64,000 nucleotides of DNA, taken from NCBI GenBank assembly GCA_016867395.1, contig VGJS01000002.1:62001-126000 (forward strand), written 5' to 3'. The position numbers and the translations under genes are program-made. Shown piece after piece: positions 1 to 64,000 of the stretch; position 1 is the stretch's first letter; the number at the start of each line of letters is the position of its first letter. A model generated the notes under the pieces. It had not been told where the DNA came from. It worked only from the letters and a program-made list of their open reading frames with translations, and did not search any database. This DNA is from Candidatus Handelsmanbacteria bacterium (lineage in GTDB: Bacteria > Latescibacterota > UBA2968 > UBA8231).

Positions 1-404
1 GCGGCGGCTTTCTTTTCTTCCTCTAGCCACGTGGCTTCGGCCCGCAGACAGGCGGCGATGCGGAAGGCCGAGCGGGCGGGGGGCCGGGGCGGGGCCTGGG
101 CCTCTATGGGGCGGGGTGGCTTGACCAGCAAGACCGGCAGCCGGCCCTGAAGCCGGTTGTAGCCGATGACCTCGCTGGCGAAATGGCATTTGGCGGTGTC
201 GAGGCTATGGAGGGTCACCAGGGTGCCGCGCCGGGGCTGGTAGTGGGCCGGGGCGTCGATGCACAGGGAGCCGTCCGCCCCCAGGTCCTGGAGCCGGCCG
301 TGGTACGGGGGACCGGTGGCTTCGGTGCCTTCAAAGGACAACAGGAACCGGGTCCCGAGCCGCAGGGGGTCGGGCAGGTCGGGGGTGCGGCGGCCAGGCT
401 TCAT
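1..404 (-). CDS. PilZ/YcgR-like protein, N-terminal part (truncated by window start)
   Basis: Not in the ORF track because it runs off the edge. Minus-strand ATG at 404, open to position 1: MKPGRRTPDLPDPLRLGTRFLLSFEGTEATGPPYHGRLQDLGADGSLCIDAP...GYNRLQGRLPVLLVKPPRP...RSAFRIAACLRAEATW; resembles the YcgR-type N-domain followed by the start of a PilZ domain. Confidence 0.55.
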   Translation of the reverse strand, partial: MKPGRRTPDLPDPLRLGTRFLLSFEGTEATGPPYHGRLQDLGADGSLCIDAPAHYQPRRGTLVTLHSLDTAKCHFASEVIGYNRLQGRLPVLLVKPPRPIEAQAPPRPPARSAFRIAACLRAEATWLEEEKKAA

Positions 405-536
405 CGCAGATCCTCCTCGTTAGTGCTCCCCAGCAATCCCAAAGACTCGCATTCTACAGATCGGCAGAAACGGAAAAATAAGTAGTGCTATTTGATATTA
501 TATGGTATATTTATCTTTAACAGTATCTGAGGCCCG

Positions 537-2543
537 ATGAAGCCTGAGGCGGGAATGGACCGCTCGGTCTCGGAGTTAAGGGGGGTGGGGGCCCGCCGGG
601 CCGCGGTCTTGGGGGAGGCGGGTATCCACACCATCCGGGACCTGCTCTATCACCTTCCCCGGCGCTACCTGGACCGCAGCCTCATCCTGCCCATCGCCCA
701 GATCCCCCCCGGCCAGGAGGTGACCCTGATCGGGCAGGTGCGGCACAAGCGCTTCATCCCGGGGGCGCGGCCCCGTTTCGTGCTCGTCGTCGAGGACGGC
801 ACCGAGGAGATTGCCTGCGTATGGTTCCACGGCGCCCGCTACCTGCAACGCCACTTTGAGGAGGGGGATACCCTGGCCCTCAGCGGCAGGGTGGAGCATT
901 TCCAAGGCCGGCCGCAACTGACACACCCCGAATGCGAGTTTGTCGCCAACGCCGGCGAACCGGAACTACTACACACCGGGGGGATCATCCCCCTCTACAC
1001 CACCAGCGCCGACATGAAGGAGAAGGGGCTGCGCAGCCGGGGTTTCCGCCGGCTGGTCCGCGCCGCCCTGGAGGAGTGCGCCGCCGGGTTGCCCGACCCC
1101 CTCTCCGCCGCGGCGCGGCAGCGGCTGGAACTGGCCGAACTGGGCGGAAGCCTGCGCCAGGTGCATTTCCCCCGCACCTGGGAGGAGATGGTCCAGGCCC
1201 GCCGCCGCCTGGCCTTTGACGAGTGTTACGCCCTCCAGACCCGCCTGGCCCACCGCCGCCTGGCCCGCCGGCAGGGAAAGGCCCCGCCCCTGCCCCCCAG
1301 CCGCCGCCTGGTCCCTGCCCTGCTGGAGGGCCTGCCCTTTGCGTTGACCGGGGCCCAGCGCCGGGTAGCCGGGGAGATCGCCGCGGACCTGGAGCAGGCC
1401 CTGCCCATGTGCCGGCTGCTCCAGGGGGACGTAGGTTCGGGTAAGACCCTGGTGGCCCTCCTGGCCATGCTCCAAGCCGTGGAGGCCGGGTTTCAGGCCG
1501 CGCTGATGGCCCCCACCGAGATCCTGGCCGAACAACACGCCGCCACCCTGGCCGCCCTGGCCCGCCCCCTGGGGGTGGAGGTGCAGTTGCTGGTGGGCGG
1601 GATGCCGGCGGCCCAACGGTGCACCGCGCTGGCCGCCATCGCCTCGGGGGCGGCCCCGCTGGTGGTAGGCACCCATGCCCTCATCCAGGGTGGGGTGGAG
1701 TTCGCAGGGATGGGGCTGGCGGTGGTGGACGAGCAGCACCGCTTCGGGGTGGCCCAGCGCGAGGAGTTGCAGCGCAAAGGGCCGGGGGTCCACCTGCTGG
1801 TGATGACCGCCACTCCCATCCCCCGCACCCTGGCCCTGGCCCTGTACGGCGACCTGGAAACCTCGGCGCTGGACGAGCTGCCCCCCGGCCGCCAGCCGGT
1901 GCGCACGGCCCTGCGCGGGCCGGAGCGGCGGCCCCAGATCCGCGAATTCGCCGCCGACCAGATCCGCCAAGGTCGGCAGGTCTACATCGTCTACCCGCTG
2001 GTGGAGGAATCGGAAAGGCTGGCGGTCATTTCGGCCAGCGAGGGTTTGGCAGAACTGAAGGAGGGGCCCCTCAGGGGTTTCTCCCTGGGGCTCTTGCACG
2101 GGCAACTGCGCCCTGAGGAGAAAAACCGGGTGGCCCGGGCCTTCAAGGCCGGGGAAATCCAGGCCCTGGTCTGCACCACGGTGGTGGAGGTGGGGGTGGA
2201 CGTGCCCAACGCCACGGTGATGATCGTCGAGCACGCCGAGCGTTTCGGCCTGGCCCAGTTGCACCAGTTGCGCGGGCGGGTGGGGCGGGGGGCCCAGCAG
2301 TCCTATTGCATCCTGATCGCAGGCAGCCAGACCGCCGGGGAGGCCGAGCGCCTCGAAGTTTTGTGCCAGACCCAGGACGGCTTCGAGATCGCCCGCCGCG
2401 ACCTGGAACTGCGGGGGCCGGGGGAGGTGTTGGGCCTGCGCCAGGCCGGGCTTTCCGAATTGACGGTGGCCGACCTGGCCGGCGACGCGGCCCTGATGCT
2501 GCGGGCCAGGGAGGAGGCTTTCCAGTGCGCGGGGCTCTCCTGA
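537..2543 (+). CDS. recG: ATP-dependent DNA helicase RecG
   Basis: Walker A LLQGDVGSGKT, motif II DEQHRFGV (DEQH), MTATPIPRTLAL, VCTTVVEVGVDVPNAT, RGRVGRG; N-terminal wedge domain 'LRGVGARRAAVLGEAGI'. True start may be ATG 555. Confidence 0.96.
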   Translation: MKPEAGMDRSVSELRGVGARRAAVLGEAGIHTIRDLLYHLPRRYLDRSLILPIAQIPPGQEVTLIGQVRHKRFIPGARPRFVLVVEDGTEEIACVWFHGARYLQRHFEEGDTLALSGRVEHFQGRPQLTHPECEFVANAGEPELLHTGGIIPLYTTSADMKEKGLRSRGFRRLVRAALEECAAGLPDPLSAAARQRLELAELGGSLRQVHFPRTWEEMVQARRRLAFDECYALQTRLAHRRLARRQGKAPPLPPSRRLVPALLEGLPFALTGAQRRVAGEIAADLEQALPMCRLLQGDVGSGKTLVALLAMLQAVEAGFQAALMAPTEILAEQHAATLAALARPLGVEVQLLVGGMPAAQRCTALAAIASGAAPLVVGTHALIQGGVEFAGMGLAVVDEQHRFGVAQREELQRKGPGVHLLVMTATPIPRTLALALYGDLETSALDELPPGRQPVRTALRGPERRPQIREFAADQIRQGRQVYIVYPLVEESERLAVISASEGLAELKEGPLRGFSLGLLHGQLRPEEKNRVARAFKAGEIQALVCTTVVEVGVDVPNATVMIVEHAERFGLAQLHQLRGRVGRGAQQSYCILIAGSQTAGEAERLEVLCQTQDGFEIARRDLELRGPGEVLGLRQAGLSELTVADLAGDAALMLRAREEAFQCAGLS

Positions 2544-2671
2544 TGGGTTTGGGAGCAAAAGGTTTTGACATTTGGAGGGCGCCCTTTTACCTTACTAACC
2601 ACCCCCGTTCCAACGGCAAAAATACACCCCACAGTCCCCTGGTCCCGAACCGTTTCACTTTGCGGATTCAC

Positions 2672-3772
2672 ATGCCCTCGACCATCCGGTCCCGCCCTAG
2701 TGCCTGGGTCTGGCTGGCCGCCGGCGCCTGGCTTTCGGCCTGCGCCGTGCCGCCCAAACACACCCTGGAGCTCGCCAACCGCGATATCGTCTACGCCGAA
2801 GAGGAGGGCGCGGCCCATTACGCCCCCGACCTCCTCGGGGCCGCCAAGGATTCCCTCGACGCCTCCTACCGCAAGATCCGCAGCGAACAGGGGGAGTGGT
2901 TCGAGCCGATGCGGGACTACACCCCGGCCTTTTCCGCGGCCCTGGCCGCCTCGCACCAGGCTCAGGCCGCCCTTACCGCGGCCCTCGAAGCCCGCAAGGC
3001 GCGCCGGGAGAAACTGGAGGCCGAGTTTCAGGCCCTCAGCGCCAACCTGAAGGACGCCTTCCAGAGCACCCGGGGCCTCCCCTCGCGGCGGGGGGAGAAT
3101 CGGCGCCTCACCAAGGCCGAGATCACCCTGCATGTGGCCGAGGATCAGTTGCGCAAGGACTACCTGGACCCGGCCGAACAAAAGCTTTTGGAGGCGGCAC
3201 AGACCATTAACAGCGTGCGCGAAAAGACCGGCAGCTACATCGCCAAGTACTTGCAGGGCAACGGGGACCGCTGGAGCAAGTGGGCGCGGGAGACGGTGGA
3301 GGTCTCGGCGCGCCAGAACAGCTACGCGGTCATTGTGGACAAGAGCAACCACACCTGTTATCTCTACTATGACGGCCGGCTCAAGAAGCGCTACGAGGCG
3401 GACCTGGGAGCCAACTGGATGGCCCAGAAGAGCATGTCGGGGGACAAGGTGACCCCCGAAGGCAAGTACCGCATCATCGGCAAGCGGCAGCGGCCCGACG
3501 GGCACAAGGCCCTGGACCTGAACTACCCCAACGCCGAGGACCTGCGGCGCATCGCCGAGGACAAGCGGCGGGGCCGCATCCGCAAAGGGGCCAATCCCGG
3601 CTACGCCATCCAGATCCACTCGGGCGGGGGCAGGGGGCAGGATTGGACCGCCGGCTGCGTGGCCCTGGCCAACCCGGACATGGACGAACTCTTCCGCACC
3701 GTGGGAGTGAACACCCCGGTGACCATCGTCGGGGCCTGGGATAACAAGGCGGTGGCCGAATCGCGGTTCTGA
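2672..3772 (+). CDS. L,D-transpeptidase (ErfK/YbiS/YkuD-type) lipoprotein
   Basis: Signal peptide with lipobox 'LSAC'; C-terminal 'YAVIVDKSNHTCYLYYDG...GDKVTPEGKYRI...AIQIHSGGGRGQDWTAGCVAL' YkuD active-site motif. Confidence 0.85.
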   Translation: MPSTIRSRPSAWVWLAAGAWLSACAVPPKHTLELANRDIVYAEEEGAAHYAPDLLGAAKDSLDASYRKIRSEQGEWFEPMRDYTPAFSAALAASHQAQAALTAALEARKARREKLEAEFQALSANLKDAFQSTRGLPSRRGENRRLTKAEITLHVAEDQLRKDYLDPAEQKLLEAAQTINSVREKTGSYIAKYLQGNGDRWSKWARETVEVSARQNSYAVIVDKSNHTCYLYYDGRLKKRYEADLGANWMAQKSMSGDKVTPEGKYRIIGKRQRPDGHKALDLNYPNAEDLRRIAEDKRRGRIRKGANPGYAIQIHSGGGRGQDWTAGCVALANPDMDELFRTVGVNTPVTIVGAWDNKAVAESRF

Positions 3773-3792
3773 GCCGAGGGGATGGAGTGTGG

Positions 3793-3826
3793 CGGGCAGG
3801 AGATCGTTCTCCTGCCCGTTTTTTTT
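3793..3826 (+). terminator. Rho-independent terminator
   Basis: Perfect 10-bp stem cgggcaggag-atcgtt-ctcctgcccg followed by T8, just downstream of the L,D-transpeptidase. Confidence 0.9.
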
Positions 3827-4373
3827 AGCGGGAGGCCAGCCAGAGGGCGAGGAAGATCATCAGGTACGCGCCCAGGCTGCGGGTCAGCAGCCAGCCCCAA
3901 TTGCCCAGGCGCAGAGCCGCCCAGGCCACCACCGCCCCGTGCAGCAGGAAACCCACCCCCAGGTACAGAGTGGCCCTGGCCAGGAGTTGCTGCATGCGCG
4001 GCTGCTGGGCCAGTTGCTGCACCTGGGCTGGCAGGGCCGGGCCGTAGCGGGCCATGGCCGTCACCAGCAGGGGCTTGCCCAGGCCCCAGGTGATCAACAG
4101 GGCCAGGGCGGTGAAGGCGCTGAGGACCACCGGCTTGCACTTGATGAAGAGGGCGTTGTTGTAGCGCAGGGCCAGCCCGCCGAAGATGAGGATGAGCAGG
4201 GTGGAGGCGATGGAGAACTCGTCGATCTCGCCGAAGTAGGCGTATTCCCAGACCAGTTCCAGGCCGGCCACCCCCAGGGCCCAGAGCACCGCCCGCCGGG
4301 TGTTGCCGAAACTGTCCACCACCACAAAGACCAAGAGCGGCACCAGGTCCAGCAGCAGCAGGGACCAGTTCAT
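3825..4373 (-). CDS. IspZ/YciB-like multi-pass inner-membrane protein
   Basis: MNWSLLLLDLVPLLVFVVVDSFGNTRRAVLWALGVAGLELVWEY...; five or more hydrophobic segments. Confidence 0.55.
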   Translation of the reverse strand: MNWSLLLLDLVPLLVFVVVDSFGNTRRAVLWALGVAGLELVWEYAYFGEIDEFSIASTLLILIFGGLALRYNNALFIKCKPVVLSAFTALALLITWGLGKPLLVTAMARYGPALPAQVQQLAQQPRMQQLLARATLYLGVGFLLHGAVVAWAALRLGNWGWLLTRSLGAYLMIFLALWLASR

Positions 4374-5249
4374 CTACAGGCCCACCCCAAACTCGGCTCG
4401 GAACTCGCGCCAGACCTCGGCCGGCACCTCGGCGGTGGCGGCCTGGTACACCTCCTCCACCTGTTGCCGGGAGCAGGGCCCGGACATGGCGATGCCCTCG
4501 ATGGGGGCGGCCAGGACGTACTGGAGGGCCAGGTGGCGGATATCCACCCCCCGCTGGCGGCACCAGACCCACATGGCGTGGGCTATGGGCTCGGCCTGCC
4601 GGTCCGGTTCGGGGCCGGCCAGGCGGCCCATGCCCAGGGCGCTGGCCAGGATGATGCCCACGCCTTTGTCGCGCGCCAGGGGCAGGGTGGTGGCGGCCAC
4701 CGACTGGTCGAGCAGGGTATAGTCCAGATAGCTGAGCACGATCTCGATCTGGCCGGTCTCGATGGCCCGGCGGTGGAACTGGTGCTGGCGCACCCCCACG
4801 CCGAGGTGGCCGATGAGGCCCTCGTCCTTCATCTTGAGCAACTCGTCGAGGGCGGCGCCGGGGGCCAGGGGGATCTCGATGTCGGGCGGGTCGTGGATGA
4901 GCACCGCGTCGAGATAGTCGGTCTTGAGCAGTCGCAGGCTGTTCTCCACGCTCCAGCGGGTGGTTGCGGCGGAGAAATCGTGGCGCTTCTCTGGGTGGGT
5001 GCCGGTCTTGGTCTGAAGATAGATCCGCTCCCGCCAGCCCCCCTCCAGGGCCAGGCCCACCCGCCTTTCGCTCTCGCTGTACAGGGGCGAGGTGTCCAGA
5101 TAGTCCAGGCCCAGTTCGATGGCGCGGCGGATGCCCTCCACGGCCTCCGCGTCGCTGACGTTGGCGCTACCGAAAAAGGCGCAGCCCAAGCCCAGGGCCC
5201 TGGGGGTCATGCCGGTTTTTCCCAGCCGGCGGCGTTGGAGTTCTGCCAT
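4374..5249 (-). CDS. Aldo/keto reductase
   Basis: MAELQRRRLGKTGMTPRALGLGCAFFG...IELGLDYLDTSPLYSESERRVGLAL...LQTKTG...ENSLRLLKTDYLDAVLIHDP. Confidence 0.92.
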   Translation of the reverse strand: MAELQRRRLGKTGMTPRALGLGCAFFGSANVSDAEAVEGIRRAIELGLDYLDTSPLYSESERRVGLALEGGWRERIYLQTKTGTHPEKRHDFSAATTRWSVENSLRLLKTDYLDAVLIHDPPDIEIPLAPGAALDELLKMKDEGLIGHLGVGVRQHQFHRRAIETGQIEIVLSYLDYTLLDQSVAATTLPLARDKGVGIILASALGMGRLAGPEPDRQAEPIAHAMWVWCRQRGVDIRHLALQYVLAAPIEGIAMSGPCSRQQVEEVYQAATAEVPAEVWREFRAEFGVGL

Positions 5250-5322
5250 TCCTGCTTCCTTTCTGGCGACGGGTTTTGTAGTATTATAGCCACAATCGCG
5301 GCAAAAAAAAATGGGAGGGAGG

Positions 5323-5817
5323 ATGACCATAGGGGGCGCGGTGATCGCCGCCCTGTCCGGGGCCCTGCTGGGGCTGGGGGGGTTCACCTTCTACTACGGG
5401 CAGGGGCTCTCGTATTTTAGCCGCGACCCGGCGGCCTGCGTCAACTGCCACATCATGCAGCCGCAGTTCGACTCGTGGCAGAAGGCCAGCCACCACACCG
5501 CCGCCACCTGCGCCGACTGCCACCTGCCCCATGATTTCCTCCCCAAGTGGCTGTCAAAGGCCGAGAACGGCTTCTGGCATTCCCAGGGGTTCACCCTCCA
5601 GGACTTCCACGAGCCGATCTTCATCCGCCAGCGCAACCAGCGGGTGCTGCACGACAACTGCCTCAACTGCCATGGGCCCCTGGTCCACGAACTGCTGGCG
5701 GGGGCGACCACCGACGCCGACGCGATCAGCTGCGTCCATTGCCACCGCTCCGCCGGCCACGGCGAGGCCGTAGGCCTGGGCAAGTACGAGCCCCTTTCTT
5801 CCCGCAAAGAACCCTAA
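5323..5817 (+). CDS. nrfH: Cytochrome c nitrite reductase small subunit (NapC/NirT family, tetraheme)
   Basis: N-terminal TM anchor and four CxxCH (CVNCH, CADCH, CLNCH, CVHCH); immediately upstream of nrfA. ATG 5323 has SD gggagggagg. Confidence 0.92.
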
Positions 5818-5832
5818 CCAACAGGTGAGAGG

Positions 5833-7254
5833 ATGAACCGCAAGACCCTCCTCGGGTACGGCGCCGTGGTGGTGGTGGTGTCGGGCCTCAGCGCCCTGGT
5901 CACCGGCCTGCTGATGAACATCTACGAGCGCAAGAGTGAGGCCAAGAACCCCTACGTCCACCTGGTGGAGGTGAGCGAAGACGACACCGACCCGGCCAAG
6001 TGGGGGGTCAACTGGCCCAAGCAATACGAGTCCTACCAGTTGACCGCCCTGGCCACCCGCACCCGCTTCGGTGGGCACGGGGGCAGCGAGGCCCTGCCGG
6101 AGCAGAAGATCGAGCGCGACCCCTGGCTCAAACGCATCTTCCTGGGGTACGCCTTTTCCATTGACTACCGCGACCGCCGCGGCCACGCCTACATGCTCTC
6201 TGACCAGGAGGAGACCAAGCGGCTGAGCAAGCCCCAGACCGGCTCCTGCCTGCACTGCCATGCCTCGGTCATGCCCCTCTACCGCGAGCTGGGGGGCGGA
6301 GACGCGATGGCGGGGTTCAAGGCGAGCTATCAGCTCTCCTACCAGGAGATGAACGCCAGATTGCACGCCAGCGGCCACGCCCATCCGGTCTCCTGCGTGG
6401 ACTGTCACAGCGCCGAGACGATGAAATTGCGGGTGACCCGCCCCGGCTTCGTCAAGGCCATCCAGGCCTTGGCCGCCTCCGAGGCCCCCCTGCCGCACCT
6501 GCCCTCCATCGAGCGCTGGCGCGCCACCAACCGCCAGGCCCCCTACGACCCCAACGCCCTGGCCTCGCGCACGGAGATGCGCTCCTTTGTCTGCGGCCAG
6601 TGCCACGTCGAGTATTACTGCTCCAGCGCCATGCCCCTGGAGTTCCCCTGGAGCAAGGGCCTGCGCGCCGAGGATCTGGAGGCTCACTGGAACGGGGTGG
6701 TCCTGCCCAAGGGCGGCCGCTTCTTCGACTTCAAACACAGCGAGAGCGGAGCCGAGATCCTCAAGGTCCAGCACCCCGAGTTCGAGCTGTGGTCCCAGGG
6801 CATCCACGCGCGCTCCGGGGTGGCCTGCGCCGACTGCCACATGCCCTACCAGCGGGATGGGGCCACCAAGGTCTCGGATCACTGGGTGCGCAGCCCCCTG
6901 CTCAACGTCAACCGCGCCTGCCAGACCTGCCACCACAGCGAGGAGCAGGAGATCCTCGCCCGGGTGGAGGTCATCCAGACCCGCAACTTCAACCTGCTCC
7001 AACGCGCCGGCCAGGCCCTGGTGGACCAACTCGACGCCATCCAGGCCGCCAGAGCCGCCGGGGCCGGGGACGAGCAGTTGCAGCCAACCCGCGAACTCCA
7101 ACGCCAGGCCCAGTGGCGGTTGGACTTTGTCGCCGCCGAGAACTCCATGGGCTTCCACGCCCCCCAGGAGGCGGCCCGGTTGCTGGGCGAGGCGGTGGAC
7201 CTGGCCCGCCAGGGGCAGGTGGCGGCCCTCAAGGCCAAAGAGGCCGGGCGCTGA
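5833..7254 (+). CDS. nrfA: Ammonia-forming cytochrome c nitrite reductase NrfA (CxxCH-type)
   Basis: Five heme motifs (CLHCH, CVDCH, CGQCH, CADCH, CQTCH); '[12 protein letters not shown]' and '[25 protein letters not shown]' are NrfA signatures. Confidence 0.93.
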
Positions 7255-7282
7255 GACCTATTCCCTTCACCGGAGACAGAGG

Positions 7283-10123
7283 ATGAAATACCTGGGCACC
7301 TGGCTGGCGGCCCTCTTGTGCCTGTGGGGCTGCACCCCGGCCCCGCGTCCCCCGGTAGGCAAGGCCCCGGCCGGGGTCACCCCGCTGATGGACCAGCGAC
7401 TGCCGGTGGACCCCCAGGTGAAACTGGGCCGGCTGGACAATGGCCTCTCCTATCTGATCCGCGCCAACCAGCGCCCCGAAAACCGCGCCGAGCTGCGACT
7501 GGTGGTCAAGGCCGGCTCGGTGTTGGAGGAGGAGGGGCAGCGGGGCTTGGCGCACGTGGTCGAGCACCTGGCCTTCAACGGCACCCGGCATTTCGCCAAG
7601 CAGGAGCTGGTGGACTATCTCGAATCGGTGGGCATGCGCTTTGGCCCGGATCTCAACGCCTACACCGGCTTCGACGAGACCGTGTACCTGCTCCAGGTGC
7701 CCACCGACAGCGCCGGGGTGATGGAGACCGCCTTCCAGATCCTGCAGGACTGGGCCGGGGGGATCAGCTTCGACCCCGGGGAGGTGGACATGGAGCGGGG
7801 GGTCGTGGTCGAGGAGTGGCGGGGCAGCCGGGGCGCCGAGGCGCGACTCTTGGATCTGCAGTTGCCGGTGATCCTCAAGGGCTCGCGCTACGCCAGCCGC
7901 CTGCCCATCGGCGAGAAGGCGGTGCTGGACACCTTTGGGCGGGAGGACCTGCTGCGCTTCTACCAACAATGGTACCGGCCCGAGCAGATGGCCCTGGTGG
8001 CGGTGGGGGACTTCGACCCGGCGCAGGTGGAGGAACTGGTCCGGGCCTATCTGGGCAATGTTCCGGCTTCACCCTCGCTGGAGGCGCGGCCCTGCTTTCC
8101 GGTCCCCGACCACGCAGAGCCCCTCTTCTCCATCAACGCCGACCCCGAGGCCACGGGTTCGAGCGTGGCTCTCTACTTCAAGAAGGATGTGGACGCGCAC
8201 CAGACTGTAGGGGGCTACCGCCAGTACCTGGTCGAGGCCTTGTACGCGGGCATGCTCAACCGCCGGCTCTACGAGCTGAGCGTGGCCGAAAGCCCACCCT
8301 TCCTCTCGGCCTACGCAGGCATGGACCTGCTGGTGCGGACCAAGGAGTGCCACTTCCTGGGCGCGGTGGTGGCCGACGGGGGGGTGGAGCGCGGGCTGGA
8401 GGCCCTGCTCAGCGAGTGCCGGCGGGTGCAGCGCCACGGCTTCACCGCCACCGAACTGGAGCGCGAGAAGAAGGAGTTGCTGCGGGGGATCGAGCAGAGC
8501 TACCGGGAGCGCGACAAACACGAGTCCGGGGATTTTGCCGACGAGTACCTGCGCTACTTCACTGAGGAGGAGCCCATCCCAGGCATCGTCTACGAGTACG
8601 GCCTGTACCAGACCTTCCTGCCCCAGATCGGCCTGGCGGAGGTGGAGGGGCTGGCCAGGCACTGGGAGGGGAACCACAACCTGGTGGTGGTGGTGAGCCT
8701 GCCCGAAAAGGAGGGGGTCAAGGCCCCCACCGAGGCGCAACTCAAAGCGGTCTTCGACCAGGTCAAAAAGAAGGAGATCACGCCCTACCGGGACCTGTTG
8801 GCCGGCCTCACCCTGCTGGAGTCGGCCCCGTCCCCGGCCCCCATCCTCTCCACCCGCGAAATCCCCGAGCTGGGGCTGACGGCCTGGCAGTTGGGCAACG
8901 GGGTGGGGGTGGTGCTTAAGCCCACGGACTTCAAGAACGACGAGGTGCTCTTCAGCGCCTATAGCCCGGGGGGCCATTCTTTGGTGGCCGACTCCGAGTA
9001 CGTGGCCGGGGTGACCGCCGACGCGGTGGTCAAGGAAGGGGGGGTGGGCCGTTTCAGCCAGGTGGAATTGCAGAAGCTGCTGGCCGGCAAGGTGGCGGAG
9101 GTCTCTCCCTGGATCGGGGGTCTGGAGGAGGGGCTGTCGGGCCGGGCCTCCCCCGAGGACCTGGAGACCCTGTTCCAACTCATCTACCTGTACATGACCC
9201 AGCCCCGCCAGGACTCCACCGCCTTTATCGCGTACCAGGGCTGGCTGCGGGGCATGCTCCAGAACCGCAGCGCCAGCCCCGAAAGTGCCTTCCGCGACTC
9301 CCTCCAGGTGACCCTGGCCCAGCACCACCTGCGCTCCCGGCCCTGGTCCGAGGCTTTGGTGGAGGAGATGGACCTGGACCGCTCCCTGCGCATCTACCGC
9401 GACCGCTTCGCCGACGCCGGAGATTTCACCTTCTTCCTGGTGGGCAACTTTAGCCTCGACGAGGTGCGGCCCCTGGCGCAGCGGTACCTGGGCGGGTTGC
9501 CGGCCCAGGGGCGGCGGGAGTTGTGGCGGGACCTGGGGGTGGAGCCTCCTGCGGGGGTGGTGGTGCAGGAAGTGTATAAGGGCCTCGAACCCAAGAGCCT
9601 CACCCAACTGGTCTTCACCGGCCCCCTGGCCTGGGAACGCCAGAAGCTCTACGGCCTGCACGCCCTGGCCGCGGTGCTCGAAATCCGTCTGCGCGAGGTG
9701 CTGCGCGAAGACCTGGGCGGCACCTACCGGGTCAGCGTCAACGCCTCGGCCTCCCACTACCCCCGCGAGCAGTATTACCTGGCCGTGGGGTTTGGCTGCG
9801 ACCCGGCGCGGGTGGAGGAGTTGACCGGGGTGGTCTTCGCCGAGTTGGAGGCGCTCGTGCAGCAGGGCCCGGACCCGCGGCAGGTGGAGAAGGTGCGCCA
9901 GATGCAGCGCCGCCAGCGCCAGGTAGATCTGGAGGAAAACAGCTTTTGGCTCGAAGCCGTAGAATCGGCCTATGTCCACGGCACTGACCCGCGCCAGATC
10001 CTTGAATACGAGGCCCTGGTCGAGGGCCTGACCCCGGCTGCGGTGCAGGACATGGCCCGCCACTGCCTCAACCGCGAGCGGTACGTGCAGGTATCCCTGT
10101 TTCCCGAGGGGATGAAGAGATAG
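7283..10123 (+). CDS. M16 (pitrilysin/insulinase) zinc protease, two-domain, predicted lipoprotein
   Basis: Lipobox 'LWGC'; HVVEHLAFNGT (inverted zinc motif HxxEH); ORF track starts at 6587 but ATG 7283 with SD 'agagg' is the likely start. Confidence 0.93.
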   Translation: MKYLGTWLAALLCLWGCTPAPRPPVGKAPAGVTPLMDQRLPVDPQVKLGRLDNGLSYLIRANQRPENRAELRLVVKAGSVLEEEGQRGLAHVVEHLAFNGTRHFAKQELVDYLESVGMRFGPDLNAYTGFDETVYLLQVPTDSAGVMETAFQILQDWAGGISFDPGEVDMERGVVVEEWRGSRGAEARLLDLQLPVILKGSRYASRLPIGEKAVLDTFGREDLLRFYQQWYRPEQMALVAVGDFDPAQVEELVRAYLGNVPASPSLEARPCFPVPDHAEPLFSINADPEATGSSVALYFKKDVDAHQTVGGYRQYLVEALYAGMLNRRLYELSVAESPPFLSAYAGMDLLVRTKECHFLGAVVADGGVERGLEALLSECRRVQRHGFTATELEREKKELLRGIEQSYRERDKHESGDFADEYLRYFTEEEPIPGIVYEYGLYQTFLPQIGLAEVEGLARHWEGNHNLVVVVSLPEKEGVKAPTEAQLKAVFDQVKKKEITPYRDLLAGLTLLESAPSPAPILSTREIPELGLTAWQLGNGVGVVLKPTDFKNDEVLFSAYSPGGHSLVADSEYVAGVTADAVVKEGGVGRFSQVELQKLLAGKVAEVSPWIGGLEEGLSGRASPEDLETLFQLIYLYMTQPRQDSTAFIAYQGWLRGMLQNRSASPESAFRDSLQVTLAQHHLRSRPWSEALVEEMDLDRSLRIYRDRFADAGDFTFFLVGNFSLDEVRPLAQRYLGGLPAQGRRELWRDLGVEPPAGVVVQEVYKGLEPKSLTQLVFTGPLAWERQKLYGLHALAAVLEIRLREVLREDLGGTYRVSVNASASHYPREQYYLAVGFGCDPARVEELTGVVFAELEALVQQGPDPRQVEKVRQMQRRQRQVDLEENSFWLEAVESAYVHGTDPRQILEYEALVEGLTPAAVQDMARHCLNRERYVQVSLFPEGMKR

Positions 10124-10179
10124 TAAAAATATTAAAAATAATTATTTATACACATGAATACCCACTGCCATTCCCACTT

Positions 10180-10208
10180 TTGACAGCTGCACATTGGTTT
10201 AGTATGAT
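10180..10208 (+). promoter_or_regulatory. Near-consensus sigma70-type promoter
   Basis: TTGACA (10180-10185), 17-nt spacer, TATGAT (10203-10208); AT-rich upstream (taaaaatattaaaaataattattta). Confidence 0.65.
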
Positions 10209-10237
10209 TCCCTTTGCACAGCGTGGCTGCCAACCTT

Positions 10238-10309
10238 GGGCAGGACCCTGCCCGGGCCTGTTCCTCCCCAGGCGGTGCGCCATGGGCACAGGCAGTAAAG
10301 GCAGGGTCC
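10238..10309 (+). ncRNA. Candidate structured leader or small RNA
   Basis: About 30 nt past the promoter: ggaccctgcc (10243-10252) pairs with ggcagggtcc (10300-10309); inner gcctgt/acaggc; competing local hairpin gggcag-gacc-ctgccc (10238-10253). No known Rfam family recognised. Confidence 0.3.
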
Positions 10310-10568
10310 GCTCCGGTACACCGGGCGCCCCTGCTGGGGAACTGAGCGCGGGGATCAACCGGGTGCGGCGGGCCTGTGGCCCCATCCCGATGGCCGATTT
10401 CGCCGACCGGCCCGAGATCCTCCAGGCCGCCCGCCAGGTGAACCGGGTGGACTGGAGAAGGATGCGGGGCGAGGCGGGGGCCGCTGCCTGGTAGCAGGCC
10501 CTCTCCCAGTACGAGGCCCGCTGGTTGCAGGAACTGGGCGAGGGCCGCGCCAACCGGGCGGACTGAGC

Positions 10569-11588
10569 ATGGACAACCCCGCCCTCGCCGCCCACCGCCT
10601 CCAGCGCCATGGACTGAGCCAGCCGGCTGCTGGCGAGGCCGCGTAGGTGGGCCTGATCCGCCGCCTCCAGCCAGTAGCGCCAATCCACTTCTCGCGGCCC
10701 GGCTCGCTCCCGCGTTTGCTACACCGCGCCGCCTTTGACGAGGGGCCCTGGCCGACCGCTGGCGGACCGGCCGCCTGTTGGTGAAGGGCCGCTTCTGGGA
10801 CGGGAATATCGGCTATGTGCTGGCCGAGGACCTGGGCCTGTAGGGGGCGGCCTTCCGCTGGCCCCTGCCGCACCTTTCCGCCCTGTACGAGCGCATCTTC
10901 CAGACCTTTTAAGTACGAGGGGCCCCTCTCGCCCAGGCAACTGGCCGCGGAGAGCGGAGTGCGGCACAAGCAACTGATGCCGGCCCTGCACCGCCTGCAA
11001 GAGGCGTTCCGGGTCTGCGAGGATCAGCAGGACGACGACTGGAAGCGGCCCCTTCGGTCTTTTCGCCGCGGAATGGCCGGGGGTGGACCTGGAGGCCCTG
11101 CTCTGGCAGGAGGCCGCCGCCGAGGGAGTGATGCGCCTACTGCATTCCCAGGTCCTCCTCAGCACCGCCCAGATCTGCGACTGGTCCGGGTGGCCGGCCC
11201 GCATGGCCGGGCTCCCGGCGCAACTGGAGGGGGCCGGCCGGGTGGAAAGGGCAGGGGAGGGATGGAGGCGGCCTGAGGACCGGGAGTTGCCCTTCTGCGA
11301 GCCGGAACAGAGCGCACAAGGCCGACCCGCTGGTGAAATCCCAACAGCGCCAGTTCAAGGCCCTCTTTCCCGGCGAGGTGCTCCAGTATCTGGTGATCGA
11401 CGGCGAGTTCCGGGGCGCAGTGTGCTGGCACTGTGCGCATCGGGCCCCACGACTTGGAGGACATCGCCCTCCGCCTGGCCCACCGCCAGATCGCTGCCCG
11501 CAAGCAGGAGGTCCTCGCCGCGGTGGCCGCCCATTACCCCCCCCACCCTCAGATCTGGGGGCACACCGGCAAGGCCCTCAAGCCCTGA
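10569..11588 (+). pseudogene. Decayed winged-helix (YcaQ/DUF1006-like) DNA-binding protein gene
   Basis: Collinear protein fragments move across frames: FDEGPWP / LVKGRFWDGNIGYVLAEDLGL* / KYEGPLSPRQLAAESGVRHKQLMPALHRLQEAFRVCEDQQDDDWKRP / QICDWSGWPARM / LVKSQQRQFKALFPGEVLQYLVIDGEFRGAV / RIGPHDLEDIALRLAHRQIAARKQEVLAAV...; at least five frame changes and at least two internal stops. Confidence 0.75.
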
Positions 11589-13641
11589 TACTGCCGAGGT
11601 CGGGGCCCTCCAGTACCGGGAAGGCATTCTCCTCCGGCAACCCCCTTCGCCACTCGTCGAGGTACAGGCCGATCCTCTCCAGGGGGATGGGCCTGAAACC
11701 CAGCTCCAGGGCCGGCGCATCCTCCCGCAGCCGGAAATCCAGTCCGGACGCATCCACAAACCCAGGGTCCTCGTCCACGATATTGCGCTGCACGGCCACC
11801 CAGTCGGGTCTGGCGTGCCAGTGGATCACCAGCCATTCGCCCCCCAGGTTGATGTTGCGGAGCACCAGGTTGCCCTCCGGGGGCACCCCTGTGCCTTCGG
11901 CCAGGTAGGGGTCGAGTTGTTTCAGGTCCGGGTAGCGCAGGCTGTAGGGCGGCTGGTGGTGGAGCATGGCCTCCAGCCGTTCCCTCATCGTCTTGTTGAC
12001 CATGTCCTGCCACACCGGCCGGGGGTCCAGGCCCCGGCCGTCGATCATCACCGCGGGCTGGCACCCGACGAAGACATTGTTCTCGACGCGGTTGTTGCGG
12101 CCTCCGCCCACAAAGGCGGCCCGGGTGCACTGGTAGAAGACATTGCCGTAAACCAGGGCGCCAGAGGCGCAGTCGTCGAGGTACACGGCCATGGAGCCCA
12201 TGCCGTACCCATGGGTGTGGTGGAAGAGGTTGTGGCGGACTACCACCCCGCGCTCGGTCCAGTCGCGGCCCATGTAGACGGCCCCCACGTCCCCGGTCTC
12301 CTGGCAGACGTGGTGGATGTGGTTGAACTCGATGTGGTGCTCGTTGCCGCCGAGCAGGATGGCGCAGTGGGGGCCGTCGTGGATCAGGTTGTGGGAGACG
12401 CGGTGGCCCACCCCGCTTAGCAGCACCCCCGGCTGGTAGCAGCGCGACCACTCCCCCAGGTGGTGGATGTGGCAGTTGAGCACCCGGTGCCCGCCCGGCT
12501 CCAGCGTCCGCCGGTCCCCCCCGCTCAGCCGGATGCCGCCGTCGCCGAGACTGTACAGGTCGCAACTCTGCACCGTGTGGTCGCGCCCTTCATCGATCAG
12601 CGCGCCCCAGTTGCCCAGATGGCGCAGGGTGCAGCCGGCCACAGCGACGCACTCTCCCCCTTCGACGTGCAGGCCGCTGCCCCGGCCATACTCCAGGCCC
12701 AGTCCCTCAAAGCGCAGGTGGGAGGCGCCCCGCAGGTGGATGAGGGGCTCGGCCAGCAGGGAGAGGGCGGTTTCGCCGCAGTCCAGGGGGGCGGGGGGCC
12801 AGAAGAAGAGCGCGCCCTGCTCGCGGTCCACGTAGTACTCACCGGGCTGGTCCAGCTCCTCCAGCACGTTGAGGAAATAGAAGCGCTGCCCGGCCTTGAT
12901 TCCGTAGATGCCGTGGGGGGGGCGGGTGCGGACCAGGCCGGTGGCCGGGTCGAAGGATTCCAACTGCTCGTAGGTGTTGGCCCAGTCCCAGGCCCAGTAC
13001 CCGTGCAGCCAGACCTCGCGCTGGTGCTGCCAGCGGGCGGGGCGGTCCCCCTCGAAGTAGAAGCCCTCCTCGATGATCCCCAACTCGCCCCCATGCCCAT
13101 CCCCCTCCCCGTGAAAGGCCGCCGCTCCCTTGATGCGGGCGAAATCCCCGTCGGGCCAGCGGGCGAGCTCCATTCGCCGGCCGGCAAAGAAGAGTTCGGG
13201 GTGGGATGGGGTGGTGGGGCGGCCGAAACCGCGGGAGGCGAGTCCCGGCAGGAGGCCCAGTTCGCCCAGGTCGCACTGGAGCACCTGGCCCCTGGCATGG
13301 GGGGCCAGGCGCCGGAGGGTGCCTGGGTCCTGCACTGGACCAAAGTCAGACAAGAGCACACCGCCCAGGAGGCGTGGCCGCTCGCCGGGCCAGGCCCGGT
13401 ACACCACCGGCCCCGCGGCGGTACCGCTGTCCAGGGCTTCGAGCGCGAAGGCCCGGGTGCGGTGGTATATCCCGCCGCGCAGGTACACGGTGGCCCCCTC
13501 GGGGCGGGGGGTCTGGCGCAGGCGGTCGCGGGCCGCTTCGAGGGTGGCCAGGGGGCCGTCGCTGCCGGCGGCATTGGGTTCGGGGAGGGTTCCGGACCAG
13601 GTATCGGAACCATGGGGGGCGACGTAGAGCACCGGGGACAT
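11578..13641 (-). CDS. Right-handed parallel beta-helix repeat protein
   Basis: MSPVLYVAPHGSDTWSGTL...LATLEAARDRLRQ...VYLRGGIYHRT; later repeats 'NVFYQCTRAAFVGGGRNNRVENNVFVGCQPA'; SD aggaggtgctcc-ATG. Confidence 0.88.
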   Translation of the reverse strand: MSPVLYVAPHGSDTWSGTLPEPNAAGSDGPLATLEAARDRLRQTPRPEGATVYLRGGIYHRTRAFALEALDSGTAAGPVVYRAWPGERPRLLGGVLLSDFGPVQDPGTLRRLAPHARGQVLQCDLGELGLLPGLASRGFGRPTTPSHPELFFAGRRMELARWPDGDFARIKGAAAFHGEGDGHGGELGIIEEGFYFEGDRPARWQHQREVWLHGYWAWDWANTYEQLESFDPATGLVRTRPPHGIYGIKAGQRFYFLNVLEELDQPGEYYVDREQGALFFWPPAPLDCGETALSLLAEPLIHLRGASHLRFEGLGLEYGRGSGLHVEGGECVAVAGCTLRHLGNWGALIDEGRDHTVQSCDLYSLGDGGIRLSGGDRRTLEPGGHRVLNCHIHHLGEWSRCYQPGVLLSGVGHRVSHNLIHDGPHCAILLGGNEHHIEFNHIHHVCQETGDVGAVYMGRDWTERGVVVRHNLFHHTHGYGMGSMAVYLDDCASGALVYGNVFYQCTRAAFVGGGRNNRVENNVFVGCQPAVMIDGRGLDPRPVWQDMVNKTMRERLEAMLHHQPPYSLRYPDLKQLDPYLAEGTGVPPEGNLVLRNINLGGEWLVIHWHARPDWVAVQRNIVDEDPGFVDASGLDFRLREDAPALELGFRPIPLERIGLYLDEWRRGLPEENAFPVLEGPDLGSIRA

Positions 13642-13703
13642 GGAGCACCTCCTGAGGGGGCGTTACCTTGAATCTAGGCAAAAAATCCTTTAGCTTCCCC
13701 CCC

Positions 13704-16166
13704 ATGAGCACATGCGGTGCCTTTCTGCTCCTCCTCGCCGCCGCCGCCCTGGCCCAGGAGCCCTACGGCCTGGAGCAGCGGGTGCCCAATACCTCCTTCC
13801 GCGTCCGCAGCGCTGGCTATGCCCTGGCCGATCTGGACCTGCGCCGGGTCTTTGCCGGCTCCACCTTCACCCGGCCGGTGTACCTCACCCATGCCGGCGA
13901 CGGCAGCGGCCGGGTCTTTGTGCTCGAACAGCCCGGGGTAGTCCGCGTGCTGGGCGAGGGGCTGGACCGGGTCTTCCTCGATCTGAGCGCAGTGGTCAAC
14001 GACGGGCCCAACGAGGCCGGACTCCTGGGCCTGGCCTTCCACCCGCGCTATCCAGAGAACGGGCGCTTTTTCGTGTACTACACCTACGGCAACCTCATCT
14101 CCCGCTTCTCGGAGTTCAGGGTCTCGGCCGACCCCGACCGGGCCGATCCCTCCAGTGAGCGGGTTTTCCTGGAGGTGCGGCAGCCGGCGGGCAACCACAA
14201 TGGCGGTCAACTGGCCTTTGGCCCGGACGGGTACCTGTACATCGGCCTGGGGGATGGAGGCGGGGCCGACGACCAGTACCGCAACGGCCAGGATCGCCAG
14301 ACCGTCCTTGGGGACATCCTGCGCCTCGACGTGGACCGCACCCAGGGAGACCTGGGATATGCCATCCCTCCGGACAATCCCTTTGTGGGCAACGCGCAGA
14401 ACTGGCGCGAGGAGATCTGGGCCTGGGGCCTGCGCAATCCCTGGCGCTTCAGCTTCGACCGGCTCACCGGGGAGTTGTGGGCCGGGGATGTGGGCCAGAA
14501 CCGCTGGGAGGAGGTGGACCTCATCGAGCGGGGCGGGAACTACGGCTGGAACATCATGGAGGGGGGCCACTGCTTCAGCCCGGCAGCCAACTGCGACACC
14601 ACCGGCCTGGCGCTGCCCCTCGCCGAGTACAGCCACCGCGAGGGCCGCTCCATCAGCGGGGGGTACGTGTACCGGGGCCCCCGCCTCATCGCCTTGCAGG
14701 GGGTGTACCTGTACGGAGATTTCGTTTCGCGCCAGATCTGGGGTCTGCGCCGCGTCCCCGGTGAGGAGGCCCAGCCCCGGCTCGTGGCCCAGAGCCCCTC
14801 GCCCATCTCCAGTTTCGGCGAGGATGAGGAAGGGGAGGTCTACCTCATCGGTCTGGACGGCCGGCTCTTCGTCTTTGAGGAACGCGATCCCGCCCGCCCG
14901 CTGGGCCAGGTCCCGGAACTGCTCTCCCAGTCGGGAGTCTTCAGCGAGATGAAAACCCAGACCCCCGCGCCGGGGCTGATCCCCTACGGGGTCAACGCCG
15001 AGCTGTGGTCGGACGGGGCGCACAAGACCCGGCTGCTGGCCCTGCCCGACACGGCGCGGATCGGGTTCTCGGCAGTGGGGGATTGGGATTTTCCCCCCGG
15101 GACGGTGCTGGTCAAGAGCTTCTACCTCGACCTGGAGCGGGGAAACCCGCAAAGCCGGCGCATCGTCGAGACCCGCTTCCTGGTCAAACAGGACGAGGGG
15201 GAGGCGTGGGACGGCTTCAGCTACCAGTGGAACGAGGAGGGCAGCGACGCGGCCCTCCTGCCCGGCAGCGCCACCCACTCCTTCACTATCGTCGACCCGG
15301 CGGCCCCCGGCGGCAGCTACCTCCACGAGCACTACTTCCCCAGCCGCGCCGAGTGCGGGACCTGCCACACCCAGGCCTCCGGCCAGGTTTTGGGGGTGCG
15401 GACTGCCCAGCTCAACGGCCAGTACGACTACGGCGAGGTGAGCGACAACCAGTTGCGCGCCCTCAACCACATCGGGGTTTTCGACCGCGACATCGGGCAG
15501 GTGCAGGAGGACTGGCCGCGCCTGGCCCAGCCCTATTCCGCCGTGGCGCCGCTGGAGGGGAGGGCCCGGGCCTACCTCGACGCCAATTGTAGCCACTGCC
15601 ACCGGCCCGGCGGCACGGGGCGGGGCGGCCTGGACCTGCGGGCCGGGGTGCCCCTGATTGCCACCGGCCTGGTCGCGGCTCCGCCCGAAGACGGGGAGTT
15701 GGGGGTGAGGGGGGCGCAGTTGCTGGCGCCGGGCTTCCCCGATTCCTCGGTGCTCTACCTGCGCCTGAAGGACCTGGACCGCTTTCGCATGCCGCCCTTG
15801 GCCAGCAACCGGGTGGACCAGGAGGGCGCCGGGCTGATCGGCCAATGGATCGCGGCCCTGGGCCAACCCACGGCGGTGGGGGCGGAGGGAAAGGCGCTGC
15901 CAGCGTCGGCGGTCCTGCGGCAGAACTACCCCAACCCCTTCAACAGCGGCACTCTGATCCGCTACGCCCTGCCCGCCCCGGTACAGGTGCGGCTGGAGGT
16001 CTTCGATCTGCTGGGGCAGCGGGTGGCGCTGCTGGCCCAGGGCTGGGCGGCGGCAGGGGAGCACGAGGTGGTCTTTGCGGCGACCGGGCTGGCCGGCGGA
16101 GTGTACCTGTGCCGGCTCTCCGGCGAAGGCTGGGCCTGGACCCGCAAGTTGGTCTTGAGCAAATAA
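13704..16166 (+). CDS. PQQ-type glucose/sorbosone dehydrogenase fused to a di-heme cytochrome region, with T9SS type-A C-terminal sorting domain
   Basis: Signal peptide; 'EAGLLGLAFHPRYPENGRFFVYYT', 'NHNGGQLAFGPDGYLYIGLGDGG'; CGTCH and CSHCH; C-terminal 'LRQNYPNPFNSGTLIRYALP...LLGQRVALLAQG...GGVYLCRLSGEGWAWTRKLVLSK'. Confidence 0.9.
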   Translation: MSTCGAFLLLLAAAALAQEPYGLEQRVPNTSFRVRSAGYALADLDLRRVFAGSTFTRPVYLTHAGDGSGRVFVLEQPGVVRVLGEGLDRVFLDLSAVVNDGPNEAGLLGLAFHPRYPENGRFFVYYTYGNLISRFSEFRVSADPDRADPSSERVFLEVRQPAGNHNGGQLAFGPDGYLYIGLGDGGGADDQYRNGQDRQTVLGDILRLDVDRTQGDLGYAIPPDNPFVGNAQNWREEIWAWGLRNPWRFSFDRLTGELWAGDVGQNRWEEVDLIERGGNYGWNIMEGGHCFSPAANCDTTGLALPLAEYSHREGRSISGGYVYRGPRLIALQGVYLYGDFVSRQIWGLRRVPGEEAQPRLVAQSPSPISSFGEDEEGEVYLIGLDGRLFVFEERDPARPLGQVPELLSQSGVFSEMKTQTPAPGLIPYGVNAELWSDGAHKTRLLALPDTARIGFSAVGDWDFPPGTVLVKSFYLDLERGNPQSRRIVETRFLVKQDEGEAWDGFSYQWNEEGSDAALLPGSATHSFTIVDPAAPGGSYLHEHYFPSRAECGTCHTQASGQVLGVRTAQLNGQYDYGEVSDNQLRALNHIGVFDRDIGQVQEDWPRLAQPYSAVAPLEGRARAYLDANCSHCHRPGGTGRGGLDLRAGVPLIATGLVAAPPEDGELGVRGAQLLAPGFPDSSVLYLRLKDLDRFRMPPLASNRVDQEGAGLIGQWIAALGQPTAVGAEGKALPASAVLRQNYPNPFNSGTLIRYALPAPVQVRLEVFDLLGQRVALLAQGWAAAGEHEVVFAATGLAGGVYLCRLSGEGWAWTRKLVLSK

Positions 16167-16201
16167 TCGTTCCGGCAACTACCCCAACCAAGGAGGAGTA
16201 A

Positions 16202-16834
16202 ATGAGAGTACCCATCGCGCTGTCGGCCCTGGCCCTCTCCCTGAGCCTGGCTCCGGCCTGCGCCGCCGAGCAGGTCCCGGCCCCGCAGGCAGAGGTAGGC
16301 AAGCCTGCCCCGGCCTTCGTGCTGAAGGACACCGCGGGCGTGGAGCGCAGCCTGGCGGAGTTCAAAGACAAATGGGTGGTGCTCGAATGGGTCAACTTCG
16401 GCTGTCCTTTCGTCAAGAAGCACTACGGGGCTGGCAATATGCAGGGACTCCAGGCCGAGTACACCGCCAAGGGGGTGGTGTGGCTGTCGATCTGCTCCTC
16501 GGCGCCGGGAAAACAGGGCTATTACGAGGGCGAGGAGTTGAGGAAGGAGATCGCCGAGCGCAAGGTGGCGGCAACCCACTACCTGCTCGACCCCCAGGGT
16601 GGGGCGGGCAAGGCCTACGGAGCCAAGACCACGCCCCACATGTACGTGATCGACCCGGCCGGGTCCCTGGTCTACGTCGGCGGCATCGACGACATCCCCA
16701 GCGCCGACCCCGACGACCTGCCCAAGGCCAAAAACTGGGTGCGGCTCGCCCTCGACGCGGCGCTGGCCGGCAAGCCGGTGGAGACCTCCACCACCCCGCC
16801 CTACGGCTGCTCGGTGAAGTACGCCGAGAACTAG
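16202..16834 (+). CDS. Secreted redoxin/AhpC-TSA-type thioredoxin-like protein
   Basis: Signal peptide; 'VGKPAPAFVLKDTAGVERSLAEFKDKWVVLEWVNFGCPFVKKHYG'; TPHMYVIDPAG. Confidence 0.88.
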   Translation: MRVPIALSALALSLSLAPACAAEQVPAPQAEVGKPAPAFVLKDTAGVERSLAEFKDKWVVLEWVNFGCPFVKKHYGAGNMQGLQAEYTAKGVVWLSICSSAPGKQGYYEGEELRKEIAERKVAATHYLLDPQGGAGKAYGAKTTPHMYVIDPAGSLVYVGGIDDIPSADPDDLPKAKNWVRLALDAALAGKPVETSTTPPYGCSVKYAEN

Positions 16835-16843
16835 CCCAAGCTG

Positions 16844-18322
16844 ATGGCCGCTCCTCTCCGCATCCACCCCCGGAACCCGAAGCTCTTCGAGTTCCGGGGC
16901 AAACCCCGGGTCCTGGTCTGCGCCACCGAGCACTACGGGGCGGTGCTCAACCGGGCCTTCCGCTTTGAGGTGTACCTCGCGGAGGCGGCCCTGCGGCGCC
17001 AGACCCTGACCCGGCTCTTCACCCTTTTCCGCGAATTGCAGTCGGCCAACAATCCGTACTCCTCCTGCAAGCCGGAGACCCCCGACTACCTGGCCCCCTT
17101 CCTTCGCACCGGCCCGGAAAAAGCGCTGGACGGGGAGCCCAAGTACGACCTCGACCAGTGGAACCCCGGGTTCTTCGAGCGCCTGCACCGCTTCCTCTCC
17201 CTCAGTTCGGAGTACGGGATCGGGGTGGAGGTGGTGCTCTTGAGCAACACCTACGGGGAAAATATCTGGGCCCTCAACCCGCTCAATCCCCAGAACAACG
17301 TCAACGGCCTGGAGGCGATGCACTGGCCCGAGTACATGACGCAGCGCCACGAGCAGCTCTTCGCCTACCAGTGCGCCCATGTCCGCAAGATCGTCGAGGA
17401 GACCTGCAGCTACGACCACGTCCTCTACGAGATCTGCAACGAGCCGGGCGGCAAGGCGCCCACCGGCCGCCCGGACAACCCCGCCCCCGAGGAGGTGGAC
17501 CAGTGGCAGGCGGCCCTGGCCGGTCTGGTCCGCCAGGTGGAGGAGGAGAGGGGAACCCGGCACCTGATCGCCGGCCAGCAGGCTTTTACCTGGACACCCT
17601 TCTTTCAGCCGGCCGACCAGACCTTCGCCGGCGAGTCTCCCTTTGAGGTGGTCAACATCCACCCCCTGCCCAACACCTCGGTGCGGGGCCAGAGCTACGA
17701 CCTGGGCGCCTTCATGTCCAAGCAGCTCCGGCTGCGCCAACTGCGCGACTACTGCCTGGCCGCCTACCCCCTGGCCAAGCCCCTCAACCTAGACGAGGAC
17801 AACGCCGCCACCCAGTATCGCGACCCGTCGGGCTGGACCCTCCACCGCAAGCGGGCCTGGATGGCGCTGATGTGCGGGGCTCACTACGACTGCATCGACT
17901 TCTCCCTGCTGCCCGGCCGCGAGGCCGGCACTCCCGAGTCGCAGCGCCACCTGCGCGCCTGGATGGGGCACCTGTCGGAGTTTGTCCACTCCCTGGACCT
18001 GGTGGCCGCCAAGCCGCTGGAGGGATTCCTCAAGCAGCAACCGCCCCACACCGTGGAGGCGGTTTTAGGGGTGCCGGGCCAGGACTACTGCGTGTACCTG
18101 GCCGACGGGCGCGAGGTGGAGGAGATCGGGGCGGGCCGGCCCATCGAGGGGCGGCTGATGTTCGACCTGCCGATGGGCTGGTACCGGACCGCCTGCTATT
18201 CGCCGGCCACCGGGCTCTATTCGCCCTGGCACTACCTGCGGGGGGGGAGCATGATCCGACTGGGGGTGCCGGACTTCGAGCAGGACCTGGTGCTGCGCAT
18301 CCTGCGGGACGCGGGGCCTTAG
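16844..18322 (+). CDS. Glycoside-hydrolase-like (TIM-barrel cellulase-type) protein
   Basis: LFEFRGKPRVLVCATEHYGAVLNRAF...YEICNEPGGKAPTG (NEP acid/base motif)...FEVVNIHPLPNT; stop codon lies in the downstream TIR element. Confidence 0.7.
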   Translation: MAAPLRIHPRNPKLFEFRGKPRVLVCATEHYGAVLNRAFRFEVYLAEAALRRQTLTRLFTLFRELQSANNPYSSCKPETPDYLAPFLRTGPEKALDGEPKYDLDQWNPGFFERLHRFLSLSSEYGIGVEVVLLSNTYGENIWALNPLNPQNNVNGLEAMHWPEYMTQRHEQLFAYQCAHVRKIVEETCSYDHVLYEICNEPGGKAPTGRPDNPAPEEVDQWQAALAGLVRQVEEERGTRHLIAGQQAFTWTPFFQPADQTFAGESPFEVVNIHPLPNTSVRGQSYDLGAFMSKQLRLRQLRDYCLAAYPLAKPLNLDEDNAATQYRDPSGWTLHRKRAWMALMCGAHYDCIDFSLLPGREAGTPESQRHLRAWMGHLSEFVHSLDLVAAKPLEGFLKQQPPHTVEAVLGVPGQDYCVYLADGREVEEIGAGRPIEGRLMFDLPMGWYRTACYSPATGLYSPWHYLRGGSMIRLGVPDFEQDLVLRILRDAGP

Positions 18323-18485
18323 GGCCTGTCTGAAAACCCATTCTGGCGCCGCCCGGCTGCAAGCGGCGCGTTCGGCGTTGCCCTCATTCGGCGTATCTGC
18401 GGATCAATACGCCTGCTTCGGGCGCCTTGCCCGCGCCGCTTTCGCTCGGGCTTGGGCCTAAGAGCGACTTTTCAGACAGGCCCTA
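18320..18485. mobile_element. MITE-like palindromic element with 17-bp perfect terminal inverted repeats
   Basis: tagggcctgtctgaaaa (18320-18336) and ttttcagacaggcccta (18469-18485) are exact reverse complements; nested internal repeat aagcggcgcg (18361-18370)/cgcgccgctt (18432-18441) and ggcgtat/atacgcc; flanked by TA. Confidence 0.65.
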
Positions 18486-19250
18486 GCCGAGCAGGCGCCT
18501 GAGCCGGCGCAGCAGGCGGCCGGCCGGGCCACGGGCGGGGGGAAAGCGGAAGACCAGCACCGGGGTCCCGGCGAGTTCGGAGATCTTGTGCGCCCTCGGG
18601 CCGACGGCGGCGAGGGCCTCCTGGTAACGGCGGGCCCACTCGGCGCTGTGGGTGAAGAAGACCTTGTTGCCGCCGATGGCCACCGGGAAGAGGCGCTCCG
18701 GGTGGTCTGCCAGGAAGCGCTGAGCGCCTTCGGCGACGCCCGGCCACTGCTCGTTGTAGAAGTCGTCCAGGATGAGGATGCCCCCCTCGGCCAGGGCGCT
18801 GCTGGCGGTGCGCAGGTCCCCATAGGTCAGGTCGGCGGTGTGGCCCCCGTCGACCGAGAAGAGCCGCGCCCCGCCGCCCAGCACCTCCCGCACCTGCCCT
18901 CCGTCCAGTTCCGCCGAATTCGCCTTGACGAGTTGGATGCGTCCCAGGTCGCAGCCGTGGGCCTTCAGATTGGCCTCAAGCCTGGCGTAGTCCCCCCGCC
19001 CCGAGGCGTCGAGATTCTGGTCCTGGTCCTCGAAAAGGTCCCAGGCCGCGCTCAACTCGTCCGGCCCGCTGAGCAGATGTAACAGGATGAAGAGCCGGCC
19101 GTGGTGCACCCCGATCTCCCCGATGCCCCCCCGCACCCCCAAAGCGCGCTGCAGCCCGGCCAGGGAGATCAGCAGCTCCATGGCGCCGGGCCAGAGCCAG
19201 CCTTCCACCTGCAGGTGGCCCTTGGTCTGGTACCGCGTCAGGGCGTCCAT
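18483..19250 (-). CDS. Class I SAM-dependent methyltransferase (CmcI / Methyltransf_24-like)
   Basis: GGIGEIGVHHGRLFILLHLL...LFSVDGGHTADLTYGDLRTASSALAEGGILILDDFYNEQWPGVAEG. Confidence 0.82.
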   Translation of the reverse strand: MDALTRYQTKGHLQVEGWLWPGAMELLISLAGLQRALGVRGGIGEIGVHHGRLFILLHLLSGPDELSAAWDLFEDQDQNLDASGRGDYARLEANLKAHGCDLGRIQLVKANSAELDGGQVREVLGGGARLFSVDGGHTADLTYGDLRTASSALAEGGILILDDFYNEQWPGVAEGAQRFLADHPERLFPVAIGGNKVFFTHSAEWARRYQEALAAVGPRAHKISELAGTPVLVFRFPPARGPAGRLLRRLRRLLG

Positions 19251-19319
19251 TCAGGGTTCCTACGGATGGGAGGGGGGCGGCGGCTGGGATCCATGGCAGC
19301 TATGAAAGGCCGCCGCCGG

Positions 19320-19355
19320 CCCGGTGTCAAGGTGGCCGCGAGGATTGACACCGGG
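19320..19355. promoter_or_regulatory. Dyad operator candidate
   Basis: cccggtgtcaa (19320-19330) and ttgacaccggg (19345-19355), perfect 11-bp inverted arms, 14-nt spacer, 45 bp upstream of the operon's first start codon. Confidence 0.5.
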
Positions 19356-19370
19356 GTGCAAAGCCGCTTC

Positions 19371-19388
19371 TTTCTGCCCGGGCAGAAA
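19371..19388. promoter_or_regulatory. 18-bp perfect palindrome abutting the RBS
   Basis: tttctgcccgggcagaaa, directly followed by aaggaggcagtgATG. Confidence 0.5.
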
Positions 19389-19399
19389 AGGAGGCAGTG

Positions 19400-20362
19400 A
19401 TGAGCAGCGCCGCGGTGGGCGGGGAGGTGATCACGGTCCTGGGGACGATCCGCCCGGAGGAGATGGGGCTGACCTACACCCACGAGCACCTGATCCTCGA
19501 CGCCATGGACCACTACCCCAGCTACGAGTACGTCATCGACGACGAGGACCTGGTCGCCCGCGAGGTAGAGGAGTTCACCAGCCGGGGGGGGCGGACCATC
19601 TGCGACGTGACCCTGGACGAGATCGGGCGCAACCCGGCGGCCCTGGTCCGCCTGGCCAAACGCGCCGGCATCAACATCCTCATGGGGTGCGGCTGGTACC
19701 GCGAGTTCGGCTACCCCAGGATCGTCGCCGAGCGCACCAGCCGCGAGCTGGCCGACCTCCTCGTCCGCGAGATCGAGGTGGGTGTGGGGGATACCGGGGT
19801 GCGGGCCGGGTTTATCGGGGAGATCGGCACGGGCCGGCACTTCGTCAAGCCGGCGGAGGAGCGGGTCTTCCGCGCCGCGGCCCTGGCCCAAGCCCGGACC
19901 GGGGTGGCCATCACCACCCACACCACCCGCTGGGGCACCCTGGCCCTGGAACAGATCGCCATGTTGCGCGAGTTTGGCGCCGATCTGAGCCGGGTCATCA
20001 TCGGCCATCTGGGCGACCGCATCGGCGTCCATCACCTCCTGCCCCTGGCCGAGCAGGGAGTCTACATCGAGGTGGACAATATCGGCTACCTCGACTACCA
20101 GCCCGAATGGGTGCGGGCCGACAACGTGGCGGCTCTGGTGAAGGAGGGTTTTGGCGCCCGGGTGCTGCTCTCCGAGGATATCTGCTCCCTGCGCCACCTC
20201 AAATACGCCGGCGGCAAGGGTTACGGGTACCTGCTCGAGGTCTTCGTGCCCCTGCTGCGGGAGCGCGGCCTCACCGACGAGCAACTCCAGCAACTCCTGG
20301 TCGCCAACCCGGCACGGGTCTTTGCGCGGCGCTGTGCCCAACCCGAAGGCGGCAAACCATGA
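19400..20362 (+). CDS. Phosphotriesterase-family amidohydrolase/lactonase
   Basis: ITVLGTIRPEEMGLTYTHEHLI (THEH metal motif), GVAITTHTT, VIIGHLGD; GTG 19397 or ATG 19400. Confidence 0.9.
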   Translation: MSSAAVGGEVITVLGTIRPEEMGLTYTHEHLILDAMDHYPSYEYVIDDEDLVAREVEEFTSRGGRTICDVTLDEIGRNPAALVRLAKRAGINILMGCGWYREFGYPRIVAERTSRELADLLVREIEVGVGDTGVRAGFIGEIGTGRHFVKPAEERVFRAAALAQARTGVAITTHTTRWGTLALEQIAMLREFGADLSRVIIGHLGDRIGVHHLLPLAEQGVYIEVDNIGYLDYQPEWVRADNVAALVKEGFGARVLLSEDICSLRHLKYAGGKGYGYLLEVFVPLLRERGLTDEQLQQLLVANPARVFARRCAQPEGGKP

Positions 20363-21558
20363 AGATCACTCGCAGCGAAGTATTCGTCCTGGGCGACCCC
20401 GAGCCGCAGGGCAAGGTGGACGCCTCGCGGGTCCACGGCCTGGCCTTCGTGCGGCTGCACACCGACGAAGGATTGACCGGTATCTCGGAGATCTTCACCG
20501 TGCCGCCGGGGGTGGCGCGGGCGGTGCTGGATGGCCCCGAGTCGCTCTATGGCCGGCAACTGGTAGGGGAGGAGGTCACCCACCCGGAGCGGCTGTGGAC
20601 CAAGCTCTACAACAGCATGCTGCATGGCAACCGGCGGGGCTGGGCCATCATCTGTCTGGGGGCGGTGGATGTGGCCCTGTGGGATCTGTACGGGAAGCGG
20701 CTCAAGCAGCCGGTGTACCAGTTGCTGGGTGGGGCGGAGCGGGCCCAGCACCAGATCTGGCGCCCCGGCGATGGGCAGGAGGTGGTGCCGTACTGCACCA
20801 TCATCTCGGACCAGTGGGATCGGCAGAGTGTGCTGCGGCAGCAGGTGGAGCGGGTGGTGCGCCTGCGGGAGCTGGGATACCGGGCCTTCAAGGTCGAGCC
20901 CATGTACCAGGACCCGGACACCATCGTCGAACTGGCGCGGCTGACCCGCCAGGCCGTGGGCCGGGAGGTGACCCTGGCCGTGGACGTGGGATATCTGTGG
21001 AACGACGTGGCCATCGCCCTGGCCACCATCGAGCGGCTGGTCGAACACGAGATCCTCTTCTTCGAGACCCCCTTCCCGGTGGACTCCATGGAGGCGTACG
21101 CCAAACTGGCCGCCCGTTCGCCCATTCCTTTGGCCGCCGGCGAGCACACGGTGAGCCGCTGGGAGTTCCTCGACCTGATGGACCGGGGCGGGGTGCAGGT
21201 GGCCCAGCCCTACATGACCACCTGTGGCGGGCTGACCGAGGCCAAGCGCATCGTCGACTTGGCCCAGCCGCGCGGGGCCTTGGTCTGCCCGGGCAACTGG
21301 TCCACCCATCTGCTGGGCGCTGCGTCAGTGCACCTGGCCGCGTACTCGCCCATCACCCCGGTCTTCGAGATGGCCCCCACCGAGGTCTACTGGTCGCCCC
21401 TGCGCCGGGCCCTGCAGGAACTCTTCTTCCCGGTCAAGGACGGGGCAGTGGCCCTGCCCGAGCGTCCCGGCATCGGCCTCGAGCTGCCGGCCGAGCTGGT
21501 GGAGCACTTCGTGATCGGCCCGGAGAAAGGCTGGCGCTACCATGAAGACCAGGATTGA
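20359..21558 (+). CDS. Mandelate racemase/enolase superfamily (sugar-acid dehydratase-like)
   Basis: MKITRSEVFVLGD...GAVDVALWDLYGKRLKQPVYQLLGG...GYRAFKVEPMYQD...LAVDVGYLWN...FFETPFPVDSMEAYAKLA...LAAGEH; ATGA overlap with the upstream gene. Confidence 0.9.
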   Translation: MKITRSEVFVLGDPEPQGKVDASRVHGLAFVRLHTDEGLTGISEIFTVPPGVARAVLDGPESLYGRQLVGEEVTHPERLWTKLYNSMLHGNRRGWAIICLGAVDVALWDLYGKRLKQPVYQLLGGAERAQHQIWRPGDGQEVVPYCTIISDQWDRQSVLRQQVERVVRLRELGYRAFKVEPMYQDPDTIVELARLTRQAVGREVTLAVDVGYLWNDVAIALATIERLVEHEILFFETPFPVDSMEAYAKLAARSPIPLAAGEHTVSRWEFLDLMDRGGVQVAQPYMTTCGGLTEAKRIVDLAQPRGALVCPGNWSTHLLGAASVHLAAYSPITPVFEMAPTEVYWSPLRRALQELFFPVKDGAVALPERPGIGLELPAELVEHFVIGPEKGWRYHEDQD

Positions 21559-22849
21559 GTGGAAAGCGGGCCTCGCCCGCCGAATCATCACTCCGCAGAC
21601 CCCGGTATGGCTGGCCGGGTACGGCACCCGCCGCGCCCCGGAGGGCATACTGCACGAGCTGTGGCTCAAGGTGCTGGCCCTGGAGGACGAGGGCGGCAAG
21701 CGGCTGGTGCTGGCCACCTGCGACCACATGGGCATGTCCAAGACCATCTACGAGCGGCTGTACGAGAAGGTGCGGCAGCGCTTTGGACTGGAGCGGGCCG
21801 AGTTCATGCTCGCCTTCTCCCACAACCACTGCGGTCCCATCCTCGAGGACGACCTGGTGGACTACTATCCCCTCGACGAGGAGCAGCGCCGGCTGGTGGC
21901 CGAGTACTCGGTGTGGTTCGAGGACCAGACCGTGGTGGCGGTGGGAGAGGCGCTGGCGGACCTGCGGCCGGCCCGCCTGGAGCGCGGGGAGGGGCATTGC
22001 ACCTTTGCGGTGAACCGCCGCGAGAATCCCGAGGCCCAGGTGCAGCAGCTGATCGCCGAGGGGAAACCCTTCAAGGGCGCGGTGGACCACTACGTGCCGG
22101 TGCTGGCGATCCGGGGCGAGGGGGAGGAATTGCGCGGGCTGTTGTTCGGCTACGCCTGCCACCCCACCACCCTCAACTTCACCTACTGGTGCGGGGACTA
22201 TCCAGGCTTTGCCCAGCAAGACCTGGAAGCGCGCTTTCTGGGGACCACGGCGATGTTCTTCAACACCTGCGGGGCAGACCAGAACCCTCTGCCGCGCCGG
22301 CAGGTGATTCGCTGCCAGAAGTACGGGCGGATGCTGGCCAGGGCGGTGGAGGAGGTGCTGGAGGGACCCATGCAGCCCCTGGGCGGGGGGGCACGGGCGG
22401 CCTTTGAGTTCGTGGACCTGGATTACGACGAGCTGGTGACCCGCGAAACCCTCAAACCCGTGGCCGAGGGCCAGAGTGCCGTGCACGCCCGCTGGGCCAG
22501 GCGCCTGCTGGGGCTGCTTGAGGCGGGCGTGGAATTCCCCACCTCGTACCCGTACCCGGTGCAAGCCTGGAAGCTGGGCGGGGAACTGCTCTTCATCGCC
22601 CTGGGCGCCGAGGCCGTGGTCGATTACTCCCTGCGCTTCCGGGGCGAGTACGGAAAACGGGCGTGGATCTGCGGGTACGCCAATGACATGGCCGCGTACA
22701 TCCCCTCGCGCCGGGTGTGGGAGGAGGGCGGGTACGAGGGCGGACCGCACCTCGACGAGTACGGGAGGCCGGCCTGGCGCTGGGCCGGCGACGTGGAGGA
22801 ACGCATCGCCCTCACCGTGCACCGGGTGGTGCAGCGAGCAGGAGGCTGA
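21542..22849 (+). CDS. Neutral/alkaline ceramidase-like (N-terminal domain) protein
   Basis: WKAGLARRIITPQTPVWLAGYGTRRAPEGILHELWLKVLALED...FSHNHCGP...CHPTTL...NTCGADQNP; overlaps the previous gene by 17 nt. Confidence 0.82.
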   Translation: MKTRIEWKAGLARRIITPQTPVWLAGYGTRRAPEGILHELWLKVLALEDEGGKRLVLATCDHMGMSKTIYERLYEKVRQRFGLERAEFMLAFSHNHCGPILEDDLVDYYPLDEEQRRLVAEYSVWFEDQTVVAVGEALADLRPARLERGEGHCTFAVNRRENPEAQVQQLIAEGKPFKGAVDHYVPVLAIRGEGEELRGLLFGYACHPTTLNFTYWCGDYPGFAQQDLEARFLGTTAMFFNTCGADQNPLPRRQVIRCQKYGRMLARAVEEVLEGPMQPLGGGARAAFEFVDLDYDELVTRETLKPVAEGQSAVHARWARRLLGLLEAGVEFPTSYPYPVQAWKLGGELLFIALGAEAVVDYSLRFRGEYGKRAWICGYANDMAAYIPSRRVWEEGGYEGGPHLDEYGRPAWRWAGDVEERIALTVHRVVQRAGG

Positions 22850-22850
22850 G

Positions 22851-23549
22851 ATGCAATACCGCGAAGGCTTCGACGAAGGACCCGGTGGCTGGTACGGCTG
22901 GATCAGCAACGCGGCCGGCCCCAAACCCCTGGAGATCCGCGACAGCTGCGCCCTGAGCCGCAGCCCCTGGTGGATCGACTACAACCACGCCCCGCCCGGG
23001 GCAGGGTACCTCAACCTGCTCTATATCCTCAACACCGGCGGCCGGCCCGGCGAACACCAGCGCGAGGTGGAGGGGGAGAACCGTTTCACCAAAGGCGGGT
23101 ACCCCACCAACTTCAGCGAGGCCCGGTTTTCGCTGCGCCTCAGAGGGGAGTTGGCGGCCAAAGGGGCGCAGCTGGTGCTGCTCTGCCAGGCGGTACACCA
23201 GGGCATCTGCTCGGGCTGGCTTCTCACCGGCAAGCCCTTCGGGGTAACCCCCGAATGGACCGAGCAGACCGTGACCCTGGAACCGGATCCGGCGCAGTGG
23301 ACCTGCCTGGGCTCGCGCCACGACCGGGCCGACTTTTATGGTGTCCTCCCGCTGGAGCGGGTGCTGGGGGACGTCAACACCGACATCCTGCTGGTGCTGC
23401 ACCCCCTCGAGGTGGTGCCGATGGGCCCGCTGGCCGGGGATCCGCACCGGTTGCGGCCCGAGCGCGATTATCCGGTGTGGCGGGGTCGGCTGCCGGAAGG
23501 GTACGTGCTGCTGGATGAGGTGCGCATCGACTTCGCCCACCCAAGGTAA
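22851..23549 (+). CDS. Conserved hypothetical protein (secondary-structure-rich, possibly carbohydrate-binding fold)
   Basis: ATG 22851 one nucleotide after the previous stop, with SD gcaggagg; MQYREGFDEGPGGWYGWISNAAGPKPLEIRDSCALSRSPWWIDYNHAPPGAGYLNLLY; no named family recognised with confidence. Confidence 0.75.
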   Translation: MQYREGFDEGPGGWYGWISNAAGPKPLEIRDSCALSRSPWWIDYNHAPPGAGYLNLLYILNTGGRPGEHQREVEGENRFTKGGYPTNFSEARFSLRLRGELAAKGAQLVLLCQAVHQGICSGWLLTGKPFGVTPEWTEQTVTLEPDPAQWTCLGSRHDRADFYGVLPLERVLGDVNTDILLVLHPLEVVPMGPLAGDPHRLRPERDYPVWRGRLPEGYVLLDEVRIDFAHPR

Positions 23550-23777
23550 AGGCCCCGACCCACCGCAGAGGGCCAGGGCCTCGCCGGTGGAGCAGGGGCG
23601 GGCCTGCGCCAGCTTGGGTACCGGGGGGGGGTGGGGCTCAGGGTCGGGCGTAGCCGGCGTCCTGCTTGTCGCCCACGGTGGAGGGGAATTGGGCCGCGGC
23701 GCCGGGATGGGGGTGTGATACGCCCCACAACGGGTTCCTTCTTTCTCAGACTTGGATCACCGAGACGGGGAGACACA

Positions 23778-25499
<1,722 letters not shown>

Positions 25500-25506
25500 G
25501 GAAACC

Positions 25507-26556
25507 ATGACGGCCGACCAGTTTCATCGCAGCCATCCCATCTGCGACCTGCTGGGAATCAACCTCACCCATCCGCGTTTTCTGCTCGACCACATCGACC
25601 TGGGCCAGCGCCAGCACACCACCTGCCGGGGCGACTTCGTCAAACTGAAGGAGTGGGGTCTGTCGGTGGTGATGTGCAAAGGGGGGCCGGCCCAGTATGA
25701 CGGCAACTTCGCCGGCCTCTGGAAGAGTCAGCCCGAATGGCGCGAGGGCCGGCCCGACCCGGAGCCGATGTTCCTGTCCGGGTCCATCAAGAGCCCCACC
25801 CAGCTGGTGCTGGCGGTACTGGACCGCTTCCTGGGCGACGTCGAGGCCCACCCCGACAAGGTGCTGCTGGTGCACAGGGCCGCCGATCTGGACCGGGCGC
25901 GGGCCCAAGACAAACTGGCGCTGCTGATGGGGGCCAACCGGAGCGACTGGTTCGGCGACAGTCCGGGGGTGCTGCGCATGTTCGCCCGGTTGGGGTTGCG
26001 GATGATCACCCTGGGGCAGAGCGGCCGGGAGTTGGGCTACGACGCCAGCGACGAGGTACGCTCGGGCGGCCGGATGACGACGCTGGGTTTGCGGATGATC
26101 CGGGAGATGAACCGCGCCGGCATCCTCATCGACCTGGCCCACACCAACGAGGTCTGCGCTCTCGACATCATCGAAAATTCGGCCAGCCCGGTGATCGACT
26201 CCCACTCCAATCCGCAGGTTTTGGAGCCGTCGCCGCGCAACACCAGCGACGCGGTGATGAAGGCCCTCGCCGCGCGCGGCGGCCTGCTGGGCATCATGCC
26301 GCCCATCAGCCGGCCCGCCGGGGAGCAGCCCTACCAGGGCGTGCCGGCCGACCAGCTGGCCAGGACCATCGGCTACCTCCGCTACGCCGTGGACCTGATG
26401 GGGGTGGAGGGAGTGGGCATCGGCACCCACTTCAACAGCGCCGTGTTCCCCTACCTCACCGAGGGGTTGCTGGACGCCGGGTTCAGCGAGGCGGATGCGG
26501 CGCTCATCCTGGGCGGCAACTACCTGCGCCTGCTGCGCCAGGTCCTTCCCGCCTGA
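25507..26556 (+). CDS. M19 membrane/renal dipeptidase family protein
   Basis: HPICDLLGINLTHPRFL...LRMITLGQSGRELGYDASDE...LIDLAHTNEVCALDIIENSASPVIDSHSNPQVL...GVEGVGIGTHFN. Confidence 0.85.
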   Translation: MTADQFHRSHPICDLLGINLTHPRFLLDHIDLGQRQHTTCRGDFVKLKEWGLSVVMCKGGPAQYDGNFAGLWKSQPEWREGRPDPEPMFLSGSIKSPTQLVLAVLDRFLGDVEAHPDKVLLVHRAADLDRARAQDKLALLMGANRSDWFGDSPGVLRMFARLGLRMITLGQSGRELGYDASDEVRSGGRMTTLGLRMIREMNRAGILIDLAHTNEVCALDIIENSASPVIDSHSNPQVLEPSPRNTSDAVMKALAARGGLLGIMPPISRPAGEQPYQGVPADQLARTIGYLRYAVDLMGVEGVGIGTHFNSAVFPYLTEGLLDAGFSEADAALILGGNYLRLLRQVLPA

Positions 26557-26563
26557 TGCCGCC

Positions 26564-27856
26564 TTGAACCGCCCGCTCACCGACGCCGAGAAGCTGCGGC
26601 GCCTGCCCTGGGAAACCGCCCGCATCACCCTGACCCGGGTGTACAACGCCCTGATCCTGGGGCCGCCCTTCCCGCTTTTCCTCGCGGCCCTGGGTCTGGC
26701 CAAGAGCCGCATCGGCGCCCTGACCGCGGTGCTCTACCTGGTGGCCCCGCTCTCCCTCTTCGTGGCCCCGGCCGTCGCCCGTTTCGGCTTCAAACGCACC
26801 TTCCTGCTCTTCTACGGGGTGCGCAAGGTCTTCGCCGCGCTGTTGTTGGCCACCCCCTGGGTGGCGGGCCGCTACGGCCTGGACGCGGCGTACGGGTTCG
26901 TCGCGGCCAATGTGCTGGCCTACGCGCTGTGCCGGGCCATTGCCGAGACGGGGATCGGCCCCTGGTACCAGGAGCTGGTGCCCGACCAGGTGCGCGGCAA
27001 GTTCGAGGCGATCACCAACACCGTGGGCATGGTGTGCCTGCTGGGAGCCAACACCTGGGCGGGGTACATGCTGGCCGGCAACGCGCCCGTCGAAGAGTAT
27101 CTCGCGGTCATGGCCGTGGGATTGGTTTTTGCCATCCCCTCGGTGCTCTGCGCCCTGCCCCTGCCCGGGGGCGCACCGGTGGCCCAGGCCCAGGGAGGGA
27201 GGGCCCATTTCCGGCATCTGGGTGCCGCCCTACGCGATCCCAACTTCCTGCGTTACCTGGCCGGCACCGGGTTGGCGGCCCTGGCCACCACCGGCTGGGG
27301 CACCTTCGTGCCCCTCTACCTCAAGGAGGAAGGCGGCCTCGATACCGGCACGGTGGTGCTGCTGGGCAACGCCACCCTGGTGGGCACCCTGGTCTCCAAT
27401 TACATGTGGGGATGGGCGGCAGACCGGTTCGGCAGCAAACCCGTCCTGCTCGCGGGCCTGGCCGCCACCGCGCTCCTGCCCTTGGGCTGGATGCTGATGC
27501 CGCACGGCAGCGAGACCTGGGCTCTGGCCCTGGCCGCATATGCCGGGGTGAGTGCCGGCTGGGGGTTGGGGGCAAACCGCATCCTTTTCTCGGCAGTGAT
27601 GCCGCCCGAGAGGCGGGTCGATTACTGGGCCATCTACTATTCCTGGAGCGGGATCAGCAGCGGGGCCAGTCCCCTGGCCGCCGGCTGGGGCATGGACCTG
27701 GTGCAGGGCTGGCAGCTGCCGGCCTATCCCTGTTTTTTCGGGGGCAGCCTGCTGCTGGTGGTCCTGAGCCTGGCCTGTTTCGCCGGCCTGCGCGACCCCG
27801 GTTCCCGCTCGCTGCGCCGCTGGCTGGGTGAACGCCTGCGCCACAGGACAACCTGA
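26564..27856 (+). CDS. MFS transporter
   Basis: About 12 hydrophobic segments; 'GTFVPLYLKEEGGLDTGTVVLLGNATLVGTLVSNYMWGWAADRFGSKPVL'; TTG start proposed 8 nt after the previous stop. Confidence 0.85.
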   Translation: MNRPLTDAEKLRRLPWETARITLTRVYNALILGPPFPLFLAALGLAKSRIGALTAVLYLVAPLSLFVAPAVARFGFKRTFLLFYGVRKVFAALLLATPWVAGRYGLDAAYGFVAANVLAYALCRAIAETGIGPWYQELVPDQVRGKFEAITNTVGMVCLLGANTWAGYMLAGNAPVEEYLAVMAVGLVFAIPSVLCALPLPGGAPVAQAQGGRAHFRHLGAALRDPNFLRYLAGTGLAALATTGWGTFVPLYLKEEGGLDTGTVVLLGNATLVGTLVSNYMWGWAADRFGSKPVLLAGLAATALLPLGWMLMPHGSETWALALAAYAGVSAGWGLGANRILFSAVMPPERRVDYWAIYYSWSGISSGASPLAAGWGMDLVQGWQLPAYPCFFGGSLLLVVLSLACFAGLRDPGSRSLRRWLGERLRHRTT

Positions 27857-27869
27857 GGAGGACGACGCG

Positions 27870-28757
27870 ATGGGGGCATGGCACTGCGTGCTGGAACTCG
27901 ACGAAACGCGCCGGCCCGTGGCGGGCAGCCCCGAAGCCCTGGCCACCGCCATCGGACGCGGTGCCGATCTGCGTATCGGCACCTGTTTCCGGCACAACGA
28001 GCACATCGACACCACCTCGGCCAATCGCGAATGGGTCGAGGAGGTGGCCGAGTTCGGCGTCACCTGCCTGCTGGACCAGCGCTGGGTTGCCGGCTTCATG
28101 ACCCTGCGCCAGCCCGTGGCCCTGCCCGACGCCTTCGGCCCCCGGCCCTCGATGTCCTTCTTCCTCTACAACCAGGACGGCAGCCAGGCCATCGCCCGGC
28201 CCCACCTCGACGGGACGCCCTTGGCCGGGCCCCGAGGCCCTTCGCCTGTGCCCGACCACGCCGACATGCCGCGGTACCACCAGTTCGATCACTGGGACGG
28301 CGGCACCAACGCTCCCAGCCAGAATTTCGTCTACGATTTCGGGCGTTACCGCTTCTTCGTCCGCGACGAGTGGCAGGAGGTCTGCGCCACCGCCGCCGAC
28401 GGCGCGGTCCTCTCCGGTTCGGTGGCCGCCCTGGCTGCGGCCTTTGCTGCCGGCGCCCAGATCAAGGTGGGGGTGAGCGGCATCGGCAGCGACCTGGGCG
28501 AGGGGCCGGAGCATGAGGTCCTGGTGCCGACCCATTCGGGGTACTACTACACCGAGCAACAGCTCTTCATCGCCGCCACCCAGCCATTGGTGCGGGTGGC
28601 CCCGGCGATCCCGCTGCGCTACGGCAGCGGCAACTGGGACTGCGGCTGGCTGCTGGTGCGCACCGACGGTCTGGTGAAGGGCCTGATCTGCGACCCCTAT
28701 ACCCTCGTTTTCCGCCGGCCCGAGTGGCGCTGTGCCCTGCGGTGGTTCGTCCGCTAG
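27870..28757 (+). CDS. Conserved hypothetical protein
   Basis: ATG 27870 with SD gaggagg; MGAWHCVLELDETRRPVAGSPEALATAIGRGADLRIGTCFRHNEHIDTTSANREWVEEVAEFGVTCLLDQRWVAGFMTLRQPV... Confidence 0.75.
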   Translation: MGAWHCVLELDETRRPVAGSPEALATAIGRGADLRIGTCFRHNEHIDTTSANREWVEEVAEFGVTCLLDQRWVAGFMTLRQPVALPDAFGPRPSMSFFLYNQDGSQAIARPHLDGTPLAGPRGPSPVPDHADMPRYHQFDHWDGGTNAPSQNFVYDFGRYRFFVRDEWQEVCATAADGAVLSGSVAALAAAFAAGAQIKVGVSGIGSDLGEGPEHEVLVPTHSGYYYTEQQLFIAATQPLVRVAPAIPLRYGSGNWDCGWLLVRTDGLVKGLICDPYTLVFRRPEWRCALRWFVR

Positions 28758-28938
28758 CCTGGGTCTTGGCAGGGCCGGGGGCACCGCATTATCTTGACGA
28801 CCCCCATGGCAGCGGTTCACCGCCATGGGCCGAAAGGGACGAGGCATGATGCAGTTCGCGGTCCGGGCTCACCAGCATTCCCCCCAACCCTCCCGCGGGC
28901 GGTTGTCGGCGGGGTGGGCGCCGGGAAAGGGGTGGTAG

Positions 28939-30735
28939 GTGGACTGGTGTCGTCGGCATTCCCTCTGGCTCGTCTGCGGCCTGGCGCTGGCCCTGCGCGT
29001 GGCGTACCTGGGGGAGATCAGTCAAAGCCCGCTCTTTCGCCACCCGGTGGTGGACGCTGAAACCTACACCCGGCAGGCCAGCGCCCTGGCCGCCGGCAAC
29101 TGGCTGGGCCGCGGCGAAGGGCCATTCTGGCAACCGCCGCTGTACCCCTATTTCCTCGGGGTGATCAAGGGCCTGTTCCCCGAGACCTTCTGGTACGCCG
29201 CCCGGCTAACCCAGGGGATATTGGGAGCCCTCAGCTGCGGCCTGGTGGTCTGGCTGGGGCGCCGCCTTTTCAGTCCGGGGATAGGGGTGGCGGCCGGCCT
29301 GGCCGCCGCGGTCTATGGTCCGCTGATCTTCTACGATGCCGAGCTGCTCCCCGCGACCCTGGCCACCACCCTCAACCTGCTGGCGCTGGCGCTGCTGGTG
29401 CGGGGCGGCAATGGCTGGCACTGGCTGTTGAGCGGCGCGGTCCTCGGCCTGGCCAGCCTGGCCATCGCCCAGAGCCTGGTGGTCGCTGCCCTGGCCGCAG
29501 CTTGGCTGGGCTGGCGGGGGTGGCAGGCAGGACGGGCGACGGCGCTGCGGCGCGCCGGCTTCCTGGCCGCCGGGGTGGTGCTGGTGCTGGCGCCGGTCAG
29601 CCTGCGCAACTACGTGGTGGGGGGGGACACGGTGCTGATCTCCTACAACGGCGGCGTCAACTTTTACCTGGGCAACAATCCGGACTACGAGCGCACGGTG
29701 AATGTGCGTCCGGGCTGGGAGTGGGACGACCTGGTGGCCATGCCCTTTGCCGCCGGGGTGTCGCGGCCCTCGGAAAAGGCGGCGTTCTTCTACCAGCAGG
29801 CGTGGGCATACATCAGCAGCCAGCCCCTCGACTACCTGGGGCTCCTGTTGCACAAGGCGCGCACCTTCTGGCAGGGAGACGAGCTTGGCCGCAACCAGGA
29901 CGTCTACTACTGGCGCCATTACTCGGTGTTGCTGAGCGGCCTGCTGTGGAAATACGGCCTGGCCTTCCCCTTTGGCTTGGTCGGTCCTCTGGCGCTCCTG
30001 GGAATGGGGCTGGCGTGGCGCCGGGGGCATTCGCAGCTGCCCCTGCTCTACGTGGCCGCCCATCTCGCCGTGGTCGTGGCCTTTTTCGTCGCCGACCGCT
30101 ACCGCCTGCCCCTGGTGCCGGTGCTCCTGCTCTTTGCCGCGGAGGGCGCCTGGTGGCTGTGGCAGAGCCGCCGCCTGGCCCAGGGCAGGTGGGGCATGGC
30201 CGGGGTGGCCCTCCTGCTGGGTTGGTGCAACTGGGGCCTGCCGCCCATGCAGATGGCGGGGGACGCGGCCATCCACTACAACCTGGGCAAGGCCTACGCC
30301 GAGGAACGGCGGGTGCCCGAGGCGGTGGAGGCCTACACCCGGGCGGTGCGCCTGGACTCGACCTATTGGCAGGCCTGGGTCAACCTGGGTTCGATGACGG
30401 CAGTGGCCGGCCGGATGGAAGAGGCGGCGGGGATCTTCGAACGGGTGACCCGGGCCCGGCCCGGGCAGCTCGAGGTCTGGATGAACCTGGCCCACGCCCG
30501 CCGGGCCCTGCAGCAGGGGCCGGCCGCGCGCGCGGCCTACGATGCGGCGCTCCGGCTGCCCTCCCCCCACCGGCCCCAGATCTACCTGGAGCTGATGGGT
30601 TTTCATCTGCAGGCCGGCGAATTCGCCCAGGCCACCGAGGTGATGGCGCAGGCGCAACGGGACTACCCCCAGGATGTGGCGCGCATCCGCCAGGCCTACG
30701 AGCAGATGCAGGCGCGGGTGCTGGGAGGGAAATGA
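28939..30735 (+). CDS. GT39/PMT-type membrane glycosyltransferase-like protein with C-terminal TPR repeats
   Basis: GTG start; 'VVDAETYTRQASALAAGNWLGRGEGPFWQPPLYPYFLGVI' (GT39-like loop), multi-TM; C-terminal TPRs 'AIHYNLGKAYAEERRVPEAVEAYTRAVRLDSTYWQAWVNLGS'. Confidence 0.82.
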   Translation: MDWCRRHSLWLVCGLALALRVAYLGEISQSPLFRHPVVDAETYTRQASALAAGNWLGRGEGPFWQPPLYPYFLGVIKGLFPETFWYAARLTQGILGALSCGLVVWLGRRLFSPGIGVAAGLAAAVYGPLIFYDAELLPATLATTLNLLALALLVRGGNGWHWLLSGAVLGLASLAIAQSLVVAALAAAWLGWRGWQAGRATALRRAGFLAAGVVLVLAPVSLRNYVVGGDTVLISYNGGVNFYLGNNPDYERTVNVRPGWEWDDLVAMPFAAGVSRPSEKAAFFYQQAWAYISSQPLDYLGLLLHKARTFWQGDELGRNQDVYYWRHYSVLLSGLLWKYGLAFPFGLVGPLALLGMGLAWRRGHSQLPLLYVAAHLAVVVAFFVADRYRLPLVPVLLLFAAEGAWWLWQSRRLAQGRWGMAGVALLLGWCNWGLPPMQMAGDAAIHYNLGKAYAEERRVPEAVEAYTRAVRLDSTYWQAWVNLGSMTAVAGRMEEAAGIFERVTRARPGQLEVWMNLAHARRALQQGPAARAAYDAALRLPSPHRPQIYLELMGFHLQAGEFAQATEVMAQAQRDYPQDVARIRQAYEQMQARVLGGK

Positions 30736-30790
30736 AGGGTTCGGTGCGGGTGCGGAGATTGCAGCAGGGGCCACGGTCGGGGACGGCCGC

Positions 30791-32740
30791 ATGAGGGGGT
30801 TGGGTTCCAGATCCCCCTTCACCTGGAAGGGCGTCCTGGTCGGGGCGGCGTTTTCGTTTCTGATCGGCGTGGGGGCGCCCTACGGCGAGATCATGCTGCA
30901 GGGCTCGTACATGGCCCTCAACAGCTCCTCCCCGGCGGCAATCTTCTCCTTCCTCCTGATCACCCTCTTCCTCAACGTGCTGCTGGCCCTGGTCCGCCGG
31001 CAGTTCGCCCTGAGCAAAGCCGACCTGGTGCTGGTCTACGTCATGTTACTGATGGCGGTGACCGTACCCACCCAATCCTTCGTCAGCTACCTGATACCCG
31101 TCATCGGCGGACTGGTCTACTACGCTTCTGCCGAGAACAACTGGGGCGAGATCTTCGTGCCCTACGTGGAGCCCTGGCTGGCGCCCCTGGATTTCAAGCT
31201 GGTCAAGGACCTGCACGAGGGGCTGCCACCCGGAGAAAGCATTCCCTGGGGGGGATGGGCCGAGATCCTGGGGGCCTGGTACGTGCTCTTCATCATCCTC
31301 AGTTTCATGATGATCTGCATGGCCACCATCCTGCACCGGCAGTGGTCGGCCAACGAGCGTTTGGCCTATCCGATGGTGCAGTTGCCCCTGCGTATGATCG
31401 AGGAGGAGGAAGGGCCGCTGCGGGTCCTGGGGCCTTTCTTCCGCAGCAAGGTGATGTGGATGGGTTTTGCCGTGCCCTTCGGCTTGTTCTCGATGACCGG
31501 TCTGCACCACTACTTCGTCTTTGTGCCCGCGGTGCCCTTTTTCATCGATATGGTGTGGTGGTTCAACAACTCGGTGTGGGAGATCTTCGCCCTCAGCTAC
31601 GCCTGGGTGGGTTTCTTCTATCTGGTCAATCTGGATATCACCTTCAGCATCTGGTTCTTCCACCTGTTCACCAAGGTGGAGGAAGGGGTCTTCAACCTGA
31701 TCGGCTTTTCCAGCACCGAGCAGTTGAGCCTCTACTCCTTTTCCCAGACCGCCGATCTGACCCACCAGTCGGTGGGGGCCTGCCTGGTCTTTGTGGGCTT
31801 CACCCTGTGGATGGCGCGGGGCCACCTGAAGGATGTGTGGCGCAAGGCCTGGAGCAGCGCTCCGGGGGTGGACGATGCCGGCGAGCTGATCCCCTATCGG
31901 GTGGCGGTGATCGGTTTTCTGGTCAGCTTGCTCTTGGTGGGGTTCTGGCTCTGGCTGTCCGGCATCCCGCTGCTGATCCTGCCCATTTTCCTGGTCGCCT
32001 GCCTGGTTTTCTACATCCTGGTGACCCGGGCGGTGACCACGGCCGGGGTGGCCACGGCCCGCGCCCCGGAAGTGGCGGCCTTTTTCGTGATCTCCGGCTG
32101 GGGCACCTCGCTGATCGGCGCCAAGGGGTTGGTGGCCATGACCTTCACCTATGTGTGGCAGTCGGAGATGCGGCTCTTCCCGTTGATCGGTGCGGCCAAC
32201 AGCCTCAAGCTGGCCGAGAGTGTCCCTGGGCCCAAGCGCCGGCTCTTCTGGGCCATGTGGCTGGCCCTGTTGTGCAGCCTGGCGGGAGCCACCTGGATCG
32301 TGCTGACCCTCTGCTACCGCGAAGGGGGCATCAACCTCCACCCCTTTTTCATGACCGGCCAGGCGGTGCGCACCTTCACTGACATGGCCCGCCCCCTGCT
32401 CAATCCCACGGCGCCGGATCTGCGCGGCTGGGTCTTCACCGGCATCGGCGGGGTGATCGACGGCCTGCTCCTGTGGGGCCAGCACCGCTTCCATTGGTGG
32501 CCCCTGCACCCTCTGGGCTTCGTCATCAGCGTGGGCTGGCTGACCAGCCAGATCTGGTTTTCGTGTTTCGTCTCCTGGCTGCTCAAGCTGCTCATCCTCA
32601 AATACGGGGGCATCAAACTCTACGCCGGAGCCAAGCCCTTCTTCCTGGGCATGATCCTGGGGGAGGCCACCGCCGGCGGGGTCTGGCTGATCATCGACTG
32701 GCTCAACGGCGAGACCGGGAACATGATCACCGTCATGTGA
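30791..32740 (+). CDS. Large multi-pass membrane protein, DUF6785/DUF6784-like
   Basis: Numerous TM segments; 'QWSANERLAYPMVQLPLRMIEEEE'; about 650 aa. Confidence 0.65.
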   Translation: MRGLGSRSPFTWKGVLVGAAFSFLIGVGAPYGEIMLQGSYMALNSSSPAAIFSFLLITLFLNVLLALVRRQFALSKADLVLVYVMLLMAVTVPTQSFVSYLIPVIGGLVYYASAENNWGEIFVPYVEPWLAPLDFKLVKDLHEGLPPGESIPWGGWAEILGAWYVLFIILSFMMICMATILHRQWSANERLAYPMVQLPLRMIEEEEGPLRVLGPFFRSKVMWMGFAVPFGLFSMTGLHHYFVFVPAVPFFIDMVWWFNNSVWEIFALSYAWVGFFYLVNLDITFSIWFFHLFTKVEEGVFNLIGFSSTEQLSLYSFSQTADLTHQSVGACLVFVGFTLWMARGHLKDVWRKAWSSAPGVDDAGELIPYRVAVIGFLVSLLLVGFWLWLSGIPLLILPIFLVACLVFYILVTRAVTTAGVATARAPEVAAFFVISGWGTSLIGAKGLVAMTFTYVWQSEMRLFPLIGAANSLKLAESVPGPKRRLFWAMWLALLCSLAGATWIVLTLCYREGGINLHPFFMTGQAVRTFTDMARPLLNPTAPDLRGWVFTGIGGVIDGLLLWGQHRFHWWPLHPLGFVISVGWLTSQIWFSCFVSWLLKLLILKYGGIKLYAGAKPFFLGMILGEATAGGVWLIIDWLNGETGNMITVM

Positions 32741-32755
32741 GGGGAAGGCGCCGGC

Positions 32756-34375
32756 TCAGGGCTGGCGCACCACGAGGAACTGGTCGGCCGCCACCTCGCC
32801 CACCTGTTGCACCTGGCCGTCCGGCCAACGCACCTCCACCCTGGCCCTGGTATTCGCCCCCAGGCCGAAGTGCAGGCGGGGGTCGTGGCTGGCCAGGTAG
32901 CTGCCCCCGGAGTGGCGTTCCCGCACCTGTCGCACCCCCCCCGCCTCCACCGTCACCCGGGCGCCCAGGGCGTCGCGGCTCGCCTGGCCGACCAGCGCCA
33001 CCGAAAGCCAGTGGGCCTGGTTGCCCCCCTCGTTGCGCAAGAGGCGGGGGGGGCCGGCCTCGGTGGTGACCAGCAGGTCCTGGTCGCCATCGTTGTCGTA
33101 GTCGGCCAGGGCGGCGGCCCGCCCGACGTTGGGGGCCGCAAAGCTGTCTCCGGAGATCGCCGAGACATCGGCGAAGCGCAGCTTCCCCTCGTTGCGCAGA
33201 AGCTGGTTTGTCTGGGCGTAGGAAAGGGAGGAGTCTACCTCGGCGATCTTGTCCATGACGTGGCCGTTGGCGACAAAGAAATCCAGATCCATGTCGTGGT
33301 CGAAGTCCAGGAAGCTGACGCCGAAGCCCAAGGACATGTACGAGAGCTCGGCCAGGCCGGCGCGCGGGGTGATGTCGTCGAGCCGGCCCTGGCCGTTGTT
33401 GTGGTAGAGGGTATTGGTCTCGCGGGAGAAATTGGTGACGATCAGGTCCAGGTTGCCGTCGTTGTCGACGTCGCCGGCGTCCACGCCCATGCCCGCTTCG
33501 GCCCGGCCGTCCCGGTTGTACCGCCCCCCGGCCTGCAGGCCGTTCTCGACGAAACGGCCGCCGCGGTTCTCGTAGAGGAAGTTCATCGTCCCGTCGTTGG
33601 CCACGTAGATATCGGTGTCCCCGTCCTGATCGTAGTCGGTAAAGGCCACGCCCAGGCCGCGCCCCTTGAGGGTGATGCCGGCCTCCTGGCTGACATCGGT
33701 GAACGCGCCACCGCGGCCCTCGTTGCGGTAGAGCACGCTGTTGACCGGCTCGTAGGAGGTGGGCTCGCAGTAGGAGCGGATGCGGCCCTGCTTACAGACC
33801 ACATTGTTGGCCAGGGAGAAGTCGACGTAGTTGACCACGAATAGATCCAGATCGCCGTCCTGGTCGTGGTCGAGGAAACCGGTGCTGACCCCCCAGCGGG
33901 AATCGTCCACGCCCAGTCGGGCCCCCACCTCGGCGAAGCGGTCCCCGTCGTTGCGGTACATGGCATTGGGCCCGAAGCACGAGAGGTAGAGATCCTGGTC
34001 GCCGTCCTCGTCGTAGTCGGCGGCGGCGCAGCCCATGCCGTACCCCGAATGGCCCAGGCCGGTGGCGGCGGTCTGGTCGGAGAAGGTGCCGTCGCGGCGG
34101 TTGGCATAGAGCCGGCTGGTCGGCAGCGGGTCGGGGCGTTCGCCCGACAGGTAGGTGCCGTTGGCGAGGAATAGGTCCAGCCAGCCGTCGCCGTCGTGGT
34201 CGAAGAAGGCCCCGCCCGGGCCAAAGGTCTCGACGTAATAGTACTCCCCCTGGGCGCCATTATAGTGCACGAAATCCAGGCCAGCGGGCACCGTGACTTC
34301 GGTGAACTGCACCGGCGAAGGTGGGGTTGAGGCCTGGTTGCAGGCAAGGAGAAGGAGGAGGAGAAGGAGAGGCAT
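32756..34375 (-). CDS. CRTAC1-family protein (FG-GAP/VCBS repeats + ASPIC/UnbV), lipoprotein
   Basis: Poly-Leu signal MPLLLLLLLLLAC; multiple DxDxDGxxD repeats; C-terminal 'VTVEAGGVRQVRERHSGGSYLASHDPRLHFGLGANTRARVEVRWPDGQVQQV'. Confidence 0.92.
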   Translation of the reverse strand: MPLLLLLLLLACNQASTPPSPVQFTEVTVPAGLDFVHYNGAQGEYYYVETFGPGGAFFDHDGDGWLDLFLANGTYLSGERPDPLPTSRLYANRRDGTFSDQTAATGLGHSGYGMGCAAADYDEDGDQDLYLSCFGPNAMYRNDGDRFAEVGARLGVDDSRWGVSTGFLDHDQDGDLDLFVVNYVDFSLANNVVCKQGRIRSYCEPTSYEPVNSVLYRNEGRGGAFTDVSQEAGITLKGRGLGVAFTDYDQDGDTDIYVANDGTMNFLYENRGGRFVENGLQAGGRYNRDGRAEAGMGVDAGDVDNDGNLDLIVTNFSRETNTLYHNNGQGRLDDITPRAGLAELSYMSLGFGVSFLDFDHDMDLDFFVANGHVMDKIAEVDSSLSYAQTNQLLRNEGKLRFADVSAISGDSFAAPNVGRAAALADYDNDGDQDLLVTTEAGPPRLLRNEGGNQAHWLSVALVGQASRDALGARVTVEAGGVRQVRERHSGGSYLASHDPRLHFGLGANTRARVEVRWPDGQVQQVGEVAADQFLVVRQP

Positions 34376-34377
34376 GC

Positions 34378-35946
34378 TCACATCCGGGCCAGCAGGGCGG
34401 CGATGAGCAGCGCCCAGGAGAACCAGCCCAAGAGCCCCTGCAGCAGGGCGAGCCCCTGCATCCTTCCGGCCGGGCGCCAGGCGGGCGTGCCCACGCGCAG
34501 GTAGGTCTGCAGGCTGAACCGCAGGCTCCGGGCCAGGGTAAAGACCCCATCGCCCTGCTGCGGGCGGAAACCGTGGCGGCCAAAGCGGTACAGCAACGCG
34601 AAACCGACCACCAGCAGCGCCGAATACAGGAGGAACTGGCCCAGGCTGCTGCCATACCTCGTCGTCAGGCGCCAGCCAAGCAGGAAGTACCGCTCGGGGC
34701 TGGCCCACGGCAGGTGCTGCCGCCGGAACTCGAGGCCGGCGGCCCTGCAGGCCAAGGCGTCTTCGGTGAACCCTTGTTCGCGGAGCTGCTGCTGCAGCAA
34801 AGCGTAAACCGGGGTCATCCCCTGCAGGTCAGCCGAGTCCGGGTCGGCCAGCCGTGGAGACAGTTCCTCCCAGAGGAAGGTCAGGCGGTCGGCCCGGGCG
34901 CCCTGGAGGAGCACCCGGGGACTGGCGGTGGAGTCGGCCAGGCTGTCGGCGGGGGGCTGTTCGGCCGGCTGGCGCCAGCTGATGAGCGGGGCACGGCTGT
35001 GGCGCAGATCGAGGTCCCCGTCGAAACGGGCTGCCAGCTCGAGATTACCGCCGGACTGGCTGCCGCCGAAGTCGGCCAGGCGTTTGAAGTGGCTGCCGCC
35101 GAAATCGGCGCCAAGGGCAAAACGGGTTCCGTCGAAACGCGCTGGATGCACGAAGGTGATGCGGCGAAAGGAAGCCTGGCCGGCGAACTGGGCTTCGCGG
35201 AACGAGGCTTCGCTGCCGAAGCGGGACCCATCGAAGGTGGTCGGCCCGCCGAAGGTGGCGTTCCAGAACATGCTGCGCCCCTTGAAGCGGGCGCCGGCAA
35301 AGGAGGCGCCCTCCCGCCAGCGGGCGTTCTTGAAGGAAACCTGAGCTTCGAAGTAGACGTCGGTAAAACCCGCCGGCCCGCCGAAAGCGGTGGTCTCGAA
35401 GAAGGCGCCCTCCTCGAAGCGGCAACGGGCCAGCGACAGGCTGGGACCATCGAAGGTGGCGCCGATGAAGGAGGCGCCGGCGTAGAAGTGGCAGTTCTCC
35501 AGTTGGGTGGGACCGCTGAACACGGCCTGGTTGGCGCTCAAGGGCCCCCGCCATTCCGAGGCTTCGAGGTACAGGCCGTTGGCGAAACGGGTGCCCAGCA
35601 GCGACAGGCCCTGGCCGAAGCTCAGGTTCCGACCGCGCACGGGGCTGCGGAATTCCACTCCGTCCAGCACCACCCTTTCGAGGAAGAGCACGTCCTCCAG
35701 TTCGAGGACCGCCACGACCTGTGTCAGCCCGGCGAGGCGGGCATCGAGGGGGCCCGTGAAGGCCGTGTGCTGGTACCGGATGGGGGCGGTGCCGGCTTGG
35801 CGCAGCTGGGAAAGAAGCTGCGCCGCGGGAACCCGCGAATACGGGCGGCCGGCGATGGTGGTGTCCGGAGCGGGCGGCGCGGCGGCTCCGGGGCCGGGCC
35901 ACCCCAACGCGAACAGCAGGGCAAGGGCGAGGGTGAGGGACATCAT
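34378..35946 (-). CDS. Secreted pentapeptide-repeat protein with C-terminal TM segments
   Basis: Signal peptide; repeated 'ASFIGATFDGPSLSLARCRFEEGAFFETTAFGGPAGF...SFKNARWREGASFAGARFKGRSMFWNATFGG'; C-terminal hydrophobic stretches. Confidence 0.85.
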   Translation of the reverse strand: MMSLTLALALLFALGWPGPGAAAPPAPDTTIAGRPYSRVPAAQLLSQLRQAGTAPIRYQHTAFTGPLDARLAGLTQVVAVLELEDVLFLERVVLDGVEFRSPVRGRNLSFGQGLSLLGTRFANGLYLEASEWRGPLSANQAVFSGPTQLENCHFYAGASFIGATFDGPSLSLARCRFEEGAFFETTAFGGPAGFTDVYFEAQVSFKNARWREGASFAGARFKGRSMFWNATFGGPTTFDGSRFGSEASFREAQFAGQASFRRITFVHPARFDGTRFALGADFGGSHFKRLADFGGSQSGGNLELAARFDGDLDLRHSRAPLISWRQPAEQPPADSLADSTASPRVLLQGARADRLTFLWEELSPRLADPDSADLQGMTPVYALLQQQLREQGFTEDALACRAAGLEFRRQHLPWASPERYFLLGWRLTTRYGSSLGQFLLYSALLVVGFALLYRFGRHGFRPQQGDGVFTLARSLRFSLQTYLRVGTPAWRPAGRMQGLALLQGLLGWFSWALLIAALLARM

Positions 35947-37421
35947 TCCTTTTTCTCGTTGAGACGGCGCGCCGTTTCGCGGTGGGCCCGGCTTTGTTCG
36001 GCCTTGCCGAGCTTGGCGTACGCGTCGCTCAAATACAGGTGGGCGCGCGGATTGGCGGGATCGGCGGCCACCGCCTCCTCGTAGATGGTGGCCGCCTGGA
36101 GATGCTGGCCGAGGTGCATATGGGCCACCCCCAGGTTCAGGCAGGCGTCGGCAAATCCGGGCCGCAGGCGCAGCGCGCGGGCGAAATGGACCAAGGCGGC
36201 CTGGTAGTCCTGGGTGCGGGCGGCCAGCAGGCCCAGGCCGTAGGCGGCCTCGGCCAAGCCGGTATCCGCCCGCGCCGCCTGTTCCAGCGCCTGCCGCGCC
36301 TGCCCGTTCTGCCCCTGCTTGAGCCGCACCAGCCCCAGACGCGTGAGGCTGACGGCATCGGCCGAATCCAGGGCCACGGCGTCGTTGAGCGCAGTCGCCG
36401 CTTCCTCGAGCCTGCCCATCAGATACAGGGTGACCCCGAGGCCAGCATGGGCGTTGCGCAGCTTCGGGTTCAGTTCCAAGGCGGCGCGGTACTCCAGGAC
36501 GGCCGAGGCGTACTCACCGCGCAGGGCGTGGTTGAGGGCGAGGTTGTACCGCGCCGTGGCCGGACCGATGGCCACGGTCTGGCCGCCCGGAGCCGTGCGT
36601 TCCGAGCCGATGCCGCGGTCGTACTGGCGAAGGATCTCGGAACGCTGCAGCGCCTGCTCCCCCTCGATCCGGCGGCCGAGGCGAAGGTAGGTGCTGGCCA
36701 GGTTGAGCTGGACCTGCGGGGAGGCGGGATTGAGCCTGGCGGCCCGTTCGAAGGCGGCGAGGGCGGTGTCCAGTTGGTTGTTCTCGCGGTAGAGCAGGGC
36801 GAGGTGGAACTGGGCTTCCGCATCCTGCGGAGCCAGCCGGGCAGCGGCGCCCATCTCCGCCAGGGCCAGGGTGTCTTCGCCGCGCCGGCGGTAGAGCAGG
36901 CCCAGTTTCTTGTGGGCCGCCGCCAGGGTCGAGTCGGAGGCGAGGGCGGCCCGGTAATACCGCTCGGCCAGCGCGGTGCTGTCGCGGTAGCCGTGCACCA
37001 TGCCCAGGTTGTAGAGCGTCTGGGCGCGATTGGGTTCCAGCGCCAGCGCCTGGTTGAAGGAGGCGATGGCCGAATCGGTTTCGGTGTAGCGGGCCTGGGC
37101 GAAGGCCCGGGCCAGGAGTGCGGCCCCCTGTAGGTCGTAGAGTTCGGCGCTGGGCGGGCCGGTGTGCAGCGCCCTGGCCGCCTGGGCACCCGCTTGCTCG
37201 TACTGGCCGATCTCAAGGTGGGCCCGGGCCAGCAGCGCACCGGTCCTGCCGTCCAGCGGCTGCGCCGCCAACAGGGCGATGGCCTCGGGGTAACGGGCCT
37301 CGGCCAGCAACTGGCGGGCCTGCTCCACCGCCGGCGGGGGCGGGGCAGGAGCGGGAGCTGGCGGCGACTGCGCGCTGCAGCCGCCCAGGCTCATGACCAG
37401 GACCAGGCCCAGGAGGATCAT
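35943..37421 (-). CDS. TPR-repeat lipoprotein
   Basis: Lipobox 'LGGC'; many TPRs (ALALEPNRAQTLYNLGMVHGYRDSTALAERYYRAALASDSTLAAAHKKLGLLYRRRG...). Confidence 0.93.
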   Translation of the reverse strand: MILLGLVLVMSLGGCSAQSPPAPAPAPPPPAVEQARQLLAEARYPEAIALLAAQPLDGRTGALLARAHLEIGQYEQAGAQAARALHTGPPSAELYDLQGAALLARAFAQARYTETDSAIASFNQALALEPNRAQTLYNLGMVHGYRDSTALAERYYRAALASDSTLAAAHKKLGLLYRRRGEDTLALAEMGAAARLAPQDAEAQFHLALLYRENNQLDTALAAFERAARLNPASPQVQLNLASTYLRLGRRIEGEQALQRSEILRQYDRGIGSERTAPGGQTVAIGPATARYNLALNHALRGEYASAVLEYRAALELNPKLRNAHAGLGVTLYLMGRLEEAATALNDAVALDSADAVSLTRLGLVRLKQGQNGQARQALEQAARADTGLAEAAYGLGLLAARTQDYQAALVHFARALRLRPGFADACLNLGVAHMHLGQHLQAATIYEEAVAADPANPRAHLYLSDAYAKLGKAEQSRAHRETARRLNEKKE

Positions 37422-37494
37422 CGGTGCATTCGGCTTGCCGGAATGGGGGAGCCTCGCGTAAATTGGCCTGCAATAATAATACGCCAACAACGAG

Positions 37495-39153
37495 ATGCCA
37501 ACAGCAAGAGGGAGCAGCAGGGTGCCGCGATTCTGGGTGGGTGTTGCACTGGGGCTGGCGGTTTGGGACCCGGCCTGGGCCGCGCCCCGGTTCACCGACC
37601 AGGCCGCCGCTTCAGGGTTGACCGGGCGCAATGTCTCGGGCAGCACCCAGCGCTACATCGTCGAAGGCATGATGGGCGGGGTGGCCTTTTTCGACTACGA
37701 TGGGGATGACGACCCGGACCTGTACCTCACCAACGGTTCCCGGTTCGAGGGGTTTGCCAGGGGCGAGGAACCCCTCGACTACCTCTACCGCAACGACGGT
37801 GGCCGCTTCGCCGAGGTGGCCGCAGCGGCCGGCATCAGCGACACCGCCTGGTCCATGGGGTGTGCCGTGGCCGATATCGACAACGACCGCGACCTCGACC
37901 TGTACGTCACCAAATTCGGCCGCAACACCCTGTACCGCAATGACGGTGGCCGCTTCACCGACCGCACCGCGGCGGCGGGCGTCGGCGACCCTCGCTGGGG
38001 CACGGGCTGCACCTTTGGCGACTACGACCGCGATGGCGACGTCGACCTGTACGTGGCCAATTACGTCGACTTCTCGCGGGACTACCAATCCACCATCCCC
38101 TGCCTGTGGAAAAACATCCCGGTTTACTGCGGGCCGTTGGGCCTGCGGCCCGCCCCGGACGTATTGTACCGCAACGAAGGGGATGGCACCTTCGCCGAGG
38201 TCAGCCGCCAGGCCGGGGTCGCCGGGGAGCCCTATTTCGGCATGGCGGCCGTTTTCGCCGACCTCGACGTCGACGGCTGGCCGGACCTGTTCGTGGCCAA
38301 CGACTCGACGCCCAACAACCTGTTCCGCAACGAGGGGAGTGGCCGCTTCAGCGACACGGCGGTGATGGCGGGGGTGGCCTACAGCGGCGAAGGGGTGCGG
38401 CAGGGGTGTATGGGGGCAGCGGTGGAGGATTACGACAACGACGGCCTGCCCGATATCCTGGTCACCAACTTCGCCGACGAGCACAACACCCTCTACCGCA
38501 ACGAAGGAGGGGGGTTTTTCGCCGATGTTTCCTTCAGCTCCCTGGTCGGGACCGTCGGCATCCGGGAGGTGGCCTGGGGGGCGGTGTTCCTCGACGCCGA
38601 CAACGACGGCGACCGCGACCTCTACGTCGCCAACGGCCACACCTACCCCCAGGCGGACCTGCCGCAGGTCAATTCCAGCTACGCCCAACCGAACTGGTTC
38701 TTCCTCAACCAGGGCAAGGGGCGTTTCGCCGAGGCCAGCGACGCCGCCGGCACCGGCCTGGCAGTGCGGGCCGTCAGCCGCGGGGTGGCGGCCGCCGACT
38801 ACGACCGCGACGGGGACGTGGACCTGGCGGTGCTGAACCTGAACGACCCTCCCAACCTGCTGCGCAACGAGGGGACCGGGGCCGGCAATTATCTAGAAGT
38901 CCAGCTCGAGGGCACCCGCAGCAACCGGGCCGCCATCGGCGCCCGGCTGGTGCTGTCTGTGGACGGCCGCCGCCAGCACGCCCAGATCCAGAGCGGCTCG
39001 AGTTACCTGTGCCACCACGACCTCACCGTGCACTTTGGCCTGGGCCCGGCCGCCATGGCCGACTCCCTCGAACTGAGCTGGCCCAGCGGCACCCGGCAGG
39101 TGCTGCGCCAGGTGGCGGCAAACCAGTTGCTGAAGGTGCGCGAGCCGGACTAA
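37495..39153 (+). CDS. CRTAC1-family protein (FG-GAP/VCBS + ASPIC/UnbV), secreted
   Basis: 'GVAFFDYDGDDDPDLYLTNGSRF', 'ADIDNDRDLDLYVTKFG'; C-terminal 'ARLVLSVDGRRQHAQIQSGSSYLCHHDLTVHFGLG...LELSWPSG'. Confidence 0.92.
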   Translation: MPTARGSSRVPRFWVGVALGLAVWDPAWAAPRFTDQAAASGLTGRNVSGSTQRYIVEGMMGGVAFFDYDGDDDPDLYLTNGSRFEGFARGEEPLDYLYRNDGGRFAEVAAAAGISDTAWSMGCAVADIDNDRDLDLYVTKFGRNTLYRNDGGRFTDRTAAAGVGDPRWGTGCTFGDYDRDGDVDLYVANYVDFSRDYQSTIPCLWKNIPVYCGPLGLRPAPDVLYRNEGDGTFAEVSRQAGVAGEPYFGMAAVFADLDVDGWPDLFVANDSTPNNLFRNEGSGRFSDTAVMAGVAYSGEGVRQGCMGAAVEDYDNDGLPDILVTNFADEHNTLYRNEGGGFFADVSFSSLVGTVGIREVAWGAVFLDADNDGDRDLYVANGHTYPQADLPQVNSSYAQPNWFFLNQGKGRFAEASDAAGTGLAVRAVSRGVAAADYDRDGDVDLAVLNLNDPPNLLRNEGTGAGNYLEVQLEGTRSNRAAIGARLVLSVDGRRQHAQIQSGSSYLCHHDLTVHFGLGPAAMADSLELSWPSGTRQVLRQVAANQLLKVREPD

Positions 39154-39155
39154 AG

Positions 39156-40868
39156 TCAGGATTTGGCGGCCGCGGCCGGCTCGGCAACCGGCAACTGGCG
39201 CAGTGCGGCCTCGTCCACCTCGACCCGGTACTTGTCGCGCAGGCTGCGCACGTACTCCACATAGGCGCGTTTGGCCTTGTCGACCTTGACATAGGCCAGG
39301 GCCCGGCGCCGCGATTCGGCGTCGTAGGGGGCCTTTTCCCGCACCTTGTCGGTCACCTTGAACACCGAATACCCCTCCCGCACCCGCACCGGGCCGCCAA
39401 CCTCACCCGGTTCCAGTCGCTGGGCGGCGGCGTTGATACCCTGAAAAAACACCTCGGTGAAGACGTTCAGGCGGATCTGCCCCTGGTGGTGGATGGCGCC
39501 TTCCCGCTGGGTGTGTTTGAGCGCCAGCGCGGTCGCATCCTCCCCCTCCTCGAGGCGCCGTTTCAGCTGCTGGGCCAGCGAGTCCGAAGCGACGAGGATC
39601 TCGGTGACGAGGATGGTCTCCGGAGCGGTGAATTTCTCGGGGTTGGCATCGTAGAAGGCCCGGGCCTCTTCCTCGCTGGCGCTGACATGGCTGTCCACCT
39701 CGCGCTGCCGCAACACCTTCAGGCTGAGTTCCTCCCGTTTGCGCGCCAGACCTGCCACCAGGGTGCTGTCGCGGTCCAGCTGCAGCCGCATCGCCTCTGT
39801 TTCGAAAAGATGCGCCGGGATGGTGACGGTTTTCAGGAACTGATCCACGGCCGCGACAGTGGCCAGTTGGCGGGGCGAGAAGTGTGCCTCCTGGGCGGTG
39901 CTCAGCAGGTCGCCCACGGTGATCTGGCCCCCCTGGAAGGTGACCAGGGGCAGCGCGGCTTCGGGGGCGCTGAACTGGGGCAGTACCTCGCCGCTTTGTT
40001 GGCAACGCTGGCTGAAGAGCGTCAGCTGCGCCTCCTGGGTCTGGGGGGCGTACGCCTGCGTCAGGGAGTCGAGAACGAGGCGGATGCGTTCCATGCGCTT
40101 GGCCCGCATCAGTTCCTCGCGGAGCAGGGCCTCGGAGGCGGCGAGGGGGGCGGGCATCTCGTCGAGGATCTTAAAAACGGCGAAGTGCGTGCGCCGGTTG
40201 TACTGGACCGGCACCGGAGCCGAGATCTCGCCCACCTTCAGGTGCGCCACCCCCTCGGCGACGGCGGGGGTCATCTGGTCGCGCAGTTTGTAGCCACCGC
40301 TGTCGCCCCCGCGTTCGCCGGTCTCTTTGTGCTCGGAGTGGGTGGCGGCCAACTGGTGGAAGTCGGCCCCCTTCTTGAGCAGGGCCACGATGCGTTCGGC
40401 GTCCTCCTTGGTGGGCAGCATGATGCCGCTGAAACGCAGGGCGCGATCCCGGTGGGTTTCGCGGTAGCGGCGCTCGAGTTCCTCGCTGCTGACGCTGAGG
40501 TGGTCATTGATCTGCCGGCGTTGGTACAGATCCATGAGGCCACCGCGTCTGGCCGTCTCCAGTTGGTCGACAAAGGCGGGATCCTCCTCGATCCGCGTTT
40601 GCTTCGCTTCCTGGGCCAGGAGCCGCATGTCGATCAGGCTTTCGAGCAGCCGACGCCGAACCTCGAACGGGGAGTCGCCCTGTCTGAGGCCCTCGGGCAT
40701 CCGCTCCATAAACTGCTGCAGCTGGCTAGCCCGCACCTCCTCGGTGCCGGCCCTGCCAAGGACCGGGTCCTGGGGACTGCCCCCGCAGGCCGCAAGAACC
40801 GCAAAAAGGGGAGCGAGCAACAGGAATCGCATTTTCATCGTTCTCATCCTCCGTGTATACGCATTCAC
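39156..40868 (-). CDS. Parvulin-type peptidyl-prolyl isomerase (SurA/PpiC-like) lipoprotein
   Basis: Lipobox 'LAAC'; 'ATHSEHKETGERGGDSGGYKLRDQMTPAVAEGVAHLKVGEISAPV' and a second parvulin-like region 'LNVFTEVFFQGINAAAQRLEPGEVGGPVRVREGYSVFKV'. Confidence 0.9.
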   Translation of the reverse strand: MNAYTRRMRTMKMRFLLLAPLFAVLAACGGSPQDPVLGRAGTEEVRASQLQQFMERMPEGLRQGDSPFEVRRRLLESLIDMRLLAQEAKQTRIEEDPAFVDQLETARRGGLMDLYQRRQINDHLSVSSEELERRYRETHRDRALRFSGIMLPTKEDAERIVALLKKGADFHQLAATHSEHKETGERGGDSGGYKLRDQMTPAVAEGVAHLKVGEISAPVPVQYNRRTHFAVFKILDEMPAPLAASEALLREELMRAKRMERIRLVLDSLTQAYAPQTQEAQLTLFSQRCQQSGEVLPQFSAPEAALPLVTFQGGQITVGDLLSTAQEAHFSPRQLATVAAVDQFLKTVTIPAHLFETEAMRLQLDRDSTLVAGLARKREELSLKVLRQREVDSHVSASEEEARAFYDANPEKFTAPETILVTEILVASDSLAQQLKRRLEEGEDATALALKHTQREGAIHHQGQIRLNVFTEVFFQGINAAAQRLEPGEVGGPVRVREGYSVFKVTDKVREKAPYDAESRRRALAYVKVDKAKRAYVEYVRSLRDKYRVEVDEAALRQLPVAEPAAAAKS

Positions 40869-40872
40869 AAAT

Positions 40873-42693
40873 TTATCGTGGCGAGGGGATTTGGTCCACG
40901 GTCAGGAACTGATCTGCCGCCAAATCGCGGAGTTCGGTGTGGCCGCCATCGGGCCAGCGGATGGCGAGGGTGTCGATCCGGGCGCAGGGCCCCAGGCCAA
41001 AATGCAGGCGGCCGTCGCTGGCAGCCAGGTAGCTGCCGCCGGTCTTCACCTGGCGGGTCTGGACCTGGCCGCCGCAGCGCAGTTCGACCCAGGCGCCGGT
41101 GGCGTCGCGGGGGGCACGGGCCCGCAGCTTGAGGTTGAGCCAGTGCGAGCCAGGTTGCAGGTCGTTGCGAAATAGCCGGGCCTGGCCGCCGGTGCTGGTG
41201 ATGAGTAAGTCGAGGTCGCCGTCGTTGTCGTAATCGCCGCTGGCCAGACCCCTGCCGACCAGGGGCAACGCAAAGGCTGGGCCGCTGGTGGCAGAGACAT
41301 CAGTGAAGAAGGCGTCACGGTTTTCGTACAACTGGCTGGTCTGGGCATGGCTCAGATCGGGTTCGAGCAGGGCGATGCGGTCCTGGACGTGCCCGTTGGC
41401 CACCACCAGGTCGAGGTCGCCGTCGTTGTCGGCCTCGAAGAAGAGCGTGCCGAACCCCAGGGGCAGGAAACTGGGCTGGGTCAGGCCGGCGCCATCGGTG
41501 GCATCGCTGTAGCGCCAGGGGCCCTCGTTGCGGTAGAGCCGGTTGCTCTCCCGGGAGAAATTGGTGACCACCAGATCAAGGTCGCCGTCGCCGTCGTAGT
41601 CGGCGCAGTCAGTGCCCATCCCGGCTTCGGCCTGCCCGGCCGGACCCAAGGCCACCCCCGCCTCGGTGCCGATCTCGGAGAAGCTACGGCCTCCCTCGTT
41701 GCGATAGAGGAAATTGCGCATGCCGTCGTTGGCGACGAAAAGATCGTCGTCCCCGTCGCGGTCAAAATCGCCCGCCACCGCGCCCAGGCCCTTGCCGAAC
41801 AGGTTGAAAAGGCCGGCCGGCCGCGTCAAGTCGACGAAGGTGCCGTCTCCCTCGTTGCGGTACAGGGTGTTGGGCGCCCCGTTATAGTGGAGCGGGCTGC
41901 AGTAACTGCGCCAGGAGCGGGGGATCTTAAGCAGGCGGCTGCCGGGTGAGGACACGGTGCCGCCGCACACCCGGTTGGCGGCCGGGGTGAAATCGAGGTA
42001 GTTGGGCACGAAGAGGTCAAGGTCGCCGTCGCGGTCGAAGTCGAAGAAGAGCGGGCTGGTGCTCCAGCGCGGGTCGCCGACGCCAGCGGCGGCGGTGACG
42101 TCGGCGAAGCGGCCGGTGCCGTCGTTGCGGTACAGGGTGTTGGGGCCGTAGTTGGCTACGTAGAGGTCCGGGTCCCCGTCGTTGTCGAAATCTCCAGTGG
42201 TGCAGCCCATGCCGTAACCGGGGTCGCCGGTTCCGGCCCGGTCACTCTGGTCGGCGAAGCGTCCATCACCCTCGTTGTGGTAAAACCGGTCGCCGTGGTC
42301 GGCGCCAGGTGGCGGGCGCACCAGAGCCGAGGCGGGGTCCACCTCGCCGCCGAATCGCAAGGGCGGCAGGCCGCCCTCGCTGACCCAGTACGCGTCCGCG
42401 TCCTCCCGCACCAGGTTGCCGGGGGGGGGGTAATACGGGTCCTCGGACAGGGCGAAGCCATCGACTAAAAAGATATCGAGCAGGCCGTCCCCGTCGACGT
42501 CGAGGAAGGCACCCCCGGCCCCCATGGTCTCAATGAGTAGGTAAGCGCCATTGGCGCCGCTCTGGTGTTGGAAATCCACCCCGGAGGCCTGTGCCACTTC
42601 GGCAAAGGACGTTCCGGCAGGGCGCTTGGCTGGTTGGGAGCAACCGGCCAGGCTCAGCAACAGGCCAGCGGCGAAGAGAAGATTGGGATACAA
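40873..42693 (-). CDS. CRTAC1-family protein (FG-GAP/VCBS + ASPIC/UnbV), lipoprotein
   Basis: Lipobox 'LAGC'; 'GAFLDVDGDGLLDIFLVDGF'; C-terminal 'VELRCGGQVQTRQVKTGGSYLAASDGRLHFGLGPCARIDTLAIRWPDGGHTEL'. Confidence 0.92.
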   Translation of the reverse strand: MYPNLLFAAGLLLSLAGCSQPAKRPAGTSFAEVAQASGVDFQHQSGANGAYLLIETMGAGGAFLDVDGDGLLDIFLVDGFALSEDPYYPPPGNLVREDADAYWVSEGGLPPLRFGGEVDPASALVRPPPGADHGDRFYHNEGDGRFADQSDRAGTGDPGYGMGCTTGDFDNDGDPDLYVANYGPNTLYRNDGTGRFADVTAAAGVGDPRWSTSPLFFDFDRDGDLDLFVPNYLDFTPAANRVCGGTVSSPGSRLLKIPRSWRSYCSPLHYNGAPNTLYRNEGDGTFVDLTRPAGLFNLFGKGLGAVAGDFDRDGDDDLFVANDGMRNFLYRNEGGRSFSEIGTEAGVALGPAGQAEAGMGTDCADYDGDGDLDLVVTNFSRESNRLYRNEGPWRYSDATDGAGLTQPSFLPLGFGTLFFEADNDGDLDLVVANGHVQDRIALLEPDLSHAQTSQLYENRDAFFTDVSATSGPAFALPLVGRGLASGDYDNDGDLDLLITSTGGQARLFRNDLQPGSHWLNLKLRARAPRDATGAWVELRCGGQVQTRQVKTGGSYLAASDGRLHFGLGPCARIDTLAIRWPDGGHTELRDLAADQFLTVDQIPSPR

Positions 42694-42832
42694 CAGGCGG
42701 GGCTTTCGCGTCGGAAAAATCCTTGCCGAGGGAAGTGCGATATCTTACCTTGACGGTTAGGAGTTTTTAAAACAATTCTACAAACAATCGGCGCAAAGGC
42801 AAGCCGCTCGCGCCTTGGCCAACCGTGAATCA

Positions 42833-45082
42833 ATGGCGAATAAAGGGAAAAGCGGGTTCTGGTATACCTTCGCAGCCACACTTTTCATCACCGCCTCGGG
42901 AAGCGCCGAGATCATCGTCATCGGCGGTGAGGGACGCCGCTGGGACAGCGGCGGTGGCGGCGTCCCCGCCACGGTGATCCGGACAGCGCGCGCGGTGGAG
43001 CGCACCAACGCCCCGGGCGGGGTCATCGACTATCAGCCGCCGGGGTACCCCAACTGGATCTTCCCGCAGCGCGCCGATACCACCCGCAACATCGCCGTGG
43101 GTTCCGACTCGCCCGAGCGGGGCGGGGGCATCACCTCGCCCAACACCCAGCGTATCCGCACCGACCTGCCCTCCATCATCGACGATGACGGCGACACCGC
43201 CCTGGATCTGCGGGCCGCCGCCGGCGGCCAGAGCGCCCGGGCGCTCGGCATCCTCATCGATCTGGATCTGGGTGCCCGTTTCGGGGTCAACCGGTTCAGG
43301 TTCTTCCCGCGCAACGCCGACCCGGCGTACCCGGCGCCGAATTTCCCCTTCCAGAACGATTTCATGCGGGGTTTCGAGATCTTCGTCAACGACGGCACGG
43401 CGGAAACACAGCGCGAGGGGATTCCGATCCTCCAGACGGTCGCGCTGGCGAACCAGAACACCGATGCCGTGGTCGATGTCCTCGTGCCCCCCCAGTATGT
43501 GCGCTATCTCCGGCTGAAGTCGCTGACCGCTGCTGGTTTCGAGATCGCCGAGCTGCAGGTGTACGGCACGGGGTACGTGCCGGAGGCGCGTTACGTCTCG
43601 AACATCTTCGACTTTGGCGATCTGGCGCTGCTGGGCAGGCTGCGCTGGGTAGGCGGCAGCCAGGGCGACCCCAACCGTTCGGCGATCCAGATCCGCACCC
43701 GCACTGGCCTCGATGCGCAGCCCGTCGAGTTCAACAAGGTCCGGCCTGGCGAGCGGATCTTCCGCCAGGGGGGCGGCGCCGGTGCCAGCACCCAGGGGTC
43801 CACGACCGCGGGCCTGCAGGTGCCCTGGCGGCGCGCCGAGGACGTCGGTGACGCCGGCCTCAGCCAGCTCATCGCCGAGGTGCTCGACAACGACGAGGTC
43901 GATGTGCGCGAGGCCTTCGAGCGCTTCAGGGGTCTCAGCGTCGACGAGCGCAATCTCATCACCCTCGACCAGGCCGACTACGGCAAGCTGCGGAATGAGG
44001 ACAAGGGCGACATCCGCGACGATTTGACCAATTGGAGCGGCTGGTCGCCGCCCTACGCCACCGCGTCCGGGCAGGTGGCGCCCGAGGCGATCGGCGACGG
44101 GGCCCTCGGGGTGCAGATCGCCTCTTCGGAGCCAAGGCGTTATTTCCAGTTCACCGCCGATTTCTCCAGTGAGGATTTCGAGGCTGCCGCGGGTCTGGGG
44201 GCCCTGGCCTTCGAGGTGCTCACCCCGCCCTTTGCCACGGAGCTGGTCGGTGAGATCCTCCCGCGGCAGACGGCGGTGGGGGCCAGGACGCACTTCACCT
44301 ACGCGGTGCGCAACCAGTCGCGGCCGGGCAGGGACCGGGGTTTCGACCAGCTGGTCATCGATACCCCGCTGCGGGCCGAAAGTGTCGGCCGGATCCGGAT
44401 CGTCCGGCCCGACGGCCAAGTCGCGGAAGCGGACTTCACCGGGCAGAGCCTGGTGTCCTTTCCCCTGGTCGACGGCGGGTTTGCCATCCGCGAGGCCGGC
44501 GAACGGCATCTCCTGATCAGTTTCCCCATGATCGCGGAGAGCGCCAGTCTGCTGACGGTGGAGTTCGCCAGCGGCGTGCTCCAGTACGGCACCACCTTTG
44601 CCGCGCGGGCCCGCAACAGCGAGTCGGGTTCCGACATCGGGCAGGAGGTGGTGGCCGGCAACGCTGCGGACCTGGGCACCGCGGGGCAGGAGGACCCCGA
44701 CGTCCAGCCTCTTGGTTCCCGGATCGTCGGCAATCTGTCGGTGCAGGTGCCGATCGCCCGCGACCTCCTGCTCAATGTGGTCGCCGAACCGCCGGTCTTC
44801 ACCCCGAACGGCGACGGGGTCAACGACCAGGGGGCCATCCGCTACGATATCACCAATATCGCCCGTCCCGCTCCGGTGGAGATCCTGATCCGGGATCTGA
44901 GCGGGCGTCTGGTGCGGCGCCTCTATGCGGCGGCCGACCTGAGCGGCCGCTATGCCCAGGGGTGGGACGGCCGCGACGATGCCGGGGGGCTGGTGCCCCC
45001 GGGAAGTTATCTCTACTCGGTGGAATTACGGGCGGGCACTGGCACCCAACGGCAACTCGGGGTGGTGGGGGTGGTGTACTGA
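42833..45082 (+). CDS. Secreted discoidin-like surface protein with C-terminal PNGDG/FlgD-like module
   Basis: 'FEIAELQVYGTGYVPEARYVSNIFDFGDLALLGRLRW'; C-terminus 'PPVFTPNGDGVNDQGAIRYDITN...DLSGRLVRRLYAAADLSGRYAQGWDGRDDAGGLVPPGSYLYSVEL...GVVGVVY'. Confidence 0.85.
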   Translation: MANKGKSGFWYTFAATLFITASGSAEIIVIGGEGRRWDSGGGGVPATVIRTARAVERTNAPGGVIDYQPPGYPNWIFPQRADTTRNIAVGSDSPERGGGITSPNTQRIRTDLPSIIDDDGDTALDLRAAAGGQSARALGILIDLDLGARFGVNRFRFFPRNADPAYPAPNFPFQNDFMRGFEIFVNDGTAETQREGIPILQTVALANQNTDAVVDVLVPPQYVRYLRLKSLTAAGFEIAELQVYGTGYVPEARYVSNIFDFGDLALLGRLRWVGGSQGDPNRSAIQIRTRTGLDAQPVEFNKVRPGERIFRQGGGAGASTQGSTTAGLQVPWRRAEDVGDAGLSQLIAEVLDNDEVDVREAFERFRGLSVDERNLITLDQADYGKLRNEDKGDIRDDLTNWSGWSPPYATASGQVAPEAIGDGALGVQIASSEPRRYFQFTADFSSEDFEAAAGLGALAFEVLTPPFATELVGEILPRQTAVGARTHFTYAVRNQSRPGRDRGFDQLVIDTPLRAESVGRIRIVRPDGQVAEADFTGQSLVSFPLVDGGFAIREAGERHLLISFPMIAESASLLTVEFASGVLQYGTTFAARARNSESGSDIGQEVVAGNAADLGTAGQEDPDVQPLGSRIVGNLSVQVPIARDLLLNVVAEPPVFTPNGDGVNDQGAIRYDITNIARPAPVEILIRDLSGRLVRRLYAAADLSGRYAQGWDGRDDAGGLVPPGSYLYSVELRAGTGTQRQLGVVGVVY

Positions 45083-45083
45083 C

Positions 45084-47900
45084 ATGGCAGCGAAAATGGG
45101 AGGAAACGGCTTGAGAAACCTGGTGAAGTTCGGCGTGACTCTCGGGTTGCTCGGCACCCTGATCGGCAGCTCCTCGTTCGGCCAGGACTACGGCGTGCGC
45201 CTGGGCCAGCGCCGCGGCGGCAGTGTGAGTTTCGAGCCGCGGGGGCCGGGGGTGATGTTCGGGGCGCTGGACCCGGCGATTAAGAAGTGGTATGTGCCGC
45301 AGGAGCTTTTCAACGAGTACCACTGGCGGCAGTGGGAATACTCCAACTACGCCCGGCAGGCCTACGCCCGCTACGTGAGCACCACCCTCGAAGGGGATCA
45401 TTTTTACGACTTCTACGGCAACTTCATCGGCCGGGGCTGGCTGGTCTACGACTGGCGGCAGAGCCAGCCCCAGCAGTTGGGGAACAGCATCTTCCAGAAC
45501 GCGCGCTTCAACAGCTGGTTCAGCTCCGTGACCATCGGCGGTGATTCGCAGGGGCAGTACCACTACGCCATCACCGTGGGCAATCAGCTGCGCACCACCC
45601 TGACCCCGTTGACCTTCTCCAAGCCCACCTTCAACGGGATTCAGATCGATTTCATGTCCGACAAGTACGCGGCCACGGTGCTGGCGGCGAGGGTGAGCGA
45701 TCCGATCATCGGCGAGACCCGCGAGGCCGAGACCCGGACCAACGTCACCAGCCTCTTTGGGGGTCGGGTCACCTCGCAACTGGGGGATTTCATCGAGGTG
45801 GGCGCCACCCTGGTGGACAGCCGCAACGCCAACACTACCCTCGACCTTTTCAGCGGCGACATGGTGGCCGGCAGCCTGACCGCCGGCCAGAGCACCACCC
45901 CGCTGACCGCCATCGCCATCGTGCTCAGCGACGACACCCCCGCCGACGGCGAAGGCGGGGCCGCGCTCTTCAGCCACGAGGTGCGGATCGTCAGCCGCAA
46001 CTTCGAAACCGGTGCCGAGCGCACCTACAACCTCCAGGAGGTGGTGCGGCCCGGATCGGAGTGGCCGGTGATCTTCGGCGGTTTCCGCCGCAGTGGGTTC
46101 CTCGCTGCCGATGGCGCCGAGCGCATCGTCCTCAACTACGACTTCAACGACCCGGCCTACATCGGCCCCGACCCCACCTCCATCATCGACGTGCAATTCG
46201 ATTACGTGCTGGCCAACGACTACCGGGTGGACCTGTGGTCCGACCGCCAGACCGGCCGGCGGCCCTCGCCATCCCCGCCGCTGAGCGCCGAGACCATCGA
46301 CGCCTCCAGGCCGGCCCTGCTGACCCTGCGCCGCGCCGATGGCAACGTCAAGGACATCTCCAATCTGCAGCGGGTGCGCTTCAACTACGGCCTGCCCACC
46401 GCCAATCTGGTGGGCGGCTTCACCATCGAGGGCACCAAGGTCGGCGGTTTCGATTTCTACGGGGAGTGGGACCGCAACCGGCGTTATTCCCAGTATCCCA
46501 ATGCCGCCCTCTTCACCGCCGGCAAGAAACACCGTATCTCCGCCGAGCAGGGCGACGCCTGGCACTTCAACCTGTCGCGCCAGTGGCACCCGTGGTTCCT
46601 CTACGGCGAGTCCTACCGCATCGACCCGTCGTACTCCACCACCTCGTACCTGGTCGATGCCAACGGCGATGTGCGCTACGACGACAGCCAGCGCCACCTC
46701 TACGAGTTCGTCGAAGACAACGACGACCAGGACCGCTTCCCGGATTGGAGCCGCTTCGGCACGGTCAATGACCGGCTGATCTTCCCCGGGCTCGACGAGA
46801 ACAACGACTTCATCAACGACTTCAATCAGAACGACAACGCCACGGTCAGCAGTTCGGTGCCCGATTACGAGGAACCCTTCCTCCGCTACCAGGTGGATCG
46901 GCCCGAGTTCCTCTTCGGCATCGACATGAACAACAACAACTGGATCGATCGTTTCGAGGATGACGACCTGCCGGATTTCCCCTACAAACCCGATCGCCGC
47001 GGTTACAATGCCTTCGCCGGGGTGAACGCGACGCCGGAACTGCGGGTCACCGCCGGACGCACCAGCGAAAAGATGATCTCCACCGAAAGGCGGAATCGCA
47101 CCAATTACCTGATGGTCACCCTCGATCAGGACTATGCCGGGTTGGGCCGCCTGCGGGTCTACAACCTGCTGAAACGCGCCGAGGACACCATCCCCGACGA
47201 CCGCCGCGAACTGACCGCCTTCGTCGATGGGCCGCCCATCCAGCCCGTGGTCGCGGATCTGTTGCCCGCTCAGGACACCTGGGTGAACACGGCGTGGCTG
47301 GGTTTCGACTACACCGGGACCAAGAACCTGAACGTCGTCAACAAATTCAAGTACGAGTTCTATGCCCAGCAGGCCGACGATCCGCGCGACCGCGAGGGGC
47401 GGCGGCTCGAGGACCGGACCAGCTTCTTGGGCCTGATCAACAAGGTCGACTACCTCCGCCGCTTTGGTCGCGTCCAGGTGCAGCCAAAGTTCAAGAGCGA
47501 GTACCTCCGCCAGACGCCCTTGCTGGTGCAGGAGGACAAACGCCGCCACTGGATGGGCGTTGGGCAGCTGGTGGCCCAGTTGCCGGCGCTCAAGCACACC
47601 CTGTTCCAGGCAGGCGTCGAGGCGCTGTGGTTCCGGGACCTGGTGCGGGACGAGGAGGCACTGGTCGCTGCCGGCCTGGCCGGGGAAACCGGCGACCGGC
47701 GCGCCACCACCGTGGCCCTGCAGCTGTCGAATACCTCCGACTACCAGGGTTACCGCCTGACCACCCAGTTGGGGTTGCGTTTCAGCCGCTTGCGGACCGA
47801 GATGGTGCGCGAAGGGTCGCAGCCGGGAAAGTTTGAGAAGATCTCCGAGGGCAGCAACGAGACCATAAGCTTCATCACCGTCTACGCTGGTGTGCAGTGA
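45084..47900 (+). CDS. Giant beta-barrel-like outer-membrane/surface protein, paralog 1
   Basis: Signal peptide (...GTLIGSSSFGQ-DYGVRLGQ); about 939 aa; paralogous with the next ORF; C-terminus 'SFITVYAGVQ'; one nucleotide after the previous gene. Confidence 0.85.
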   Translation: MAAKMGGNGLRNLVKFGVTLGLLGTLIGSSSFGQDYGVRLGQRRGGSVSFEPRGPGVMFGALDPAIKKWYVPQELFNEYHWRQWEYSNYARQAYARYVSTTLEGDHFYDFYGNFIGRGWLVYDWRQSQPQQLGNSIFQNARFNSWFSSVTIGGDSQGQYHYAITVGNQLRTTLTPLTFSKPTFNGIQIDFMSDKYAATVLAARVSDPIIGETREAETRTNVTSLFGGRVTSQLGDFIEVGATLVDSRNANTTLDLFSGDMVAGSLTAGQSTTPLTAIAIVLSDDTPADGEGGAALFSHEVRIVSRNFETGAERTYNLQEVVRPGSEWPVIFGGFRRSGFLAADGAERIVLNYDFNDPAYIGPDPTSIIDVQFDYVLANDYRVDLWSDRQTGRRPSPSPPLSAETIDASRPALLTLRRADGNVKDISNLQRVRFNYGLPTANLVGGFTIEGTKVGGFDFYGEWDRNRRYSQYPNAALFTAGKKHRISAEQGDAWHFNLSRQWHPWFLYGESYRIDPSYSTTSYLVDANGDVRYDDSQRHLYEFVEDNDDQDRFPDWSRFGTVNDRLIFPGLDENNDFINDFNQNDNATVSSSVPDYEEPFLRYQVDRPEFLFGIDMNNNNWIDRFEDDDLPDFPYKPDRRGYNAFAGVNATPELRVTAGRTSEKMISTERRNRTNYLMVTLDQDYAGLGRLRVYNLLKRAEDTIPDDRRELTAFVDGPPIQPVVADLLPAQDTWVNTAWLGFDYTGTKNLNVVNKFKYEFYAQQADDPRDREGRRLEDRTSFLGLINKVDYLRRFGRVQVQPKFKSEYLRQTPLLVQEDKRRHWMGVGQLVAQLPALKHTLFQAGVEALWFRDLVRDEEALVAAGLAGETGDRRATTVALQLSNTSDYQGYRLTTQLGLRFSRLRTEMVREGSQPGKFEKISEGSNETISFITVYAGVQ

Positions 47901-50842
47901 TGCAAAGGGTACTGCTGCTGGCGCTTCTCATCGGGCTGGGGGTTGCCAACTCCGCCTGGAGCCAGCCCGACTACGGCAATCGCCTGGGACACCGGGTGGG
48001 CGACCGGTCCCTCTTTTCGGCGGTGGGCACTGCCGTCCAGATCGGCAGCCTCGATCCCACCGTGCAGCGCTGGTACCTGCCGCAGGAACTCTTCCAGGAA
48101 TACGGCCGGCGGCAGTGGCGTTACACCAACTACGCGAAGGAGTATTTCCGCCGGTACCTGGAACGGTCCCAGGAGGGCTCCTATTTCTACGATTTCTACG
48201 GCGATCTGGTCACCCGCGGCTGGCTCATCTACAACTGGCGCCAGACCCAGCCGCTGGCCTTTGAAAGCAGCGCCATCACCAAGGATTCCCGCTATGCCAG
48301 CTGGTTCGACCGGCTGATCCTGTCTTCGGACGCCAGCGGCGACTACAGCTACACCATCATGGTGGGGGACGAGATCAACTCCACCCTCACCCCGATGACC
48401 TTCCGCAAGGCGGGCTTCAACGGCATCGCCACCAGCCTGGCGACTTCCCGTCTGCGCGCCACCACGCTCTTTTCCCGGCTCACGCTGCCAATCATCAACA
48501 TCGACGCCGACATTCCCACGGTGGCGGTCGAGAACGCCACCAACCTGAGCGCCGCCCGTGTCGAGGCCGACGTCGCCGGCCACCTGACCCTCGGTTTGAC
48601 GGCGGTCAACGCCCACAACGCCAATGGCTCGCGCGAGAGTTTCCGCGACAATCCCTTCAAGGGGCTGTTGACCTCGGGGCAACTCGACCGGCGCCTCAAC
48701 CACCTGGTGGTCCGCCTCAGCGACGATTCACCCGAGGACGAGGAGGGCGGGGCGGTGCTCTTCAGCGAGGAAGTGGAGATCACCACCTCGCTCCGCCGGC
48801 AGGTGGCCGTCGGCGACAGCATCCAGACGGTGCTGCGCGATACGCTGATCACCGGCAGCAGCATCGGGTTCAGGGGGGTGCGCGAGGGTGGCAAACTCCG
48901 GCGCGGCTTCCTCACCGCCAATGGCGCCGAGAGCATCAACCTCAAATACATCCTGGCCCCCGCGACCGGGGAAGGGGAGGAAGGGTCCCTTCGCCTGCTC
49001 CTGCAGCAGGGGTTGGGGCTCACCCTGGCCGAGGCCGAGGACGCCGTCACGGCCGTCAAGAACGTGCGTTTCCGGCTGGTGCTGGCCAACGACTACCGGG
49101 TGGAGGTGGCCTCCGACCGCCAGACCAATGCCGTGGGGCAGCCGCAGTTTCTGGTCATGAGCCGGGCGCCGGGAAACATCAAGAACAACCTCAACCAGCG
49201 CGAGGTCGTCTTCGACTACGGCCTGCCCACCGCCAACCAGATCTACGGGGTGACGGCCGAGATCCGGGATTTCAATGGCTTCGATTTCTACGGCGAGTTC
49301 AACGTCAATACCCAGTACCGCAAGTACCCCACCTCGAGCAGCACCAAACACCGCAGTATCGCCGGGATCGCCGGCGACCGGCATGCGGTGGGCTGGATGG
49401 CCAATGTCTCCCGGCGCGCGGGGCCCTGGCGTTTCTTTGCCGAAGGCTTCGGCATGGACGACGGCTATACGACCAGCATCCTGCCCGTCGATGGCCGCGG
49501 GGTGGTCGACTACTCCCCCGAAGCCAGGAGCAAACTCTATGATCTGGTCGACGACAACGATGACAACGACCGCCATCCGGACCAAAAGCGCATCTTCCAG
49601 GGAAGCCTGATTCCGATCCCCGGGCAGGATTTCAAGATCCGGCCCGAAGGCGTGGCCGATCCGGCGGTTTTCCCCGGGTACGACGAGAACGGCGATTTCA
49701 TCTCCGACTTCAACCAGAACAGCAACGGGGACCGCGAGAATTTCTTCCCGGACTACGAAGAGCCTTTTTTGCGCTACGGCAGCGACCGCCCCGAATTCCT
49801 CTTCGGCATCGACCTGAACAACAATGGCCGGGTCGATCGCTTCGAGAACGATGACCTGCCGGACTATCCCTACAAGAAGGACCACTGGGGGCACAACATC
49901 TATGCCAGCGTTGCCGTGGTCCCCGAACTCGATCTCACCCTGGGGCGTCTGGACCAGGAATTGCGCACGGCGCGCCGCGGCAACCGGACCTGGTACGGCA
50001 TGGCCGCCTACGAGCGGGACCGGCCCGAGTGGGGGCGGGTGCGGCTGTTCGGGATGACGCGCCTGGCAGAGGACACCATCGCCGACGATCTGTCGCAATG
50101 GATCATCCCGGAACCGGAATTCGGTCAGCCCGGGGATACGAGCGGCCGTAACCAGCCGGTGGCCGACCCCCTGGCGGCGGAAAACACCTGGATCCATTCC
50201 CTCAGCGGCGACTGGGAATACCACGGCTCGCGGCAGTGGGCCACGCGACACCGGGTCAAGTGGGAGACCTGGCGGCAGCGCGAGGCGGCGGTCGAGTACC
50301 AGCTCGATGCCTTGGGCGAGGTGGTGCGCGATGCCGAGGGCAAGGCGCTGGTGGCCTTCGATCCGCTGGGGCCGGAAGCCCGCAACGGGCGCGAGGTATC
50401 GGGATTCGTCGGCCTGATCGACAAGGCCGAGTACGTCTTCCGCTGGCAGCAACTGAGCTTCCTGCCGCGGGCAAAAAGCGAGTGGCTGAGCCAGACCCCC
50501 TTCAGCCGGACCCAGGCCAAACGGCGGTCCTGGGACGCGATCCTCACCTTGCTGGTTCAGTTCAGTCCCTTTCCCCACTCCCAGGTCCAGGTAGGATTCG
50601 AGCGGCGGCAGTACTTCGAGCTGCTGGCCGAGGAGAACGAGCTGCCGGTCGGTCGGCCCACCGGGGACTTCCGCGGTTCCGTGCTGGCTTGCCAACTCAC
50701 CAACACCAGACCCTACCTCGGTTACAGCCTCACCACCCAGTTGGGCATCCGCTACGACCGGCGCTCGCTGGAGGTCGCTGGCGCAGAACGCGATACCCGC
50801 ACCTCTGGGATGGCCTTCCTCTCCGTTTTCGCCGGGTTATAG
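47900..50842 (+). CDS. Giant beta-barrel-like outer-membrane/surface protein, paralog 2
   Basis: Signal peptide; 'DYGNRLGHRVGDR...LPQELFQEYGRRQWRYTNYAKEYFRRYLERSQEGSYFYDFYGDLVTRGWLIYNWRQTQPL' aligns to paralog 1; C-terminus 'FLSVFAGL'; overlaps the upstream stop (ATG/TGA). Confidence 0.87.
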   Translation: MQRVLLLALLIGLGVANSAWSQPDYGNRLGHRVGDRSLFSAVGTAVQIGSLDPTVQRWYLPQELFQEYGRRQWRYTNYAKEYFRRYLERSQEGSYFYDFYGDLVTRGWLIYNWRQTQPLAFESSAITKDSRYASWFDRLILSSDASGDYSYTIMVGDEINSTLTPMTFRKAGFNGIATSLATSRLRATTLFSRLTLPIINIDADIPTVAVENATNLSAARVEADVAGHLTLGLTAVNAHNANGSRESFRDNPFKGLLTSGQLDRRLNHLVVRLSDDSPEDEEGGAVLFSEEVEITTSLRRQVAVGDSIQTVLRDTLITGSSIGFRGVREGGKLRRGFLTANGAESINLKYILAPATGEGEEGSLRLLLQQGLGLTLAEAEDAVTAVKNVRFRLVLANDYRVEVASDRQTNAVGQPQFLVMSRAPGNIKNNLNQREVVFDYGLPTANQIYGVTAEIRDFNGFDFYGEFNVNTQYRKYPTSSSTKHRSIAGIAGDRHAVGWMANVSRRAGPWRFFAEGFGMDDGYTTSILPVDGRGVVDYSPEARSKLYDLVDDNDDNDRHPDQKRIFQGSLIPIPGQDFKIRPEGVADPAVFPGYDENGDFISDFNQNSNGDRENFFPDYEEPFLRYGSDRPEFLFGIDLNNNGRVDRFENDDLPDYPYKKDHWGHNIYASVAVVPELDLTLGRLDQELRTARRGNRTWYGMAAYERDRPEWGRVRLFGMTRLAEDTIADDLSQWIIPEPEFGQPGDTSGRNQPVADPLAAENTWIHSLSGDWEYHGSRQWATRHRVKWETWRQREAAVEYQLDALGEVVRDAEGKALVAFDPLGPEARNGREVSGFVGLIDKAEYVFRWQQLSFLPRAKSEWLSQTPFSRTQAKRRSWDAILTLLVQFSPFPHSQVQVGFERRQYFELLAEENELPVGRPTGDFRGSVLACQLTNTRPYLGYSLTTQLGIRYDRRSLEVAGAERDTRTSGMAFLSVFAGL

Positions 50843-50851
50843 GAGCGGCGA

Positions 50852-52588
50852 GTGAGCGGGGTTGCCCCAGCCCCGGGGTGGATCATCAATCGGCCGGCCG
50901 ACCTGTGTTTCTTCATTGGCACCCCCTTGGCCTGCCTCTTCGTCCTGCTGCTCGCCTCGCAGCATTTCGCCTCCGCCGACATCGCCCTGTTCGTGCTGGC
51001 GTTCTTCGCCGTCGGCCACCACCTTCCCGGCCTGATGCGCGCCTACGGGGAGCAGGAGCTTTTTGCCCGGTACCGGGCCCGTTTCCTCGTCACCCCGATC
51101 CTGGTTGCCCTGCTGGTGGGGTGGAGTGTCTTCAACGGCCATCTGGGGTTTTTTATCTTCCTCGCCCTGTGGGACCTGTGGCATTTCTTCATGCAGCATT
51201 TCGGTTTCATGCGTATCTACGAGATGAAATGGCGCCGACCCTCGCGCCACAGCGCGCGCCTCGATTGGCTGTTGAGCGCGGCCTGGCTCGGCTACGTGGT
51301 CGTCGCCAGCCCCCACTATCTGATCAACTTCCTCGAGCGCTGCCACCGCTACGGCTTCGGCCTGTACACCTGGATTGAACCCGAATGGGTGGTACATTTC
51401 GGCAGCGCCGTCGGGTATTTCGCCCTCGCCATCACCTTCGTCTATGCCGCCAATGTGGTGCGAGAACGGCGGCAGGGACTGCCGGTCGTCTGGCCCAAAC
51501 TGGCGATCACCGCCATCACCGTTGGCACCTCGTACTTCGCCTACATCGTCCTGCAGGATATCCTCCTGGGCTACGCGATCATCGCCATGGCCCACGACAT
51601 CCAGTACTACGCCATCGTCTGGATCTACAACAACGGGGTCCTGAAGCGCTCAGAAGCGCTGGGGTCCTCGTTTTTCCGCTATCTGTTCCGCGACGGCCGT
51701 TTCCGCATCGTCCTGATCTACGTGGGGCTGATCCTGGCCTATGGCGGGGTGGAGGTGGTGGCCCGGTCCACCCAGAACTACCTCGTCTACGACCTGGTGA
51801 AGGTATTGATCGCCACCTCCGCTTTCCTCCATTACTATTACGATGGTTTCATGTGGAAGGTGCGAAAGAAGGAGATCCGGCAGAATCTGGCCGCGGGGGT
51901 CGAGGGCACCGGAGAGGCCCCCTGGCGGTCGCGGTGGCAGGCCTGGCTGGAACTGCGGCAACAACGTTGGTCGGCTTTCCCCTACCTGTTCGAAACCGGG
52001 AAACAACTGGTCTACTTTGGGGTGCCCATCGTCTTCCTGGCCTGGACCGATGTCTCCTATTCCCAAACCGAGGTGGCCACGCGGGAATACCTGGTTCGTC
52101 TGGCCCCCTCGCTGGCCACTGCCCAGGACGGGTTGGGGGTCGCCTACACCCGTGCCGGCCGCCTCGAGGAGGCCATCGCTGCCCACCAGCGGGCCATCGC
52201 CATCGCCCCGGAGTGGGCGCCGGCCCATACCCACCTGGGCATCGCCCTCTCGGGCAAAGGGCAAAGGGACGAGGCCATCCGCCAGCATCTGGAGGCGATC
52301 CGGCTGGACCCGCGCCTGGCCCAGGCCCGCTACAATCTCGGTGTCGAATACTTCCAGGCCGGCCAGACAGAAAACGCCCGGGCCGCCTTCGCCGCGGCCA
52401 TCGACCTGGATCCCTCGTACGCCCATGCCCACCAGGCGCTGGGGCAGGTGTACCTGCGCCTGGGAAGGCAGCGGGAGGCCGCCGCCGCCGCCGCGAAGGC
52501 GGCAGAGCTGCAGCAATCCTCCCGGCGGCGAGGGATGGGACAGAGCGCCATGCCGTGGGCCACGGGGACACCGCTAGGGGAGCATTAA
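50852..52588 (+). CDS. His-rich multi-pass membrane protein fused to C-terminal TPR repeats
   Basis: GTG start 9 nt after the previous gene; 'AVGHHLPGLMRAY', 'LWDLWHFFMQHFGFMRIYEMK', 'AMAHDIQYYAIVWIYNN', 'FLHYYYDGFMWKVRKKE'; TPR domain at C-terminus. Confidence 0.85.
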   Translation: MSGVAPAPGWIINRPADLCFFIGTPLACLFVLLLASQHFASADIALFVLAFFAVGHHLPGLMRAYGEQELFARYRARFLVTPILVALLVGWSVFNGHLGFFIFLALWDLWHFFMQHFGFMRIYEMKWRRPSRHSARLDWLLSAAWLGYVVVASPHYLINFLERCHRYGFGLYTWIEPEWVVHFGSAVGYFALAITFVYAANVVRERRQGLPVVWPKLAITAITVGTSYFAYIVLQDILLGYAIIAMAHDIQYYAIVWIYNNGVLKRSEALGSSFFRYLFRDGRFRIVLIYVGLILAYGGVEVVARSTQNYLVYDLVKVLIATSAFLHYYYDGFMWKVRKKEIRQNLAAGVEGTGEAPWRSRWQAWLELRQQRWSAFPYLFETGKQLVYFGVPIVFLAWTDVSYSQTEVATREYLVRLAPSLATAQDGLGVAYTRAGRLEEAIAAHQRAIAIAPEWAPAHTHLGIALSGKGQRDEAIRQHLEAIRLDPRLAQARYNLGVEYFQAGQTENARAAFAAAIDLDPSYAHAHQALGQVYLRLGRQREAAAAAAKAAELQQSSRRRGMGQSAMPWATGTPLGEH

Positions 52589-52595
52589 TTCTTTC

Positions 52596-52624
52596 TTGAC
52601 AACACCTACCCTCTCGTTTAAATT
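52596..52624 (+). promoter_or_regulatory. Sigma70-like promoter
   Basis: TTGACA (52596-52601), 17-nt spacer, TAAATT (52619-52624), in an AT-rich gap upstream of the 52688 gene. Confidence 0.5.
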
Positions 52625-52687
52625 AAAGGCCGTGGATTTCTCAGTACAGTTGTATCCCAATCCCAATACCTATCAACGGAGGAAGGC

Positions 52688-53596
52688 ATGAAAAAGGCAG
52701 TACTGTTCGCCGCCGCTTCGGTGTTCTGCTTCAGCAACGTGGCCATGGCACACGTTCCCGAAGGGCAGGTGTTCGCCGCCTGGCAGTGGCCCAGTTCCCA
52801 TCTTCCCAGCCTGGACGGCGATATTTCCGAATGGAATGTCATTCCGTCCGAATACTTTATCGACATCTTCCAGACCTCGGTCGCCGAGGGTGACGTGGGC
52901 CGCGAAATCGATACGTCGAACCTGAACTTCCGCTTTGCCATGGGCTGGAACAACGAACTCGACCGCATTTACTACGTCTACGACCGCTTCGACAACGTGT
53001 GGGACCGCGATGCGGGCGGTTTTGGCTGCTGCGGCCAGGACGACAGCATCGAGATCGGCATCGATGCCGACCACAGCGGCGACTTCTTCTGGGCTTTCGA
53101 GGGCACCGATGAGGAGTTGAAGCGCAACCGCGGCCGTCAGGCCCAGACCAGCCATTACCGTTGGCCCGCCCTGGCTCCCTTCGGGTGGTCGTGGTTCTGG
53201 ATGAGCAGCGCCGATTGGTTCGACAAAGAGCCCTACCAGTGCTGCGCCACCTCCTTTACCCTGAACGGCACCCATGGCGGCGAAAGCACCTTCCAGGCCG
53301 AGTGGTACACCGTGGCTTGGGACGACTTCAACTACCAGGGCCCGGAAGTGAGCGTGCGCCACGACTTCGTCGAGGGCGAGATCATCGGTGCCGGCTTGCA
53401 GGTGGTCGACAACGACAACGGTCCCTCCGAGGATGACCCCCGCACCGCCAAATGGGTGCTGGGCGGCCAGTCCGATATCTTCGGCAACGCCAGCTCCTTC
53501 AGTGACTTCATCCTGCTGCCGGTCGATGCGGATCGCTTGCCGACCGCGGTGGAGAACGACAGCTGGGGCAATATCAAGGCCTCCTTCGCCCAGTGA
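52688..53596 (+). CDS. Secreted protein, CBM9-like/DOMON-type fold suspected
   Basis: Signal peptide MKKAVLFAAASVFCFSNVAMA; 'SLDGDISEWNVIP...' typical of CBM9-like extracellular domains; SD cggaggaagg; own promoter and terminator. Confidence 0.8.
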   Translation: MKKAVLFAAASVFCFSNVAMAHVPEGQVFAAWQWPSSHLPSLDGDISEWNVIPSEYFIDIFQTSVAEGDVGREIDTSNLNFRFAMGWNNELDRIYYVYDRFDNVWDRDAGGFGCCGQDDSIEIGIDADHSGDFFWAFEGTDEELKRNRGRQAQTSHYRWPALAPFGWSWFWMSSADWFDKEPYQCCATSFTLNGTHGGESTFQAEWYTVAWDDFNYQGPEVSVRHDFVEGEIIGAGLQVVDNDNGPSEDDPRTAKWVLGGQSDIFGNASSFSDFILLPVDADRLPTAVENDSWGNIKASFAQ

Positions 53597-53630
53597 GGTT
53601 TTGAACGGTTTTCCCGTCGATTGATGGTGA

Positions 53631-53666
53631 GGAGGGCAGATCGCGGTTGATCTGCCCTCCTTTTTT
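53631..53666 (+). terminator. Rho-independent terminator
   Basis: Perfect 12-bp stem ggagggcagatc-gcggtt-gatctgccctcc followed by T6. Confidence 0.93.
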
Positions 53667-53707
53667 ATATTTCCTGTGGTGCAGTGCCGCCTCTGGGAGG
53701 TGCCACG

Positions 53708-55633
53708 GTGTCCAAGACATTTTCGGCAGCGGCCTGGGTGTTGGGGGGGCTCCTCGCCTGGAACAGCCCCGCCACCGGCCTGACCATCTACCGCATCGGC
53801 GGAGCCGAGGCCCCGGCGCCACAGCTCGATACCCCATATGATTTTGTCCAGCTCCCCTGGGCGGAGGTGAACCCTGCCCGCTACGGCAGCACCGAACAGG
53901 TCGTGGTCACCGATGCCTCCATCGCCCCGCAACAGCTGGACCCCGACACCAACCTGGCTCCGCTGCTCAAGCAGCAGGGCGGCCAGGTGCTTTCCCTGAC
54001 CTGGATCGGCTGGAATCCCGCTTTTGGCCGGGATCTGGATCTTTTCGACGGGGACGCCAATACCGCGTTCCTGGGGGATGGGAACTGGGGTGGCGACTAC
54101 GGGGTGATCAAGAACAAATCCATCGTCTTCGACCTGGGTGGTCGCTACCTCATCGACCGCGTCGTTTTTTACCCGCGCCAGCGTTTTGCCGCCGACCGCT
54201 TCATCGAACACTTCCTGGTCGGCATGAACGACGGCGATCCGCTCAAGGACGGCACCCGGGTGCACAACTTCGGTGGCCGGGGCGGCGCCTTCGATTTCGA
54301 TATCGCCTACGAAGGCATCGAGAATACCGCGGCCCGGGTCGAACTGGCCATGCCGCGGAACCCGCTGCGTTACCTGCTCTTCGAGGCGCCGGAGAACACC
54401 CGCGGGATCTGGGAGGTCGCGGAGTTTGAGATCTACGGCACCGGGTACGTGCCGGCCGCAAGTTACGTCTCGAACGTGATCGACCTGGGCAGTGCGGCCA
54501 GCCTGGGCAAGCTGTCCTGGCAGGGGCGCCAGGACCCGGGCGCGCAGGTCAGCTTGAGCATGCGTAGCGGGGAGGATGAAGAGCCCAATACCTACTGGCG
54601 TTATACCTTCAGGGGGGATGAGCGCAGTCGTTTCGACGCCCAGGGCAAACCACTCACCCTGGCCAGCTATGGCAAACTCGAGTCAGCCGAAAAGGCCGGC
54701 GTCACCCACGACACCGAACGCTGGGATTTCTGGTCCTCGGCGTACGATTTTGTGGCAGGAACCGGGGCGATGGCGGCTACTGAGCCGCGGCGGTACGTGC
54801 AGTTCCGCGCCGATTTTTCCGCCACCGAGGAGGCCGGCGGCGCCCTGGACTACCTCGAGTTCGCCGTCTCCATCCCTCCAGTCGCCACCGAGGCCCTGGC
54901 TGAGATCGTGCCGGTGGCAGCGGAGGCCGGTGCCCCGACAGCCTTCACCTACAAACTGCGCCCCCGCCTCCGGCGCGAGGACCTGGGTTTCGACAGCATC
55001 GAGATCGATACCCCGGCGCGTCCCCTGGGGGTGCAGGCCGTGCGCTTGAGCGGGGTCCCGGTGGCGTTCAGCGTCACTCGCCTGGACGACCGCGGTCTGG
55101 GGGTGCGGTTCGAACGCGTCAGCCCCCAGCAGACCGGCGAACTGCTTGAGGTCGACTTCCGGGCCGAGGTGTTCCGCTACGGCACCACCTTCCCCGGCCG
55201 GGTCTTCGATAGCCAGCATCCCAATGAAGTCCACCAGCCCATCACCCCCGGGGATGCCGATGGCCTGGTGGACAGCAATACCCTCACGGTGGCGCTCCGC
55301 GATGTGGCAGTACGCACCATCGGGGCGCTGCGGGTGGTGCCGGCGGCGTTTTCGCCCAACGGGGACGGCGCCAATGACCGGGTCGAGTTGCAGGCTGACC
55401 TGCTCAACCTGGGCCAGGCGGTCCCGGTGCGCCTGGCGGTATTCGAACTGAGCGGCCGGCGGGTCCGGTTGGTGGCGGGCGGGACCCAGGCCAGCGGCCG
55501 GTTAAGGCTCAGCTGGGATGGCCGGAACGAGCGCGGCGAGCCGGTACCGCCGGGTATCTACGTGTTGCGGCTGGAGGTAGAGGCCGACCGGGGCCAGGCG
55601 GTGGCCCAGTCCGTGGTGTCGGTGGTCTACTGA
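53708..55633 (+). CDS. Discoidin-like/PNGDG surface protein, family B
   Basis: Signal peptide from GTG 53708; 'LTIYRIGGAEAPAP'; 'WEVAEFEIYGTGYVPAASYVSNVIDLG'; 'AAFSPNGDGANDRVELQADLLN...VVSVVY'. Confidence 0.87.
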   Translation: MSKTFSAAAWVLGGLLAWNSPATGLTIYRIGGAEAPAPQLDTPYDFVQLPWAEVNPARYGSTEQVVVTDASIAPQQLDPDTNLAPLLKQQGGQVLSLTWIGWNPAFGRDLDLFDGDANTAFLGDGNWGGDYGVIKNKSIVFDLGGRYLIDRVVFYPRQRFAADRFIEHFLVGMNDGDPLKDGTRVHNFGGRGGAFDFDIAYEGIENTAARVELAMPRNPLRYLLFEAPENTRGIWEVAEFEIYGTGYVPAASYVSNVIDLGSAASLGKLSWQGRQDPGAQVSLSMRSGEDEEPNTYWRYTFRGDERSRFDAQGKPLTLASYGKLESAEKAGVTHDTERWDFWSSAYDFVAGTGAMAATEPRRYVQFRADFSATEEAGGALDYLEFAVSIPPVATEALAEIVPVAAEAGAPTAFTYKLRPRLRREDLGFDSIEIDTPARPLGVQAVRLSGVPVAFSVTRLDDRGLGVRFERVSPQQTGELLEVDFRAEVFRYGTTFPGRVFDSQHPNEVHQPITPGDADGLVDSNTLTVALRDVAVRTIGALRVVPAAFSPNGDGANDRVELQADLLNLGQAVPVRLAVFELSGRRVRLVAGGTQASGRLRLSWDGRNERGEPVPPGIYVLRLEVEADRGQAVAQSVVSVVY

Positions 55634-55656
55634 GTGGCGCGGGAGAGGAGATAACG

Positions 55657-57567
55657 ATGAAGAGTATCCTGTGGCTCTGGTGTTGCTGCTGCTGGGCTGT
55701 CCAGGCGGGGGCACTGACCATCTACCGCATCGGCGGCGAGGACCTGCCCCCGCCCGACCCCGGGGTGCAACACCAGTTCGTGCAGCTTTCCTGGAACGAC
55801 GTGGCCGAAAAGGACTACGGCGAGGCCCGCTTGCTCACCGTGACACCGGAGGCCATCGCACCGTTGCAGCTCGATCCGACGGTAAACCTTACTCCCACCC
55901 TCATCGACAGGGGCGGGCAGTTCTACGTGCTCGAATGGACCGGCTGGGAGCCGAAGGTGCAGGACAACCTGCTGCTTTTCGATGGTGACCCGGAAACCGC
56001 CTACCTGGGCGACGGCCATTTCGCCGTACACGGCCCTGCCGAGAAGAATATGTTCTTCGAGTTCGGCGGGCCTTTTCCCATCCGCCGGGTGCGTTTTTTC
56101 CCCCGGCAGCAGTTCACCGACGAGCGTTTTCTCGAGCGTTTCCGCATCGGCGTCAACGACGGTGATCCCCTCAAGGACGGCTTGCGCGGGTTCCGCACCG
56201 GCGGCAACTATGGGGCCTCGGTGCTGGACTTCGATATCGCCTACGACGTGCGCGAGAACACCCGGGCGCTCATCGATGTGGAATTGCCGCCCGAGCCGGT
56301 GCAGCGGCTCTTTTTCCAGGCCCCGGAAAACACCCGCGGCATCTGGGAAATAGCCGAGTTCGAGATCTACGGCGAGGGCTACGTGCCGGCCGCCGGTTAT
56401 ATCTCCAACATCATCGACCTGGGCGATCTCGCCAGTCTGGGGTCGCTAACCTGGGGCGGGCGGCAGGATGCCGGGGCACGGGTGGAACTGAGCATGCGCA
56501 GCGGCGACGACGACGAACCCAGCACTTACTGGCGCTACACCTTCCGCGGCGACGAACGGACCCGCTTCGATGCCAAGGGACGGCCGTTGAACCTGACCAC
56601 GTACACGGCTCTGGAGAAAGGCGAGAAGGCGGGGATCACCCACGACACCGAGAACTGGGACTTCTGGTCGCCCGCGTATGATTTTGCTGCCTTCCAGGGG
56701 GCGATGGCGGCGTCCCGACCCCGGCGCTACGTGCAGCTGAAAGCCGATTTCCTCTCAAATGACCATGCCGGCGGCCAGGTGGATTACCTGCAGTTCTCGG
56801 TGTCCATCCCACCTTTGGCCACCGAGGTGCTCGCCGAGATCGGTCCGCAGGTGGCGCCGGCAGGCGCGCCCACGGCCTTCACCTACCGCCTGAAGCCCAG
56901 TCTCAATGCCGGCGACCTGGGGTTCGACACCATCGAGATCGATACGCCGGCCCGGCCCGTTGGTGTCGACGCGGTGCGGGTGGGCGGGCAGCCCGTTGCC
57001 TTCACGGTGGTGCGGCTCGACGACCGCGGCTTGGCGGTGCGCCTGCCGCCCATCGACCTGCAGGCCACCGAGGAACTGGTGGAGGTGGATTTCCGCGCCG
57101 AGGTGTACGAGTTCGGCACCATCTTTTCGGGCCGGGTCGCCAACAGCGCGCGGCCACAGGAGGTAGCGCAGGGGTTGACCCCGGGAGACGCCGATGAGCT
57201 GACCGAGGGGGCCGCTTTGCGGGTGGACCTGGAGACCATCGACGGCCGGGCCATCCAGGGTCTCCGCCTGATCCCGACGGTCTTTACCCCCAACGGCGAT
57301 GGGGCCAACGACCAGGTGTGGGTCGAGTACGACCTGCTCAATCTCGCGGCCGGTGTGCCGGTGCGGCTGGAGGTCTTTGACCTGTCCGGCCGGTTACGGG
57401 CCAAGGTTTTCGCCCAGGCGCAGGGCAGCGGCCACTCGCGCCACGCCTGGGACGGCACCGACGGCGAGGGGCACCTGCTCGAACCCGGCCTGTATGTGGT
57501 GCGGTTGACCGTGGAGGCCGATCGTGGCTCGGCGACCAGCCAGGCGCTGGTCGCGCTGGCTTACTGA
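55657..57567 (+). CDS. Discoidin-like/PNGDG surface protein, family B
   Basis: Signal peptide MKSILWLWCCCCWAVQAGA; 'LTIYRIGGEDLPPP'; 'WEIAEFEIYGEGYVPAAGYISNIIDLG'; 'TVFTPNGDGANDQVWVEYDLLN...LVALAY'. Confidence 0.88.
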   Translation: MKSILWLWCCCCWAVQAGALTIYRIGGEDLPPPDPGVQHQFVQLSWNDVAEKDYGEARLLTVTPEAIAPLQLDPTVNLTPTLIDRGGQFYVLEWTGWEPKVQDNLLLFDGDPETAYLGDGHFAVHGPAEKNMFFEFGGPFPIRRVRFFPRQQFTDERFLERFRIGVNDGDPLKDGLRGFRTGGNYGASVLDFDIAYDVRENTRALIDVELPPEPVQRLFFQAPENTRGIWEIAEFEIYGEGYVPAAGYISNIIDLGDLASLGSLTWGGRQDAGARVELSMRSGDDDEPSTYWRYTFRGDERTRFDAKGRPLNLTTYTALEKGEKAGITHDTENWDFWSPAYDFAAFQGAMAASRPRRYVQLKADFLSNDHAGGQVDYLQFSVSIPPLATEVLAEIGPQVAPAGAPTAFTYRLKPSLNAGDLGFDTIEIDTPARPVGVDAVRVGGQPVAFTVVRLDDRGLAVRLPPIDLQATEELVEVDFRAEVYEFGTIFSGRVANSARPQEVAQGLTPGDADELTEGAALRVDLETIDGRAIQGLRLIPTVFTPNGDGANDQVWVEYDLLNLAAGVPVRLEVFDLSGRLRAKVFAQAQGSGHSRHAWDGTDGEGHLLEPGLYVVRLTVEADRGSATSQALVALAY

Positions 57568-57577
57568 GGAGCGCCAC

Positions 57578-60244
57578 ATGGCGATGGCAAGCCGGTGCCC
57601 CCTGGTCCTGGTCCTGCTGGTGGTGGCGGGCGCCTCGGCCCAGCCGCGGGGTTACCGCCTCACCAGCGACCAGGTCCTGGTGGCGGGCCGCACTCACTGG
57701 GAAAACTGGTCCTTCGCCGAAGGCACGGTGGAACTGGCTGCCGATGGCAGTGTGCGTCCGCATCTGGTCCGGCGGCAGACCAACGCCTCGCTGGACATCC
57801 TGGAATTCCTCCGCCGGCACCCCCCCAAGTCGATAGGGGGCAAGAAACCCGCTGAGCTGACCCTGCTCGACGCGGTACAGGCCGGCTCGAACCGCCAGGG
57901 GGTGACGGCCCTGCTCGATGGCGACCTGCGCACCTACTGGGAGCCCGATCCACCAACCCCCGGGATCGATCTGGCCTCGCAGTGGTGGTTCAATCTCGAC
58001 CTCGGCCGCTTCGTCTTCATCCGCAAGATCGTGCTGCGCTTCGTCGACGAGGATCTGGGAGATCCCTTCCTGCTTTTCGATCTCCTGGTTTCGGACGGCT
58101 TGAAGCCGGGCAATGTCCTGGCCTCGACCAGCCCCCAGTACACCACGGTGCTCCGCACCCTCAAGCGCAACAAGACCCAGCGGGTCTTTGAGGTCGAACT
58201 CGGGGCCGCGGCACAACTGGCCGGCCGGAGCGGGGCCCGCGACGCGAGTGATGGGGGAGGGTCGGTGGCGGTGGGCGCCGGCAACGAACTGGGCAGCCTC
58301 GGGGCCCGTTTCGTGCAGCTGGTGGTCAATGGCAGCGATTTCGCACGGGGCCGCGAGGTCAGCGAGGCGGTTTACCAGGAGCTGGGGCCCCAGGAACGCG
58401 GCGCCGTGGAATACCACAAACGGCTGAGCGAGGGCCGCGAGGTGGTGGTCAGGCCCGAGGTGTACGAGCAGCTCGAGCCGGCCCGACGGGGGGCAGTGCG
58501 TTATTTCCGCCGCGAACTGCCCCGTCTGGCGGAACTGGAGGTTTGGGCCGAGGGGGACGAACTGGTCAATGGCACCATCGAGCGGGGCGGATACATCTCC
58601 TCGACCCAGGTCGTGAACGGCGCCAGTTTCGTCGACGGCGATATCGACAGCTACGCCAGCATGAACCAGGAGATCGGGGGCACGATCCAGGAGGAGCGGG
58701 AGATCTTCCTCGATCTGGGCTCCTTCTACTGGATCGACGGCCATCGCCTGGCCTACAACCCCACCAATTACCACTCCTGGCGCTTCGCCAACTATCGCCT
58801 CGATTTCTCGGATGGCTCCCTCGCCCCCAACGGCACCCTCAAATGGAAAGAGGTGGTGAACCGCGAGCAGTCGCTCGCCAAGGTGGTGGGCGAGGGCAAC
58901 GATTTCGCGCTGGTGAAGGCGCGGTTCTTCCGCATGCGTTATACCCCCCTCCTTACCACCTTTCCCTCCCAACTTGGGGTGATCGCCGAGCTGCAGCTCT
59001 ACGGGCAGGGGTACCAGCCCGAGGTAGTTCTCGAATCGGACCTCATCCGGCTGGGCGGCAGCCGCAATCTGCTCGACATCAGTTGGGAGGACGAAACCCC
59101 GCCAGGGACCCGGGTCTGGCTGCAGACCCGTACCGGCAACGAACTGGGGCAGGTGCTGCACTATTTCAAAAAGGACGGCACCGAGGTCAGCGAGGAGCAG
59201 TACGGCAAGCTCCTGTCCCTCTTCAAGGGCGAGGTGGTGGCCGAAGAAGTGGCCGGCAACGACTGGAGCGACTGGAGCGCTCTCTACGAGGTCGCCGCGG
59301 GCAGCCTGATCACCTCGCCCTCGCCGCGGGAGTACCTCAAGATTCGCGCCACGCTGTCCTCTTCCTCGCCCGAGATCCACGCCGCCTTGCGCGGCATCAC
59401 CCTCAACTTTGCCGGTCCGGTGGCGCAGAGCCTCGTCGGTGAGGTGTCGCCCCTGCAGGTGGCGGACCTGGGCCGTGAGACGCGGTTCTCGCTGTACGTG
59501 CGGCCCCGCTTCGCGGCCGGCGATCCCGGCTTCGACGGCCTGTTGCTCAAGGCGCCAACGGGGATGTCCCTGCGGTACGCCGGTTTGTACCTCGGGACCG
59601 AAAGCGAACTGGCCCGTGGCGAGGAGGGGCCCCAGGCACAGGCCCTGGCCGGGGTGGAGGCGGAGCCCACCAGCGCCGACAGCCTCCAGATCGCCTTCCC
59701 GCTGGTGCAGCCGCCGGCCAAGGACCAGGTGCTGCGCCTCGATTTCTACACTACCCTCTATGCCACCGGAGCGGTGCTCGAGGCCTCGCTGCAGAACGGC
59801 CGCAACGGCGGTGGCCAATGGCAGCGGGTCGATCCAGGAAACGCCGCCGCGGCGGTGCCCGGCAACTCGACCACCCTGGTGGGCATCGCCCGGCACAAGG
59901 AGGTGATCGCCGATCTGAAACTGATCCCGGCGCTCTTCACCCCCAACGGCGACGGCATCAACGACGAGTTGCGGGTGGAGTTCTCGGTGGTGCTGCTGGG
60001 CGACCAGAGCCCGGTGCGGATCGAGGTGCGCGACCTGGGCGGACGCCTGGTGCGGCGCCTGGGGGGGGCGCTATCGGCTGGCGGCGGGACGGGCCGGAAT
60101 GCGGTGGCCTGGGACGGGCAGGATAAAGACGGGGCGCTGGTGCCTCCGGGACTGTACGCGGTCCGGTTGTGGCTGGAAGCCGACACCGAGGGAGCCGGGC
60201 TGTCGCGCCCGCAGTTGCTGCGCCTGGTGTCGCTGGCATACTAA
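57578..60244 (+). CDS. Two-discoidin-like/PNGDG surface protein, family A
   Basis: Signal peptide; 'GYRLTSDQVLVAGRTHWENWSF'; 'YWEPDPPTPGIDLASQWWFNLDLGRFVFIRKIVLRF'; 'ALFTPNGDGINDELRVEFSVVLLGDQSPVRIEVRDLGGRLVRRL...LVSLAY'. Confidence 0.88.
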   Translation: MAMASRCPLVLVLLVVAGASAQPRGYRLTSDQVLVAGRTHWENWSFAEGTVELAADGSVRPHLVRRQTNASLDILEFLRRHPPKSIGGKKPAELTLLDAVQAGSNRQGVTALLDGDLRTYWEPDPPTPGIDLASQWWFNLDLGRFVFIRKIVLRFVDEDLGDPFLLFDLLVSDGLKPGNVLASTSPQYTTVLRTLKRNKTQRVFEVELGAAAQLAGRSGARDASDGGGSVAVGAGNELGSLGARFVQLVVNGSDFARGREVSEAVYQELGPQERGAVEYHKRLSEGREVVVRPEVYEQLEPARRGAVRYFRRELPRLAELEVWAEGDELVNGTIERGGYISSTQVVNGASFVDGDIDSYASMNQEIGGTIQEEREIFLDLGSFYWIDGHRLAYNPTNYHSWRFANYRLDFSDGSLAPNGTLKWKEVVNREQSLAKVVGEGNDFALVKARFFRMRYTPLLTTFPSQLGVIAELQLYGQGYQPEVVLESDLIRLGGSRNLLDISWEDETPPGTRVWLQTRTGNELGQVLHYFKKDGTEVSEEQYGKLLSLFKGEVVAEEVAGNDWSDWSALYEVAAGSLITSPSPREYLKIRATLSSSSPEIHAALRGITLNFAGPVAQSLVGEVSPLQVADLGRETRFSLYVRPRFAAGDPGFDGLLLKAPTGMSLRYAGLYLGTESELARGEEGPQAQALAGVEAEPTSADSLQIAFPLVQPPAKDQVLRLDFYTTLYATGAVLEASLQNGRNGGGQWQRVDPGNAAAAVPGNSTTLVGIARHKEVIADLKLIPALFTPNGDGINDELRVEFSVVLLGDQSPVRIEVRDLGGRLVRRLGGALSAGGGTGRNAVAWDGQDKDGALVPPGLYAVRLWLEADTEGAGLSRPQLLRLVSLAY

Positions 60245-60264
60245 AAACAAGGTGGGGTGCGGAG

Positions 60265-62850
60265 ATGATCACAAGAGCAACACTGGCAGTGCTGATCCTG
60301 GCCGGCGTCGCGGCGCTGGCTCAGGATCGCGGCTACCGGATCAGCGGCAACCAGGTGGTCGTGGACGCCCGGGAGCACTGGCGGAACTGGAGTTATCCCC
60401 CCGGCACGCTGGAACTCACCGCGCCGGGTGAGGTGCGGGCACGGCGATGGCGGCGCCAGGTCAACGCGGTCACCGACATCGTCGACTACCTGCGCCTCAA
60501 CCCGCCGGTGGCGTTGGCGGACCGGAAACCGGAGGAGATCACCGTCGCCGACGCGGTGCAGGCTGGCTCGCGGGTCGAGCGGGTGCCGGCGCTATTCGAC
60601 GGCGACCCCAGCACCTACTGGGAGCCCGTACCGCTGGAGCCGGGCATGGACCTGGCGAGCCAATGGTGGCTGGTGGTGGACCTGGGCCGAGTGGTGTTCG
60701 CCGACCGCATCGTGCTGCGTTTCGTCGAGGAGGAGCTGGGCGATCCCTTCCTGCTTTTCGATGTGCTGGTTTCCGACGGCACGCGGCCGGCGCGGGTGCG
60801 CGGGGCCGCCAACCCGGAGTACCGCACGGTGCTGCAGACCCTGCAGCGCAACAAGACCCAACGCACCTTCGAGATCGACCTCAGCGCGCTCGATCCGAGC
60901 ATCGGCGGGGAGGGACTGCGCTTTGTGCAGGTAGTGGTCACCGGCAGCGATGCCGAACACGGCCGCGAGGTGGACCTGGCAGCCTATGAGGGCTTGCCGG
61001 CGGCCGAACGCGGGGCGGTGGAATACTACAAGCGGCTCGGGGCGGGGCAGGAGGTGGCGGTCCGGCCCGAGGTGTTCGCTCAGCTCGACGAGCAGCGCCG
61101 GGGAGCCGTGCGCTACTTCCGCCGCGAACGGCCGCGCCTGGCCGAGCTGGAGGTGTGGAGCGAGGGGGACGAGCTGCTGGCCGGCACCTTCGAGCGCCGG
61201 GGCAGCGTCGCCCTCCCCGGCGGCGAGGACGTCAACCTGCGCAGTTTCGTCGACGGCGACCTGGTCACCGACTCCAACCTGATCATCGGCAAGGTGGTGC
61301 AGGTGGCCGACCCCGAGCGCAGCCTGATCTTTGACCTGGGGTCCACCTTCTGGGTGGACACCCAGCGCATGGCCTACGGGCGCGGGTTGTACCGCGGCAG
61401 CATGGCCGATTACCGCCTCGACTTCTCCGACGGGACCCAGGCTGCCGACGGCAGCATCAAATGGACCAGGGTGGTGGACCGCCGGCAGGCACAGCAGAGC
61501 GGGGTCCGGTTCGACGGCAACTCCTTCGCCCCCATCCAAGCCCGCTTCTTCCGCCTCCAGTACACCCTCTCGGCCGGCGGCCACCAGACCGCCAACCTGG
61601 CCGAGATCCAGCTCTATGGCCGCGGTTACCAGCCCCGGGTCGAACTGGAGTCGGATCTAATCCGGCTGGGCGCCAGCCGCAACCTGTTGCGCCTCGACTG
61701 GGACGCCCAGACCCCGCCCGGAACCCAGGTCCAGATCCAGACCAGGACCGGGGATGACCTCCAGGAGGAACTCCACTATTTCAAAAAGGACGGCACCGAG
61801 GTCAGCGCCGAACAGTACAAGAAATTGTTATCCATCTTCAAGGGGGAGATCGTTGCCCGGGAGGTGGAGGGCAGCGGCTGGAGCGACTGGTCCGAGGCCT
61901 ATACCGATCCTGCCGGCAGCCCGGTGACCTCGCCCTCGCCGCGCGAATTCCTGAAGATCCGGGCCGTCCTGGTATCCGCTGATCCGGAGGTCAGGGCCAC
62001 CCTGCGCCGGGTACGCCTGCATTTTGCCGATCCAGTGGCCCAGGCGCTGGTGGGGGAGATCGATCCAGTGCAGACCCCGCAACTGGCGCGGCCCCAGCCC
62101 TTCTCACTGTACCTCAAGCCGGTCTTCGCCTCGGCGGATCTGGGTTTCGACCAGCTCCTGCTGCGGGTGCCTGCGGATATGGCGCTCGCGCTGGAAGGCT
62201 TCTACGCCGGCAAGGAGGCCGATTTCGCCGAACCCCAACTCGATCGACTCCGGCTGGCCGGGGTGCAGCAGCTGCCCACCGGCGCCGACTCGCTCCTGCT
62301 CTCCTTCCCGGCGCTCGGTCCCCGCTCGGGCGTCGAGTTGTTGCGGCTGGACTTCCGCAGCGCCCTCTTCGCCACCGGCGCCGTGGTGGAGGCAGCCCTG
62401 CAGCAGGCCGGTGCCGGCGCCGGGCAGTGGCAGCGGGTCGACGCCGGCGACGCCTATGCCCGGGTCGAGAGCAATTCGCTGACCCTGCTCGGGGTGGTGG
62501 AGCACAAACAACTGATCGACCAGGTCGAGGTCCGCTCCCCCGTATTCACCCCCAATGGCGACGGGATCAACGACGCGGTGGAGTTCGGGTTTTCGGTGGT
62601 GTTGTTGGGGGACAACAGCCCGGTGGTGGTCGCCATCCACGACCTGGCCGGGAATCTGGTGCGGCGTCTGGAGAGCGTGGGCAATACCACCGGCACGGGT
62701 CACCGTCGGATCGCCTGGGACGGGCGCGATCACCAGGGCCGGCTGCTGCCGCCGGGGACCTACCTGGCCCGGCTGGCCCTGGAGGCCGATACCCGCGGCG
62801 CGAAGGTATCCCGCAGCAGTGTGGTGCGGCGGGTGGCGCTGATCTACTGA
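60265..62850 (+). CDS. Two-discoidin-like/PNGDG surface protein, family A
   Basis: 'GYRISGNQVVVDAREHWRNWSY'; 'YWEPVPLEPGMDLASQWWLVVDLGRVVFADRIVLRF'; 'PVFTPNGDGINDAVEFGFSVVLLGDNSPVVVAIHDLAGNLVRRL...RVALIY'. Confidence 0.88.
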   Translation: MITRATLAVLILAGVAALAQDRGYRISGNQVVVDAREHWRNWSYPPGTLELTAPGEVRARRWRRQVNAVTDIVDYLRLNPPVALADRKPEEITVADAVQAGSRVERVPALFDGDPSTYWEPVPLEPGMDLASQWWLVVDLGRVVFADRIVLRFVEEELGDPFLLFDVLVSDGTRPARVRGAANPEYRTVLQTLQRNKTQRTFEIDLSALDPSIGGEGLRFVQVVVTGSDAEHGREVDLAAYEGLPAAERGAVEYYKRLGAGQEVAVRPEVFAQLDEQRRGAVRYFRRERPRLAELEVWSEGDELLAGTFERRGSVALPGGEDVNLRSFVDGDLVTDSNLIIGKVVQVADPERSLIFDLGSTFWVDTQRMAYGRGLYRGSMADYRLDFSDGTQAADGSIKWTRVVDRRQAQQSGVRFDGNSFAPIQARFFRLQYTLSAGGHQTANLAEIQLYGRGYQPRVELESDLIRLGASRNLLRLDWDAQTPPGTQVQIQTRTGDDLQEELHYFKKDGTEVSAEQYKKLLSIFKGEIVAREVEGSGWSDWSEAYTDPAGSPVTSPSPREFLKIRAVLVSADPEVRATLRRVRLHFADPVAQALVGEIDPVQTPQLARPQPFSLYLKPVFASADLGFDQLLLRVPADMALALEGFYAGKEADFAEPQLDRLRLAGVQQLPTGADSLLLSFPALGPRSGVELLRLDFRSALFATGAVVEAALQQAGAGAGQWQRVDAGDAYARVESNSLTLLGVVEHKQLIDQVEVRSPVFTPNGDGINDAVEFGFSVVLLGDNSPVVVAIHDLAGNLVRRLESVGNTTGTGHRRIAWDGRDHQGRLLPPGTYLARLALEADTRGAKVSRSSVVRRVALIY

Positions 62851-62863
62851 AATGGAGGGGCCA

Positions 62864-64000
62864 ATGCGGTGTGTGCAGGTGTTGTTGGCGACGTGGCTGC
62901 TGGCCGGCCAGGTGTTGGCCCAGGGACACCAACTCCTCGGCGATCAGGTGGTGGTGGGCAGCCGGCACTGGCCCCAGTGGGAATTTGCCCCTGGTACCGT
63001 CGATTTCACTGCACAGGGAGGGGTGCGGGCCCACCGGCTGCGCAAAGACATCAACGCCACCGGGGATATCCTCGACCATCTGCGCCGGTACCCCCCCAGC
63101 GCGCTGGAGAAGAAGAAACCCGAGGAGCTGACCCTGCTGGACGCGGTCCAGGCCGGCTCCAACCGCCAGGGGGCCGCCCTGGCGCTGGACGGTGACCCGG
63201 CCACCTACTGGGAGCCCGCCCCGCCGGGGGAAGGCGTGGACCTGGCCACCCAGTGGTGGTTCGTGGTGGACCTGGGCAGATTCGTTTTCGCCCGCCGGAT
63301 CGTCCTGCGTTTCGCCGACGAGCAGCTCGGCGACCCCTTCCTGCTCTTCGATGTGCTGGTCTCGGACGGGACCAAACCGGCGCGGGTGGCCGGGGCCGCC
63401 AATCCCGAATACAAGACCGTGCTGCGCATGTTGCAGCCCAACAAGAGCCAGCGGGTGTTCACCATCGACCTGCAGGGGCTCGACCGCGAGGTGCCCGGCG
63501 AGGGGATCCGCTTCGTGCAGGTGGTGGTTACCGGCAGCGACGGCGTCCGGGGCCGCGAGGTATCGGAAGCCGAGTACCTTAGCCTGGCCCCGGGTGAGCA
63601 GGGCGCGGTGGAGTACGCCAAACGCCTCGCCGACGGCGGCGAGATCCAGGTGGACCAGGATCTCTACGAGGAACTGCCAGCCGAACGACGGGGCAGCATC
63701 CGCTTCTACCGCCGGGAACGGCCGCGCCTGGGCGAGCTGGAGGTCTGGACCGAGGGGGACGAGATCCTCGGCGGCACCCTGGCGCGGGGTGGCTCGGCCA
63801 GCGCTCCCCTGCAGACCCTGAGTCTGGGGGGGTTCATCGACGGCGACCTGGAGAGTTTCTCGCGGCCTTTCGTCGGGGTGGTGTCGCTTGGCGCCGATAA
63901 CGACCGCGAGGTGTTCTTCGACCTGGGTTCCTCCTACTGGATCGACAGCCAGCGCCTGGTCTATGGCCCCTTCCGGACCACCTTCGGGGATTATCACCTC
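62864..64000 (+). CDS. Discoidin-like surface protein, family A (truncated by window end)
   Basis: Absent from the ORF track because it has no stop in the window. ATG 62864 is open for 379 codons: MRCVQVLLATWLLAGQVLAQGHQLLGDQVVVGSRHWPQWEF...YWEPAPPGEGVDLATQWWFVVDLGRFVFARRIVLRF. Confidence 0.85.
   Translation, partial: MRCVQVLLATWLLAGQVLAQGHQLLGDQVVVGSRHWPQWEFAPGTVDFTAQGGVRAHRLRKDINATGDILDHLRRYPPSALEKKKPEELTLLDAVQAGSNRQGAALALDGDPATYWEPAPPGEGVDLATQWWFVVDLGRFVFARRIVLRFADEQLGDPFLLFDVLVSDGTKPARVAGAANPEYKTVLRMLQPNKSQRVFTIDLQGLDREVPGEGIRFVQVVVTGSDGVRGREVSEAEYLSLAPGEQGAVEYAKRLADGGEIQVDQDLYEELPAERRGSIRFYRRERPRLGELEVWTEGDEILGGTLARGGSASAPLQTLSLGGFIDGDLESFSRPFVGVVSLGADNDREVFFDLGSSYWIDSQRLVYGPFRTTFGDYHL

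Follow-up and report, generated by a model that had tools for sequence, protein, structure and literature searches.

Giant outer-membrane barrels and lectin-like surface proteins in a recurrent Latescibacterota cassette, probably served by type IX secretion

A single gene cassette of the Latescibacterota lies at 32.7–64 kb of the window (the whole stretch of DNA analysed, 64,000 nucleotides) and runs on to about 67.4 kb. The cassette brings together (i) a secreted CBM9-like protein (P5), (ii) 'discoidin' proteins (DIS), which are CBM32-like and carry a type-IX-like signal at the C-terminus, (iii) two giant outer-membrane barrels (BAR1 and BAR2), (iv) a parvulin lipoprotein, a TPR protein and FG-GAP/ASPIC proteins (Table 1). 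The gene run described in the initial annotation stands: all its genes lie where they were placed, on the + strand, with gaps that agree within the uncertainty of the start codons. The parvulin and TPR lipoproteins reported upstream both have a lipobox and are transcribed divergently from the four-gene run that starts with the first DIS. The last surface gene, thought to run off the end of the window, indeed continues in the DNA beyond it, where it is whole.

Table 1. Genes of the cassette and its associates, in window coordinates ('barrel loci' and 'random' refer to the comparison of 20 barrel loci with 20 random stretches)
Feature	Position	Strand	Evidence
DUF6785/DUF6784 multi-spanning inner-membrane protein, loose associate	30791..32740	+	7/20 barrel loci vs 2/20 random
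FG-GAP + UnbV_ASPIC secreted protein	32756..34312	-	domain search; family in 10/20 barrel loci vs 1/20 random
Pentapeptide-repeat secreted protein	34378..35946	-	similar proteins of one family adjoin orthologous loci
TPR lipoprotein	35943..37646	-	lipobox in sequence; Pfam; family in 14/20 barrel loci vs 1/20 random
Second FG-GAP + UnbV_ASPIC secreted protein	37537..39153	+	domain search
Parvulin (PPIC rotamase) lipoprotein, core	39156..40868	-	Rotamase_2 1.4e-24; 15/20 barrel loci vs 0/20 random
Lipoprotein-like FG-GAP + UnbV_ASPIC protein	40873..42693	-	sequence and domain search
DIS, cognate of BAR1: CBM32/F5_8-like, Ig-like and type-IX-like C-terminal domain (FTPNGDG...GVVY)	42833..45082	+	
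BAR1, 925 aa outer-membrane beta-barrel	45123..47900 (start possibly 45084)	+	AlphaFold
BAR2, 980 aa, BAR1 paralogue, 'second in tandem' clade	47900 (or 47897)..50842	+	
Polytopic His-containing membrane protein, TPRs at C-terminus, not core	50852..52588	+	
P5, CBM9-like secreted protein, core	52688..53596	+	15/20 barrel loci vs 0/20 random
DIS paralogue, 631-649 aa	53738 (or 53684)..55633	+	
DIS paralogue, 636 aa	55657..57567	+	
DIS paralogue, long subtype, 886 aa	57584..60244	+	F5_8 type C
DIS paralogue, long subtype	60289 (or 60262)..62850	+	F5_8 type C 3.9e-8
DIS paralogue, long subtype, complete at about 850 aa	62873 (or 62852)..64000, past window edge	+	

The two large open reading frames are paralogous, as had been proposed, with about 40% identity between them, and the AlphaFold model of BAR1 (mean pLDDT 84.6, pTM 0.81) is a real outer-membrane barrel with about 23–24 strands by DSSP. 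Short turns alternate with long loops in this model, and this alternation places two large inserts outside. The most conserved region of the barrels is a D/N-rich stretch at 501–624 with EF-hand-like loops, and a conserved segment of about 130 aa precedes the barrel. Neither protein matches Pfam, NCBIfam, PHROGs or PDB sequences, profile search yields no solved homologue, and foldseek returns only generic barrels (TM-score by query length up to 0.26), the Deinococcus S-layer barrels SlpA/SDBC being among the weak matches. A TonB receptor is rejected, since no Plug domain (PF07715) is matched on BAR1 or BAR2 although these genomes encode Plug proteins at other sites; kinship with SprA is rejected at an hhalign probability of 0.5%. 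The barrels are thus distinct from TonB receptors and from any catalogued family, in agreement with the initial annotation. Its twin barrels do form a pair here, but as one arrangement only of a larger barrel family that it had not noticed. Because this old duplication has been retained as a pair, BAR1 and BAR2 probably act together, conceivably as a heteromer.

The DIS proteins have a Sec signal peptide, judging from the sequence, and a model of high confidence (pLDDT 91.6) gives them a CBM32-like and an Ig-like fold rather than that of SusD. The CBM32-like domain reaches TMt 0.72–0.76 with solved CBMs and CBM32-type modules, and the discoidin-type galactose-binding fold is found both by Pfam (3.9e-8 for one DIS of the window) and by structural matches. 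DIS also has a weak structural match to the biofilm matrix protein RbmA. The six surface proteins read as paralogues do share FlgD_ig/CHU_C ends where complete, but they fall into two subtypes, with genes starting at 42833, 53684 and 55657 in one and at 57584, 60262 and 62852 in the other. The C-terminal domain is FlgD/type-B-like: CHU_C scores above gathering in three DIS of the window, TIGR04131 reaches E≤0.001 in 34/75 DIS (22 bits for the protein of the window, under the 35-bit cut-off), and 165/190 end in [VL][AV]Y. A lipobox-like sequence occurs in just 5/190, unlike a SusD-type surface lipoprotein.

The scale of the system escaped the initial annotation. The cassette recurs in 79 loci examined, and two closed chromosomes hold 39 and 34 barrels, with about 35–40 cassette copies per genome. 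On these chromosomes, 71 of the 73 barrels have a DIS gene within 10 kb (shift means, 4.6–6.7 per chromosome), and the gene directly upstream of the barrel is a DIS in 84/94 cases. DIS occur in 20/20 barrel loci against 1/20 random stretches taken from one closed chromosome. Given the recurrence in 79 loci and the near absence of the core parts from the random stretches, the cassette is not a product of chance. Barrel, DIS, P5 and parvulin co-occur across loci, and the notion of a conserved surface system of barrel, DIS, parvulin and TPR proteins is supported. Its CBM9-like core part, P5, had been overlooked; CBM9_1 (PF06452) is matched in 6/45 members (best 3.8e-6), and the member in the window has no match. 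The His-rich TPR membrane protein, earlier counted as part of the system, is found in 6/99 loci, all apparent orthologues of this one, and its rarity rules it out as core. Across 20 loci there are 59 DIS to 28 BAR; with several DIS per barrel, most go without one to themselves. In 42/42 genomes full-length DIS occurs where BAR does and is missing where BAR is missing, whereas SprA is present regardless, and families that lack BAR retain it.

Divergence of the barrel follows that of the upstream DIS body (rho 0.67–0.68), compared with just 0.28 for the other DIS of the locus and 0.20–0.25 for the DIS C-terminal domain. Size-matched co-divergence lends no support to the C-terminal domain as the recognition partner of the barrel. 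Co-divergence of barrel and DIS is also expected from co-inheritance: within a single subset, P5 tracks the barrel at 0.74, almost matching the 0.79 of DIS.

Components of a type IX secretion system (T9SS) are present. The home genome encodes a single-copy SprA (594.7 bits, cut-off 200), a PorV_fam protein (258 bits, cut-off 90) and, beside PorV, a partial PorU (302 bits, below the model cut-off of 420, its ORF cut at the locus edge); SprA and PorV are found in all three genomes checked. With SprA, PorU and PorV in place, it is probably the T9SS, not the barrel, that exports DIS. BAR has no match to the PorP/SprF family (PF11751), and none is seen in the three genomes, this second absence being weak because the search was silent in the control too. 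Among the papers searched, none names both Latescibacteria and type IX secretion; the 2015 Latescibacteria genome paper describes non-specific porins and Plug-domain receptors (PMC4454575).

The explanation preferred here, with moderate confidence, is that the locus represents a modular barrel–lectin surface cassette that occurs dozens of times. In it, BAR would keep the cognate lectin, delivered by the T9SS, at the cell surface as an anchor or receptor, much as PorP/SprF does with type B cargo or SusC with SusD, though the barrel is unrelated to theirs. An anchoring role for the barrels had been one of the original suggestions, and it gains support from the DIS gene directly upstream and from the co-divergence with the DIS body. 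The DIS would cross the inner membrane by the Sec signal peptide and the outer membrane by the T9SS (SprA, PorU, PorV), which presumably recognises the type-B-like C-terminal domain. The barrel would fold into the outer membrane, probably aided by the dedicated parvulin lipoprotein to which it is linked. The CBM32-like body of the upstream DIS, which co-diverges with the barrel, may then dock on it, most likely at the conserved calcium-type face at 238–423/501–624, which is predicted to be extracellular, and would stay on the cell surface in a receptor/anchor complex. P5 and the further DIS paralogues may complete a glycan-recognising surface assembly.

A possible but doubtful alternative shares the BAR–DIS complex and adds transport: in SusC/SusD-like uptake, the lectin body would capture a glycan or another ligand and the barrel admit it into the periplasm, with specificity diversified over 30–40 paralogues. 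This would suit the number of barrels per closed chromosome (39 and 34), the glycan-binding-type folds (CBM32-like, CBM9-like), co-divergence with the partner body and not the signal, a barrel about as large as TonB-dependent receptors, with a pre-barrel segment that could plug the lumen, and the modest enrichment of DUF6785 permease-like genes (7/20 vs 2/20 loci). It is at odds with the lack of a TonB Plug match in genomes that have Plug proteins elsewhere, and with the surroundings of the barrel loci, where a Pfam census of 43 flanking genes gives a mixed set without recurrent glycoside hydrolases or transporters. The same census, with no recurrent glycan enzymes, rejects a PUL-like catabolic island. 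Tentatively, and with the odds somewhat against it, the plugless giant barrel and T9SS-delivered lectin, in 30–40 copies, might be an independently evolved counterpart of SusC/SusD and might serve a major uncultured lineage as its principal receptor/uptake repertoire in the outer membrane.

It is unlikely that BAR plays the part of PorP/SprF in Latescibacterota, as a carrier drawing type B-like cargo out of SprA through recognition of its C-terminal domain. The gene order is that of Flavobacterium cargo-shuttle pairs (PMC12618676), and SprA is present while PorP/SprF goes undetected (in a search with a silent control), but the barrel barely co-diverges with the C-terminal domain (0.20–0.25 vs 0.67), is far bigger than the 273-position PorP_SprF model, and is missing from families that retain SprA. 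Less probable again is a matrix or S-layer anchor, with barrels tethering a regular DIS lattice or sheath instead of individual receptors: the many DIS per barrel and the BAR–SlpA/SDBC and DIS–RbmA matches point that way, yet the TM-scores of these matches are just 0.10–0.29, and the sequence diversity of the copies argues for many specificities, not a single lattice. Export of DIS by the barrel, one option of the initial annotation, is highly improbable despite adjacency and strict co-occurrence, given the T9SS parts in all three genomes (SprA and PorV, with SprA in single copy and PorU adjoining PorV at home), the lack of BAR–SprA profile similarity and a generic C-terminal signal that hardly co-diverges with the barrel.

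The preferred reading thus describes dozens of copies of an undescribed cassette that couples a very large outer-membrane barrel to a matching sugar-binding-type surface protein, probably exported by a known secretion machine. The resulting set of surface receptors or anchors is unlike any catalogued barrel family; the barrel is absent from every protein family library used here. In closed genomes the barrel–lectin module forms a large set of paralogues, and it offers a first way into the question of how the cell surface of an uncultured phylum is built. It also takes the idea of cognate cargo–barrel pairs in the T9SS outside Bacteroidota and outside the PorP/SprF family. Its natural absence from sister families that keep SprA provides a clean comparative test of its role.

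Among known systems, SprA/Sov is likewise a giant outer-membrane barrel in the same cell and a generic foldseek match, but is encoded by a separate gene of about 2,030–2,170 aa without profile similarity to BAR. Deinococcus SlpA/SDBC, among the best foldseek matches, are also very large outer-membrane barrels, but with a TM-score of 0.26 or less, no sequence relation and other partners. SusC/SusD resembles the cassette in pairing a large, amplified outer-membrane barrel with a cognate surface glycan-binding-type protein; it differs in that BAR has no TonB plug, recurrent catabolic enzymes are missing, and DIS is neither a lipoprotein nor SusD-like, its fold being CBM32-like and its putative signal of T9SS type. 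TonB-dependent receptors and SusC couple a 22-strand barrel to TonB-driven transport; about 23–24 strands are counted in the BAR1 model. In the Bacteroidota T9SS, the gene for a type B cargo immediately precedes that for its PorP/SprF barrel (PMC12618676), and such cargo is anchored by PorP-like barrels (PMC9143113). The cassette shares with these the Sec signal and the putative, FTPNGDG-bearing C-terminal signal on the cargo, the cognate barrel gene directly downstream (84/94 barrels), many paralogous pairs and T9SS parts in the genome. Unlike PorP/SprF, BAR has about 925 aa, no PF11751 match and large calcium-type extracellular inserts, it co-diverges with the cargo body rather than the signal, and its cassette includes parvulin and CBM9-like genes.

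Gene calling bore out the layout first described for this locus, a four-gene run followed by the secreted protein P5 and an array of discoidin-like surface proteins (DIS). The order on the + strand is DIS, BAR1, BAR2 (paralogous giant outer-membrane barrels), a membrane-TPR protein, P5 and five further DIS; gene starts are the output of a simple codon-usage caller. The array leaves the window as noted, and on the extended contig its last DIS ends near C2:127425. The other flank, mostly on the - strand, carries FG-GAP/ASPIC, pentapeptide, TPR-lipoprotein and parvulin-lipoprotein genes. The window spans C2:62001-126000 of its source genome (4.94 Mb), which is 97.5% complete; as with any such MAG, contamination is possible (5.7% here).

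Features of the barrel locus and its surroundings (window positions)
Feature	Position	Strand	Length (aa)	Remark
Gene with CVNCH heme motif	5341-7254			NrfH/NapC-like; then a probable cytochrome partner, in a respiratory-type cluster
DUF6785/DUF6784 protein	30791-32740			multi-spanning; often found around barrel loci; possible inner-membrane transporter
FG-GAP/UnbV_ASPIC proteins	32756-42693			three, alternating with TPR and pentapeptide-repeat proteins
DIS	42833-45082			directly upstream of BAR1
BAR1	45123-47900	+	925	first tandem barrel
BAR2	47900-50842	+	980	second tandem barrel
Membrane-TPR protein	50852-52588	+		polytopic; membrane segments carry recurring His motifs (GHH, WHFFMQH, MAHD, LHYYYDG) and are joined to TPRs
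P5	52688-53596	+		secreted; weak CBM9 similarity

Among 79 fetched loci of other genomes, DIS lies near BAR in 68, P5 in 39, parvulin in 38 and TPR in 33. The gene directly upstream within 500 nt is a DIS 84 times, a further BAR 26 times and some other gene 10 times, so that once second-in-tandem barrels are set aside, DIS is directly upstream of 84 of 94 barrels. On two closed chromosomes, 39/39 and at least 32/34 class-1 barrels have a DIS within 10 kb, lower bounds from the DIS matches listed; when those DIS positions are shifted circularly, the averages are 6.7 and 4.6 barrels. Twenty barrel loci of one closed chromosome hold 59 DIS, 17 TPR, 16 P5, 15 parvulin and 13 FG-GAP genes, against 1, 1, 0, 0 and 1 in 20 random 20-kb stretches picked away from barrels. 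Of the synteny initially proposed, barrel plus PNGDG protein thus recurs across loci, whereas the His-containing membrane-TPR gene is present, among fetched loci, only at orthologues of the window locus; its membrane part has no family match.

Barrel and upstream DIS also diverge together. In 31 non-redundant loci that hold at least two DIS, distances between barrels correlate at 0.67 with those between the upstream DIS (80% subsampling, 0.57-0.75) and at 0.28 (0.22-0.35) with those between other DIS taken from these loci. When the upstream DIS is divided, its body reaches 0.68 and its C-terminal domain 0.20; with all pairs included, size-matched 90-column body blocks give 0.44-0.72 (median 0.68) versus 0.25 for the C-terminal domain, and an earlier, smaller analysis gave 0.37-0.55 versus 0.27. 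P5 follows the barrel at 0.74 (subset of 17) and parvulin at 0.53 (subset of 13). These correlations support a putative BAR-DIS(-P5) unit of cognate partners whose export tag is generic and shared, while co-inheritance without contact could also produce barrel/DIS co-divergence.

In a tree of 99 barrels, tandem first members cluster (20/21, in a clade of 24), as do second members (20/21, within a clade of 23). Most of the additional 'single' members belong to pairs that a parvulin gene interrupts. One old duplication has thus been retained in paired form in many genomes and at many paralogous loci. A second, divergent barrel class occurs on four contigs of the home genome (C1, C48, C84 and C117; loci L017, L023, L024 and L025) in runs of up to three barrels, then a ~1,090-aa TPR protein and parvulin, with different small partners.

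Neither BAR1 nor BAR2 matches Pfam or NCBIfam (even at E 1), PHROG, or solved chains by profile search. The AlphaFold2 model of BAR1, built from an alignment of 99 relatives, has pLDDT 84.6, pTM 0.81 and ~23-24 transmembrane strands (counted from the DSSP list). Its turns are short on one side and long on the opposite side, and in known outer-membrane proteins the C-terminal strand ends in the periplasm; large inserts at ~238-423 and 501-624 are therefore predicted to be extracellular. Insert 501-624 is the most conserved part (mean pairwise identity 0.60, 39 columns >0.9; strands 0.42, other outer loops 0.29) and contains EF-hand-like loops, e.g. D601-E612 (DMNNNNWIDRFE), suggesting calcium binding. 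The Foldseek matches in the PDB are all generic large barrels (LptD, SlpA, MtrB, FimD, SprA) with TM-scores ≤0.26 by query length, and hence no close solved analogue.

The DIS model (pLDDT 91.6) has one domain resembling CBM32-type carbohydrate-binding modules (TMt 0.72-0.76, rmsd ~4), which match weakly by profile. The protein ends in a FlgD_ig/CHU_C domain with FTPNGDG; among 190 complete DIS, 165 have a [VL][AV]Y terminus and only five a lipobox-like motif. The home genome encodes SprA (594.7 bits, cut-off 200), PorV (258 bits, cut-off 90) and, directly upstream of PorV, the C-terminal part of a PorU-like sortase (302 bits, from an ORF truncated where the locus ends). PorP/SprF was not detected by a search equally silent in all controls. 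Type IX secretion (T9SS) has been described as confined to Bacteroidota (PMC12618676) or to the Fibrobacteres-Bacteroidetes-Chlorobi superphylum (PMC11205867); our literature search found no paper tying it to Latescibacteria.

Barrels occur in 40 of 65 genomes, including all 26 of the home family and several other classes, and in 0 of 22 from three same-class sister families. The latter (f2-f4, G020-G041) lack the whole barrel-DIS module, though many are near-complete and SprA-positive. Full-length DIS shares this distribution. By per-genome E-values, DIS matches are strong in 17/17 barrel-bearing genomes tested, those of family f7 among them being weaker (1e-23 to 1e-30); the barrels of f7 are divergent too and seem to be only of that kind. 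In 25 barrel-less genomes the DIS matches are weak (1e-11 to 1e-14) and are attributed to the C-terminal domain only. Of the 42 genomes tested for DIS, 41 have SprA, whether barrel-bearing or not; the exception, G016, is 67% complete and also without BAR and full-length DIS. Relatives are named Latescibacterota or Gemmatimonadetes/Gemmatimonadota, plus one Woeseia; the records with Gemmatimonadetes/Gemmatimonadota and Woeseia labels are taken to be mislabelled or contaminated bins. A MAG deposited as 'Gemmatimonas phototrophica' (CAMAVQ010000008.1), with a locus 95% identical to the window locus in BAR1, is probably a Latescibacterota bin; the 'Woeseia sp.' record, which has a barrel contig too, appears contaminated.

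On the evidence of pairing, export and co-divergence, the cassette is read as a surface receptor/anchor complex, in which T9SS would export the lectin (DIS) and the cognate barrel would hold it at the surface. The initial annotation had the barrels export or anchor DIS: co-divergence with the upstream DIS favours anchoring, and export is probably the task of T9SS instead, given SprA, PorV and the PorU-like protein. The barrel may in addition import a ligand: barrel amplification and the glycan-type folds of its partners speak for this, the lack of a plug match on the barrels and of consistent catabolic neighbours against it. For the receptor/anchor complex, Flavobacterium offers a functional parallel, although every sequence test made indicates that BAR is unrelated to its PorP/SprF barrels and translocon parts. 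There too, cargo genes (type B) lie directly upstream of their barrel genes (PMC12618676), and PorP/SprF-type barrels appear to anchor that cargo (PMC9143113), as BAR may anchor DIS. A TPR lipoprotein likewise belongs to the Flavobacterium translocon, as does a peptidyl-prolyl isomerase (PMC10994853), both comparable with the TPR lipoprotein and parvulin of the cassette.
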